In this document: piece by piece, positions 1 through 64,000 of the stretch | Position numbering within the stretch: position 1 is the first letter of the stretch | Layout: every line of letters begins with the position of its first letter | Assembly (NCBI RefSeq): GCF_003086295.3 | Contig: NC_092045.1 | Location: forward strand, 27,260,022-27,324,021 | DNA: 64,000 nt | Source of the DNA: Arachis hypogaea | Lineage: Eukaryota; Streptophyta; Magnoliopsida; Fabales; Fabaceae | Direction of reading: 5' to 3' | The notes under the pieces: generated by a model | What the model was told of the DNA's origin: nothing | Databases searched by the model: none | What the model saw: the letters and a program-made list of their open reading frames with translations, nothing else | Position numbers and translations under genes: made by a program

Positions 1-486
1 AATAACACGAATAGATTCTCTTAAAAAATTTGTAATAGGCATAGAGATTTTTATGGAAGAAAACAACAAATATTAGTAAGTCTTTGAAAAGATTTTAAAA
101 CAGATTTATTGAGTAAAAAAAAAAATCAAGTTCGTTCCCAATAAAAAACTGAGAAAATGATACGATGTATTTAGTGTTATAATTTTTCAGAAACTTATTT
201 GATATATTTTTATTGATAAATCTATAAGTGTATCACAATTTCTTAGTGAATTTTTTAATGCTTTTTTTAAGAACTTCTAAAGTTTATTGCAAATTTTTTC
301 ATGATCTCATTTATTATATATTATATTTTTATTGGTAAAATTTTATGTAGGTGCCTTCTATGGTACCTATCATCTTATTGTACTTATGGTGACTACAAAG
401 AAGTTTACCAATTAGTTGTGGACATTTGGTAACTGAAAGCGTATCACTAAAAGTGTTGCTTAAAAAGAAAGTGTTACCCTTAATCG
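1..486. other. AT-rich flank of the viral insertion, no gene
   Basis: No coding region is visible. At 449-459 and 468-481 there are two tracts of the type AAAAGTGTTGC and AAAGTGTTACCCTT. They resemble the arms of the inverted repeat at 7624-7656 on the other side of the viral block, so both flanks may belong to one older transposon that the virus entered. Viral sequence is recognisable only from the primer-binding site at 493 onwards. Confidence 0.4.
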
Positions 487-492
487 TTAACT

Positions 493-506
493 TGGCTCTG
501 ATACCA
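493..506 (-). other. Primer-binding site for initiator tRNA-Met (viral minus-strand synthesis)
   Basis: The minus strand reads TGGTATCAGAGCCA, a perfect complement of the 3' end of plant initiator tRNA-Met, the usual primer of caulimovirids. It lies downstream of the movement protein and small ORFs, as I recall for soymoviruses, where the site is near or in ORF Ib. It sits at the edge of recognisable viral sequence. Confidence 0.85.
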
Positions 507-615
507 AATTTTTAATTTGGATTTTCTTTTTCGAAATTTCTATTTGTATAGGTGCTTTATAAAAAGTATTGACCATAATTTTTCAATCTTGTTTTAGTTT
601 ATAATATTCTTTTTT

Positions 616-810
616 TCATGGATTATTGTATATAAAATCTTTTATCTGTTTGTCTTTTTCTTTAATATAATTTCTCAAATCCTCAATAACTTCTTTTATT
701 TCTTCACTTTCTCCTGTTTCTAAATATCTGTTTAATTTTTCAATTTCATTCTCCATTTTTTCTTTTAACAGCTTTAATTCTTTTAAATCATAATATGGTG
801 TTCCAGGCAT
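616..810 (-). CDS. Small viral ORF, 64 aa, coiled-coil type
   Basis: The predicted protein is rich in Lys, Glu, Leu and Ile with heptad-like spacing (KLLKEKMENEIEKLNRYL), so a helical coiled coil is likely. No family is recognised. Its ATG directly follows the stop codon of the ORF at 811-1002 with no gap, and the primer-binding site lies about 110 bases further on. The position corresponds to the small ORFs after the movement protein in soymoviruses (Ib/A-C type), which are poorly characterised. It is uninterrupted, but such a short ORF could stay open by chance. Confidence 0.5.
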   Translation of the reverse strand: MPGTPYYDLKELKLLKEKMENEIEKLNRYLETGESEEIKEVIEDLRNYIKEKDKQIKDFIYNNP

Positions 811-1002
811 TTATAAATTTTTTAAGTTTAGCTCCAGCTTGTTTATATTTGTTCTTATTTCTATCCTTTTTATTATAAAGTCATTAATTTCGAATTGAAG
901 ATTATTTAATTCTCTTTTATATTCCTTTATTTTACTTTTTAATTTTTTCGCCCTTTTTCTTTTTATTTTATTTTCTGGTCTTTCAATCTTTGTATACTTC
1001 AT
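811..1002 (-). CDS. Small viral ORF, 63 aa, basic
   Basis: The N-terminal half is strongly basic (KIKRKRAKKLKSKIKEYKR) and the C-terminal half alternates hydrophobic and charged residues, compatible with a helix that could bind nucleic acid. No known family is recognised. The start codon is three bases after the stop of the ORF at 1006-1242, and the stop abuts the next ATG at 810. This tight packing is what is expected of a polycistronic caulimovirid RNA. Confidence 0.5.
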   Translation of the reverse strand: MKYTKIERPENKIKRKRAKKLKSKIKEYKRELNNLQFEINDFIIKRIEIRTNINKLELNLKNL

Positions 1003-1005
1003 TAG

Positions 1006-1242
1006 TTATCTTAGAATTTCTGCAAATTCTATTATCGATTCATCACTATTTTCTAGAGATTCTATTAATTTTTCTAACTCTTCAACTTCTCCTTTCAATT
1101 TGTTATAGATTATTTTTAGAGTTTCAAATGCTCTTTGATTTATTTCAGAAAACTGTAAATAATTCAACCGATTTTCTCTTTCAAAGAGCTCTTGTTTCTT
1201 GTCTTGATAGGTTACATATATTTTCTCTTTATTTATTGTCAT
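1006..1242 (-). CDS. Small viral ORF, 78 aa, acidic helical
   Basis: This 78-residue predicted protein is rich in Glu, Leu, Ile and Asn and probably helical throughout. Its ATG overlaps the stop codon of the movement protein gene in an ATGA arrangement (1239-1242), a typical signature of coupled or reinitiated translation. No similarity is recognised from memory. By position it is the first ORF after the movement protein, comparable to soymovirus ORF Ib. Function unknown. Confidence 0.5.
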   Translation of the reverse strand: MTINKEKIYVTYQDKKQELFERENRLNYLQFSEINQRAFETLKIIYNKLKGEVEELEKLIESLENSDESIIEFAEILR

Positions 1243-2156
1243 AACTTAGTGTTTAGGGTTTCATTTAATTTTTCGACCTTTTTTGTTAATTCTTTTATTT
1301 CAGAATTTTCTTCTTTAATCTTTAACTTAGATAAACTTAAAGGGCTATTAATTTTGGATTCTCTTATTTGAAAATTCGATGAAACTAATTTTCCTGATGG
1401 TTCTTTTAGTAAAAGACCTGAATTTTCAATAGCTTTATATTCTGGTATTTCTGTTTTTACAATTTTCTGAAATAATTCATCGACATAAATTCTTTCTCTG
1501 TTTTTAAATATTATACTATGATGGCTATTTGTTAAAGCATAATTTATTGCATATGTAATTGAAAATGGTTCATCGTCTTGTTCCATTAGATTCTTTCTGT
1601 GAAATTTATAAGCCAAACTTATAGATCTTCCAAGATTTTCAGTTGATAAAGGTATAGCATATCCGAGATGGGCATTGAATTTAACATTTACGTTTGCCAA
1701 GTTTCCATGAACAATTCCAATTATTTGATCTATTGGGTCATCAGTAATTCTTTTGTCACAGATTGCTAAGCTTATTGGTGAATTAATTCCTTTCATGTAT
1801 GTAGATTTGATTAAGACTTGTATAGTACTAATATGAATCCATCCAATTTTAGATCTTTTTTGTTGATCTTTAATTTTCTCAATCTGTTTACTCAATTCTT
1901 CATCATTTATCAGAGCTATTTCAAGTTCTCCATTAGCAGATTTTATCTTTATAGGGGCTTCAAGTTGAATTTTTCCATAGTATATTATATTTTTTCTATT
2001 AAAAACTTCTTTTAAAAGATTTTGTTTATTAAAATTTTCATTTGATTTGAGATTTAATTCTGTTTTTAGAACAGCTTGTTTTTCATTATCTAATAAGGCA
2101 GATAGTCTATAATAATCAGATTCTTCCGTTAATTCTAAACTTTCTAAATAATTCAT
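1239..2156 (-). CDS. Movement protein (30K superfamily), intact ORF
   Basis: The 305-residue protein looks like the caulimovirid cell-to-cell movement protein: it has the length usual for the family (about 300-330 aa), a central hydrophobic beta-rich core (residues about 80-200) with blocks such as GWIHISTIQVLIKSTY and GIVHGNLANVNVKF, and a C-terminal coiled coil (about 275-303) of the kind that in caulimoviruses interacts with virion-associated protein. Movement proteins of this class form tubules through plasmodesmata. The ORF is uninterrupted, although the neighbouring coat and polymerase genes are damaged. It is the first ORF after the promoter/leader at 2157-2550. Its stop overlaps the next ATG by ATGA. 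Assignment rests on position and recognised blocks. Confidence 0.75.
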   Translation of the reverse strand: MNYLESLELTEESDYYRLSALLDNEKQAVLKTELNLKSNENFNKQNLLKEVFNRKNIIYYGKIQLEAPIKIKSANGELEIALINDEELSKQIEKIKDQQKRSKIGWIHISTIQVLIKSTYMKGINSPISLAICDKRITDDPIDQIIGIVHGNLANVNVKFNAHLGYAIPLSTENLGRSISLAYKFHRKNLMEQDDEPFSITYAINYALTNSHHSIIFKNRERIYVDELFQKIVKTEIPEYKAIENSGLLLKEPSGKLVSSNFQIRESKINSPLSLSKLKIKEENSEIKELTKKVEKLNETLNTKL

Positions 2157-2550
2157 AACTATGAGATTAAGATAAAGGCGTACCTTTCTGGAGAAAAACT
2201 TCCTTTATTTAGAATATTTTACATAAGATGTTTTTATCTCCAGAGGGGAGATTGTAGATACTAACTCCAGAGGGGAGTTTAGAATTGGTTTTTCCTAAGG
2301 GAATTCTTCTTCAAACTATAGAATCGCCTCGGCCGCTTCCTCCTTGCTCTCCTAGCATATGAGTACTCTTAGCCTTCTGCTTTCTATTGTTTGATGCCTT
2401 CTACAATTGCCTAAGCAACCTATTTATAATAGTTGGGTCTGATGGACAATTTCCATCCTTACCCTTCTTATGACGTCATTGCTTACGTCATTGTTTATTA
2501 TCTTGCACCAGCTACATTGTTGGTGCTCTATGACCTAAGCGCTTACGTCA
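2157..2550 (-). promoter_or_regulatory. Caulimovirid promoter, leader and poly(A) signal
   Basis: On the minus strand a TATA box (TATAAATA, 2421-2428) is preceded by a double TGACG element, TGACGTAAGC (2481-2490) plus TGACGTCA (2471-2478), with nearly the layout of as-1 in the CaMV 35S promoter. A second pair lies at 2531-2550 (GCTTAGGTCA and TGACGTAAGC). With transcription starting about 30 bases after the TATA box, the first pair falls near -75 to -95. An AATAAA (2204-2209) lies about 190 bases downstream of that start, as in CaMV, where the signal must be passed once and used on the second pass. Two copies of CTCCAGAGGGGAG lie in the leader between 2238 and 2280. Confidence 0.7.
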
Positions 2551-3903
2551 CTATGCAATAATGTTGAGAGATGCTTCAGATGTGCTGTCCTCCTCTTTCA
2601 TCATGTGACCTTCAGATGCGTTGTCTTCTTCCTTTATCATGTGGGTTGATTCCGTTTTATTATTGCTTTCTTCAGATAACTCTGAGACACATAGCTGGCA
2701 CTTGTGGTCTTCTCTATCTTTTATCAAATAGCAGAGATTCCTCTTTATCCCTTCGGGGAGCTTTTCTAAGAGTCCAGATAAGTTGTAGAATGCTGATTCA
2801 AATTCCACTAAGAGTCTCATCTCCCTTTCTTCAATTTCATTCCTTTTACTGGACACAAGCAAAGTATTTCTACTTTTATAATTGATTCTTGTGTGAGATT
2901 CCCTTGTTATCTTTTGAGTTCTTTCGAAGACCCTTGCTAGTGTGCTGGCTAGTCTTCCTTCATGACTGTAGATTGTTAAATCTTGAACTTGATCAATTGG
3001 TTGAAAATTTCCTGGGAAGACGGACATGAAGATCACTTGATGTGCTGGAACCAAGCATTCTTCTTCTTCATTAAAAATAGGTTGACTATTCGTAAATTTT
3101 AGGGATATATCCCTTGGATTTACGTTGTCAATCATATTTTTAAATCTTTTTACTGCATCAATAAATCCTGCAGGAAACTCACTAATAATTTTCAAATCAT
3201 TAAAAATTAAGATTGAATCAATTAATCCATACTGGAAAAACTGATAGGTGTCAGATGGGGAAGCCTCTGGAAATATAACCAGCTTTGTTAGCTGTTCTTT
3301 GGCAATAGGATAATATCCCAAGATCGCCCTCTTTTCTGCAGTCCAATTCAAGACTATGTTAAGGGTTTCTCTGAGATTTGATCTACAAACCCTTTTCTTT
3401 TCCTTGATTTCAGCCCTTGTAGGAATGTTTCTTATTATCCCTGTTCTCTGGGTTTGAATTGGAGCTTTATCTGCTCTTTTTAGGGTTTGCTCTGGATGAA
3501 GAGCTTCATATTCTCTAAACGATTCCTTTGCCTCTTCCAGTGTTAAAAACCCTCCTTTATGAATTATCCTTGATTGCTGTGTAAATGGTGCTGCTTTTTC
3601 CCAGGCATCATATACTCCTTTCATGGGGCCATTATAAATTACATAATATTTTTTATCTTGGATGGATTTTTTGATAATTTCAGCAATTGTTTTATTTTCT
3701 AGAATTTTTTCCTCACCTGATTTGTCCACCACGCTTAGCTGGCTGAACTCTGATGGTTTTGGTTGTTGTGTTGATTTCATTGCTTCGATGGCCTTCTTGA
3801 GGGATTGGATCTGTGTCCTTATTTGCTGACAATGCTTGCATTTTTCGAGTTCTTGTTCGTATTTTTGAATTTCTTGATTTAATGTGTTGTAGACGAACTC
3901 CAT
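2551..3903 (-). CDS. Transactivator/viroplasmin (inclusion body protein), intact ORF
   Basis: The 450-residue protein has an N-terminal coiled coil with a CxxC pair (KCKHC, about 21-25), then a viroplasmin/RNase H1 N-terminal-like domain at about 85-130 (YYVIYNGPMKGVYDAW, then GGFLTLEEAKESF), then the long central region typical of caulimovirus ORF VI products. The C-terminus is acidic, with a repeated MxKEEDxxSE motif. Family members build the replication inclusion bodies and allow reinitiation on the polycistronic viral RNA. The ORF is complete and uninterrupted, starting 55 bases after the end of the polymerase remnant and ending exactly at the upstream promoter motifs. Length is within the family range (about 420-520 aa). 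Confidence 0.85.
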   Translation of the reverse strand: MEFVYNTLNQEIQKYEQELEKCKHCQQIRTQIQSLKKAIEAMKSTQQPKPSEFSQLSVVDKSGEEKILENKTIAEIIKKSIQDKKYYVIYNGPMKGVYDAWEKAAPFTQQSRIIHKGGFLTLEEAKESFREYEALHPEQTLKRADKAPIQTQRTGIIRNIPTRAEIKEKKRVCRSNLRETLNIVLNWTAEKRAILGYYPIAKEQLTKLVIFPEASPSDTYQFFQYGLIDSILIFNDLKIISEFPAGFIDAVKRFKNMIDNVNPRDISLKFTNSQPIFNEEEECLVPAHQVIFMSVFPGNFQPIDQVQDLTIYSHEGRLASTLARVFERTQKITRESHTRINYKSRNTLLVSSKRNEIEEREMRLLVEFESAFYNLSGLLEKLPEGIKRNLCYLIKDREDHKCQLCVSELSEESNNKTESTHMIKEEDNASEGHMMKEEDSTSEASLNIIA

Positions 3904-3958
3904 TCTCTTGTTAATGTATCTACAATAACATTTTTGTCACCCTTAATATATTCAATTT

Positions 3959-5874
3959 TTATTGGATATTGTAACAAAAAAATTGCCATCTTACCAATCG
4001 TCCATGATTATAATCAACTTTCAAATTATATCGTATGAAACCTGTTAAATAACTTGAATCTGTCCTTAATGTAAATTCTTTGGGTAGTAAATCAATTTTC
4101 CATTTCTTAAGAGATTTAATCGCTGCTAGAGTTTTCCTTTCATGAGTAGTATATCTCTGTTCTGTTGGAGTAAAAGTCCCTGAAATATACCTGCAAAGTA
4201 ATTCCTTTGGGGGATATTTAGAATCTAGTGATTCTTTTTCTTGTTCCAAACTTTTTATAGCTTTCTTAGCTTTTAGACATCATGACCAGGTTATGTCTGA
4301 AGCATCTGTTTCTACTATTAAGTAGTCATTTTCTTCTGGAATATAAAGTTCTGGAAGTTTTTCACATAATTCTTTAATTCTTTGAATTTGTATGCTATCT
4401 TTTTCATCCCATTTCCATACTTTTTAGTACTTATTTTTGGAAATAAGCTTTTAGTGTATTCTGTTATATTCTTTAAAAATCCCTGATCAGAAATATAATT
4501 TATACACCCTAAAAATCTTTGTAATTGTTTTCTATCTTCTATTTTATTAGGAAATAAATTTACCTTTTCTAGAACATTTGGTTGAAGTTTTAGCTTTCCT
4601 TGAGTAGATAGAATTAATCCAAGGAACTCTATTTCTTGTTTTGCTATTCTTGCTTTCTTTTTACTAAGAACTAATCCTTTTTCCTTGCATCTTTCTAAAA
4701 CTATTAATAATTTTTGAAGATGATCTTCTTTATCCTGTTTTGTAAAAATTAGTATATCATCAATGTATACTAAAACAAATTCATTTAACTCTTTTAGATT
4801 TTCTTCCATAAATCTTTGATAAATACCTGGGGCTTGCTTTAATCCGAATGGTAATACATTCCATTCATAAAGCAACACACTTGTTGATTCCTTTGTTGGG
4901 CAAGTAAAAGCAGTTAATTTCTTTGTTTCTTCGTCTAAACGAAGTTGCCAATATCCTGATTTTGCATCAAGAGATGAAAACCAAGTTGCTCCTTTGATTT
5001 TTTCTAAAATAGAATCTTTTCTTGGAAGTTTATGAGCATTACCAATAATTGCTTCATTCATTTTCTTATAGTTTATTACCATTCTTCGTTTTTCCCTTTT
5101 AATTTCATTATTGTTTTCAACGTAAAAAGCTGGAGCCGCATGAGGACTTTTACTTAATCTTATAATTCCTTTTTCCAAAAGGTCTTTACACTCTAGTGAG
5201 AACTCTTCTCTATCTCTTGCGGAATAAGGAATTTTATTTGGGACATTTATCTCTTTTGTGGGATTTTTTAATTTAATGCTTACTAATTCGTTATTTGTAT
5301 TTTTAATATCTAAAGGATTTTCAGCACAAATTTCATCCAAGAGTTCTTCTATCTTTATTTCAAGATTATTTTTTGGAATATTTATCTGAAAGTATAGATT
5401 TAAATAACATGTTTCTAATATAGAAAATATTTTAAACTTTAAGATCTTATCTATAGTAGTAGTTGGTATTTTTATACGTTTTGATTTTTGATTTATTAAA
5501 GAATCGTGTGGAGCTTTTAAAACTATATATATTAATTCTTGAATGAATGGATGATATAGCTTTAAAAAGTTATTTCCTATGATAAAATCCATTCCAGAAT
5601 CTAACATATATATAGATGGAACAATGAACCTATAATTTTGAATAAAAATTTCAACCATCTCTGCTTTTTGGTCAATTTTATGTATTGATTTGTCAGCTAT
5701 TCTAACTTTTAATGGTTTCTTTAATTTTTTCCAATCAAGTTTTATACTTGAACTAGCAAAGCATTGTGTTGCCCCAGAATCTATGAAAGCATTTATAAAC
5801 TTTTCTGTTATTTTTATAGTAATAAATGTAGCATTATTACTCAGTCTCTGAGTCTGTTTCTGAGACATATTCAA
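3959..5874 (-). pseudogene. Caulimovirid protease-reverse transcriptase-RNase H, broken
   Basis: The 5' ORF (5874-4318, 518 aa) begins with an aspartic protease (DSGAT near residue 33, IIGNNFL near 93) followed by the reverse transcriptase. RT motifs are in order: FSSLDAKSGYWQ, LPFGLKQAP and the catalytic YIDD. Downstream of the RT the reading frame is lost at about 4420-4435. The RNase H region lies in another frame and carries an in-frame stop at about 4280, after which an open stretch (4249-3959, 96 aa) continues with the TDSSYLTGF block. The gene is therefore inactive as it stands. Its 5' end overlaps the coat protein gene by about 38 bases in a different frame, as in living relatives. 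Confidence 0.85.
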
Positions 5875-7186
5875 AAATATAGTCTAAGTTATCATCAGAT
5901 TCTTCTAATGGTTCCATGAAACAAGACTTAACAATTTCTATTTGTTTAGTAAGATCCTTTTTATCCTTTTTTTTCGGGCATTCATTTGCGTGGTGTCCTT
6001 CTTCTTGGCAATACCAACATTTACAATTTTCTTTTTTATTCGGACAATAGTTATTTCTTTGTCTTTTGTTTTTATTGTTATTTTCTTTTCTAAAATATCT
6101 CTTTTTTCTCCAGTTTGGATAGTATTTTCTTCTTCTAAATTGATATTTTCTTTTTCTTTGAAGATTTTTATTAAGACCATATTTTTGAGGTATCTCCTCA
6201 TTATCCTGACAGCAAATTCTGATTATATTTGCAAATCTTTTTTGAGTTGCTTCTTGCATACAACGTTCTTTTATTTCCTCTCTTATAGCAGAGGTTGCTC
6301 CACCAAAATTATTTTCAATTGTTCCTCTATTTATTTCTCTTATAAATCTTCCCATTATAAATTCATTAGCAGGATATGGAAGTTTTGTTATGTACATACT
6401 AAGATAATGATTTTATCTTCTTCTTTTAATTTGTAATAATGTATTCTATATTCACATATATAGGACTCCACATTACATAAATCATATATCTGAATATTAG
6501 CTAAATGGTTTTTTGCTTCTTGATATTCTTTATTATAGACTTCTTGTCTATGATCTATAATATTTTTTCCAAAAAAATTCTTTATATAGAATCATCATTA
6601 TATATAATATCTTATCATAAGCTGTTGTTTTTGTTTCTAATTCTTCTATTATTTGGTTTTCTATTGATGTCATATAATCTCTTATAGTTCCTTTAGTATG
6701 AAATCCTATGTAATTCCAAATGTCCCTTCCAGACAATTCACCAAGTTTTGGATTAGTAAAGGCTTCTAATAAGAAGGAATTCAACCAGTTTTCGAAAATC
6801 TCTTTTTCGTTCTTTTTGCAGTCTAAATCGAGCATTCTTTCTCCTTCCATTTTCTGGATTTTAGGAACGTATTTTGATGGTATTTTTGCATATTTTGAAT
6901 CTTTATTTATAAACCCTTTTTTAAAAGCATAATTATCAAAACTTGTTTCCCATTTAAATTGAGATTGATTATCCTTAGATGTTCCAGCTTCATTCTTTAC
7001 TTGTATTGGAATAGCTGGTTCTTCGTCACTTGAATAATCTAGAATGTGTTCTTCATTTTCTATATTTTCAGAATTTACTAATTCTTCCTCTATTTGAAAA
7101 CCATGTTCCATAATATTATTTTCTTGAGCCATTTTTAATTGTTTAAAAAGCATTGTAACTTCTTCTAATTTTTCTTCAATATTCAT
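5837..7186 (-). pseudogene. Caulimovirid coat protein, frame-disrupted
   Basis: The gene is in two pieces. The N-terminal ORF (7186-6548, 212 aa) is acidic at its start, as usual for pararetroviral coat precursors, and contains the block LDCKKNEKEIFENWLNSF, typical of the capsid core. The C-terminal ORF (6397-5837, 186 aa) has a very basic Lys/Arg/Asn-rich segment, a CCHC zinc knuckle (CWYCQEEGHHANEC) and an acidic tail (VSETDSETE). Between 6397 and 6548 the frame is disturbed, so no intact protein can be made. The first ATG overlaps the stop of the upstream small ORF in an ATGA arrangement at 7183-7186. The zinc knuckle in other caulimovirids binds nucleic acid during packaging. Confidence 0.8.
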
Positions 7187-7530
7187 AATTTTAGTGGTGG
7201 TTTTACTTTTAAATCTGTTATGTTAATTATGTTTTGAAATTTTTCTTCCTTGGGATTCTCTTTTTCCTTATTTCTTTGAAATTTTATGGATGTTAATATT
7301 TCTTCAAGCATATCTACTATAGAATTTAATTGTGGGTTAAAAGTATGATATAGATGTGGGGAATCATTTCCATGGTAACATTTTTTAGAAATTCCGTGTG
7401 AAAAATAAGTTTTTTCAGGTTTTTGAAGTCCTTCAATAAAACTTATAGTAAAATAAAGATTTTGAGAAAAATCATTTTGTATTGATTTTAAGAATTCGGT
7501 ATCATTACAGTTGACATTAGTTAAAATCAT
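7183..7530 (-). CDS. Small viral ORF upstream of coat protein, 115 aa
   Basis: This ORF directly precedes the coat protein gene and overlaps its start by ATGA. In caulimoviruses and soymoviruses this position is held by ORF II/III (aphid transmission factor or virion-associated protein), but no diagnostic motif is seen. The middle contains CYHGNDSPHLYHTF and the C-terminus is basic and Pro/Lys-rich. The same frame stays open upstream to about 7588, without an ATG and with residues suited to a coiled coil, so the annotated start may be internal to a longer, truncated ORF. Identity is uncertain. Confidence 0.5.
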   Translation of the reverse strand: MILTNVNCNDTEFLKSIQNDFSQNLYFTISFIEGLQKPEKTYFSHGISKKCYHGNDSPHLYHTFNPQLNSIVDMLEEILTSIKFQRNKEKENPKEEKFQNIINITDLKVKPPLKL

Positions 7531-7623
7531 TAATTTTTGATCTATTAATTTTGATAACTTAATTATTTCTTCTCTTAAATCTTCTAATTACTTTTTTTCA
7601 TTAGGTGACACTTTTCTTTGTGA

Positions 7624-7656
7624 AAGGTTACACTTTTAAGTTAAAAGTGTAACCTT
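7624..7656. repeat. Perfect 16-bp inverted repeat, 1-bp centre
   Basis: AAGGTTACACTTTTAA at 7624-7639 is the exact reverse complement of 7641-7656 around a single G at 7640. Related tracts occur at 449-481. It marks the right boundary zone of the viral block and probably belongs to the DNA it integrated into. Confidence 0.7.
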
Positions 7657-9703
7657 AGCCACCACTAGTTACCATAGACATAGCCACCAGAGACTTGACT
7701 TTTTATGTATAGTTATTTTTATGTAAAATTTAAAATTATTAAATAATTATTTAGTTAAATTTATTAAATTATTTAATAATTTTTAAATATTAATTTATCT
7801 TTTATGTGATTTTTTATTTTTTTATTTTGTAAAATCCATCGAGAACACTTCTATTTTCTTAAAAAGTTAAAATGTGATATTTAGATAGAATAAGTAATAT
7901 TTGGTGATGAAACTAATTTTAGTTAATAGAAGTGACATAAATACCACATTCTTTTAGTAAAAATATATAGCTTATATGAATTTTTTTTATATTGAATTAT
8001 TAAGGATGAATTCCTTAAAGATAATCAAACACAATATGTTTATAGGAAAATTATCACATATTCTTCTCTTAATGAGCGGAACATGATATTTTCTGTACAA
8101 ACAAGTAGACTAGCACCCATTTGTCTTCTAGCTAATGGTGAAACGACCAAATTAGCCTTGATAGAACGTGATTTACCACAATTGACCGACTCTAAAACAA
8201 AATTGCAGAGTCGTGGCTAAATAACAGTTGAGTTAAAACTTAAAAGTGAGTTGCTTGCAGCTGTTAAATCCAAAGCCAATTAAATGGTGTTTGTTGTCGT
8301 GTAGCTCTTTGGTGTCGGAAGGGTGAACATCGACTCTGATCTGGTGTAAATGCATGGGCCGGCTGATTGGTCTTCTTTGTACAATCTGGAGGATCATATG
8401 AACGGGTAGATTGTTTTAGGTCTTATGGCTAATTCGAATGCATCGCAACTTATGTATGTGTTGCTCTTTCTAATTATTTTGTATTTGCATAAAAGAAGAA
8501 TGTGTTTTGTGAATTTTTTATAAATCGATGGTGGTTCAATATTTAGTGGTTTGGGAATGAAACTTATTCTTCTTTGTAGGTATCAGTTTTTTAGAAGTGC
8601 ATCAAAATGTCTTCGATTAGATGGGATTTAGGAATGAAGATAAATTAAAACTTATAAATTAACGAGAGAGATAGAAAAGTTAAGTTTTCGAAAAAGAAAC
8701 ATAATGGAAATGAAAAGGTTTACATTGAAATTGAAAGAAAACAGTAAAATGCCTTCAATTGAGTCAAAGAACTTTGGCATAAAAATTTAAAATGCATGAA
8801 AGTAAATTGAACAATGAAGATAAAGAATACTTAGAAAATAAATTTATTTGAAAAGTAAAGTTTACAGAAAGATAAATTGAAAGAATGAAAAGATGGAAGG
8901 AATCCTACAAAAAAGTTACTCGATTGCGGACTCAGGAATTTCCTGAAATGTGAGTGTGCTTGAGTGTTTTTTGAGTTAAAGTTCCAACCTTTATTCCTTT
9001 AAGACTTCCTAGTATTTATAATCTACTTTTAGTAACCGACAATTAATTACAATTAATTATAGAATCATAACTTTGATTGCATTTTCCTTGGTAACCGTTC
9101 CCGCTTCCTGGCTATACACAATCCCATGACTTCCTCGCGTGATGAAAGCCTCTAACTTCTCTATTACCGTAACTGCTCGATTTGCCTATTTGAACATCTT
9201 GTTTGATCACTTATCTTAAAAATCTTGTTTGATTTGGCCTGCTCAATTTTAATAAAGTAAATGTAACCGAATCTCTATCAACAACCTCCAGCCCACGCTT
9301 AAGCATGTATCTTTTTGAAAATCGTTTGAATTCTTCGATTCCTTCATTACCTCGAATTACTTCACTTTAATCAAAAAATATTTTTTCGATCAACAGAATG
9401 CTATATAATTATTTATACATAATAAAGTTGTTGACTTGCTTGCAAAGAGAGGACTAGAGATAGTGCAGAATTTGATGTGTTGCTGGATTCATAACACCGT
9501 GCAGTGCTTCTTTATGCTTTTTTATTGAGCTTTGTGCTGTGTTCTAATTTAGTTTTTAGAACAAAAAAAAAAAAACTTCCAGCATATACCATTTCATAAA
9601 ATACAATCATAACATTCTTCTAGCATTAGGAAAATCTACTACCACTAAATATATATCAAAAGCCTTTATCTCGAAAAACACTGCCGCTTGATGTATGGTT
9701 TGA

Positions 9704-9783
<80 letters not shown>

Positions 9784-9954
9784 TACTCATAATATTTTTA
9801 TATTTGATAAAAAATTAATTATCAACTTTCACTATAAAAAAAAGGGTTAAAGAACATCATACCTCTTTAAATATTTATAATATTTTGATAGAATTGCTTC
9901 TAACATAATAAAAGTGACTTATTTATTTTTATTTTTTAAATACACAGATGGTTA
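7657..9954. other. AT-rich intergenic stretch, no gene seen
   Basis: I find no convincing coding sequence, RNA gene or complete transposon. The part 8640-9410 is richer in promoter-like and C/T-rich sequence and could be a decayed LTR fragment, but no partner copy is present in the window. A long AT microsatellite lies at its right end. Confidence 0.5.
9704..9781. repeat. (AT)n microsatellite
   Basis: About 78 bases of alternating A and T with a single break (TATAATAT) near 9727. It lies about 180 bp outside the left LTR of element A. Confidence 0.9.
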
Positions 9955-9959
9955 GTTGG

Positions 9960-10423
9960 TGTTCCGTCAAAGGATACTTGTCCGTGTTATAGCTAGGCAA
10001 CGTATTCTTCAGCGGTCCCTTGAGCTTCAGGCAGTGATATTCTCGGAACTGGGACTCTAACATGGAACCTACAAGAAAAACTCTGAAGCTCAAGTCAGTA
10101 ATTTTTATTATAGAGGAGAAATAAAACAATGTATGATCGTGAAGAGACTGTCGTCGCTCCTTTAGAGCAGATAGCCGGAAATGTACGCCTTTTGCATGTC
10201 CTTAGCGAGGTTAGCTCCCCGTATTATATATACGGAGTGTTGTTAGTGTTTGTTGACGGATTGCATGGGTAGTGCTCGGATCTTTAGGGGTTTTGAAAAT
10301 GATTTTTGAAACCGAGTCTTAGTGATGCGAGAATCTCAGTAATGTTGGTTTACTAAGAATTTTGTGGTAACCTGGCTCATGCTCGGTTACGGTTTCTTAA
10401 GCCGAGAATGTTGGTATGGTCCA
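9960..10423 (-). repeat. Element A 3' LTR (left copy)
   Basis: This 464-bp copy is homologous to the split right copy. A TATA-rich segment (GTATTATATATAC, about 10219-10231) lies inside and would fit the LTR promoter on either strand. It is followed on the right by the polypurine tract. Confidence 0.85.
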
Positions 10424-10785
10424 CAGCCCCCAAGCTTGGCCTGTAAAAAACAGGTTGAACTTTGATATTCTCGGTTTTAGAAAGTTGCGTCTTTGAATGA
10501 GTATATCGCATGAGCCCCAAAGTTCAACGTGTTTTTTGTTTTTGTTTTTGTTATTTTTTTGTTGGCTTGTATTTTGGGCTGACTGGCGGAAAAAAATGCT
10601 TTTGGTCAGAATATGTGTAGTTAGTGGAAGGGGAGGCGTTCGTGGGGTTCAGTGCCTTAATAACTCCTTGTCTTCTAACTGTTTGTATTCCTTGTCTTGT
10701 GTACTGAAGAGAATCATGAGTAAGAAAGGTTAGTGTTTTGTTCTCTTCTGTTTGTACTTTTGCTTTTTCCTTTCTTTATCGTATT

Positions 10786-12009
10786 ATGGGTAAAAAGCGC
10801 ATGGCTGTTATCGAAGAAAATGATCCTTATAGTTGGGTAGATAGTGACGTTAAGGCTCATGCTTCTATTTTTAGTACTGTTGAGATGGTTTCACAATTGA
10901 ATGAGGTGAGGTGGGTTAGGAGTAGTTAAAATTTGGAGGTGAGGTTTCTGCCTTGTGGGGAGGATGATAGAGTATGTGAGAAGAGGTCTGATTGGTCGTA
11001 TTTCTATCTTTATACCTATATGTTGACAGAGTTGGGAATGCAACTCCCTTTTTCTGATTTTGAGTGCGGGGTGTTGTCATTGCTGAATTGTGCACCCTCA
11101 CAACTTCATCCTAACTCTTGGGCCTTCGTCCGGGCATTTGAATATTCGATGGAACACTTAGAGTGTTATCCATCTCTAGGCCTGTTCTTTTCTCTTTTTC
11201 AGGCGAAAGGTGTTTGGAAAGGCGGCTGGGTAAACTTGAGCAGTTACTCGAGCCGGAGTGTGTTTAGTTTGTATAAAGGCTTGTTTAAGGATTTTAAGAA
11301 AATGTATGTAAAGGTACAAGTTTGCAAAGAATTTTATCCATTTTTTTCTTAACTCATTGATGGCTGAGAGGTCTCCTATTTTTTGGTGTCCTGAACTTAG
11401 ACAAGTTCTAGACTGTGAGAATAGGGTAAAGAGAGAAGAGTATGTATTAGATTTTTTGGTTTCGGTAATGTCGTCGTCGAAGTTGTTGTCGACACCTATG
11501 TTGTTGAAGCTTGAAGGGGATAGGGAGGCTTTGGATGAATACTTAGGTAATATAGGATTATCGCATTATCTTGTGTGGTTTGACTGTTGTGTTGTATTTG
11601 TTTAAATTGGGGTTTTGCTTTCAGGTGAGAAGGCTCCAACCCTTACTACTACTAGTTTGAAGGCTTTTGTTTCAAAGGCTAAGAAGAAAGAAAGGGAGGG
11701 ATCGTCTACTAATATGGCTAAAGAGAGTGATGCTGGAGTTATTCATTCTAGTGTCAATCAAGAGGTACCGTTGAAGAGGAAAAGGGGTGAGGCTTCTTCT
11801 CGGATTATAGATTTGACTGAGTTGAAGAAGAATGCTGGTGCATTCATTGTTGAGGAGATTGATGTTGCTCATCAAAGCCAAGTCATGTTGCATGGTTATA
11901 AGGAAGGACCGAGAAGCTCTATTTGGTCGGCGGGTTATCCATTCATGGCTATTGCCGAAGAGGTTGTCAAAGTGGATGCTGATGTTGAAATCATTCATGA
12001 GGCTGGTAA
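10786..12009 (+). pseudogene. Antisense ORF of element A, 'putative gypsy-type transposon' protein
   Basis: This gene runs opposite to gag-pol of element A, between the RT and the 3' LTR. From ATG 10786 one frame continues to 11352 with one internal stop (10927-10929). It includes DWSYFYLYTYMLTELGMQLP, APSQLHPNSWAFVRAF and a WVNLSS block, which I recognise as the plant 'putative gypsy type transposon' family (Pfam PF04195 type). After a frame change at the T-run near 11341 it continues at 11357-11590, an intron probably ends at 11624 (TTGCTTTCAG), and 11625-12009 encodes a Lys/Arg-rich segment (PLKRKRGEASS) and an acidic tail. Antisense extra ORFs are known in Tat-lineage elements; their function is unknown. 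Element B is inserted at its 3' end, and stops and frame changes make it inactive. Confidence 0.65.
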
Positions 12010-12014
12010 GATAG

Positions 12015-13595
12015 TGATGAGCGGATAATTTGTATGCTTTTTGGCATTGTTTTTAGTATGTTTTTAGTATGATCTAGTTAGTTTTTAGTAAATTTTTGTT
12101 AGTTTTTAGTTAAAATTCACTTTTCTGGACTTTACTATGAGTTTGTGTGTTTTTCTGTAATTTCAGGTATTTTCTGGCTGAAATTGAGGGACCTGAGCAA
12201 AAATCTGATTCAGAGACTAAAAAGGACTGCAGATGCTGTTGGATTCTGACCTCCCTGCACTCGAAGTGGATTTTCTGGAGCTACAGAAGCCCAATTGGCG
12301 CGCTCTCAACGGCGTTGGAAAGTAGACATCCTGGGCTTTCCAGAATATATGATAGTCCATACTTTGTTCAAGATTTGATGGCCCAAACTGGCGTTCAAAG
12401 TCACCTTCAGAATTCCCAGCGTTAAACGCCGGAACTGGCACAAGGATGGGAGTTAAACGCCCAAACTGGCACCAAAGCTGGCGTTTAACTCCAAGAAGAG
12501 TCTCTACATGAAAATGCTTCAATGCTCAGCCCAAGCACACACCAAGTGGGCCCGGAAGTAGATTTTTATGTCATTTACTCATCTCTGTAAACCCTAGGCT
12601 ACTAGTTCTATATATATAGGACCTTTTACTATTGTATTATAATCTTATGATCTTTGGAGTCTTTTGATCTTTAGATCTTTTGATCACTTTGGGAGGCTGG
12701 CCATTCGGCCATGCCTAGACCTTGTTCTTATGTATTTTCAACGGTGGAGTTTCTACACACCATAGATTAAGGTGTGGAGCTCTGCTGTACCTCGAGTATT
12801 AATGCAATTACTATTGTTCTTCTATTCAATTCCGCTTGTTCTTGTTCTAAGATATCACTTGTTCTTCAACTTGATGAATGTGATGATCCGTGACACTCAT
12901 CATCATTCTCACCTATGAACGTGTGCCTGACAACCACCTCCGTTCTACCTTAGATTGGGTGGATATCTCTTGGATTCTTTAACCGGAATCTTCGTGGTAT
13001 AAGCTAGAACTGATGGGGGCATTCAAGAGAATCCGGAAGGTCTAAACCTTGTCTGTGGTATTCTGAGTAGGATTCAATGATTGAATGACTGTGATGAGCT
13101 TCAAACTCCTGAGGGCGGGGCGTTAGTGACAGACGCAAAAGAATCACTGGATTCTATTCCGGCCTGATTGAGAACCGACAGATGGATAGCTGTGCCGTGA
13201 CAGGGTGCGTTGAACATTTCCACTGAGAGGATGGGAGGTAGCCACTGACAACGGTGAAACCCTTGCATACAGCTTGCCATGGAAAGGAGTAAGAAGGATT
13301 GGATGAAGACAGTAGGAAAGCAGAGAGACGGAAGGAACACAGCATCTCCATACGCTTATCTGAAATTCCCACCAATGAATTGCATAAGTATCTCTATCTT
13401 TATCTTTATGTTTTATTCATCATTCATAACCATTTGAGTTTGCCTGACTAAGATTTACAAGGTGACCATAGCTTGCTTCATACCAACAATCTCTGTAGGA
13501 TCGACCCTTACTCGCGTAAGGTTTATTACTTGGACGACCCAGTACACTTGCTGGTTAGTTGTGCGAAGTTGTAGTGATCACAATTTCGTCCACCA
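12015..13595 (+). repeat. Element B 5' LTR
   Basis: It starts TGATGAGCGG and ends GTCCACCA. A TATA-like run TATATATATAGG (about 12609-12620) probably marks the promoter. Four partial copies of the GGCGTTTAACGCC palindrome start at 12389, 12416, 12447 and 12479. ORFs of 73-101 aa inside it recur in the other LTR only because the LTRs are duplicates. Confidence 0.9.
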
Positions 13596-13597
13596 AG

Positions 13598-13617
13598 TTT
13601 TTGGCGCCGTTGCCGGG
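13598..13617 (+). other. Element B primer-binding site
   Basis: TTTTTGGCGCCGTTGCCGGG starts two bases after the LTR end. The core TGGCGCCGTTGCCGGGGA is the primer site I associate with tRNA-Asp priming in Athila-type elements. An identical core follows the 5' LTR of element C. Confidence 0.8.
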
Positions 13618-13621
13618 GATT

Positions 13622-15225
13622 GTTGAGTTTGGACAACTGACGGTTCATCTTGTTGCTTAGATTAGGTATTTTTCTTCAGAATTCTTAAGAATGAATTCTA
13701 GAGTTTCATGATGACTTGTTGAAGTCTGGCTGGCTGTGAAGCCACTATCTAATTTCATTGGACCGAGGTTTCAACTTCTCATCACAAGAGCTTGTTGATT
13801 TCTATCAATCTTGCTGTTGGAGCAGTTATCTGCTAAGGCTTGGCTGGCCATAGGCCATGTCTAGTGTTTTGGACCGAAGCTTTCTTTGAAAGCTTGGCTT
13901 GCTATGAAGCCATGTCTAATTCCTGGACCGGAGTCTTAGACTAGCATTGCATGATTCCTGGAATTCTCATTAAGAATTCTGATATCTTTATTTTCTTTTC
14001 CACTTAATTTTCGAAAAAACAAAAAAAAAATTACAAAATCATAAAATCCAAAAATATTTCTTGTTTGAGTCTAGAGTCTCATTTTAAGTTTAGTGTCAAT
14101 TGCATGTTTCTGCTCCTTTTGCATTCATGCATGTGTCTTCATTAATCTTCAAGTTGTTCTTGATGGTTTCATTGCTCTGATTTTTAAATTCTCTTGACTT
14201 GAGTGTTTTGTGTGTCTCATATGCATTCTCATTTTGTTAGTGTCAGTAGTATACAAACTGCTAAGTTTGGTGTCTTGCATGCATTGTTATTTGATTTTAG
14301 TTGCATTTTGATTATTCCTCTTTATTAAAAATCCAAAAATATTTTTAATTTGTGTCTTTTCAAGTCAATAATACAGAGAATTTGAAGATTCAGAACATAC
14401 TACAGAGGAATTACACAGAAAAAGCTGGGCGTTCAAAACGCCCAGTGAAGAAGGACAGACTGGCATTTAAACGCCAGCCAGGGTGCCTGGCTGGGCGTTT
14501 AACGCCCAAAAGGGTAGTAGTTTGGGCGTTAAACGCCAGAATGTGCACCATTCTGGGCGTTTAACGCCAGGATGGCACAAGAGGGAAGATTTTGTTTTCA
14601 AATCAAATTTTTTTAATTTTCAAAATCTTTACAAAATCAAATCTTTTTCAAAATCAATTTCTTTCTATTTTCAAAAATACTTGCTATCAATTAATGATTT
14701 GATTCAACATTTCAAGTATGTTGCCTTTTCTGTTGAGAAAGGTTTAATGTTTGAATCATATCTTTTCTTGATAGCCAAGTCATTAATTTTTAAAATCAAA
14801 TCTTTTTTAAAAAATTTTTCAAATCATATTTTCTCAATCACATCTTTTTAAAATCAATCATATCTTCTTAACCACATCTTTTTCAAAATAGTTTTCAATC
14901 AAATCTTTTTGATTTCTAATTTTAAAATCTTTTTCAAAAAATCACTTTACTTCTTTCTCAATCATGGTTTTCAAAAATCAATTAGTGTTTTTCAAAATGT
15001 TTTTTAAAATATTTTACTTAATTTTCGAAAATTTCTTCCCCTCTTCTCACATCCTTCTATTTATGGACTAACACTATTCCTTAATGAACAATTCGAACTC
15101 CATCTTTCTTGATAAGTTCGAATTTTCTACTTCTGCCTTCTATTTTTCTTTTCCTCTGACACCTCAAGGAATCTCTATACTGTGACATAGAGGATTCCAT
15201 ATTTTCTTGTTCTCTTCTCTTTCAT
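13622..15225 (+). other. Element B untranslated leader
   Basis: This 1.6-kb stretch has no credible ORF. It consists of imperfect local duplications (GCTTGGCTGGCCATAGGCCATG-like blocks at 13700-13940), a TAAGTTTGGTGT copy at 14264, the palindrome array at 14425-14570, and then AT-rich DNA with many CAAATCTTTTTC-type repeats (14590-15010). Element C has the same organisation at 41020-42630. Confidence 0.7.
14425..14570. repeat. Palindrome array 1 of element B, 31-bp period
   Basis: Five palindromic units related to CTGGCGTTTAAACGCCAG start at 14425, 14460, 14491, 14522 and 14553, giving spacings of 35, 31, 31 and 31 bp. Spacers of about 13-17 bp differ in sequence. Substitutions sit in single arms, but the GGCGTT/AACGCC arms are kept. 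Confidence 0.95.
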
Positions 15226-17564
15226 ATGAGCAGAAGCAAAGACAAAAGCATTCTTGTTGAGGCTGATCCTGAACCTGAAAGGACCTTGAAGCGAAAGCTA
15301 AGAGAAGCTAAGGCACAATTCTCTGTAGAGGACCTAACAGAAATCTTCCAAGAAGAAGAACCCATGGCAGCCGAAAACAACAACAATGCCAATAATGCAA
15401 GGAGGGTGCTGGGTGACTTTACTGCACCTACTCCCAACTTCTATGGGAGAAGCATCTCTATCCCTGCCATTGGAGCAAACAACTTTGAGCTTAAGCCTCA
15501 ATTAGTTTCTCTAATGCAACAGAATTGCAAGTTCCATGGACTTCCATTGGAAGATCCTCATCAGTTTTTAGCTGAATTCTTGCAAATCTGTGACACTGTC
15601 AAGACTAATGGGGTTGACCCTGAGGTCTACAGACTTATGCTATTCCTTTTTGCTGTAAGAGACAGAGCTAGGACATGGTTGGATTCACAACCTAAAGAAA
15701 GCCTGAACTCTTGGGAAAAGCTAGTCAATGCCTTCTTGGCAAAGTTCTTTCCACCTCAAAAATTGAGTAAGCTTAGAGTGGAAGTCCAAACCTTCAGACA
15801 GAAGGAAGGAGAATCCCTCTATGAAGCTTGGGAAAGATACAAACAATTGATCAGAAAGTGTCCCTCTGATATGCTTTCTGAATGAAGCATCATAGGTATC
15901 TTCTATGATGGTCTGTTTGAACTGTCCAAGATGTCTTTGGATAGCTCTGCTGGAGGATCTCTTCATCTGAAGAAGACGCCTACAGAAGCTCAAGAACTAA
16001 TTGAAATGGTTGCAAATAACCAATTCATGTACACTTCTGAAAGAAATCCCGTGAACAGTGGGACAAATCAGAAGAAAGGAGTTCTTGAGATTGATACTCT
16101 GAATGCCATATTGGCTCAGAACAAAATATTGACTCAGCAAGTCAATATGATTTCTCAAAGTCTGTCTGGAATGCAAAATGCACTAGGTAGTACTAAGGAA
16201 GCTTCATCTGAAGAAGAAGCTTATGATCCTGAGAACACTTCAATGGGAGAGGTGAATTACATGGGAGACCCCTATGGAAACACCTATAATCCTTCATGGA
16301 GAAATCATCCAAATCTCTCATAGAAGGATCAACAGAGACCTCAACAAGGTTTCAACAACAATAATGGTGAAGAAACAGGTTTAGCAATGGCAAGCCCTTT
16401 CCATCATCTTCTCAGCAACAGACAGAGAGTTCTAAGCAGAACACCTCTGACTTAGCAACCATGGTCTCTGATCTAATCAAAACCACTCAAAGTTTCATGA
16501 CTGAAACAAGGTCCTCCATTAGAAACTTGGAGGGACAAGTGGGTCAGCTGAGCAAGAAAATTACTGAACTCCCTCCTAATACTCTTCCAAGCAATACAGA
16601 AGAAAATCCAAAAGGAGAGTGCAAGGCCATCAACATGGCCGAATTTGGAGAGGAGGGAGAGGCAGTGAACGCCACTGAGGAAGACTTCAATGGACGTCCA
16701 CTGACCTCCAATGAGTTCCCCAAAGAGGAACCATGGGAATCTGAGGCTCAAAATGAGACCATAGAGATTCCATTGGACTTACTTCTGCCATTCATGAGCT
16801 CTGATGAGTATTCTTCCTCTGAAGAGGATGAGTATGTCACTGAAGAGCAAGTTGCTAAATACCTTGGAGCAATCATGAGGCTAAATGACAAGTTATTTGG
16901 AAATGAGACTTGGGAGGATGAATCCCCTTTGCTCACCAAAGAACTGGATGACTTGTCTAGGCAGAAATTACCTCAAAAGAGACAGGATCCTGGAAAGTTC
17001 TCAATACCTTGTACCATAGGCACCATGACCTTCAAGAAGGCCTTGTGTGACCTAGGGTCAAGTGTAAACCTCATGCCTCTCTCTGTAATGGAGAAGCTAG
17101 GGATCTTTGAGGTGCAAGCTGCAAAAATCTCACTAGAGATGGCAGACAACTCAAGAAAACAAGCTCATGGACTTGTAGAGGATGTTCTGGTAAAAGTTGA
17201 AGACCATTACATCCCTGCTGACTTCATAGTCCTAGAGACTGGGAAGTGCATGGATGAATCCATCATCCTTGGCAGACCCTTCCTAGCCACAGCAAAGGCT
17301 GTGATTGATGTGGACAGAGGAGAATTGATCATTCAAGTGAATGAAGAATCCTTTGTGTTTAAAGCTCAAGGATATCCCTCTGTCATCATGGAGAGGAAGC
17401 ATGAAGAGCTTCTCTCAAAACAGAGCCAAACAGAGCCCCCACAGTCAAACTCTAAGTTTGGTGTTGGGAGGCCACAACCAACTTCTAAGTTTGGTGTTGA
17501 ACCCCCACATTCAAACTCTAAGTTTGGTGTTGGGAGGTTCCAACATTGCTCTGAGCATCTGTGA
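15226..17564 (+). pseudogene. Element B gag-protease, interrupted
   Basis: The gag part (from ATG 15226) contains the retrotransposon gag domain (about residues 85-215: QFLAEFLQICDTVKTNGVDP, LFAVRDRARTWLDSQP, FRQKEGESLYEAWERYKQL). An in-frame TGA at 15883 replaces the Trp codon present in element C, a TAG follows at 16321, and a frameshift near 16370-16460 moves the rest to another frame (16461-17564). That last part holds an aspartic protease (FSIPCTIG, CDLGSSVNLMP, IILGRPFLATA) and ends with three SKFGV repeats. No RT follows, and the region after the stop already resembles the 3' part of Athila elements (GCGCTTGTTGGGAGGCAACC). The protein cannot be made as one piece. Confidence 0.85.
17447..17541 (+). 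repeat. Three tandem CTAAGTTTGGTGTT units in the protease ORF
   Basis: Three copies of (A/T)CTAAGTTTGGTGTTG spaced about 35-40 bases encode the SKFGV peptide repeats. Element C keeps the same three copies at about 44850-44940. The DNA motif matches the one abutting the 3' LTR. Confidence 0.85.
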
Positions 17565-17770
17565 GGCTCCATGAGAGCCCTCTGTCAAGCTACTGACATT
17601 AAAGAAGCGCTTGTTGGGAGGCAACCCAATGTTATATTTTATCTATTTTTCCTTTGTTATTTTATGTTTTCTGTAGGTTGATGATCATGAGAAGTCACAA
17701 AATCAATTGAAAAAGCAAAAACAGAATGAAAAACAGAAAGAAAAATAGCACACCCTGGAGGAAGAACCTA

Positions 17771-17942
17771 CTGGCGTTTAAACGCCAGTAAGGCTAGCAG
17801 ATGGGCGTTTAACGCCCAGTCTGGCACCATTCTGGGCGTTTAACGCCAGAAAGGGGCACCAGACTGGCGTTAAACGCCAGTAAAGGGCAAGAACTTGGCG
17901 TTAAACGCCAGAAAGGGGCACCAGCCCGGCGTTTAACGCTAG
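17771..17942. repeat. Palindrome array 2 of element B, 31-bp period
   Basis: Six units start at 17771, 17802, 17832, 17864, 17895 and 17926 (spacings 31, 30, 32, 31, 31). The first is a perfect CTGGCGTTTAAACGCCAG; others are TGGGCGTTTAACGCCCA or CTGGCGTTAAACGCCAG. The array lies between the protease ORF and the second ORF. Confidence 0.95.
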
Positions 17943-18371
17943 AATTGGCACAAAGAGCAATTTTACTCGCCACTTGGTGCAGGGATGACTTTTCCTTGAC
18001 ACCTCAGGATCTGTGGACCCCACAGGATCCCTACCTACCCCACCACTCTCTCTCTCTTCTTCACCCATTCACCAATCACCTCAACACCTCTTCCCCAAAA
18101 AAACCCTTCACCTATCAAATCCCATCTTTCTCTTCACCACTCACATCCATCCTTCATAAAACCCTACCTACCCCACCATTCAAATTCAAACCACTTTCCC
18201 TCCCAAACCCACCCATACATGACCGAACCATAACCCCCCCACTCCTATATAAACCCTTCTTCACTCCTTCATTTTCACACAACCTAAACACTACTTCTCC
18301 GCCCTTTGGCCGAACTACAAGGCCATCTCCATCTCCTCTATTTCTTCTTCTTCTACTCTCTTCTTTCTTCT

Positions 18372-18408
18372 TTTGCTCGAGGACAAGCAAACCTTTTAAG
18401 TTTGGTGT
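18372..18408 (+). promoter_or_regulatory. Hairpin plus TTTTAAGTTTGGTGT module, internal copy (element B)
   Basis: TTTGCTCG-AGGA-CAAGCAAA (18372-18391) can form an 8-bp stem with one mismatch, followed by TTTTAAGTTTGGTGT. The same module with different stem bases lies directly before the 3' LTR (20453-20490). This copy is about 40 bases before the start of the second ORF. Confidence 0.7.
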
Positions 18409-18445
18409 GGTAAAAGCATTGCTTTTTGTTTTTCCATAACCATTT

Positions 18446-19570
18446 ATGGCATCCAAGGCCGGAGAAACCTCTAGAAAGAGGAAAGAGAAGGCAAAAGCTT
18501 CCACCTCCGAGTCATGGGAGATGGAGAGATTCATCTCAAGGGTGCATCAAGACCACTTCTATGAAGTTGTGGCCTTGAAGAAGGTGATCCCCGAGGTCCC
18601 TTTCAAACTCAAAAAGAGTGAATATCTTGAGATCCGACATGAGATCCGAAGGAGAGGTTGGGAAGTTCTTACCAACCCCATTCAACAAGTCGGAATCTTA
18701 ATGGTTCAAGAGTTCTATGCCAATGCATGGATCACCAAGAACCATGATCAAAATGTGAACCCGGATCCAAAGAATTGGCTTACTATGGTTCGGGGTAAAT
18801 ACTTGGATTTTAGTCCGGAAAATGTAAGGTTGGCATTCAACTTGCCCATGATGCAAGGAGATGAACACCCTTACACTAGAAGGGTCAACTTTGATCAAAG
18901 GTTGGACCAAGTCCTCACAGTCATTTGTGAAGAGGGCGCCCAATGGAAGAGAGATTCAAGAGGAAAGCCGGTTCAATTGAGAAGGCATGACCTCAAACCC
19001 GTGGCTAGGGGATGGTTGGAGTTTATCCAACGCTCAATCATTCCCACTAGCAACCGGTCCGAAGTTACTATAGACCGGGCTATCATGATTCATAGCATCA
19101 TGATTAGAGAAGAAATAGAAGTTCATGAGGTGATATCCCAAGAACTTTATAAGGTGGCGGACAAGTCCTCTACCTTGGCAAGGTTAGCCTTTCCTCATCT
19201 CATTTGTCACCTCTGTTATTCAGTTGGAGTTGACATAGAGGGAGACATCCCCATTGATGAGGGCAAGCCCATCACTAAGAAGAGGATGGAGCAAACAAGA
19301 GACCCCTCTCATCATCAAATCCCTGAGATGCCTCAAGGGATGCACTTTCCTCCACAAAACTATTGGGAGCAACTAAACACCTCCCTAGGAGAATTGAGTT
19401 CCAACATGGGACAACTAAGGGTGGAACACCAAGAACATTCCATTCTCCTCCATGAAATTAGAGAAGATCAAAGAATCATGAGAGAGGAGCAACAAAGACA
19501 AGGAAGAGACATTGAGGAGCTCAAGCACTCCATAGGATCTTCAAGAGGAAGAACAAGCCGCCATCACTAA
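18446..19570 (+). CDS. Second ORF of element B, 'putative plant transposon protein', intact
   Basis: An uninterrupted 374-residue protein. The N-terminus is basic (SRKRKEKAKAS), suggesting nuclear import or nucleic acid binding. The core (about 30-270) has blocks such as FYEVVALKKVIPEVPF, FYANAWI and WLEFIQRSIIPTSNRSEVT, which I recognise as the 'putative plant transposon protein' domain found in the env position of Athila-type elements. The C-terminus (about 300-374) is a long Glu/Gln/Arg-rich helix, probably a coiled coil. There is no signal peptide or membrane segment, so it is not an envelope protein. It is the only complete ORF of the element. In element C the homologous ORF has lost most of the core. 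Function is not established. Confidence 0.8.
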   Translation: MASKAGETSRKRKEKAKASTSESWEMERFISRVHQDHFYEVVALKKVIPEVPFKLKKSEYLEIRHEIRRRGWEVLTNPIQQVGILMVQEFYANAWITKNHDQNVNPDPKNWLTMVRGKYLDFSPENVRLAFNLPMMQGDEHPYTRRVNFDQRLDQVLTVICEEGAQWKRDSRGKPVQLRRHDLKPVARGWLEFIQRSIIPTSNRSEVTIDRAIMIHSIMIREEIEVHEVISQELYKVADKSSTLARLAFPHLICHLCYSVGVDIEGDIPIDEGKPITKKRMEQTRDPSHHQIPEMPQGMHFPPQNYWEQLNTSLGELSSNMGQLRVEHQEHSILLHEIREDQRIMREEQQRQGRDIEELKHSIGSSRGRTSRHH

Positions 19571-20452
19571 GGTGGACCCGTTCTTTAATTTCCTTGTTCT
19601 TTATTTTTCTGTTTTCGAAAATTATGCTTATGTTTATCTATGTTTGTGTCTTGTGATCATTAGTGTCTTAGTGTCTATGCCTTAAAGTTATGAATATCCT
19701 ATGAATCCATCACCTTTCTTGAATGAAAAATGTTCTTAATTGAAAAAGAGAAGAATTGCATGAATTTTGAATTTTATAACAGTTTAATTATTTTGATGTG
19801 GTGGCAATATTTTTGTTTTCTGAATGTATGCTTAAACAGTGCATATGTCTTTTGAATTTGTGGTTCATGAATGTTGGCTCTTGAAAGAATGATGAAAAAG
19901 GAGACATGTTACTGAGGATCTGAAAAATCATAAAAATGATTCTTGAAGCAAGAAAAAGCAGTGAATACAAAAAAAATTTGAAAAAAGAGAGAAAGAAAAA
20001 AAAAAGAGAAAAAGAAAGAAAAAGAAAGAAAAAGAAAGAAATAAAGTTGTGATCCAAGGCAAAAAGAGTGTGCTTAAGAACCCTGGACACCTCTAATTGG
20101 GGACTCTAGCAAAGCTTAGTCACAATGTGAAAAGGTTCACCCAATTATGTGTCTGTGGCATGTATGTATCCGGTGGTAATACTGGAAGACAGAGTGCTTT
20201 GGGCCACGGCCAAGACTCAATAAGTAGTTGTGTTCAAGAATCATCATACTTAACTAGGAGAATCAATGACACTATCTAGATTCTGAGTTCCTAAAGAAGC
20301 CAATCATTCTGAATTTCAAAGGATAGAGTGAGATGCCAAAACTGTTCAGAGGCAAAAAGCTAAAAGCCCCGCTCATCTAATTAATACTGATCTTCATAGA
20401 TGTTTTTGGAATTCATTGTATATTCTCTTCTTTTTATCTTATTTGATTTTCA
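19571..20452 (+). other. Element B 3' untranslated region
   Basis: No gene is seen. It contains a purine-rich A/G tract (19970-20045). The stretch from about 19830 onward has a close match in element C (about 46600-47380). Confidence 0.6.
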
Positions 20453-20490
20453 GTTGCTTGAGGACAAGCAACAATTTAAGTTTGGTGTTG
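20453..20490 (+). other. Hairpin plus polypurine-tract region at the 3' LTR (element B)
   Basis: GTTGCTTG-AGGA-CAAGCAAC (20453-20472) forms a perfect 8-bp stem with an AGGA loop. ATTTAAGTTTGGTGTTG (20474-20490) then runs right up to the LTR at 20491, where plus-strand priming is expected. Confidence 0.75.
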
Positions 20491-22072
20491 TGATGAGCGG
20501 ATAATTTGTACGCTTTTTGGCATTGTTTTTAGTATGTTTTTAGTATGATCTAGTTAGTTTTTAGTATATTTTTATTAGTTTTTAGGTAAAATTCACTTTT
20601 CTGGACTTTACTAGGAGTTTGTATGTTTTTCTGTGATTTCAGGTATTTTCTGGCTGAAATTGAGGGACCTGAGCAAAAATCTTATTCAGAGACTAAAAAG
20701 GACTGCATATGCTGTTGGATTCTGACCTCCCTGCACTCGAAGTGGATTTTCTGGAGCTACAGAAGCCCAATTGGCGCGCTCTCAACGGCGTTGGAAAGTA
20801 GACATCCTGGGCTTTCCAGCAATATATGATAATCCATACTTTGCCCAAGATTTGATGGCCCAAACCGGCGTTCAAAATCACCTTCAGAATTCCCAGCGTT
20901 AAACGCCGGAACTGGCACAAGGATGGGAGTTAAACGCCCAAACTGGCACCAAAGCTGGCGTTTAACTCCAAGAAGAGTCTCTACACGAAAATGCTTCAAT
21001 GCTCAGCCCAAGCACACACCAAGTGGGCCCGGAAGTGGATTTTTATGTCATTTACTCATCTCTGTAAACCCTAGGCTACTAGTTCTATATATATAGGACC
21101 TTTTACTATTGTATTATAATCTTCTGATCTTTGGAGTCTTTTGATCTTTAGATCTTTTGATCACTTTGGGAGGCTGGCCATTTGGCCATGCCTAGACCTT
21201 GTTCTTATGTATTTTCAACGGTGGAGTTTCTACACACCATAGATTAAGGTGTGGAGCTCTGCTGTACCTCGAGTATTAATGCAATTACTATTGTTCTTCT
21301 ATTCAATTCCGCTTGTTCTTGTTCTAAGATATCACTTGTTCTTCAACTTGATGAATGTGATGATCCGTGACACTCATCATCATTCTCACCTATGAACGTG
21401 TGCCTGACAACCACCTCCGTTCTACCTTAGATTGGGTGGATATCTCTTGGATTCTTTAACCGAAATCTTCGTGGTATAAGCTAGAACTGATGGCGGCATT
21501 CAAGAGAATCCGGAAGGTCTAAACCTTGTCTGTGGTATTCTGAGTAGGATTCAATGATTGAATGACTGTGACGAGCTTCAAACTCCTGAGGGCGGGGCGT
21601 TAGTGACAGACGCAAAAGAATCACTGGATTCTATTCCGGCCTGATTGAGAACCGACAGATGGATAGCCGTGCCGTGACAGGGTGCGTTGAACATTTCCAC
21701 TGAGAGGATGGGAGGTAGCCACTGACAACGGTGAAACCCTTGCATACAGCTTGCCATGGAAAGGAGTAAGAAGGATTGGATGAAGACAGTAGGAAAGCAG
21801 AGAGACGGAAGGAACACAACATCTCCATACGCTTATCTGAAATTCCCACCAATGAATTGCATAAGTATCTCTATCTTTATCTTTATGTTTTATTCATCAT
21901 TCATAACCATTTGAGTTTGCCTGACTAAGATTTACAAGGTGACCATAGCTTGCTTCATACCAACAATCTCTGTGGGATCGACCCTTACTCGCGTAAGGTT
22001 TATTACTTGGACGACCCAGTACACTTGCTGGTTAGTTGTGCGAAGTTGTAGTGATCACAATTTCGTCCACCA
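20491..22072 (+). repeat. Element B 3' LTR
   Basis: This 1582-bp copy differs from the 5' LTR by scattered single substitutions and a one-base indel visible by eye. It ends GTCCACCA, followed by the target duplication GATAG. Confidence 0.95.
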
Positions 22073-22077
22073 GATAG

Positions 22078-22948
22078 GTGTTGTCTTAAGTTTCTGAAAG
22101 GCTGCTTCGCATTCTGAGTTTCAAGTGAAGTGCTGTTCTTTCTTTAGTATGTTGAAGAAATGTTGTGAGTGGTTGGATATTGCTGGTAAAAATCGAGATA
22201 ATGCGGCCAGCCTACCATTTAATGTTGTACCTTTTACTGTTTGTTGGCTTCTCATATTTATTATTGCCTTGCATTTCTCGGGGTTTGCTTCGATGCCCCT
22301 TGATGTGAGCATGAAGCCGAGAAATTTGCCGCCCATGACTCCAAAGGCACACTTCTCAGGGTTTAGCCTCATATTATGTTGTCTTATTTGCATGAAGATT
22401 TCTTCGAGGTCGAATCCATGATCCTGGTTTTGTTTTGTTTTTACAACCATGTCGTCAACGTAGACCTCGAGATTTCTTCCTATTTGTTTGTTGAAAACTT
22501 TGTCCATTAGCCGCTGATAAATAGCACCTGCATTCTTTAAACCAAATGGCATAACCTTATAACAATAATTTCCTAATTCAGTAATGAAAGTTGTTTTGTC
22601 CTCATCTTTAGGATGCATTAGGATTTGATTATACCCTGAATATGCGTCTAAAAATCTTAAAAGGTTATATCCAGAGGCATTATCTACGAGTTTGTCAATG
22701 CAGGGAAGGGGATAGGCATCTTTTGGGCATGCCTTATTTAAATTAGTAAAATCGACACACATTCGCCATTTACCTGAGACTTTTCTTGCCATAACCACAT
22801 TGGACAACCATGTTGTAAAACTCATCTCCTTTATGAATCCTGCCTGAAGTAGTTTCCGAGTTTCCTCCAAGCATGCCGACCTTTTTGTGTCTCCCATGTT
22901 TCTTTTCTTTTGTGATATAGGTCGGACCTTTGGATCAATGCCAGGCAT
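22078..22948 (-). pseudogene. Element A reverse transcriptase, truncated
   Basis: The ORF 22948-22121 encodes a Ty3/gypsy RT: WRMCVDFTNLNKACPKDAYPL, FLDAYSGYNQI, MPFGLKNAGA and the catalytic YVDD, followed by the FLGFMLTSRGIEANP block. A TGA at 22121-22123 interrupts the next conserved segment, which continues to 22078 (ECEAAFQKL) before element B. On the other side of B the sequence is already the antisense ORF, and since B is flanked by a clean GATAG duplication, RNase H and integrase were lost before B arrived. The frame is the same as that of the protease upstream, consistent with an original gag-pol polyprotein. Confidence 0.85.
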
Positions 22949-23278
22949 GTCCGTTAGGGTCCATGCAAAGAGGTCGACATTTTTTCAAAGAATGCTGGGT
23001 ATGCTTTCTTTGTTACCTGCAAGTAGAGAGCAGCTTATGTAAGTGAAATGGTTGTCATTATTGTCTAGTGTTACCTTTTCAAGATCGTCTGTTGGTGCTG
23101 GTCTGTCTCAAAAGTCTTCTCTAGGGTTGAGGTTGGCAGCGCTTGAAATGTTTGATGCGTTGAATGTGTTTCCTGGAAGCTCGGTTCTCAGTGTATTTTC
23201 TGCTCTAATTTTAAGGCTTTCGTTGTAACAATGCCGAGCTTCCCTTTGGTCAGAATGTATGGTGGCTACCTGATCGTC

Positions 23279-23740
23279 CTATACCTGAAATTTAACGCAA
23301 AGGTGAACAGTAGATACGATAGCACCAAAAGAATTTAAAGAAGGTCTACCGAGAATGACATTATAAGGACTGAGGCAGTCCACTACTAAGAATTGAACAT
23401 CCTTTGTTGTTGATAGAGGGTAGTCACCCATTGTTACTTTCATCCATATGCTTCTGAGAATTGGTACTCGTTCCCCTGAGAAACCCACCGGTTCTCCCGA
23501 GGATGGCTGCATGATTTTGTTACTTAGCTTCATCTTCTGGAAAGTATAGTAGAATAAGACGTCGGCGCTTCTGCCTGGGTCTAGTAGGATTTCTTTAACT
23601 AGGAGATCTCCTATCTGAATCAAAATTACCACAGGATCGTCCAGATTGGCGGCCTGGGCTTGGTAGTTAGCTCGCTCGAAGGCTATGGTAGATATATTTG
23701 GTGGGTGGGCGATTTCCTCTGTCCTTTGGATCATCAGCAT
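23279..23740 (-). pseudogene. Element A aspartic protease
   Basis: The segment has the retropepsin pattern of plant Ty3/gypsy elements: LLDPGRSADVLF in place of the usual D-(S/T)-G-(S/A) active site, and a second hydrophobic-glycine block YNVILGRPSLN. The Pro after the catalytic Asp and the Arg after Gly suggest that the enzyme was already damaged. It is in frame with the 3' gag part upstream (one stop at 23744-23746) and with the RT downstream. Confidence 0.75.
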
Positions 23741-23743
23741 TGC

Positions 23744-25035
23744 TCAGTAACTCCTTTTTCTTGCCGAGCTTGTATGTCCACCTCCTGCAAACCCTCCTAT
23801 GATACAGTTGATAACCCCTCTAGTTGGTGGTGGTGGGTGCTTAGTCTTTTTGGTGATGTTTGGGTTCTGCTCGGGTTGATTATTAGCTGAGATTTGTTGA
23901 CCTTGTTTCATTCGCCCAGTCACGTACATATCCATGTGTCCCTGCCTGGCCAACCTTTCTAGGAGATCTTTTGCGATTATGTATTCATCAGTGGTGTGGC
24001 CAAACTTTTGGTGGAAAGCGCAGTGCTTAGATTTATCGACGTATCTTTGATCCTGATATGAACCTGCCCTGCTCGGTGGATTGATGATCTCCGCATTCAG
24101 TATTTCCTTGATAATATCTTCCTTTTCGGTATTGAACTGCGTGTACACGTCGTACTTTGGTGTCAGTCTGAAATGTTTCTCGTGCTCTTTGTGGTTTGGC
24201 ACCCTAGGGTGTTTTTCTTCCTCCCGCCGAGGTATCTGTCGATCTGCTCGTCGGTGTTCTCTGAGCTCTTCGATTTCCATTTGTTCGGTGGCCTTTTCTC
24301 GGAATTCTTCTAACATTCTTGGTTTTGTCACGGCTATTAATTCATGGAACTTCCTGAGTTTGAGACCACTTTTCAACGCATGTAGATGGACATCGGGATT
24401 TAGGTTGGAAATTTCCATGGTTGCCTCAAAAACCGTGTCATATAGTCTTTCAAGCTTTTGTGTTGACCTTGCCTGATGGTGCTTAAATAGTCTAACCCAC
24501 GTACATATATTCTTGACGCAGCAAAGTAATCAATGAAAAATCGAGCCATTTCTTCAAAAGAAGATATTAAACCTGCAAACAACTTAGAAAACCAAAGTAA
24601 TGCAGCACCGTCTAAGAAAGTAGGAAATGCCCGACAAAGTATAGGTTCAGAGGTATCATTAAAAAACATCATAGATTGAAATTTCTTAACGTGGACCCGA
24701 AGGTCGCTAAACCCTTGATATGGTTTGAGTCTGGTCGGCAGTACAAAATTCTTCGGCATTTGGAACTTGGCGACGCTTTCTGAGAAAGGGTTGTCAATGG
24801 TCAATTTTTCTTTCGGCGGGGTGACGTCATGGGCTTCTGCCTCCTTTGGTTTTGTACTGCTTCCATTGGAGTTTCCTTCATCGTGTGACAATTCGGCTAT
24901 CCTCCGAACTTCCGCTTGTAGCTCGACTATCTGGGCCATGAGGTCGGCCTGTGTGTGTTGTTGTACTCCATTATCTGCCATGCTTGCGGATTGAGATTCT
25001 TGCGCAAAAGAGAGTAAAAAATAGGGTAGAGACAA
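23744..25035 (-). pseudogene. Element A gag, frameshifted
   Basis: Two overlapping ORFs, 25035-24400 and 24418-23744, lie in different frames. The first has the gag capsid domain (YQGFSDLRVHVKKFQSMM, AFPTFLDGAALLWF, FIDYFAASRIYVRGLDYL). The second continues with gag (HALKSGLKLRKFHELI) and a CAFHQKFGHTTDEY zinc-knuckle-like segment. A frameshift near 24400-24418 separates them. The start ATG lies about 40 bases after the primer-binding site, so the leader is very short. Confidence 0.8.
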
Positions 25036-25076
25036 TGGTGGGGTTGGATAAATTCTGGCCCACGGTGGGTGCCAAA

Positions 25077-25390
25077 TGCTCCGTCAAAGGATACTTGTCA
25101 CCGTTATAGCTTGGCAACGTGTTTTTCAGTGGTCCCTTGAGCTTCAGGCAATGATATCCTCAGAACTGGGACTCCGGTGTGGAACCTAGAAGAAAGACTC
25201 CGACGCTCAAGTCAATAATTTTCTTTATAGAGGAGAAATAAAACAAAGTGATCGTGAAGAGACTGTCGTCGCTCCTTTAGAGCAAATAGCCGGAAATGTA
25301 CACCTTTTGCAAGTCCTTGGCGAGGTTAGCTCCCCGTATTATATATAGGGAGTGTTGTTGTTAGTGTTTGTTGACAGATTGCATGGGTAG
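25077..25390 (-). repeat. Element A 5' LTR, first part
   Basis: Homologous to the left LTR from its edge up to GCATGGGTAG, where element E was inserted. The missing remainder resumes at 32958 after E. The two parts add up to 463 bp. Confidence 0.9.
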
Positions 25391-26881
25391 TGACGAACAA
25401 TTCTTGCATGGTCTAGAATTTTACAAATAATTTCTCGTTAAAAGTATAGCTTCTAAACCAACAAGAATCCTTTCATACAAAAGATTGGTTGTCACAAGTA
25501 ACAAACCTCTAATAAAATTGATAACTGAAGTATTTAAACCTCGGGTCGTCTCTCAAGAAATTGCAGGGAAGTGTTCTTATAATTGGTTATGTAAAGATAT
25601 ATTTTAGGATTTTTGAATAAGGAAACAAGAAAAGTAAATTACAAAGGAAATCAAATGACCAGAAAAGCTCTTGGCAAGGTTTGGTGGTCAAGGATCTCTA
25701 TCCTTATCACTAACCACAACATGAGAATTGACAAGGATCAATCCCATTAAATCATCCTCTAACTAATAGTAAAGGAAAGTTAAATGAGCTATATCAATCC
25801 AAGTCCATAAGTCATAGCTCTCCACTAATTCAATTAGTGAGAACTAGAGTTAATGGCTCCCAATCATCAATTCCTTGGACATTAGTGACTCAAGAGTTCC
25901 TAAGTTACCATCCCAAGCCAAGAACATAAAAGTCTAATTTGAGATCCTCCCAAGAATTTTATCAAACACTTGAAAGGCACAACACAAAAGCATAGAAAAG
26001 CAATAAGAGATAATAAAATCCAAACAACCAATTGAAAGCATCAATAACATAAATTGAAGAAAGCAATCATAAATATGAAATATCTTAAATTGCATTAAAT
26101 AGAAAATCAAATCTAAAATGGAGTTCATAAACCAAATTAGGGAAATAAACAAATCAACAAGAGAAATAAATAAACCAAAATACTAGAACAATTAAAGTAG
26201 AAGAAACCTAAATTGAAGCAAGGTAGAATTCTGAAATTGGAAAGAAATAAACCTAAAACTAAGAGAAATCCTAAATCCTCAAACCTAGAGAGATGAGAGA
26301 GCCTCTGTCTCTAGAAACTACATCTAAAACCTAAAATTGTGAATAATGAGAAGTGATTTGATGAATGAATGATTCCCTCACTTTGAAGCCTCTAATCTGC
26401 ATTTTCTGGGCCAAAAATGGGTCATTCACGCGTATGCGTCACCCAACAGCCAGGAAACTATGGCAAATTATATATCTTTGCAAAGCCCCGAATGTTATAT
26501 TTCCAACGCAACTAGAACCGCCTCATTTGAACCTTTGTAGCTCAAGTTATGATCAATTTAGTTCAAAGAGGTCAGGGCTGACAGCTCAACGATTCCTTCA
26601 ATTTCTTGTATTCCTTCCACTTTTGCATGCTTCCTTTCCATCCTCTAAGCTATTCCTGCCCTATAAACCCTGAAGACACTTAACAAACATATCACGGCAT
26701 CGAATGGTGATAAGAGAGGATTAAACATAGCAAAGTTAAGGCCAAAGAAGCACGTTTTCAATCATAGCACAAAATTAGGAAGGAAAGTGTAAAACATGTG
26801 GATTCTGTGAATAAATGTGAGAATAGTGGATAAAATCTACTCAATTAAGCACAAGATGTATCACGAATTAGTGATGCATCA
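25391..26881 (-). repeat. Element E 3' LTR (left copy)
   Basis: A 1491-bp copy. Compared with the right copy it lacks most of the CGCGTACGCG-rich block, keeping only TCACGCGTATGCGTCACCC near 26430. Confidence 0.9.
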
Positions 26882-26896
26882 AATCTCCCCACACTT

Positions 26897-29429
26897 AAAC
26901 ATTAGCATGTCCTTATGCTAAGCTCAAGAGAAGTTATAAGAGTGAAGGCAAAATGGTAGGATGTATGAAATGCAACCTATCTGTATAAATGCAGCTAAAT
27001 GTAAAATGCTGTTACCTACTTGGTGAAAAGTAAATAAGCCTTTCAAGAACAAATATGAACTGGTGTTCACTAATTCAAATCATAAAAATGAAGTACAAAT
27101 AGACTTGCAGAAGAAAATAGCTCATGAAAGCCGGGAATAAAGAATCGAGCATCGAACCCTTACTGGAAGTGTATACATTCTAATCACTCAAGTGTTTAAG
27201 GGTCGAGTCTCTCGGTTCTCTACTAATCTTGCTTTCTAAGGCTTGCTCTTCTTCTACGAATCAACAGAAATTTAATGCACAAATACACATATCAAGAGGT
27301 CTTTTCAAGGGTTGTAATGGGGTTAGGGTCAAGGTAGGAATGTATTTGGTTAAGTGGACTGAAATTCAAATCCTTGATTAACCTAAACTTCCCACCTAAC
27401 TCAGGACAATCCATGTAATCATAATATAAAGCCTAACTATACCCATTAACTATGTTTATCACATATTCATGCATCCTAAATTTGAGTACAGTACATATGC
27501 ATTGCTATCACCATTTACTTTGGGGCATTTTGTCCCCTTTTATTATTTGCTTCTTTTTTTTCTTTTTCTATTTTTTTTCTATTTTTTCTTTTCTTTTCTT
27601 TTGTTTTTTTTCTCAATGCATATGATTAAAGTATTGAATGCAATAATATGTGCTTAACTATTGTTTTGCACATTTTCACAAGAATATACAACATCAAATT
27701 CTCAAACCAAATGTTTCTAACCCAATTTCCCCACACTTAATTCATGAGAACTTTCACTAGTCTAAGCTAACCAAGGATTCAAATTAAGAACATTATTGTT
27801 TTTCGCTTAGAGTTAATGATGTGCTAAAATAAAGAACAAATGGGTAAAATAGGCTCAAAATTGGTTTACAAAGGATAATGAAAAGGTTAAGGCCATCTGG
27901 GTATGTAAGCTATGTGAAACAAGGCCTCAATCATATAAGTTCATGCATACATCAAACAATGGAAATATAGAATTAAGCAAGACAAATATCACAATTTTAG
28001 AGAGAACAACACACACCCAAAATAAAATATTGGTTGATAAAATACAACCAATCAATTGGGCTAAAAAATCTCACTGGTTTTGTGTGTTCAAGCTCTAAAA
28101 CCATGTTCCGAAAATAAATTTCTTCAAGCAAATTCAACACAAGAATTTAATTCAAATTAGTGAAATACCTAAAATAGTTTCTTGAAAAGAAAATCATTAC
28201 TTCAACCAAATAGTGGTAAAATATGCACAAAGTCTAACTATAATGCAATCAAACATGCAAATGCAACAACTAACTACAAAGAAGAGTGAGAATTGGTGTT
28301 GGAAAGGAAGTAACTAACCCACGGAAGTCAGTATCGACCTCCCTACACTTAAAGATTGCACTGTCCTCGGTGCATGCAAAGATGTGCAAGTGGACGCGTT
28401 GCTCCAACTGATGCCTTTCTCCAAAGATCGTGCAACAGACTTATTTATTGCTTCAGTTAGAAACTTTTTCGTTTCCTTCTTGGTGGCCATCCTGAAAGAA
28501 GAGAAAAAGGAAGGGAAAGAACCCACAAGCAAAGATAGGAAAAGAAATAAAAATTTTGTGGGCTAGTGCCAAATAATAAGGTTCTCAACTACATGGTAGC
28601 TACAACATGTAAGTGAGAAAAATAATAGAAGCACAGGGCATGTCAACTAAATAGCAAACAAGTCAAGAAGCACCCAAGTAATGCAAGAAATATGCAACAA
28701 TTGAGTAAGAAAATTTTTAACACCAATGTGAAAATAACAAATATAGAAAAGAAAAAGAGAAGAAACAATAAAGTTAAAATGCCATGAATGTGAGTATGCA
28801 AATGTAACAAATAGAAGAAAAGAAAGGGAATAAGGATGAGAAGTTAAAGAAATGGAGAAGAAGGAAGTAAGAAAGGAGGACGAAAGATGGAGAAAGGATA
28901 GAAGAAAGAAGTAAGAAATGAAAAAAAAAGACGCGACGCGCACGCGCAGAGCACGCGTGTGACGCGTACGCGTTAGAGATGCGTACGCTTGGGTGATTTT
29001 GTGCCTCTAGCACAGTGTCAGCCCCAGACCATCACAACTCTCTATTCAGCACACTTTTACACCAATTTTCATGCCCACGCGTATGTGTTGCTGACGCTTA
29101 CGCGTGGGTTGAACTTTCTACAGGGGACGCGTACACATGTGGTACGCGTACGCATGGTGTGGCTTGTGCGCCACCACACCCCTTCCGTGCGTCTCTCACG
29201 CAACTTTCTGTTTAGTTGTGCATACACAAACGACGGGTGCGCGTCGATCCCTCTTTTTTTATGCAGAATGCAGAATGTAAATGATGATGCAGAATTTACG
29301 AATTAACACTGATAAAATTAAAATAAAATAAAACTAAGAATAAAAAGAGACGATCGTACCATGGTGGGTTGTCTCCCACCTAGCACTTTTAGTTATTGTC
29401 CTTAAGTTGGACATTTGGTGAGCTCCTTG
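26897..29429 (-). other. Element E 3' untranslated region
   Basis: No gene is seen in these 2.5 kb. It contains a pyrimidine-rich tract (27545-27612), two further polypurine-like copies on the minus strand (TTAAGTGTGGGGAAATT at about 27726-27742 and TTTAAGTGTAGGGAGG at about 28337-28352) and a palindrome-rich CpG cluster at 28931-29160. Confidence 0.6.
28931..29160. repeat. CGCGTACGCG-type palindrome cluster of element E
   Basis: Repeated alternating purine-pyrimidine blocks such as GACGCGTACGCGT (28961-28973), and an inverted pair CCCACGCGTA (29074-29083) / TACGCGTGGG (29099-29108) with a 15-base loop. Similar blocks are in the right LTR at 32437-32510. Confidence 0.85.
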
Positions 29430-31181
29430 TCATGGTGGCTTGTGCTTGAACTCATCATGAAATCTCCACCAATGTTTGTAATTCCAGTGGTCTCCGGGAT
29501 CCCAAACTAGGCACAATGAGCCTTCAAGCAAGTTGAAGCAAGTGATAAGGCCCCAAGAGTGTTGATTGTTGGAATGAATTCCGGGGTCCCAAACCTTGCT
29601 TTTGCACCCGTCTTCTTGTTGATCATCATTGTTCCAACCGGGTGGCAAGCAATTTGAATTCTTATTGAAGCGTCCAAACAACTTCCTAGACCCATGCAAT
29701 CGAGCTCTACACCAATCCTTGCACTTCAACTTGGAGCATGTAAGCATAGTGAACCTTGCATGATAACTCCTATCACTGACCATCTCCCTCTTACTCTTAA
29801 AGCCACAAAGAGCTCTAAGCTGACCATCTATCTCAAGGAAACCATATTCAAGTGGAATGAGAAAGCTAAGGGATATGAATTTTACCCACTTGAATGTTGT
29901 GAAAGATGATAGTGACTTAGGGGGAGAGGTCTCCAACAACTTTGGCAAGGTGATTTGAAGTTCCACTCCCATGTGTTCTTTCTTGACAACTTCCACCTCT
30001 TTGCGATCTTCTTCAATATCAACCTCTCCCTCTTGCTAGTTTTTTTCCAATTCAATCTCTTTTTCATTGCTCACCAAGGGCATGGGAGGTTGTGCTTCGT
30101 CCTCTTTGGTCTCCATGTCAAATCTAGTGGAAGAGGATTCAATTGCAGATAAGAATTCATCAATGATTGAATCCATCTCTGGATCAACCTCTTTGAAATC
30201 TTCAACCATGATATGTCTTGGAGGTTGTACACCCTCCTCAACATCAACATCAAACACCTTGGAAGGAGGCTCTATGACTGGACTTTTCCATGGAGGTTTC
30301 GCATCTCCCAAGTCTTCAACCACTTCCTCTTCTGTGATAATTTCGGTTTTCTCCACTTGCTCCAATACAAAATCAAATTCCTCCTTGATGTTTTCCTTTA
30401 CTAATTCTTTAACCACCCCTTCGCCTTCAAGAGTCTCTACTACCTCCACCTTTTGGGCCTTCTCTAGCTTCTTTTGAAGTATGAATTCGTAAAGACGATC
30501 CATTCTCTCTTGTTCCAGGTCAGTAGCATCATTGGGATCATGTTGCTCTTGGATTGATGGATATGGGTATTCTTACACGGAAGGTGGTGGTGCACTAAAG
30601 CTTGAGGGCTGAATATTGGAGGTAGAGGATTGATTCCTGCGGGATATAAGATATTGGAGTTTAGAGGTGAGACCAATGAGCTTAGAGATAAGTGTGTTGT
30701 TATCCAACGGAGGTTGGGGTGGATAGGAGGGTTCATTTGTTGGGAGAAAGGGCTCATAATACGGAGATGGTTCCTCTTGATAAGGATATGGAGATGGTGT
30801 ATATTGAGGTGATGGTTCTAAGTATGGCTCATAAGGCTCTTGGTATGGTGGGTAAGGATTAGGGTCATATGGGGGTGTTTGGTGGTAAGGTGCTTGTGAG
30901 TATGGTGGTTCAAAATTATGTTGAGGAGGGGGTTCATAGGCGTATGGTGGTGGTTGTTGATAATCAAAAGAGTGCTCACCATAGCTATCATCTTGATATG
31001 CTTCTTGGAATGGCTCTTGGTTATAGTATGTTGGTGGAGGTTGTTACCAAGAGGGTTGATCAAATCCTTGTGGCTCCTCCCAACCTTGATTGTTCCAACC
31101 TTGATGCATATTCTCATTGTAACCTCCATTCCCTACAACATAATTTGAACTAAACTCATAGCCAAAGGGGTGAGAATTCAT
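29430..31181 (-). pseudogene. Single ORF of element E, three in-frame stops
   Basis: From ATG 31181 one reading frame extends to the stop at 29430, about 583 codons, broken by stops near 31046, 30557 and 30036. The N-terminal third is Pro/Tyr/Gln-rich (QPPPYAYEPPPQHNFEPPY), the middle is acidic and probably coiled (KELVKENIKEEFDFVLEQVE), and the C-terminus has conserved-looking Trp/Cys/His-rich blocks (CKDWCRARLHGSRKLFGRF, PPGWNNDDQQ, WNYKHWWRFHDEFKH). I do not recognise a named family; the C-terminal blocks look like predicted proteins seen repeatedly in legume genomes. It occupies the gag position and may be a gag derivative. No protease follows. Confidence 0.6.
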
Positions 31182-31332
31182 AGTAGCTAAAGAAAATAAA
31201 AACAAAAACTAGTAAAAATAAGCAACTAATTCCTAAACTAACAAAAACTAGCAAACAAGCAAAAAAAAGCAAATATTTACAATAACCAATAATAAGGCCC
31301 ATGTTTGCAATTCTCCGGCAACGGCGCCATTT

Positions 31333-32952
31333 TGACGAACAGATTCTTGTGTGGTCTAGAATTTTACAAATAAGTTCTCGTTGAAAGTATAGCTTCTAAA
31401 CCAAAAGAATCTTTTCATACAAAAGATTGGTTGTCACAAGTAACAAACCCCTAATAAAATTGATAACCGAATAATTTAAATCTCGGGTCGTCTCTCAAGA
31501 AATTGCAGGGAAGTGTTCTTATAATTGGTTACGTAAAGATATATTTTGGGGTTTTTGAATAAGGAAACAAGAAAAGTAACTTGCAAAGGAAATCAAATGA
31601 CCAGAAAAGCTCTTGGCAAGGTTTGGTGGTCAAGGATCTCTATCCTTATCACTAACCACAACATGAGAATTGACAAGGATCAATCCCATTAAATCATCCT
31701 CTAACTAATAGTAAAGAAAAGTTAAATGAGCTATATCAATCCAAGTCCATAAGTCATAGCTCTCCACTAATTCAATTAGTGAGAACTAGAGTTAATGGCT
31801 CCCAATCATCAATTCCTTGGACATTAGTGACTCAAGAGTTCCTAAGTTACCATCCCAAGCCAAGAACATAAAAGTCTAATTTGAGATCCTCCCAAGCATT
31901 TTATCAAACACTTCGAAAGCACAACACAAAAACATAGAAAAGCAATAAGAGATAATAAAATCCAAACAACCAATTGAAAGCATCAATAACATAAATTGAA
32001 GAAAGCAATCATAAATATGAAATACCTCAAATTGCATGAAATAGAAAATCAAATCTAACATGGAGTTCATAAACCAAATTAGGGAAATAAACAAATCAAC
32101 AAGAGAAATAAATAAACCAAAATACTAGAATAATCAAAGTAGAAGAAACCTAAATTAAAGCAAGGTAGAATTCTGAAATTGGGAAGAAATAAACCTAAAA
32201 CTAAGAGAAATCCTAAATCCTAAAACTAAGAGAAATCCTAAATCCTAAAACCTAGAGAGAGGAGAGAGCCTCTCTCTCTAGAAGCTAAATCTAAAACCTA
32301 AAATTGTGAACAATGAGAAGTGATTTGATGAATGAATGATTCTCCCACTCTGTAGCCTCTAATATGTGTTTTCTGGGCCAAAAACTGGGTCAAAAACAGC
32401 CTAGAAATCGCCCCTAACACGTGGCTCTGTCACGTATACGCATCGCCCACGCGTACGCGTCGCTTGTCTGCCGCACTATCCACGTGTACGCGTCATTCAT
32501 GCGTACGCATCGCCCAACAGCCATACAACTATAGTAAATTATATATCGTTGCAAATCCCCAGATGTTAGCTTTCCAAGGCAACTGGAACCGCCTCATTTG
32601 GACCTCTGTAGCTCAAGTTATAATCGATTTAGTGCAAAGAGGTCAGGGCTGACAGCTCAGCGATTCCTTCAATTTCTTGTATTCCTTCCACTTTTGCATG
32701 CTTCCTTTCCATCCTCTAAGCCATTCTTGCCCTATGAACCCTGAAGGCACTTAACAAATATATCACAGCATCGAATGGTGATAAGAGAGGATTAAACATA
32801 GCAAATTTAAGGCCAAAGAAGCACGTTTTCAATCATAACACAAAATTAGGAAAGAAAGTGTAAAACATGCAGATTCTGTGAATAAATATGAAAATAGTGG
32901 ATAAAATCCACTCAATTAAACACAAGATGTACCACGAATTAGTGGTGCATCA
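31333..32952 (-). repeat. Element E 5' LTR (right copy)
   Basis: A 1620-bp copy with a GC-rich segment at about 32410-32515 made of CGCGTACGCG-like units. It also has a small local tandem duplication (CTAAGAGAAATCCTAAATCC at about 32200-32240) absent from the left copy. Confidence 0.9.
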
Positions 32953-32957
32953 GGTAG

Positions 32958-33106
32958 TGCTCGGATCTTTAGGGGTTTTGAAATTGATTTTTGAAACCAG
33001 TCTTAATGATGCGGGAATCTCGTTAATGTTAGTTTACTGAGGTTTTTGTGGTAACCTGGCTCATGCTCAGTTATGCTTCTTAAGCCGAAAATGTTGATAT
33101 GGTCCA
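32958..33106 (-). repeat. Element A 5' LTR, second part
   Basis: It resumes exactly where the first part stopped (TGCTCGGATCTTTAGGGG) and ends ATGGTCCA. Confidence 0.9.
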
Positions 33107-34104
33107 CTTGGTAATTACTCTCCTAACAAATATTGTCATGTTCTGTATATTAAAATGAAAAATTATGGTAATGGAATATATATATACATACATCGCATTG
33201 TTAAGTTTCATGTTGTCATAAGTAAAATTAATATAAGGCAAAAAAAATTTCCTTTTAAAAAGAATTATTCTATGTATTGTTAACTAATATCATTAGATTT
33301 AATTCATTAAAAATATGAAATAATTTTATATAACAAACTATTAATTAAACTCATTCTAAAAAAAAGCAAAATTAACTATTCTCCTCGTTTCAATTTAGAT
33401 CTATGATTTATATAACAATCAAATAAAGTATATGAAATTTGTGATAAAAAGAGATTAAAAAAATGAGCCCCACACCATGTTGGCTGAGTTTGCCTTTCAT
33501 CGAAGCTTAATGAAACATAGGCCTATAGTCCTATAGAACTGAACTCTGGTCCAAGCTGGATAAAGAGAACATTAACTAACCTATTATACGGCAGCCAATG
33601 AGCCTTAGCTCACAAGGTATTCTGCCCCCTCCCCATCTCAAAGGTCTCGGGCTCAACAAAAAACAAAACCTATTATACGGCACAACTTCTGAATCAGTTG
33701 CAAGCTTTCCATAAACCTTACCGTTTCGTGTCCACTCAAACCAATATGACATCAATCTATATCGTTTATATATTTTAATTTATACCTCTATGATCAAACA
33801 ATTACAATATGACATTCCGTTCAAATAGACTGTTATATGAAATCGGCTTCCTATATTATATGTTATTGTGGATCTTTACAAAATATCAATAATATTTTAT
33901 CTTTTTCTAATTAAAATATTTTTTATAAAATATTATTATTATCATAACAGTATAAAATATTAAAATAATTAAATATTCTTATATTTCACACGAAGATGTG
34001 ATGTAAAAATAAAACCTTTCATAAGAAGTCACAAAAAAAACCTCTTTATAAGAATTTTTTTAACTATATTTTAAATAGGTCTATAATAATTTTTTTAACG
34101 ATTT
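33107..34104. other. AT-rich spacer between element A and the Mutator element
   Basis: No gene is visible. The only recognisable item is the SINE-like fragment at 33595-33662. Confidence 0.5.
33595..33662 (+). mobile_element. SINE-like fragment (tRNA-derived promoter boxes)
   Basis: TTAGCTCACAAGGT resembles a pol III A box and GGTCTCGGGCTC about 35 bases later resembles a B box, with the spacing common in plant tRNA-derived SINEs. A (CA)AAAAAAC tail follows. Only the head is recognisable. Confidence 0.45.
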
Positions 34105-34199
34105 TTTTAATATTGGACCAATATTGGTGAATTTGTTGGAAATGGACCATTTAATGTATAATTCGGTTTTATGGAGAATAAAAATGAAAGGGCCGAAAT

Positions 34200-34375
34200 C
34201 GCCGGATCAAATCATCAAGCCCAAATGAAGGGGGCGAATTGCAAAATTTTTTAAAAAATCCAAGTGTAGCATTGGAGATAGAGACCCAATTTCAGGAGTA
34301 GTTTTGGAACTTGAATAGAAAATGGGGAGAGCGTGTGAGTAGTACAAGGGGGCGAATTGATGGGAGTGGACAAAT
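34200..34375 (+). repeat. Left (sub)terminal inverted repeat region of Mutator-like element 1
   Basis: Contains GAAGGGGGCGAATTG (34227-34241), TAGAAAATGGGGAGAGCG and AAGGGGGCGAATTGATGGGAG (about 34346-34366). Each has an inverted counterpart at 53960-54130. Confidence 0.6.
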
Positions 34376-37128
34376 GTCCACAATGTAACTGGCCAGAAAG
34401 GGGGATGCATGTTTGATTTGGAAAGATTGCTTTGTCTCTTTCCTCACGGGTTCACTAAACCAAGTTATTGAAAATTGGATGGTAAGTAGTAAAGTCATTT
34501 TCATTTCTTTAGTTACTGAAAAAAAAATTTTCTTTGAAGTAAAGTAAAATCTTAAATTTGGAAGAATGAAGCAATAATGGTACTTCATGATTTCACCAAA
34601 TCTGAAGAACACATTATTCAATTTTTAGATCATCCTATATATGCAAGTTAATTTTTTTAATATTCATTTTAATTAATGTTAATGTTGACGTATTAGTTAA
34701 GATTATTTAGAGATTGTTAATGTATTAGAATTTGTTAGTGTAGTTTAAAAATTTAGTTTAGTTAAGATATTATTAGTAAAATAATCAGTGCTCTAATTTC
34801 GAAAAGTTAGAATATATAGAGTAAATTTTTTGAAAAAAATATTTTATGTTAATATAAAATTGATATAATTAGTTAAAATTTTAGATTTTGTACTTAAATT
34901 CATTTTGTAATATATTTAGGATTAATAGAAATGATACGTGATTAATAAAAGTGGAAAATTAAAAGTTGTATATAATATTTTTTAAAAAAATTTATTACTA
35001 ACGGTAATAATAATATTTGTAGAATGAAAATATTAAAAGTTATTATTGATATTTTTTAAAAAATAAGTTTAAAAACGTTTTGTAGTATGTTTACTAATAT
35101 TCATTAAAATATGTTTATTAAAAGTTATTATTTTATTAGAAAAGATAGAAAGTATGATTTTTATTGTTATGTTGCTGTCTGTTAAATTTTAATAATAAAC
35201 ATGAATATTTTTTTATTATTTTAATATATTTTAATGTATTTTATTATATTAATATATTTGTGGAGTAACATTGCCTTTCCAAAAAGGAAACAAATTATTA
35301 TTTAGCAAAAAAAAAACGATAATTTATATAGAAATTTTTTATAGGGTTAGTTTTTTAATAAGTTTAATTACATGAATAAATAAATTTGTTTAGGAATAGT
35401 ATTTTTCAAATGTGTAGCTACTAGATTTAAATGTTAACAAACACAAATCATTCAAAGCCTAAAGGAAAGAGTTATAATACATTTGTTTTAAGTTATATTT
35501 CTATTTCAGTTATGAAAAAAATTAAAGATATATGCTTTAAATTTAAGTCTTATCATATTTTTCTTATTTGTTGATCAGGGTTTAAGATTATTGGAATCCA
35601 GGCATCTGAACATGCCAGAACTATGTGATTCAATTGCTACTGAACCTTTAAATGAGACTAGGTTTGGACACATATCTCGTATTGGAAAAGTATAAGGACA
35701 CTCAGCAATATTGACAGCTTTGGTTGAAAGATGGCATTCAGAAACACATACTTTCCACCTTTCGACTGGTGAATGCACGATAACTTTGGTGGATGTAGCA
35801 ATAATTCTTGGTCTTAGAAGTAATGGCATGCCAGTTTCAGGGTTAATGATAAGTAGTCACAGCCTCCTAGCGGATGAGTGCATGGATCAGTTTGGAAATG
35901 CACCCACAGAGAAGGATTGTCGGGGAAGTTTCATTAAGTTTCCTTGACTTAGGCAGTAAAAAATAATATAGACTTGACTGATATTGTTGCTATACAAAGG
36001 TATGTAAAAGTGCACATTATGATTTTATTTGGTACGACCTTGTTTTGTGATAAATCTGGTACTGGGGTCCATTGGAAATTTCTACTATTGCTCTGTGAAT
36101 TTCACCGGATAAGAGAATTTAGCTGGGGTTCGGCATGTCTTGCTCATATGTATCGATCACTGTGTCGAGGATCACGTTTTGATTGTAAAGACATAGATGG
36201 GCCGGTACTTCTCCTCTAGATATGGGCTTATGAGCGGATGCCTTTACTAGCTCCGATTCCTCGAACTCCATGATTTTCACCAGCTTGTCGGTACGTGTTA
36301 CTTTGTATAATGTGGTGCATAGTTTTCTAAATTCATGCTTTTTCTTTAACTTAACTATGTTTCGACAGGTGGGTTGATTGGATATCTCCGTCAAATGATT
36401 ATAGACATTGGACAATACGATGGTGTAGGGAGTTTTTGGACACGGTGGATGATGCTGTGAGGGTATAAATTCATATATTAATTTAGTTGTTATTTAATGT
36501 TCATTTACAATGCTTAGAATCTGTTTGGATAAAATATCATTTATTTTCCATGTTGATGCAGTTTGTGTGGGATTTATATAATCAAGACAGGCTCCCTCCC
36601 TACCTAGTGCCAGTGGATATCTGTCATGATGGATTATGTTGGAATGCAACGGTCCCTTTAATCTCACTTGAGTGCATGGAGTGGCATCCAACTGATAGGG
36701 TGATGAGACAGTTTGGTATGCAACAAGGTATTCCGGGAGCCGCAAAGGATCTTGGCGGTGTGCATAACAATGTGTTGACTAGACTGAAAAATTTGAATTG
36801 AATTGTAGCACACGATAAGTGGATATCAATATGGCAGGATCGATATGATCGCCGACTTTTTAATCTTAATCCATGCATTACGTATGATGCGGATGAGTTT
36901 TATATGAGTTGGTACAGATGTCGATTTTCAAATCATTTCTTCTTGGCCGCAGTCAATGCTCCTAGTGAACAACCAGTACCACCACATCCACAGTTACAAA
37001 CACATCCACAACAAGAAGTTCATCAGGGTCCTGAGATCTCGTCTTTTAACCAAGTGGACCAACAGCATTTGTTTATCTCTGAAGAGGAACAAGCCACTAT
37101 GAACTAAATTTGGAGGTTTCTTGATGAC

Positions 37129-38782
37129 TGATGAGCGGATAATTTATATGCTTTTTGACATTGTTTTTAGGTAGTTATTAGTATGATTTAGTCACTTTTT
37201 AGTATATTTTTATTAGTTTTTCTGAAAAAATTATATTTCTGGACTTTACTATGAGTTTGTGTATTTTTCTGTAATTTCAGGTATTTTCTGGCTGAAATTG
37301 AAGGACCTGAGCAAAAATCTAATTCAGAGGCTGAAAAAGGACTGCTGATGCTGTTGGATTCTGACCTCCCTGCACTCGAAATGGAATTTTTGGAGCTACA
37401 AAACCAAAATGGCATGCTCTCAATTGCTTTGGAAAGTAGATATCCAGGGCTTTCCAAAAATATATAATAGTCTATACTTTGCTCAAGTTTTGACGACACA
37501 AATTGGCGTTCAAACGCCAATTTCCTGCCCTATTCTGGCGTTAAACGCCAGAAACAAGTTACAAGCTAGAGTTAAATGCCCAAAACAGGCTGCAAACTGG
37601 CGTTTAACTCCAAGAGAAGTCTCTACACATGAAAGCTTCAATGCTCAGTCCAAGCACACACTAAGTGGGCCTAGAAGTGAATTTCTGCATCATTTACTTA
37701 TTTTTGTAAACCCTAATAACTAGTCTAGTATAAATAGTACCTTTTACTATTGTATTGGACATTCTGGGATCTTTGATTAGTTTTATGCTATCTTAGACAT
37801 TGGGGGCTGCCCTCACGGCCATGCCTGGACCATCATCACTTATGTATTTTCAACGGTAGAATTTCTATACACCATAGATTAAGTGTGGAACTCTACTGTT
37901 CCTCAAGTATTAATGCAATTACTACTGTTTTCTATTCAATTCATGCTTATTCTTGTTCTAAGATATCCATTCGCACACAAAAACATGATGAATGTGATGA
38001 TTATGTGACGCTCATCATCATTCTCAACCTATGAACGCGTGCCTGACAAACACTCCCGTTCTACATGCAAACTAGCTTGAATGCATATCTCTTAGCCTTC
38101 TGGTTCACGATCAGAGTCTCGTGGTATAAGCTAGAATCAATTGGCAGCATTCTTGAGATCCAGAAAGTTTAAACCTTGTCTGTCGTATTCCGAGTAGGAT
38201 CTGGGATGGGATGACTGTGACGAGCTTCAAACTCGTAAGTGTTGGGCGTGGTGACAGACACAAAAGGATCAATGGATCCTATTCCAACATGACTGAGAAC
38301 TGACAGATGATTAGCCATCCGGTGAAAGCGCATTTGGACCATTTTCACTGAGAGGACGGACGGTAGCCATTGACAACGGTGATCACCCAACATACAGCTT
38401 GCCATAGAAAGGAGTATGAAGGATTGGATGAAGGCAGTAGGAAAGCAGAAATTCAGAAGGAATAATGTATCTCCATACGCTTATCTGAAATCCCCACCAA
38501 TGAATTACATAAGTATCTCTATCTTTATTTTATGTTTTATTTATCTTTTAATTATCAAAACTCTATAACCATTTGAATCCACCTGACTGGGATTTACAAG
38601 ATGAGCATAGCTTGCTTCAAGCCGACAATCTATGTGGGATCGACCCTTACTCACGTAAAGTTTATTACTTGGACGACCCAGTGCACTTGTTGGTTAGTTG
38701 TGCGAAGTTGTGAAAAAGAGTTGAGATTATAATTGTGCGTACCAAGTTGTTGGCACCATTGAGATCACAATTTCATGCACCA
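37129..38782 (+). mobile_element. Solo LTR (element B/C family) in the PMD gene
   Basis: 1654 bp from TGATGAGCGG to ATGCACCA with perfect target duplication ATGAC (37124-37128 and 38783-38787). No internal sequence remains, as expected after LTR-LTR recombination. It has TATAAATAG at about 37729 and four palindrome units starting at 37503, 37535, 37565 and 37597. Confidence 0.95.
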
Positions 38783-39246
38783 ATGACACAGATCAATCAC
38801 AGTGGGGCATTTATCCAAATGAAAATCAAGTCTTCCAACCTCAAGACAATAGGCCATTTGAAATGGTGACTGGCCGTATGTCTTTAGATTCTAGACTTAA
38901 CATGCCGTCAATGTCTGGGCATTCTGGGGATCCATATGGGTGGGTCGTTTCCCCTTTGACTCAGGAAGGAGTGGGCTCAATCAAGGCATTGAATTTGTTG
39001 ATCCTGCAGTTCCTAGTGGGAGCATTCCTTGTTTTGATCTTAACACGGTTGCAACAACAATTCATAAAGAGGTTGAGGCGGAGGAGGAAGAGCTATCATC
39101 AGATGCCTTCATACGCACCCTCGTCAATGCACCCCGGGATAGGGTGGATGATAGTGACGACAACGATGCCGATGATGACAATGGCAACACTGATGGTGAC
39201 GACGATGATGATGATGATGGGGCAGTTGAGAATGCATGTACACCTG

Positions 39247-40993
39247 TGATGAGCGGATAATTTATACGCTTTTTGGCATTGTTTTTACATAGTTTTTAGT
39301 AGGATCTAGCTACTTTTTAGTATATTTTATTAGTTTTTAAGCAAAATTCACATCTCTGGACTTTACTATGAGTTTGTGTATTTTTCTGTGATTTCAGGTA
39401 TTTTCTGGCTGAAATTGAGGGACCTGAGCAAAAATCTGATTCAGAGGCTGAAAAAGGACTGCTGATGCTGTTGGATTCTGACCTCCCTGCACTCGAAATA
39501 GAATTTTTGGAGCTACAGAAACCAAAATGGTGCGCTCTTAATTGCGATGGAAAGTAGACATCTAGGGCTTTCCGGAAATATATAATAATTCATACTTTGC
39601 CCGAGTTTAGATGACTCAAACTGGCATTCAACGCCAGCTTTCTGCCCTATTCTGGCGTTAAACGCCAGAAACAAGTTGCAAGCTAGAGTCAAACGCCAGA
39701 AACAAGTTACAAACTGGCATTTAACTCCAAGGAAGACCTCTACACGTGAAAGCTTCAATGCTCAGCCCAAGCACACACCAAGTGGGCCCGAAAGTGGATT
39801 TTTGCATCATTTACTTATTTCTGTAAACCCTAGTAACTAGTTTAGTATAAATAGAACTTTTTACTATTGTATTAGACATCATCTTTGGACGTTTAGTCCT
39901 TAGACCAAGGTCCTGGTTATTATGGTTCCCTCTCTGGGGCCGAAGCCAATGAACACCATTATCACTTATGTATTTTTAACGGTGGAGTTTCTACACACCA
40001 TAGATTAAGGTGTGGAGCTCTGCTGTTCCTCGAGTATTAATGCAATTACTACTATTTTCTATTCAAGTCATGATTATTCATGTTCTAAGATATCCATTCG
40101 CATACAAGAACATGATGAATGTGATTATTATATGACACTCATCACCATTCTCACTTATGAATGCGTGATTGACAACCACTTCCGTTCTACATGAAAACAA
40201 GCTTGAATGCATATCTCTTGGATTTATAATCAATGATTCACATTGACTCCCCTCTGACAATGGGGCATCTGAATCCGAGATTAGAATCTTCGTGGTATAG
40301 GCTAGAATTCATTGGCAGCATTCTTGAGATCCGGAAGTCTAAACCTTGTCTGTGGTATTCCGAGTAGGATCTGGGATGGGATGACTATCATGAGCTTCAA
40401 GCTCGCGACTGTAGGGCATAGTGACAGACGCAAAAGGATAGTAAATCCTATTCCTACATGATCGAGAACCAACAGCTGATTAGCCATATAGAAATTTTCA
40501 TCCGAGACGAGAAATCTGACAGTTGATTAGTCGTACAGAAACCGTAGAGGACCATTTTTACTGAGAGGACGGGAAGTAGCCATTGACAACGGTGATACCC
40601 AACATACATCTTGCCATAGAAAGGAGTATGAAGGATTGGATGAAGGCAATAGGAAAGCAGAGATTCAGAAGGAACAACGCATCTCCATACGCTTATCTGA
40701 AATTTCCACCAATGAATTGCATAAGTATCTCTATCTTTATTTTATGTTTATTTATCTTTTAATTATCAAAACTCTATAACCATTTGAATCCGCCTGACTG
40801 AGATTTACAAGATGACCATAGCTTGCTTCAAGCCGACAATCTCCGTGGGATCGACCCTTACTCACGAAAGGTTTATTACTTGGACGACCCAGTGCACTTG
40901 CTGGTTAGTTGTGCGAAGTTGTGAAAAAGAGTTGAGATTACAATTGTGCATACCAAGTTGCTGGCGCCATTGAGATCACAATTTCGTGCATCA
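39247..40993 (+). repeat. Element C 5' LTR
   Basis: It contains TATAAATAG (about 39845) and four palindrome units starting at 39621, 39652, 39683 and 39714, exactly 31 bp apart. Confidence 0.9.
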
Positions 40994-41019
40994 AGTTTTT
41001 GGCGCCGTTGCCGGGGATT

Positions 41020-42631
41020 GTTCGAGTTTGGACAACTGACGGCTCATTTTGTTGCTCAGATTAGGTAATTTTCTTCTTGTTTTAACCATTATTTTATTTT
41101 CAAAAAAAGTTTTCAAAAATCTTTCAAAATTTTTCTTCTTTTTTGTTTTTCTAAAAATAATTTTCGAAGAAATCCAAAAATTTTATAAAATCATAAAATC
41201 AAAAAAATTTTGTGTTTCTTGTTTGAGTCTAGAGTCAATTTTTTAGTTTGGTGTTTTTCTCAAAAATTTTCGAAAACTCATGCATGGTGTTCTTCATGAT
41301 CTTCAAGTTGTTCTTGGTAAGTCTTCTTATTTGATCTTCATATTTTCTTGTTGTGTCTTTTGTTATTTTTCATATGCATTTTTGAATTCATAGTGTCTAA
41401 GCATTAAAAATTTCTAAGTTTGGTGTCTTACATGTTTTTCTATTCTTGAAAATTTTTCAAACATAAATTCTTGATGTTCATCATGATCTTCAAAGTGTTC
41501 TTGGTGTTCATCTTGACATTCATAGTGTTCTTGCATGCATCACTTGTTTTAATCCAAAATTTTTATGTGTTGAGTCATTTTGTAGTTTTTCTCTTTCCTC
41601 ATAAAATTCAAAAAAAATATCTTTTCCTTATTTTACTCATAATTTTTGAAATCTTTGGGTTGACTTAGTCAAAATTTTTTTAAATAAGTTGTTTCTTGTT
41701 AGTCAAGTCAAGATTTCAATTTCAAAAATTTATCTTTTCAAAATCTTTTTCAAAAATCAAATCTTTTTCAATTTTATTTCATGTTTTTCAAAAAATTTTT
41801 AAAAATTGATTTTCAAAATCTTTTTCTTATCTTTATTTCATAATTTTCAAAATTATTACTAACAATTAATGTTTTGATTCAAAAATTTCAAAGTTTGTTA
41901 CTTTCTTGTTAAGAAAGATTCAAACTTTAAATTTTAGAATCATATCTTTTAGTTTCTTGTTAGTCAAGTCATCAACTTCAATTTTTAAAATCAAATCTTT
42001 TTTAAAATTTCTTTTTCAAATATTTTTCAAAATAAAGTTCAATCATATCTTTTCAATCATATCCTTTTTTTCAAATCAAATCTTTTTAAATAAAATCTTT
42101 TTCAATCAAATCTTTTTCAATCATATCTTTTTCAAAAATTTGATTTCAAAAATCTTTTCTAACTTCATATCTTTTCAAAATTTATTTTCAAATCTTTTTC
42201 AACTAACTAATTGATTTTTTGTTTGTTTTACTATTTCTTATCTTTTCAAAACTACCTAACTATTTTTCTCTCTCTAATTTTTGAAAATTCCTCACCCTTT
42301 TTCAAAATTCTTTTTAATTAACTAATTATTTTAAATTTTAATTTTAATTTTATTTCTTCTCCTAATTTTTGAATTCTAACTATATTTTAAAATAAAAACA
42401 AAAATATCTTCCTTTTCTTCTTAATTATTTTCGAAATTATCTCCCTCTCATCTCTTTCTATTTATTTTATTTATTTACTAACGCTTCTCTTCTCAAAATT
42501 CGAACCCCCACGTTCTCTGTGTTCGAAGTTTTTTTTCTTCTTCCTTCATTCTTATTCTTCTATTCACAAAAAGGAATCTCTATACTGTGACATAGAGGAT
42601 TCCTCTTCTTTTCTGTTCTTTTCTTTTTCAT
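41020..42631 (+). other. Element C untranslated leader
   Basis: Very AT-rich, with many imperfect TCAAATCTTTTTCAA-type repeats and a TCTAAGTTTGGTGT copy at 41411. Unlike element B, no palindrome array is seen before gag. Confidence 0.7.
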
Positions 42632-44967
42632 ATGAGCAGGAACAAGGAAAGAGGTATTCTTGTTGAAGCTGATCCTGAACCTGAAAGGACCTTGAAGAGG
42701 AAGCTAAGAGCAACTAAAGTACAGTACTCTGAAGAGGACCTAACTGAAATTTTTGAACAGGAAATGGATATGGCAGCCGAACCCAACAACAACAATGCAA
42801 GGAAGGTGCTTGGTGACTTTACTGCACCAAATTCCAACTTCCATGGAAGAAGCATCTCAATCCCTGCCATTGGAGCAAACAACTTTGAGCAAAAGCCTCA
42901 ATTAGTTTCTCTGATGCAACAGAATTGCAAGTTTCATAGACTTTCATCAGAAGATCCTTTTCAGTTCTTAACTGAATTCTTGCAGATCTGTGATACTGTT
43001 AAGACCAATGGAGTTGATCCCGAGGTCTATAAGCTTATGCTTTTCCCTTTTGCTCTAAGAGACAGAGCTAGAACATGGTTAGACTATCAGCCTAGAGATA
43101 GCCTGAACTCTTGGGATAAGCTGGTCACGGCTTTCTTAGCCAAGTTCTTTCCTCCTCAAAAGCTAAGCAAGCTTAGAGTGGATGTTCAAACCTTCAGGCA
43201 GAAATAAGGTGAATCCCTCTATGAAGCTTGGGAAAGATACAAGCAACTAACCAAAAAGTATCCTTCTGACATGCTTTCAGAATGGACCATCCTAGATATA
43301 TTCTATGATGGTCTGTTTGAATTGTCTAAGATGTCATTGGACCATTCTGCAGGTGGATCTATTCACCTGAAGAAAACACCTGCAGAAGCTCAGGAACTCA
43401 TTGAAATGGTTGCAAATAACCAATTCATGTACACCTCTAAAAGGAATCCTGTGAGTAATGGAACGCCTCAGAGGAAGGGAGTTCTTGAAGTTGATGCTCT
43501 AAATGCCATATTGGCTCAGAACAAAATGTTGACTCAGCAAGTCAATATGATTTCTTAGAGTCTGAATAGTTTGCAAAATGCATCCAACAGTACTAAAGAA
43601 GCATCTTCTGAAGAAGAAGCTTATGATCCTGAGAACCCTGCAATGGCAGAGGTGAATTATATGGGTGAAGCCTATGGAAACACCTATAATCCCTCATGGA
43701 GAAATCATCCAAATTTCTTATGGAAGGATCAACAAAAGCCTTAACAAGGCTTTAATAATGGTGGAAGAAACAGGTTTAGCAATAGCAAGCCTTTTTCATT
43801 ATCCTCTCAGCAACAGACAGAGAATTCTGAGCAAAGCCCCTCTAGCTTAGCAAACATAGTCTCTGATCTATCTAAGGCCACTCTAAGTTTCATGAATGAA
43901 ACAAGGTCATCCATTAGAAATTTGGAGGCACAAGTGGGCCAACTGAGTAAAAGAGTCACTGAAACTCCTCCTAGTACTCTCCCAAGCAATACAGAAGGGA
44001 ATCCAAAATGAGAGTTCAAGGCCATAACCTTACTTGGCGTGGCCGAAACTAGAGAGGAGGAGGATGACATGAATTCCAATGAGGAAGACCTCATGGGACG
44101 TCCTCTGGACAAAAAGGAGTTCCCATTTGAGGAACCAAAGGAATCTGAGACTCATATAGAGACCATAGAGATTCCATTGAACCTACTTCTGCCATTCATG
44201 AGCTCTGATGACTATTCCTCCTCTGAAGAGGATGAAGATATTACTGAAGAGTAAGTTGCTAAGTACCTTGGAGCAATCATGAAGTTGAATGCCAAGTTAT
44301 TTGGTAATGAGACCTGGGTGAATGAACCCCCTTGCTCACTAATGAACTGAATGACTTGGTTAGGTAGACGTTACCTCAAAAGAAACAAGATCCTGGTAAA
44401 TTCTTAATTCTTTGTACCATAGGCACCATGACCTTTGAGAAGGTTCTGTGTGACCTGGGGTTAGGCATAAACTTAATGCCACTCTCTGTAATAGAGAAAC
44501 TGGAAATCTTTGAGGTACAGGCCACCAAATTCTCATTAGAGATGGCAGACAAATCCATGAAAAAGGCTTATGGACAGGTAGATGACGTGCTAGTAAAGGT
44601 CAAAGGCCTTTACATCCCTGCTAATTTCATAATCCTAGACACTGGGAAGGATGAGGATGAATCCATCATCCTTGGAAGACCCTTCCTAGCCACAGCAAAA
44701 GCTGTGATTGATGTGGACAGAGGAGAGTTGATCCTTTAATTGAATGAGGATTACCTTGTGTTTAAAACTCAAGGATCTCCCTCTGTAACCATGGAGAGGA
44801 AGCAAGAAAAGCTTCTCTCAATGCAGAGTCAAACAAAGCCCCCACAGTCAAACTCTAAGTTTGGTGTTGGGAAGCCACAATCAAACTCTAAGTTTGGTGT
44901 TAAACCCCCACATTCAAATTCTAAGTTTGGTGTTGGGAGGTTTCAACAATGCTCTGCACATCTGTGA
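42632..44967 (+). pseudogene. Element C gag-protease remnant
   Basis: The gag domain is recognisable from ATG 42632 (QFLTEFLQICDTVKTNGVDP, FALRDRARTWLDYQP) with a TAA at 43204-43206. The frame resumes at 43271-43558 and then breaks repeatedly. The protease part (44428-44739) has CDLGLGINLMP in place of the DLGSS active-site form seen in element B, and IILGRPFLATA. After a stop the 3' end (44740-44967) encodes three SKFGV repeats. The gag and protease segments align with element B in order and spacing. Confidence 0.85.
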
Positions 44968-45170
44968 AGCTCCATGAGAGCTCACTGTCAAGCTATTGAC
45001 ATTAAAGAAGCGCTTATTGGGAGGCAACCCAATTTTATTTATCTATGTTATTTTCTTTTTTTTAGGTTGATGATCATGTGGAGTCAAAAAAATAAACTGC
45101 AAAAATTAAAGAAAAATCAGAAATAGCATTAAAAACAGCACACCCTAGAGGAGAAACTTATTGGCGTTTA

Positions 45171-45405
45171 AACGCCAGTAAGGGTAGCAGAATGGGCGTT
45201 TAACGCCCAGTCTGGCACCATTCTGGGCGTTAAACGCCAGAAAGAAGCACCAGACTGGCGTTAAACGCCAGAAAGAAGCAACAAACTGGTGTTAAACGCC
45301 AGAAACAGGTTGCAGCTTGGCATTTAACGCCAGGAAAGGAATAAAAGCTGGCGTTTAATGCCAGAAACAAGCAGTAGTCTAGCGTTAAACGCCAGGATTG
45401 CATAC
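45171..45405. repeat. Palindrome array of element C, eight units, 31-bp period
   Basis: Units start at 45171, 45203, 45233, 45265, 45296, 45327, 45358 and 45389 (spacings 32, 30, 32, 31, 31, 31, 31). Several have one changed base, such as CTGGTGTTAAACGCCAG or CTGGCGTTTAATGCCAG. Compared with the array of six at the same place in element B, two units differ in number while the phase is kept. Confidence 0.95.
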
Positions 45406-45818
45406 TAAGGGCATTTACACGCCTAAATGGAGCAGGGATGAGAAATCTTTGACACCTCAGGATTTGTGGACCCCACAGGATCCCTACCTACTCCCTTCTC
45501 TCTCCTACCCTTCTACAACACTCTTCCCCAAATACCCATCACCAATCAACTTATTCACTCTTCCCCATCACCTCTTCACCACTCACATCCATCCCCTCTT
45601 CCCCAAAAGCCCCACCTACCTCACTTTAAAAATTCAAAATCTTTTCCCTCCCAAACCCAACCTTAATGGCCGAAACCTAACCCCCCCACTCCTATATAAA
45701 CCCCTCACTACTCCATCATTTTTACACAACAGAAACACCTTTCCCCCCTCTTGGCCGAACCACATATCACCCTTAATCTCCTTCATTTTCGTTCTTCTTC
45801 CCCTTCTTTCTTTCTTTT

Positions 45819-45855
45819 TTTGCTCGAGGACGAGCAAACATTTTAAGTATGGTGT
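45819..45855 (+). promoter_or_regulatory. Hairpin plus TTTTAAGTATGGTGT module, internal copy (element C)
   Basis: TTTGCTCG-AGGA-CGAGCAAA (45819-45838) is a perfect 8-bp stem; element B has one mismatch at the same place. It lies just before the second ORF remnant. Confidence 0.7.
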
Positions 45856-45892
45856 GGTAAAAGCATTACTTTTTGTTATTTCATAACCATTT

Positions 45893-46350
45893 ATGATACC
45901 TAAGGCCAGAGAAACCTCTAGAAAGAGGAAAGGAAAGGCAAAAGCTTCCACCTCCGAGTCATGGGAGATGGAGAAATTCATCTCAAAGGTCCATCAAGAC
46001 CATTTCTATGAAGTTGTGGCCAAGAAAAAGGTGATTCCTATGCAATTTAGCTGGAATTGTCATAGAGGAAGACATCCTCATTGAAGAGGACAAGCCCATT
46101 ACTAAAAAGAGGATGGAGCAAATAAGAGAGCCCACTCATGGACCTCAACAAGAGCATCAGGAAGTCCCTCATCAAGAAATCCCTTAGATACTTCAAGGGA
46201 TACATTTTTCTCCACAAAACTATTGGGAGCAACTAAGGATAGGAGCACCAAAAGCACTAAGGATGGAGCAACAAAGGCAAGGAAGAGACATAGAGGAGCT
46301 CAAGAGCACCATTGGATCTTCAAGAAGAAGAACTAGCCGCCATCACTAAA
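45893..46350 (+). pseudogene. Second ORF remnant of element C, core deleted
   Basis: The first 50 or so codons match the intact ORF of element B (basic N-terminus, STSESWEMEKFISKVHQDHFYEVV). At about 46035 the sequence jumps to the part of B near 19210 (AGTTGGAGTTGACATAGAGG in B), so about 620 bases of the core are missing. The Glu/Arg-rich C-terminal part is also shortened. Confidence 0.8.
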
Positions 46351-47379
46351 GGTGGACCCATTCTTTAATTTCCTTGTTCTTATTTTTCTATTTTTCGAAT
46401 TTGATGCTTTATGTTTATGTATTCATTACATGATCATTAGTGTCTAGTGTCTATGTCTTAAAGCTATGAATAATTCCATGAATCCTTCACCTCTCTTAAA
46501 TGAAAAATGTGCCTAATTACAAAAGAATAAGAAGTACTTAGATTTCAATTTTATCTTGAAATTAGTTTAATTATTTTGATGTGATGGCAATACTTTTTGT
46601 TTTCTGAATGAATGCTTGAACAGTGCATATTTTTTATAGTGAAGTTTATGAATGTTAAAATTGTTGGCTCTTGAAAGAATGATGAACAAAGAGAAATGTT
46701 ATTGATAATCTGAAAAATCATGAAATTGATTCTTGAAGCAAGAAAAAGCAGTGAAAAAAAGTGGCAAAAAAAAAGAAAAAGAAAAAGCAAGCAAAAAAGC
46801 CAATAGCCCTTTAAACCAAAAGGCAAGGGTAAAGAGGATCCAAGGCTTTGAGCATTAATGGATAGGAGGGCCCAAGGAAATAAAATACAGGCCTAAGCGG
46901 CTAAATGAAGCTGTCCCTAACCATGTGCTTGTGTCATGAAGGTCCAAGTGAAAAGCTTGAGACTAAGTGGTTAAAGTCGTGATCCAAAGCAAAAGAGTGT
47001 GCTTAAGAACTCTGGACACCTCTAATTGGGGACTTTAGCAAAGCTAAATCACAATCTGAAAAGGTTCACCCAGTTATGTGTCTGTGGCATTTATGTATTC
47101 GGTGGTAATACTGGAAAATAAAGTGCTTAGGCCACGGGGAAGACTCATAAAGTTGCTGTGTTCAAGAATCAACATACTGAACTAGGAGAATCAATAACGC
47201 AATCTAAAATTCTGAGTTCCTATAGATGCCAATCATTCTGAATTTCAAAGGATAAAGTGAAATGCCAAAACTGTTCAGAAGCAAAAAGCTACAAGCCCTG
47301 CTCATCTAATTGGGACTAAGTTTCATTGATATTGTGAGATTCATTGTATATTCTCTTCTTTTTATCCTATTTTTTTTCA
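46351..47379 (+). other. Element C 3' untranslated region
   Basis: Homologous to 19571-20452 of element B with an additional segment around 46800-46980. No gene is seen. Confidence 0.6.
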
Positions 47380-47417
47380 GTTGCTTGGGGACAAGCAACA
47401 ATTTAAGTTTAGTGTTG
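47380..47417 (+). other. Hairpin plus polypurine-tract region at the 3' LTR (element C)
   Basis: GTTGCTTG-GGGA-CAAGCAAC (47380-47399), a perfect 8-bp stem with a GGGA loop, followed by ATTTAAGTTTAGTGTTG directly abutting the LTR at 47418. Confidence 0.75.
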
Positions 47418-49178
47418 TGATGAGCGGATAATTTATACGCTTTTTGGCATTATTTTTACATAATTTTTAGTAGGATCCAGCTACTTTTTAGTATATTTTT
47501 ATTAGTTTTTAAGCAAATTTTACATTTCTGGACTTTACTATGAGTTTGTGTGTTTTTCTGTGATTTCAGGTATTTTCTGGCTGAAATTGAGGGACCTGAG
47601 CAAAAATCTGATTTAGAGGCTGAAAAAGGACTGCTGATGCTGTTGGATTCTGACCTCCCTGCACTCGAAATATAATTTTTGGAGCTACAGAAACCCACAT
47701 GGCACACTCTTAATTGCGTTGGAAAGTAGACATCCAGGGCTTTTCAGCAATATATAATAGTCCATACTTTGCCCAGTTTAGACGACTCAAACTGGCATTC
47801 AACGCCAGCTTTCTGCAATATTCTGGCGTTAAACGCCAGAATCAAGTTGCAAGCTAGAGTCAAACGCCAGAAACAAGTTACAAACTGGCGTTTAACTCCA
47901 AGGAAGACCTCTACACATGAAAGCTTCAATGCTCAGTCCAAGCACAAACCAAGTGGGTCCGGAAGTGAATTTTTGCATCATTTACTTATTTCTGTAAATC
48001 CTAGTAACAAGTTTAGAATAAATACAACTTTTTACTATTGTATTAGACATCATCTTTGGACGTTTAGTCCTTAGACCAAGGTCTTGGTTATTCTGGTTCC
48101 CTCTCTAGGGCCGAAGCCAATGAACACCATTATCACTTATGTATTTTCAACGGTGGAGTTTCTACACACCATAGATTAATGTGTGGAGCTCTGCTGTTCC
48201 TCGAGTATTAATGCAATTACTATTATTTTCTATTCAATTCATGCTTATTCCTGTTCTAAGATATCCATTTGCACACAAGAATATGATGAATGTGATGATT
48301 ATGTGACATTCATCACCATTCTCACTTATGAACGCGTGATTGACAACCACTTCCGTTCTACATGAAAACAAGCTTGAATGCATATCTCTTGGATTTCTAA
48401 TCAATGATTCACATCGACTCCCCTCTGACAATGGGGCATCTGAATCCGAGATTAGAATCTTCGTGGTATAGGCTAGAATCCATTGGTAGCATTCCTGAGA
48501 TCTGAAAAGTCTAAATCTTGTTTGTGGTATTCCAAGTAGGATCTGGGATGGGATGACTGTGACAAACATCAAACTCACGACTGTAGGGCGTAGTGACAGA
48601 CGTAAAAGGATAGTAAATCCTATTCCTACACGATCGAGAACCAACAGCTGATTAGCCATACGATATCTGTGCATGGTATTTTTCATCCGAGACGAGAAAT
48701 CCGACAGTTGATTAGCCGTACAGAAACCGTAGAGGACCATTTTCACTGAGAGGACAGGAAGTAGCCATTGACAACAGTGACACCCAACATACAGCTTGCC
48801 ATAGAAAGGAGTATGAAGGATTGGATGAAGGCAATAGGAAAGCAGAGATTCAGAAGGAACAATGCATCTCCATACGCTTATCTGAAACTCCCACCAATGA
48901 ATTGCATAAGTATCTCTATTTTTATTTTATGTTTATTTATCTTTTAATTATCAAAACTCTATAACCATTTGAATCCGCCTGACTGAGATTTACAAGATGA
49001 CCATAGCTTGCTTCAAGCCGACAATCTTCGTGGGATCGACCTTTACTCACGTAAGGTTTATTACTTGGACGACCCAGTGCACTTGCTGGTTAGTTTTGCA
49101 AAGTTGTAAAAAAGAGTTGAGATTACAATTGTGCGTACCAAGTTGTTGCCACCATTGATATCACAATTTTGTGCACCA
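47418..49178 (+). repeat. Element C 3' LTR
   Basis: This 1761-bp copy begins TGATGAGCGG and ends GTGCACCA. It has palindrome units at about 47790-47900 like the 5' LTR. Confidence 0.9.
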
Positions 49179-50363
49179 ACCTACCACAGGTATCATAAAT
49201 TGTGTTTGCGATAAGGGTTACGACTTACGGACTGATCCTCCGCGAAGAAGTCGAAACCAATTTACCCTGTCGGAAAAAAATGAAGAGTATGGCCAAGGTA
49301 GTAAAGAACAAGTTTACTAAGTAGTCTCTCCTCATGTGAACTTTGTTGGACTTTGTTGTTATCATGGTTTGACTCATTTAGGACTTTGTTTTTTTTTTTA
49401 TTGTGTGTGAAGATATGGACTATGTTGGAATTTGTTCTTATTGTGGTTTGAGTCCTCTTGGACAACATGTTATTTTATTTTGTGAAGACATGGCTATGTT
49501 GGACTTTGTTCTTATTGTGCTTTGGGTATTTGTTGGACTGTATTGTTTACAATTTTTTCATCCATCATTACTTTGCCTGATTTGTAGTTAATTGACACTT
49601 CACACGAGGATTTAAACTAGACAAAAAATTAGAACAGAGGATAATAAAAAATAATTGGAGAATTTAAACTATACAAAAAATTAGAACAACAGTTCACTAT
49701 AAACGTTAACAACTCAACTATCCCGAGTAGGAACATTATTCCCTGTACTTGATCCACCCCTATGAGGACATCTACTATGGATGTGAACCTCCGCACCACA
49801 TAGCCTGCACCGCCTTGGAGCATGCATCTCGCGCATGTCCATTTCATTCAAGAACCGAGTTATTTTTGGCCGACCCTTACATACTCTTCTAAGGTTAGGA
49901 TTAGGTATCATCCTTAGTCCTTCAACTACTGGCTATGTAGTTGGGTTTTCCAGTGGCCTAAACCTGGCTCTATAGACCTTTCTGACCTCATCCATCTGAT
50001 AAATCTCATTCATATAAACTTGCCAATCAAGCCGCTGGTTCACAACATGCAAGCACATGGCGACATGGAATTCGATCCACCTGAAAATCACCACAATCAC
50101 ATTGTCGGCGGCGTAGATCGACTGCGTACTCTTGACCAGATGGCATCTCACGGATCTCAAACACCTCATTCCGCCTGTGAAACATACTAACCTGAATTTT
50201 TCTGGATGCCCACTGGTTTGTTTCAAGTCGAATCATAACAGCTTCCGAAAAAACATGTCCAGCATTAATGCGTGCCTCGGCCTCGGCCCTCTTTCTAGTG
50301 AACAACTCATTGAGTTTGCAAAAAGTGGCTCTAACGAGTGCTGTCACTGGAAGATTATGTGCC

Positions 50364-51834
50364 TGATAGAGTGAGAATTTATGTTGGTTCGGAATCAATC
50401 AAGACAAGAATCAATTTGTTAGTAGCATAGTCCAAACCAACAATGAATTCTCACAATCAAATATTCCAATTCAAATCAAATATATAGACCGAGAGTAGTT
50501 AAACCTCAGGTCGTTCTCCCTTGGATGCAATTGAAATGTTATACGCTTTCGGTTGATAGGACAAAAAGGGGGTGTTTTGCAATTAAAGGAACGAAAGATC
50601 AAAAGAACTAAGGAATGCTCAAAATTGGAAATTAATGCAAGTAAAAGCGAACAAGATCAAAACTAGTGAAAATGCATAAAAGAAGCCTTGACTTGGAATG
50701 AGGATCCAAGGAATCCTATCATCCCCGTAACCATGACTATGGTAATTATGATGAGTCAATCTTGCCTAGTCAACCCCAACCATCGAGGAGTAAGTCAAGC
50801 AAGCATAATTGACCTTAATTCATAAGTCCTAGCCAACTTACCAAACTAGTTGATAAAATGCTAGCGTCAATGAAAACAAGAGTCAACTAACTACCCAAGA
50901 ATTACTATTGAATGTCGGACATTATGACTCTAGTATCCTAGGAACTCAAACCGCAAGCCAAGGTGTGAAAATCTATTCAAAACCTAAAGTTGGAATTTTC
51001 ACAAACACCTTGTGTGCATAAAAGTAAAGCATGAAAAATTGCAAGGAAAATTAGAGAACTATAACCAACTATCAACAAAATCAACAATAAACGTCCAAAC
51101 AAACATAAAAAAAGCATGAAACATTAAATTCATCGATCAAAACTTCAAGAAACTCAAAATTGCAATTATAAACAAGTAACTTGAACCAAAGCAAATGAAA
51201 GTAAATGTGCTATAATTGAAGAGAAAATTGAGAGTACTTACAATAAAGATGAGCAAAATCAAAGATCAAAGCATCTATAAAATGCTACAATGGAGATGGA
51301 AATTAAACCCTAATAGAACAATTTACTCTACACTACTCTTACTCGTATGGAAGCTTCCTATACTACTACTACCTAATTAAAAGTGAGCTCTCTTGATAAG
51401 TGTTGAATTCTCCTTTATATAGCACTCCCAAACAGCAATTCAGCCTTCCAAATAGATTTTCTCGCTTGTGCGCATGCACACATAGATTTTCTCGCTTGTG
51501 CGCATGTATGCAGGGCTGTGCGCACGCACACTTCGCTGTGTGTACTTTTCTTTGTTTTCTTCATGTTTTCTCCCTTGTACATGCTTTCTTCCATTTTTGT
51601 TTATCCATTCTTGCCTAAATGACCTAAAATCACTCAACAAATAAGTCATGGCATCGAATGGCATAAAAGTGGAATTAATTTGCCCAATTTAAGCACAAAA
51701 TTGCATGTTTTCACATTTAGACACAATTTAGGGATCAAACACAAAAGTATACTTTTTTGGTGCTTAAGTGTGAGTTCATGTGCTAGAATCCATCCAAATT
51801 GAGTCAAAATATATCAACAAATATGGACTCATCA
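50364..51834. mobile_element. Solo LTR F in the Mutator transposase gene
   Basis: 1471 bp from TGATAGAGTG to GACTCATCA with perfect target duplication GTGCC (50359-50363 and 51835-51839). The family is unrelated to elements A, B and E by end sequence. It contains a cluster of TGCGCATGCACA/TGCGCACGCACA blocks at 51465-51535. Confidence 0.9.
51465..51540. repeat. TGCGCAYGCACA palindrome cluster of solo LTR F
   Basis: Three alternating purine-pyrimidine blocks (TGTGCGCATGCACACA, TGTGCGCATGTATGC, TGTGCGCACGCACAC). The first two share the repeated lead-in AGATTTTCTCGCT. Confidence 0.8.
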
Positions 51835-53959
51835 GTGCCCCTTTCAAAATGCCGTTGACACCCAACTAGATTCGTGGTCATATGTCCCCATCTATATCCA
51901 CTATCAAATGTCAAAGCATATTGATGTTGAGGGGTCATATCTAACCACCGAGCAAATACCTCGCCGCGGTCACGTAGTTGTTGGTATCACGTATTAAATT
52001 CATGCACTGTCCTGGAATATCCTGTTTCAAAAAATGACCGTTAGGCATTTACACACATTGAAAAGATTCGAAATTCTATAACGTTAAAGTCTATTTACCA
52101 ATGTTGACAATAAGCTTTTGCAAGTACGGTGCCTTGAACTTTCTCAAAAAATTTGCTGCTATGTGCCTAATACAATGCATGTGGATAGCTCTCAGAGGAT
52201 CCTATGCTCAATTACTACGGGCTATGGCTGAAGTAATGGACTCATGACGATCAGAAATAAGACCTATACCATCCCGAGTCATGACATGTCTTCTCAAATT
52301 AGAAAGAAAAAAGTACCATGCATCAGCAATCTCCCCTTCGACAATGGCAAAGGCAATACGCACAATATTTCCGTTGCCATCTTGTGATACTGCAACCATC
52401 AGAACTCCCTTGTATTTTCCATATAGGTGTGTGCCATCTACCTACACAATTGGTTTGAAATGTCTGAATGCTCTAATACAAGGGTAAAAACTCCAGAACA
52501 CATGCTGTAATACCCAGGTATCCTGAGCCAACTCATCTCCTCGATAAACAGGCAACGTTTCGAACTGCACAGCTGTTGATGGTTCTTTGTTACACATAGC
52601 TTCAAACCATGTTGGTAGAGCCTTATATGAGGCCTCCCAACCACCAAAAATTTCTCCACTACTTTTTGTTTTGCCAACCATGCTTTGTGATAGCTCACGG
52701 TGTAATTGAACTTTGCTTGCACATCTGCAATCACAAATCGCACTTTTAGAGATGGGTCAGCTTCAACTAATGGCTTTATTGCTTCTGCGATTGTGTCTGA
52801 GTCTAGCTTGCAGTGGTCTTGAGAAATGGTAGATCTGGTGCAAGTGTAACTACCATTATAACACCTTATTTCCCAGCAATATTTCTTTCGGATCAGACTT
52901 ACCCTGATAAGCCAATCACAATTACTGCCATATTGTACACATTTGGCATAAACTGTCATTGGTTCAGACACGTATACCCGATAGTCAACTCCTTTACGAA
53001 TTGTATACTCTTTGATAGCTGCAACCACAACTTCTCTGGAACTGAATTCCATCCCAATAACAAATTTGCCGTCTGCAACAATAGGTGAGTCTGCAATAAT
53101 ACCACAAAAAGTAATTATACAACATGATTTACCAACCACGGTAGAATCCCCATCTCATAGTACAGAAAATATATCTACTCTCTTATTATCGTATTCACAT
53201 ACCAGTAGTCACATACTCAAGAAACTCTGGTGCATTTAATGCCGCAAGGTCCAAAGTGTGCATAAAAGATGGCTCCCCAAACGAATGTTGGCTTGTTGGG
53301 ACATTTGCCACTTCTTCTACATCTGGCTCATTAATGCAATCAACATCGTCTCCATCTACGTTCGGATCATCTATTTCATAGTTGCCTTCAAAATCATCTT
53401 TGCTTTCACTATAGTAACCTTCCTAATCCATACCTCCATCGGCTTCTTCAACACCATAAGTCAAGTGTTCGAGTTCAACGTATAGCTCGATGACAAAGTT
53501 TTGTGGTCGACTTTCGTGATATATTGAAAATATTTCTTACATCGTTGCTTCATCAGTGACATGCTTCATCTCAAATTGTATAAATCCTCCAAATACTATT
53601 ACAGGATATCTATACACAACACTAGTCACTCTTTTCAATATATGAGGATCTATCCTTTCACAAATTAATCTTTTTAGTTCTTCAAATAATATGGTGAAAG
53701 GAACAATAATATCATATAAATTCTCACACATAAATTTTACACCTTCAGATGTTTGAAATAAAATTTGACCATTATAATACACTCTCAAACAAACTCTATC
53801 ACCCATTTTTTTCAATATTTTTTTAAAAAAAATAGATGCAATCGCAACAAATTCATAAGAATGAAAAAAGAAAACAGAGATGTAGAGTAGGAAAAAGAAC
53901 AATAAAACAAGAAAGATGAATGCGAAGCCTGGCTGAGACCTTATTTGTAGCCGTTGTAA

Positions 53960-54130
53960 TTATTTTTTAAATTTTTTGAACAAATCGCCCCCTTCATATG
54001 TCAAGTCGCCCTCACCATACCTCAAGTCGCCCCTACCATCTATCAATTCGCCCCCTCTATTTTGTTCTATAAAAAGAAAAAAACTTCTTGCATTTTTGTA
54101 GTCATCGCTCTCCCCGTTTTCTAGCTTTTC
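53960..54130 (-). repeat. Right (sub)terminal inverted repeat region of Mutator-like element 1
   Basis: On the minus strand four GGGGCGA-type units (53983-54056) follow TAGAAAACGGGGAGAGCG. They correspond to the left end in inverted orientation. Confidence 0.6.
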
Positions 54131-54332
54131 TTTCTCATTTTCCATTCGTTCACAAATCATTGGCAGCGATTTCTGCCACTGTCCAATATTCAAGTAAAAG
54201 CCAGATTCACATTATAACGGGGAATAACACCAAAAGCACACTTTTTTATTTTACATATTGGGGAGAAGATGGTGTATAACACGGTTATAGGCATCCATGG
54301 TACTTCACGCAGATGTGACGGCTGCGATGAAG

Positions 54333-54415
54333 AAATCGGACTGTCTAATTTGACGCCAGTAATTGGACGGTCCGATTAGGGGCTGAAAGGGTACACAAAT
54401 CAGACCGTCCGATTT
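54333..54415. repeat. Left cluster of AATCGGACNGTCCGATT units (Mutator-like element 2)
   Basis: Three units: 54333-54351 (degenerate), AATTGGACGGTCCGATT at 54361-54377 and AAATCAGACCGTCCGATTT at 54397-54415. The outer repeats of this element are built from these palindromes. Confidence 0.85.
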
Positions 54416-54622
54416 GTGCCCCCAGCCACGTGTTGCGCATGCAAGCGTCCCCCCACCAAGATGTATACATGCCTTTACTGATTGAATGCCCTCCATTCCC
54501 TTTCACTTCAAGCAGCAACGAAAATCTCTTCTCCTCCAACCCCACCACCAGCTTCGTTCTTCCATGGCCCTCCATTGATGAAGCTTTAAAGTAAAAAAAA
54601 ATTAGACCACTCCTTTTTAGCA

Positions 54623-55046
54623 ATGCCTAGAAGAAGAAAAATAAAAGATGTCAATCATCCGGAACTTCACATTACTAATTATCTTGATCATCCTAACTAT
54701 GTAAGTTTTTATTTTAGAAAAATTTATTTTAATTAAAATAATAATTATTATAATGTTAGAGATTAGTAGTTTATTATGATGATAATGTTAGAAATTAGTG
54801 TAGTACATAATTTTTGTATATTTTAATCTGATTAAAATAATTTTAAGAATTAGTAATATTAGATTATAATGCAGAGATTAGGGATTAGTGTAATAATATT
54901 ATTTAAAAGGAAGAATTATGGTACATTATGATAATAAATTAATTATTGTTATTAATAGGATAATTGCAATAATAATAATAATAATAATACTGTTATTAAA
55001 AATGGAGATATGATAAATAAAATAATTATTATTAATGAATTTATTG

Positions 55047-55113
<67 letters not shown>

Positions 55114-55450
55114 TGTTATTTACTACTGATGGTTTAATTATTATTATTAGAATACAACACTAATATTAAGATTGGTAGTACGTGTGATAATAAATTATTT
55201 AATTAGTATTAATAGTTAGTAATAAATAATTTTTTTGTAGTAATAATATTTATTATTAAGCTTTTCGTAGGATAGTAAATAAATATTATAATTTAAAAAT
55301 TATTAAATTAATTACTTTTGTTATAAGTATAACATAAATATTTAATAAAGGATTAATGATTGATTTATTGTTGTATGTATGTTGTTAGAATAGAATTAAA
55401 TAGTTACTTGAGTATTAGTATATAATATAATAGTTATTTATTTAGTAGTA

Positions 55451-55488
<38 letters not shown>

Positions 55489-56285
55489 GATTGTGGATAT
55501 GTTTTACTGGTTATTTGATAATGAAAATTTGATTTTGTTAAATTTAATTTGTTAATTAATTAATATTATGTTTGTGTTTAGGGTTCTAGAATGTTGCAAT
55601 GTGACCATTACATGCCGCCGGATTGGTACAATCCAATAGTGGAGGGGTATTTACGGGACACTGGCTTTTATCATGTTTTATAGATTGGAGTTGTCAAATG
55701 TCAGTCGGCATTGATTAATGCTCTGATCGAGAGATGGCGCCCTGAGAGTCACACATTTCATTTTCCGGTTGGTGAGTGTGCCGTAACACTAGAGGATGTG
55801 GCGTTAATTCTTGGTCTTCCGACGAATGATTTGCCAGTTACTGGATCGACACTGAGCAGTTATGAAGCGTTAGAGGCTGAATGCTTGGATCAGTTTCGTG
55901 TTGCACCTAGGAAGGCAGACTGCAGGGGAAGTTTCATCAAGTTGACATGGTTTTGAGCATTGAAAGATCGATTAGTGTTGGTTGATGATATCCAGATTCA
56001 AAGGTACGTGAAGTGCCACATAATGTTATTGTTTGGGACCGTTATGTTTGGAGATAAGTCTGGAGCAGGAATGCACTGGAAGTTTCTGCCATTACTCTGT
56101 AACTTTGCCAGGATCATATAGTTCAGTTGGGGATCGGCCTACCTGGTACACCTGTATAGAGCGTTGTGTAGGGCAACTCGTGTTGACTGTAAGGAGATTG
56201 ATGGTCCGCTGACACTCTTGCTTGCTTGGGCTTGGATCCGTCTACCATTCATTGCGCCGATTCCAAGCAATCCTCGAATCTTTCT
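54623..56285 (+). pseudogene. PMD gene of Mutator-like element 2, truncated
   Basis: Exon 1 (54623-54700, 26 codons from MPRRRKIKDVNHP) ends at a GTAAGT donor. A long AT-rich intron with (AAT)n repeats runs to 55581, and exon 2 starts at 55582. The PMD core is clear: ERWRPESHTFHFPVGECAVT, DVALILGLPTNDLPVTG, then WGSAYLVHLYRALCRATR. Stops lie near 55681, 55954 and 56119. The sequence ends at about 56285 where it joins the opposite-strand transposase. The exon 1/exon 2 border is at the same place as in the first element, so the intron is ancestral to both. Confidence 0.75.
55049..55113. repeat. (AAT)n microsatellite in PMD intron
   Basis: About 65 bases of AAT repeats. A shorter run lies at about 54970-54990 and a (TTA)n run at about 55450-55490 in the same intron. 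Confidence 0.9.
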
Positions 56286-57811
56286 CTAGTACATGTGTGA
56301 CTACCATTGTACCTCCTTATCTCCCAACAGAACTTTCTGGACATTTTGCTCACCCTGATCAGCCAATCACATCATGTACCATACTGGGTGCATTAAGCAT
56401 AGAATGTCATCGGTTCTGACTCGTGCACTCGATAATCTACACCTCTGCAGATTGTATAATCTTTCATCGCCTTAATTACTGCCTCCCTAGAACTGAATTC
56501 CATTCCCACAGTAAATTCACCATCTGGCATAAGGGGAAGCTCTGCTGCAATCACATTACAAATTTTAGAGTTGTCAGAACTAACAATCTAATAAACTAAT
56601 AATCACAGAACAATGGAAAACGTAGTTGTCAAAATCGAAACGGTGATCGAATCGGTCAGGTCACTGGGTCATTGGTTCAACCGGTACATTACTGGTTGAA
56701 CCGATTTACCCGGTCCTATGTAAATAAAAAATAAAGGATAGTAAAAAATTTTCACTAACATTTCAAAAATATCTAGCTATTCCAAAACAATATGAAATAG
56801 GAACAATAGTATTTTGTTAATTTTACGGAGTTTGACTGGTTTTAATCGGTTCACTCTGGATTTAACCTGGTTGCACCGGTTCGTTGCCTTGTGCGGTCTC
56901 ATCATGGGACCGGACCGGTCTAAGATCCGGTTTAACAATTTTTCGGTCAAACCGACCAATCCGGTTGAACTGACCAGTCCGGTCGAATTGGCCGGTCCGG
57001 TTAAACTGGCCATTTCGGTCCGGTTTTATCAATGACGATGGAAAATACTACATATCTCAGTCTACATATTCACTTCATAATTAAACATTAAACAATTACT
57101 AATTACATGCTATATTTTGCCTATATTTTGCCTATTTACCGTTGTCTTAACTATTTGTCCTAAACTCAAAACCCATGCACAAATCATACTTTAACAAATC
57201 TTAATTTAAATTGATGGCACACCTGCATTTACGTATTGAGAAAACTTCGGTGCATACATGACCTCCAAATCCAACGACCGCATGAAACTCGGCTCCACAA
57301 ACGGCTGTTGGTTTGCTAGTGCGTTTGCCACATCCGCCACATCTGCCACCATAGCCTCGTTAGCTTGATCTTCGTCTACACCCGGATCAACGACCACGTA
57401 GTTACTTTCGAACTCTTCTTCAATATCACTGTTGTAATCTTCCAATTCAATATCTCGGTCCGCTGCAGATTGCTCGAACTCGATATACAGTTCGATGAAC
57501 GATATTTGCGACCGACTTTCAAGATACACTGAAAACATTTTTTGCATACTCGCTTCGTCGGTCACGTATTTCGTTTGAAATTGCACGAACCCACCAAAGA
57601 CAGATATAAGATATCTGTACAGAATACACGACACTCTCCTAGATATTTGAGAATCCATCTTCTCACAAATGATACCTTTTAATTCTTCAAATGATAGTGT
57701 GAATGGAATAATAATATCTAACGAATTTTCACACACAAATTTTACTTCTTCTGATGTTTGTAATAAAATTTGGTCATGATAATACACTTTTAATCTTACT
57801 CTATCATCCAT
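56286..57811 (-). pseudogene. MuDR-type transposase of Mutator-like element 2, truncated
   Basis: From ATG 57811 the first exon (to about 57213) is fully open and encodes a PB1-like domain (RVRLKVYYHDQILLQTSEEV) and an acidic linker ending LDLEVMYAPKFSQYVNA. An intron holding a MITE follows. The second exon starts at about 56545 after TTGCAG and encodes the MuDR N-terminal domain (MPDGEFTVGMEFSSREAVIK, DWLIRVSKMSRKFCWEI) with stops near 56400 and 56370. At about 56285 the sequence switches to the PMD gene on the other strand, so the catalytic core and zinc finger are gone. No transposase can be made. Confidence 0.75.
56621..57037. mobile_element. MITE rich in CCGGTT, 8-bp TSD
   Basis: A 417-bp element flanked by ATGGAAAA (56613-56620 and 57038-57045). 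The ends are weakly inverted (CGTAGTTGTCAAAATCG against CGTCATTGATAAAACCG). The interior is a dense set of CCGGTT, CCGGTCC and GGTTGAACCG units in both orientations. The TSD length fits hAT. Confidence 0.75.
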
Positions 57812-57944
57812 GATAATGGAGAAGAAGAGATCTACCAAGAAGAAGAAGATATTTGCAGAGAAGAGGTTTAGAGACTTGTAGCACCGGAGAAGAAGAAAAT
57901 GAAATGTGCTGGTTAGCTTGGGTAGGTACATATATATATCACAC

Positions 57945-58260
57945 TCAAATCGGACCATCCGGCTGCTTGCATGGCCATTCGAATTTTTTTGAACTAAAAA
58001 ATCGGACAGTCTAGTTACTGAACAGCCCGCCCAAAAAATTTAAAACCCAGAAATCGTTGGGTCCAATTTGGGTGCCTGCTATTTTTTTTTTGAATGCAGC
58101 CCTCAAATCGGTAGGTCCGATTTGGTTGGGCAAAAAAAAAAATCTTTCCCATACAACAAATCGCATGGTCTGACTTCTTTACACGCAACATTCACCACAC
58201 ACAATTTGGACGGTCCGATTTGTGCCCCTCACACCTGTAAAAAATCGGACCGTCCAATTT
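57945..58260. repeat. Right cluster of AATCGGACCGTCCRATT units (Mutator-like element 2)
   Basis: Units include AAATCGGTAGGTCCGATTT (58105-58123), AATTTGGACGGTCCGATTT (58203-58221) and AAATCGGACCGTCCAATTT (58242-58260), plus degenerate copies at about 57946, 58000 and 58161. Confidence 0.85.
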
Positions 58261-58332
58261 TTCTCCATTATCTAACTACCGTCACACCAATGTAAAATAC
58301 CTATAAACTCCATGACCGGACGTTACACCAAA

Positions 58333-58547
58333 CCTTGCATTATATGTAAAAAAATTAGCCCCAAGCACTCCAATATTAAAAAAAATGAGCTTTTTTAAAA
58401 TATTTACCTTTTAAAAAACTGTCCAATTATTGTCCAAATTTCATTTTCATAGGCTCCGCTATATACATGAGAATATTACACAGCAAAGAAGATGGGACCG
58501 TACAAAAGATTCCATAGGCTCCATGCTCTCACTCTCACCTGAACCCC
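58333..58547 (+). promoter_or_regulatory. Short native upstream region of COI1
   Basis: Only about 215 bp separate the Mutator element from the COI1 start codon. A TATA-like CTATATACA lies at about 58459-58467, some 85 bases before the ATG. Any further promoter elements would have to lie inside the transposon. Confidence 0.45.
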
Positions 58548-61500
58548 ATGGCTGATAGTTTGGTCAGATCCGGAGCGAAACCCAAGACCTGCCACATCGA
58601 CGCTGCCATGGAATGCGTCGTTCGCTACATCGACGACCCCAAAGACCGCAGCGCCGTCTCCCTTGTCTGTCGTCGATGGCACCAGCTCGATTCTCTTACA
58701 CGCAAGCACGTCACCGTCGCCTTCTGCTACACCACCACTCCGGAGCGCCTTAGGCGGCGGTTCCCACGGCTGGAGTCCCTGAAGCTGAAGGGGAAGCCGA
58801 GGGCGGCGATGTTCAACCTCATACCGGAGGATTGGGGTGGTCACGTGACACCTTGGGTGAGGGAAATCTCGGAGGGTTTCGAGTTTCTGAAGAGCGTTCA
58901 TTTCCGGCGAATGATTGTTAGGGATTCGGATCTTGAGCTTCTTGCGAGGTCACGTGGTCACGTGCTTGAGGCTTTGAAGCTTGATAAGTGTTCTGGTTTC
59001 TCCACTGATGGCCTTCTCTTTGTTACTAGGTTTTGCAGGTATGCTCTGAACTCTGCACTATTCCTTTTTTTTTTCATTTTTGTTTCTTTTTTTCATAAAA
59101 TAGAAAGACCAAGTTTTCAATCATTTAAAGCATAAGTCGTTTTTTCTTTTTCTATTTTGACTCTCGTTCGAAGTTGGAACGTTGGAATCATGTTCCTATT
59201 TTGGGACCTGTAAACTGAGCATGCCCTAATTTTATTATTTTATTTTATCTTTTAGGTTTTCTTGAGTAAAGTACAAAATTATCCGAGAAGAAGAAGGAAA
59301 TTCAAATATAACGAAAATTATTAACAAAAGATAATGTTCGCTTCAAAATTTTTATAATTTTTGCGTAGATTTGACGAACGAATCAAGCCTTTTGGTATAG
59401 CAGGGAAATTTTTGTTCTTTTATAGTGAAATTTGTCAGGGTATGATCTTTCATAACTAAATTTGGTACTTCACTTTGCGAATTTTCAACGGTTAAATTAG
59501 AAATTCTCATTTATTTTCCCAGTCCGTTGTGCTTTTACTATCACTCTGCTATTCCAATTGTTTGGCAGGAGTAAATAACCATTTTGACCCTAAAAGATTA
59601 CAATTTTGACAAATTAAATTTCAAAAGATGTACATGACAAAATGATTTCCAAAGATATGTTGCGTCTGTCAAATTGAACCAAACCTTTAGTTAATTTACT
59701 TGTATAAGTTTGGTTCATTTTATCAAATAGAGAACATCTTTGGAGGTCATTTTCTCATTTGCATCTTTTGGGGTCGATTTTGTCAAAATTGTAATATTCC
59801 AGGGTGCAAAATGGCTATTTACTCGGTAGGAAGCTTTTGTTTCATACCTTTGGAATTTCTGCCTTATTTCATTTTAGACCAATATCCAAGATTTTTTTTT
59901 TAATTTTTTTTTTCTGATAATTAGGCAAAATGCCGGGTGATGGGAAGATTTAACCTAGTTTTCCTGTTTCAAACTAATAGCAATTTTTAGTTGACTGATG
60001 TTTGGAGTATGCTGAATGTACTGATCAGTTTCTTAAACCAGATGCAATAATAATAATTGACTTCATGCCAACATAGTTATTGTGCAGCTCTGAATGTGAA
60101 CTTCGAAATTTGCAGGAATTTAAGAGTCTTGTTTTTGGAGGAAAGCACAATTGTTGAGAAAGATTGTGAATGGCTGCATGAGCTTGCTTTGAACAATACT
60201 GTACTTGAGACGCTGAATTTTTACTTGACAGACATTGCTGCTGTCAAATTTCAGGACCTGGAACTTATAGCCAAAAATTGTCCTAACTTAGTCTCTGTGA
60301 AAATTACTGATTCTGAAGTCTTGGATCTTGTGAACTTCTTTTGCTATGCCTCTGCTCTAGAAGAATTTAGTGGAGGTTCCTACAACTGCGAACCGGATAA
60401 GTACAATGCTGTTGTGTTACCAGAAAAATTACATCGATTGGGTTTGACATATATCGGAGGGAATGAGTTGCCGGTGGTGTTCAGGTGTGCATCTGGGCTT
60501 ACAAAATTGGATCTGCTTTATTCATTTTTGGATTCAGAGGATCATTGTATGTTAATCGAGAGGTGCCCCAATTTGGAGGTCCTTGAGGTAAGTTCCAGAG
60601 CTCTTGCCATTTGAGATATCTTAATTTACCTGTCTACTTCTCTACTGTGTTGATGTTTGCATATATTGTTTTGAATTAAACTTCTTTGATCAAGCATAAA
60701 GGGAAATGTAGAAACTCTGAAAAAGAAAATAATTTTAAGTCGATAACAACATGAGTAAATACCCAATTTGGTCCCCAAATAATTTCAGATCGGACAGGTT
60801 AGTCTCTCCATCACTTTCAATCAAGTTTTTAACATGCATGGGGACAAATAATTCTCTAACAAATTTAATCCTAAGACAATTAGGTCCCAAAAATTATCAT
60901 TATAAGACAAATTAGTCATTTTCAAAACAACGAAGGGACCAATTTGTTCAACAGGAGTAATTCTTGAGGAAATAAAAACTTATTGGGGACCAAAGCGTCA
61001 GGATTTAAAATTCCTTATGGACCAATTTGGGTGTTTAACTGTTTATTCATAACAACATCTTGAGACAAAATAGTTTATTTTGAATGGCCAGAATTGTATT
61101 TTTAATATTATATTTCCCCATGGACAGTCGAGGAATGTGATTGGAGATAGAGGATTGGAAGTTCTTGCTCGCTGTTGTAAGAGGTTTAAAAGGCTTAGGA
61201 TTGAACGAGACAGTGATGAAGTTGGTACTAGTGTTACCCATAAAGGATTAATTGCTTTGTCACAGGGATGTCCAGAACTAGAATATTTGGCTGTTTATGT
61301 ATCTGACATGACAAATGCCTGTCTCGAACACATTGGTACTCACTCCAAAAATCTCTATGATTTTCGGCTTGTCTTGCTTGATCACCGTGAAAAAATAACT
61401 GATTTGCCACTTGACAATGGAGTAAGGGCTTTACTCATGGGTTGCGACAAGCTTATAAGATTTGCACTATATCTGCGTCCCGGGGGCTTGACCGACAAGG

Positions 61501-61928
61501 GTCTTGGCTATATTGGGAAATACAGCCAAAATGTTAGGTGGATGCTGCTTGGTTACCTTGGGGAGTCTGATGCAGGGCTTTTGGAATTCTCTAAGGGATG
61601 TCCTAATCTTCAGAAACTTGAAATGAGAGGTTGTTATCATTTCAGTGAGCGTGCACTAGCTGCTGCTGCGACGCAACTGGCTTCGCTTAGGTACTTGTGG
61701 GTGCAAGGATGTGGGCAATCTACTTCCAGAGGTGATCTTGTGGCTATGGCTCGCCCCTTTTGGAATATTGAGTTGATTCCTTCGAGGCGTGTGATCGCCA
61801 ATGATGAATCTCGAGGTCCTGTAGCTGTTGAGCATCCGGCACACATTCTTGCATATTACTCTCTTGCAGGACAGAGATCTGATTTTCCAGATTCTGTTGT
61901 ACCTCTGGATTCTACCACACGTGTATAA
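58548..61928 (+). CDS. COI1: Coronatine-insensitive protein 1 (F-box/LRR jasmonate receptor)
   Basis: Three exons: 58548-59038, 60116-60587 and 61128-61928 (491, 472 and 801 bp; 1764 bp, 587 residues; Arabidopsis COI1 has 592). All junctions are GT-AG; intron 1 splits an Arg codon, intron 2 is phase 0. COI1 is the substrate receptor of SCF(COI1), binding jasmonoyl-isoleucine together with JAZ repressors and targeting them for degradation. The F-box is at about residues 15-55 (DPKDRSAVSLVCRRW), followed by LRRs. Residues known in Arabidopsis to hold hormone, JAZ or inositol phosphate are visible: GKPRAAMF with Arg85 and Phe89 at the same numbers, RLRIER, AVYVSD, FRLVLLD, ALYLRPGG, VRWMLLGY, KLEMRGC. 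The loop after RLRIER is a few residues shorter than in Arabidopsis. No stop or frameshift; probably functional. Confidence 0.97.
59569..59824. mobile_element. MITE in COI1 intron 1
   Basis: 256 bp with terminal inverted repeats GAGTAAATAACCATTTTGACCC / GAGTAAATAGCCATTTTGCACCC that continue imperfectly for about 100 bp inwards, so the RNA could fold into a long hairpin. Flanks GGCAG and GGTAG may be a degenerate duplication. Confidence 0.75.
60755..61039. mobile_element. MITE in COI1 intron 2
   Basis: 285 bp with terminal inverted repeats GTAAATACCCAATTTGGTCC / GTTAAACACCCAAATTGGTCC (right end read on the minus strand). It occupies half of the 540-bp intron and ends about 90 bp before the acceptor. 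Confidence 0.75.
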
Positions 61929-62646
61929 TCCTTTTTCTTGAAAGATGCAACTGTTATTTTCTCTATTCTGTGCCATTGTTGACACCTTTGATTGAACAAA
62001 TTGGGAGACTATAAATGTTATATAGAATCATTTGCTTCATTGTCTGAAATTCTGAATGTATATAATAAGATCGTAGGTTCAAGACAGGCTTCCCAATTGA
62101 ATCTCAGTCTGTCTCTGATTCGGAGGACACGTCTTTGATGAAACAATAGAGGTCGAATTTACCTAAATCTAAATTCTTAGTTAGAAAAAAGTCTTTACTT
62201 CTTTAGTTAGATAATATTTCTTAAAGAGAGGTTTTGAACTTTTTTCTATTTAATATTAAACATTTGTCTTTTTGTTTGGAATGTTCAGTGACAGTGATTT
62301 TGGAAAAAATAGTGGAAATTAGATATTAATATAAACATATGGAATTAATACCTTAACTTTCTTATGATGCTTAGCGGAGTTTAACTTGCAATTAAGAAAA
62401 CAATTTTAATGTAAAACTAGTGTGTTCAAAATTGTATTCACATTGTACAAGCTTAAATATCAAATCCAATATCTTTAATTTACTTGTTTACATGAAAACT
62501 CCTTACTATGGAGCGCGCTCCATATTAAACAAGCTTAAATATAAAGTCAAATGAACATGGGTAAAAACTATTATTAATTAATAATCAACAAAAGAATTCT
62601 CTTATGCAAAAATAGATATAATAAGATTCTCATTTGACATTCTATC
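61929..62646. other. COI1 3' flank, no gene
   Basis: Probably 3' UTR then AT-rich spacer. AATAAG-type poly(A) signals occur near 62059 but none is decisive. Confidence 0.4.
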
Positions 62647-63357
62647 AGGGTGTGCATGGTCGGGTGAAACCGGGTCTGATGTGACTCAAATCCGGCCCGA
62701 AATATATACCAGACCTATTTATTAGACCCGAATCTGGCCCTAAACTCGATAAAACCTATACACTTTCGGATCACGATTATATTGGGTAAAAACCGGGTGA
62801 AAACCGAATCGTTAACATTACATTACCTTGATACTTTTTTATAAGTTAGCATGTGAAAATATCCAAATTTTCAAGACTCTAACTATTATTTGACATGGTA
62901 AAATTCACTTAGAAAAATATAACAAGAACCAACTTTTCTCTAAAATTAAAGTATAATCATAATCAATACTAATATTGTATAATAACACCAAATATTTAAA
63001 TTAATACAAATAACATAATATTATGCATTAGTCTAAAATCTTATGCATTTTAAACATAAAACATTAACTTATAGTCTTATAATAACTAATAACTCAATAT
63101 ATTAAGGTTTACAATACTTAAATTCTACATAAGAATAGCCATCATCCATCACTAATAACACAAAAATATTAATTGTGTATGATGACCGGACCACCGGACC
63201 GAGTTCAGGCGACCCGAGCCATGACCCGGACCTGACCGAAAATAATGACCGGATCTACTTTTTGAGACCCTTACCCGACTCTAAACCCAATGAAATCACA
63301 CCAAATTAACCCCTAAACTATTCAGGGTCGGGTCGGGTCGGGCCATACACACCTCTA
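62647..63357. mobile_element. hAT-type MITE, 711 bp
   Basis: Perfect 8-bp duplication ATTCTATC (62639-62646 and 63358-63365). Terminal inverted repeats AGGGTGTGCATGGTCGGGT and (right end, minus strand) AGAGGTGTGTATGGCCCG. The end type and 8-bp duplication are those of hAT elements. The interior near both ends repeats GGGTCGGGTCGGGTC / GACCCGGACC-type units. No transposase. Confidence 0.85.
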
Positions 63358-63756
63358 ATTCTATCCAAAATTCCTTACAAGTATGGACTTAAAAGCAAAT
63401 TTGACAGAGGAGTAGAGTAAACTATGCTGAAAAGTGAAAAATTAGTTTTATCCTACTAAGATAAGATAAATATAGACTAATCATAATGCCTACGTTTTAG
63501 AACTAATGGTATACGAACAGTTGCTAGTGTGTCTCTTTATAAAAGAATCCTCGGAATTATTGTATGGGGTGGTATGCACCAAGAATTACCGTCAAAGGTC
63601 ACACCCTGAGCAACTAAGCTCTCTAAAGCCTCACGGAAACACTGATCACATTCATAAGGATCATCGCTATGCAAATTACCAGAATTCGGAATGACTTCAA
63701 ATTGATTATTGTTGGCACTCTCCAAACTTATTATTGGCTCTACATCATTGTGCTGA

Positions 63757-63999
63757 TCAATGGTACCATGTTGCACTTGTGGGCTGTGGCTCCCTAATGG
63801 TCAATGTCTTCTCCAACTTGTTAGGTTCAGTTTCTCCAACATTGGAAGCATTATTCATATCATGGATATTATTGCACCTTCTTTTATTAGTGTTCTCTTC
63901 AGATTGTTCTTGTTGTTTTAAAAAGTACTTTTGAGCATGACTGGCAACTTGCTTTGGAGTCTTCGACGGTACAAACTCGCGAGATATTCTTTTCCACTT
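63757..63999 (-). CDS. MYB-related (SHAQKYF class) transcription factor, partial
   Basis: Reading the minus strand from the window edge, WKRISREFVPSKTPKQ followed by VASHAQKYF is the end of a plant MYB-like repeat with the diagnostic SHAQKYF motif of single-repeat MYB-related factors (MYBS/DIV/KUA1 type). It continues with a Gln/Glu/Asn-rich segment and stops with TGA at 63757-63759. The start and the rest of the MYB repeat lie outside the window. A +1-frame open stretch continues from 63776 to 63537 (acidic, ending PPHTIIPRILL), so the natural C-terminus may be longer if a frameshift or intron lies near 63780; I cannot decide. Confidence 0.75.
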   Translation of the reverse strand, partial: KWKRISREFVPSKTPKQVASHAQKYFLKQQEQSEENTNKRRCNNIHDMNNASNVGETEPNKLEKTLTIREPQPTSATWYH

Positions 64000-64000
64000 T

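Follow-up and report, generated by a model that had tools for sequence, protein, structure and literature searches.

Two LTR retrotransposons and their palindrome arrays

The window, a 64,000-nucleotide stretch of the peanut (Arachis hypogaea) genome, contains two LTR retrotransposons (elements A and B) and a solo LTR (37129..38783), and the features described here lie on the forward strand. The 5′ LTR of element A (12015..13595) shares 98.4% identity with its 3′ LTR (approximately 20491..22072) by self-BLAST, and the end sequences show GATAG on both sides (12010-12014 and 22073-22077) as a 5-bp target site duplication. A probable primer binding site (TGGCGCCGTTGCCGGGGA, 13602..13619) was read from the sequence by eye. 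The internal region encodes Gag (15226..15885; PF03732, E 2.4e-16, with a stop codon at its end), a protease-region ORF (16461..17564) with a weak aspartyl protease match under the curated cut-off (PF09668, E 0.0017), and ORF2 (18446..19570), a 374-amino-acid protein matching PF20167 (Transposase_32); it holds no further large ORF. Element B is bounded by LTRs at 39245..40994 and 47416..49179. No reverse transcriptase (RT), RNase H or integrase was detected in the four ORFs of element A and three ORFs of element B that were scanned, which bears out the earlier suggestion that the family lacks RT, and RT matches were also absent from the ORFs scanned in loci L020-L022. With LTRs and Gag present, and RT, RNase H and integrase absent from the ORFs scanned, element A can be classed as a non-autonomous, gag-only LTR element. 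TR-GAG elements are non-autonomous LTR elements that encode Gag and lack RT; unlike these, the peanut elements add a second conserved ORF and palindrome arrays.

The arrays are built from palindromic units, for which the half-sites are CTGGCGTT / AACGCCAG or TGGGCGTT / AACGCCCA. Element A has a leader array of five units (14425..14570; dyad-centre spacings of 33.5, 31.5, 31 and 31 from 14435) and a mid array of six units (17771..17942; 30.5, then four spacings of 31 from 17779.5), in which the half-sites CTGGCGTT / AACGCCAG flank a 1-2 bp centre. The mid array of element B (45161..45395) comprises eight units, possibly followed by a decayed ninth, with a spacing of 31.5 and then six of 31 from 45169.5; the array reported earlier from 45171 is thus real, with its start shifted to 45161. 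A unit scan found no palindrome array in the leader of element B. The arrays in the LTR U3 regions are shorter and degenerate, with dyad-centre spacings of 31 or 31.5 and one of 28. They occur in the element A 5′ LTR (12388..12495; four degenerate units spaced 28, 31 and 31) and 3′ LTR (20893-20972; three units found), the solo LTR (37503-37614), and the element B 5′ LTR (39621-39731) and 3′ LTR (47792-47902).

Arrays are located upstream of TATA boxes both in the LTR and before ORF2. The LTR TATA box of element A (CTATATATATAGG, 12608..12620) is approximately 113 bp downstream of the last U3 unit, and an internal TATA box (CTATATAAACC) follows the mid arrays of element A (18245..18255, upstream of ORF2) and element B (45693..45703). 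The internal box was found within two substitutions in 21 of 22 rows and as the exact sequence CTATATAAA in 14 of 22; these rows represent 21 distinct mid regions, since L022 has a duplicated anchor and is counted twice, as it also is in the ORF2 set. These TATA boxes may act as working promoters.

Abundance, spacing and tandem structure of the arrays

The palindrome 18-mer occurs in 19,921 exact copies in the 2.56-Gb peanut genome, and an anchor from the element mid-region in 16,615. Arrays were present in all 40 mid-element regions that we selected by the downstream anchor, independently of the palindrome, from 100 listed anchor places, all on contig 1. We found 330 units in 20 loci plus the window, versus none in a reversed-sequence control, and arrays ranged from 4 to 10 units. 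Outside peanut, a genome contig scan returned five bacterial loci, which are presumably unrelated, while two scans of viral contigs gave no matches and three palindrome strings did not occur in the literature searched.

Across the 40 arrays, 225 of 235 array-internal steps measured 29.5-32 bp, after exclusion of 23 steps longer than 100 bp, most of them running from an array to spurious hits within a coding repeat of 33 bp. Spacing tabulated over many copies is therefore not broadly distributed, and the 30-32 bp periodicity of the preliminary description holds, except for the ten remaining steps of 36.5-39 bp. These occur once per array in ten arrays, at the same slot in nine, and the longer step at this slot has been kept in several related families. 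The constant feature is the edge-to-edge spacer, which is 14 bp in 189 of 235 cases and 13 bp in 31, such that 17-bp units give a step of 31 and 18-bp units a step of 32; in L020, the step is 32.0 six times.

Tandem Repeats Finder (TRF) assigned periods of 31 and 62 to the two mid arrays, with the leader and LTR arrays absent from its listing, and blocks have been duplicated within the arrays of L057 and L066. Spacers had been described as variable in sequence and fixed in length. Their length is indeed mostly 14 bp; their sequences, however, are related, with a paralogous identity of 0.444 versus 0.294 for shuffled spacers. With spacers that are related as tandem repeats of 31/62 bp and one slot off-length, the figure of 31 bp mostly reflects how long the duplicated unit is. 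Spacer length differed in 13 of 53 adjacent pairs, versus 27.8 expected from the indel:substitution ratio of the LTRs (nominal P 0.0014, which is optimistic because pair counts share ancestry), which gives weak support for additional selection on spacer length. Support for the proposed selection for a 31-bp phase is weak, the period itself being explained by unit duplication. The proposal that all centres face one side of the helix is weakened in that a helix of 10.5 bp per turn lets neighbours at 31 or 32 bp drift, and one slot falls out of phase.

Constraint on the half-sites and independent decay of the arms

There is clear selection on the palindromes in the mid arrays. Shared non-deamination changes were found in none of 96 arm columns versus 16 of 69 spacer columns, with nine of the 40 arrays omitted because they fell outside the main type. 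The central base and the spacers vary, in contrast to the two half-sites, where non-deamination change is held back. Within the tandem repeats, arm identity was 0.83 versus 0.444 for spacers, although half-site similarity had been used to define the units. The identities, the spacer-length pair test, the covariation test and the off-length slot analysis used a set of 232 units located 100-420 bp before the anchor end, in which many terminal units are cut; a second set of 276 units keeps them.

The two arms decay independently. At the inner six positions of the 276 units, we observed 133 one-sided changes and two complementary double changes, versus 3.81 doubles expected under independent change; 73 changes broke even wobble pairing and 62 kept it. 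The 232-unit set gave no complementary doubles (2.67 expected) and none of 80 arm columns, and the inner positions showed no covariation. The two outermost positions (GG/GGG types) seemed to covary in the 232 units, but without significance on 47 representatives; genome-wide, the outer-pair double occurred 73 times, close to the 47.7 predicted if the positions change independently. Double substitutions that preserve the palindrome are thus not in excess, and of the possibility that the arms mutate independently at the neutral rate, independence was confirmed and neutrality contradicted by the arm and spacer columns. Constrained arms that decay independently point to sequence-specific recognition of DNA and away from RNA hairpins. 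Even without a link to a protein, the mid arrays offer a case in which selection on a non-coding palindrome can be cleanly separated from post-insertion decay.

ORF2 and the possible reader of the arrays

Purifying selection acts on ORF2. The protein has a basic N-terminus, and structure modelling predicts a VANC21-like domain (residues 30-269) and a long C-terminal helix (304-364). Foldseek returned no significant hit for either model, and a PDB sequence search with the PF20167 profile gave only weak matches, all to the C-terminal part (best E 0.14), with no VANC21 chain among the 24 PDB sequence matches. The matches listed for 34 PF20167 members, with 25 of the 34 families displayed, did not include DUF1985, and a genome search for DUF1985 gave no match, with its controls silent too. 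An RT-bearing PF20167 element in the genome has the order RT, RNase H, then integrase, and is therefore gypsy-type. A distant autonomous PF20167 family has no palindrome array, so arrays do not accompany all PF20167 ORFs.

We tentatively favour, at somewhat less than even confidence, the reading that the palindromes are binding arrays for a dimeric protein, multiplied by duplication and maintained by selection, with ORF2 as the likeliest, VANC-like, reader. A dimeric platform had been proposed before, and the conserved half-sites, variable centre and spacers, and position upstream of TATA boxes are consistent with it. Each unit would present a pair of half-sites, 8 bp each, separated by a free centre that is mostly 1-2 bp long; the 31-bp unit would have been multiplied via tandem duplication, and selection would have retained the arrays ahead of both the LTR promoter and the internal ORF2 promoter. 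The hosts would form a large superfamily of RT-less peanut LTR retrotransposons with a gypsy-type RT-bearing relative. By analogy with VANC proteins, the dimeric reader would most likely be the element's own PF20167 product, which could bind its own family's repeated sites and keep the promoters unsilenced or activate them.

A host transcription factor reading TGGCGTT-N-AACGCCA could instead use the arrays as enhancers, as proposed for the palindromic repeated motifs (RMs) in the LTRs of Sireviruses, with ORF2 doing something unrelated. We consider this a realistic alternative, though one that we doubt: it accounts for the constrained half-sites, the position of arrays upstream of two TATA boxes and the layout shared with these RMs, which precede the TATA box within the LTR and also the ORF at the envelope position (PMC2829016), yet it leaves unexplained why an RT-less element has a conserved, predicted VANC21-like ORF2. 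The TRF periods, the range of 4 to 10 units and the blocks duplicated in L057 and L066 could also arise if slippage had spread the 31-bp repeat and template switching at quasi-palindromes, rather than selection, had maintained or perfected its symmetry. This is improbable, because arms and spacers diverge so differently and one-sided arm changes are left unpaired (133 versus two complementary doubles).

Serial RNA hairpins for genomic RNA dimerisation or packaging, also suggested previously, are very unlikely. A stem of 6-8 bp can form in every unit, and the leader and mid arrays would lie within the expected transcript; we reject the hairpins nonetheless, as compensation is absent, wobble is not favoured, and no Rfam family covers the arrays. 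Least probable of all is that the 31-bp period itself, as three helical turns, was selected: the stability of spacer length would fit such a platform, while the off-length slot kept in related families and the uniform 32.0-bp steps of L020 speak against it.

A broader form of the preferred reading, in which PF20167 proteins of gypsy-type elements are VANC-fold, sequence-specific DNA-binding anti-silencing factors and the 31-bp palindrome arrays their peanut target, is possible, if doubtful. To our knowledge, VANC-type anti-silencing is known only from Mu-like DNA transposons. If the broader form is correct, this system would also serve retrotransposons and explain the puzzling 3′ extra ORF of Athila-type elements, and element-encoded, sequence-specific escape from silencing would be common to DNA transposons and LTR retrotransposons. 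It would also help to explain how an RT-less element reached its anchor copy number. A conserved candidate target array together with a VANC21-like predicted fold makes for a concrete and cheap binding test.

As in VANDAL elements (PMC5735166, PMC10398659), short motifs recur within tandemly repeated non-coding DNA of the element itself, as targets in VANDAL and as candidates here, and the element encodes a protein, of which here only the predicted domain resembles VANC21. VANDALs, however, are Mu-like DNA transposons, the VANC21 motif YAGTATTAY is non-palindromic, and VANC proteins have DUF1985/DUF287, whereas the peanut protein has PF20167, with no sequence similarity detected. Sireviruses likewise bear one short palindrome in many copies per element, with one cluster ahead of the LTR TATA box and another ahead of a 3′ extra gene (PMC2829016). 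They are copia elements, whereas the RT-bearing peanut relative is gypsy and the window ORFs scanned have no RT; most Sirevirus RMs have a CGG-CCG core, whereas the peanut core is GGCG-CGCC and lacks that signature; and the peanut units are tandem at 31 bp. A TATA-like box precedes the peanut ORF2, while the Sirevirus internal promoter could not be conclusively identified in that source.

Retand elements also have tandem repeats particular to each family in their internal non-coding DNA, next to an extra ORF suspected of DNA binding; these arrays sit between pol and the 3′ LTR and, in contrast to those of peanut, are nowhere in the portion available presented as conserved palindromes that precede promoters (PMC11963269). 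The PF20167 protein, encoded 3′ of gag(-pol), recalls the additional 3′ ORFs (PF20167/PF03078) of Athila-type elements, and the putative Athila affiliation of the window elements is based on PF20167, which is related to Athila ORF1 (PMC11728184). The available sections of that article treat the role of such extra 3′ ORFs in plant gypsy elements as unknown and contain no target site or VANC link, and the excerpt of a 2026 paper states that effects of Athila-encoded ORFs on the epigenetic landscape remain to be investigated (PMC12844716). A sunflower PF20167 protein carries a nuclear localisation signal, according to the same sections (PMC11728184).

Palindrome arrays and the elements that carry them

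The window covers positions 27260022-27324021 of C10; since the best named relatives of its Gag are Arachis hypogaea proteins, the DNA belongs to peanut or a close relative. The arrays are a real and abundant DNA feature. A unit detector blind to spacing, run on the window and on 20 loci of 9-10 kb picked by an exact 18-mer, recovered 330 palindrome units, and none in the reversed-sequence control. The exact 18-mer occurs 19,921 times in the 2.557-Gb genome and its non-complemented reversal not once. A mid-region anchor, which lies 3' of the mid array (between the protease-region ORF and ORF2) and selects regions without reference to the palindrome, has 16,615 exact copies (8,264 + 8,351); an array is present in all 40 regions sampled from 100 listed anchor places, all on contig 1. 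Each unit consists of two 8-bp half-sites, CTGGCGTT + AACGCCAG or TGGGCGTT + AACGCCCA, flanking a short centre of 1 bp (226 of 276 units), 2 bp (48) or 3 bp (2), and the 1-bp centres take all four bases.

Element A (5' LTR 12015-13595, 3' LTR 20491-22072, pair identity 98.4%) is flanked on both sides by the 5-bp target site duplication GATAG. It encodes Gag (PF03732) and an intact ORF2 (374 aa, PF20167), along with an ORF that weakly matches protease. Element B (39245-49179) has Gag and a weak protease match, with ORF2 reduced to a short 63-aa piece without a Pfam match; a solo LTR occupies 37129-38783. A leader array (14425-14570) was found in element A and none by the scan in the leader of B. 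The preliminary description took the family to lack reverse transcriptase; a scan of four A ORFs, three B ORFs and seven more from the relatives L020-L022 detected neither RT nor RNase H nor integrase.

Several other features were observed in the window. A 33-bp in-frame tandem repeat closes the protease-region ORF (17439-17537 and 44841-44938) and contains AAGTTTGGTGT, a second dispersed motif that matches 10 times where 0.06 would be expected, always on the + strand (14263-14273; three in 17454-17530; 18398-18408; 20478-20488; 41416-41426; three in 44857-44933). One element A copy stops 2 bp short of the 3' LTR, and the motif may serve as a repeated signal on the PPT side or in the leader. 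A marginal Rfam snoR71 match (41 bits, cut-off 40) lies antisense within gag (15769-15876, - strand). Outside the described elements, 25391-26881 and 31333-32952 are mutually 91-93% identical.

Origin of the 31-bp step and selection on the half-sites

The preliminary description had reported starts 30-32 bp apart and spacers variable in sequence but fixed in length, and had taken this to suggest selection for a phased platform. Of the 235 steps inside arrays, 225 fall within 29.5-32 bp (173 of them at exactly 31 bp) and ten measure 36.5-39 bp. Measured from edge to edge, spacers span 14 bp in 189/235 and 13 bp in 31/235, and sequence autocorrelation peaks at lags 31 (0.608) and 62 (0.546) against a mean of 0.259. 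The spacing held for most steps; ten arrays have a 36.5-39 bp step, which takes a common slot in nine of them. Variability of the spacers held only in degree, since paralogous spacers are related (identity 0.444 versus 0.294 shuffled). Because TRF also reports the mid arrays as tandem repeats with periods of 31 and 62 bp, duplication accounts for the period; the phase is mostly inherited from it, and a step of 31 bp alone is no sign of selection. Spacer lengths nonetheless changed less than predicted: adjacent pairs were unequal in 13/53 (11 arrays) versus about 28 expected from 397 mismatches at the LTR indel:substitution ratio of 0.066-0.078 (nominal P 0.0014, shared ancestry ignored). Against selection on length stand the 36.5-39 bp steps and one array in which every step is 32.0. 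The long spacers (19-22 bp), one per array in L037, L039, L045, L048, L049, L054, L056, L061, L065 and L066, follow the fourth unit except in L065, whose array start is lost, and the slot occurs in at least two array lineages.

Selection is shown instead in the half-sites of the mid arrays. The 31 main-type arrays among the 40 were aligned together with flanking DNA, and a column was scored if a non-deamination variant was common to at least two copies. Such columns numbered 0/96 in the arms, 16/69 in spacers, 39/159 upstream, 31/88 downstream and 6/7 in centres (Fisher P 3e-7 to 4e-12, uncorrected for shared ancestry). Deamination letters had frequencies of 0.034 in arms, 0.038 in spacers, 0.032 upstream and 0.016 downstream, so arms decay after insertion as elsewhere, while the copy-making lineage fixed no non-deamination arm changes. 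A narrower unit set, excluding many terminal units, gave 0/80 in arms versus 14/55, 39/159 and 34/119, and the contrast held by base (G/C columns 0/50 versus 22/142; A/T columns 0/30 versus 65/191). The contrast was weaker in 28 LTRs, where variant columns were 9/51 in units versus 18/28 in spacers; these units were no different from the LTR flanks (17/100 and 24/100), and the LTR TATA was variable in 7/13 columns.

DNA sites, RNA hairpins and candidate promoters

The same palindromes had been proposed to serve either as sites for a dimeric DNA-binding protein or as serial RNA hairpins. Among 276 units scored at the six inner positions, one side had changed in 133 pairs and both sides in four. 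Only two of the four doubles were complementary, versus 3.81 expected if the sides were independent; both replace G-C by A-T at a CpG. Changes retained wobble pairing in 62 pairs and broke pairing in 73. A smaller set of 232 units gave no doubles versus 2.67 expected (wobble 45, broken 62). For the outer pair genome-wide, 19,921 copies were unchanged, 1,950 changed on one side (964 + 986) and 73 on both, against about 48 expected under independence, an excess that could come from copies of mixed age. The sole hints of symmetry-keeping change were the GG/GGG outer type, whose covariation at the outer two positions was not significant among 47 representatives, and a few LTR units turned symmetric via transitions, as judged by eye. 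Compensating changes being no commoner than chance, RNA hairpins are disfavoured: independent mutation of the arms, named beforehand as a refuting result, counts against a pairing role. Protein sites are left standing by this result, since each half would be read for its own sequence. We favour a dimeric DNA-binding protein as the candidate reader of the arrays, for which ORF2 would be a testable candidate.

The arrays lie upstream of two candidate promoters, one at the LTR TATA and one at a box before ORF2. Simple patterns served to locate both landmarks: the gap from the last U3 unit to the TATA box was 112-115 bp in 10/28 LTRs, an earlier unit was taken in 3/28, and 15/28 had no TATA pattern in the searched range. 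Downstream of the mid array, 21/22 rows (21 distinct regions) contain a box within two substitutions of CTATATAAACC, and 14/22 an exact CTATATAAA. Two substitutions are lenient in AT-rich DNA, so the better evidence is the steady distance of 183-203 bp between the box and the start of ORF2 in rows where the two could be located.

Precedents and distant PF20167 elements

Sireviruses likewise carry palindromic repeated motifs 5' of the TATA in the LTR and again 5' of the envelope gene, a 3' extra gene; the authors of that study reported support for an internal promoter, yet no conclusive identification (PMC2829016). VANC proteins bind short motifs within tandem repeats of the non-coding DNA of their own VANDAL elements and cause methylation to be lost (PMC5735166, PMC10398659); VANC-DNA structure results were called unpublished in a September 2025 meeting report (PMC12859917). 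A 3' extra ORF of Athila has been noted to carry PF20167 and a nuclear signal (PMC11728184), and another paper leaves it as a question whether Athila ORFs influence methylation (PMC12844716). Among the matches listed from open-licence literature, none described the peanut arrays or a PF20167-VANC link.

P0158, a distant PF20167 protein (43% identity to ORF2 over 68%), sits downstream of a pol of the gypsy type (RT, RNase H, integrase). Its element shows no exact GCGTT-N(1-2)-AACGC site in 20 kb, and a single site occurs in one of six family loci (~4.3 kb each). The array is therefore a feature of the peanut superfamily, not of all PF20167 elements, and other families may use different sites or none. 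In L076-L077, an autonomous element of the gypsy type that carries PF20167 downstream of pol, the repeated end region contains a 24-bp tandem repeat (2.9 copies) with a different sequence. Pairs of GCGTTNAACGCC spaced 14-20 bp were also seen in bacteria, namely Prauserella (L001, L003, L004), a Binatia MAG (L002) and a Patulibacter MAG (L005); these are presumably unrelated to the plant element and are possibly operators.
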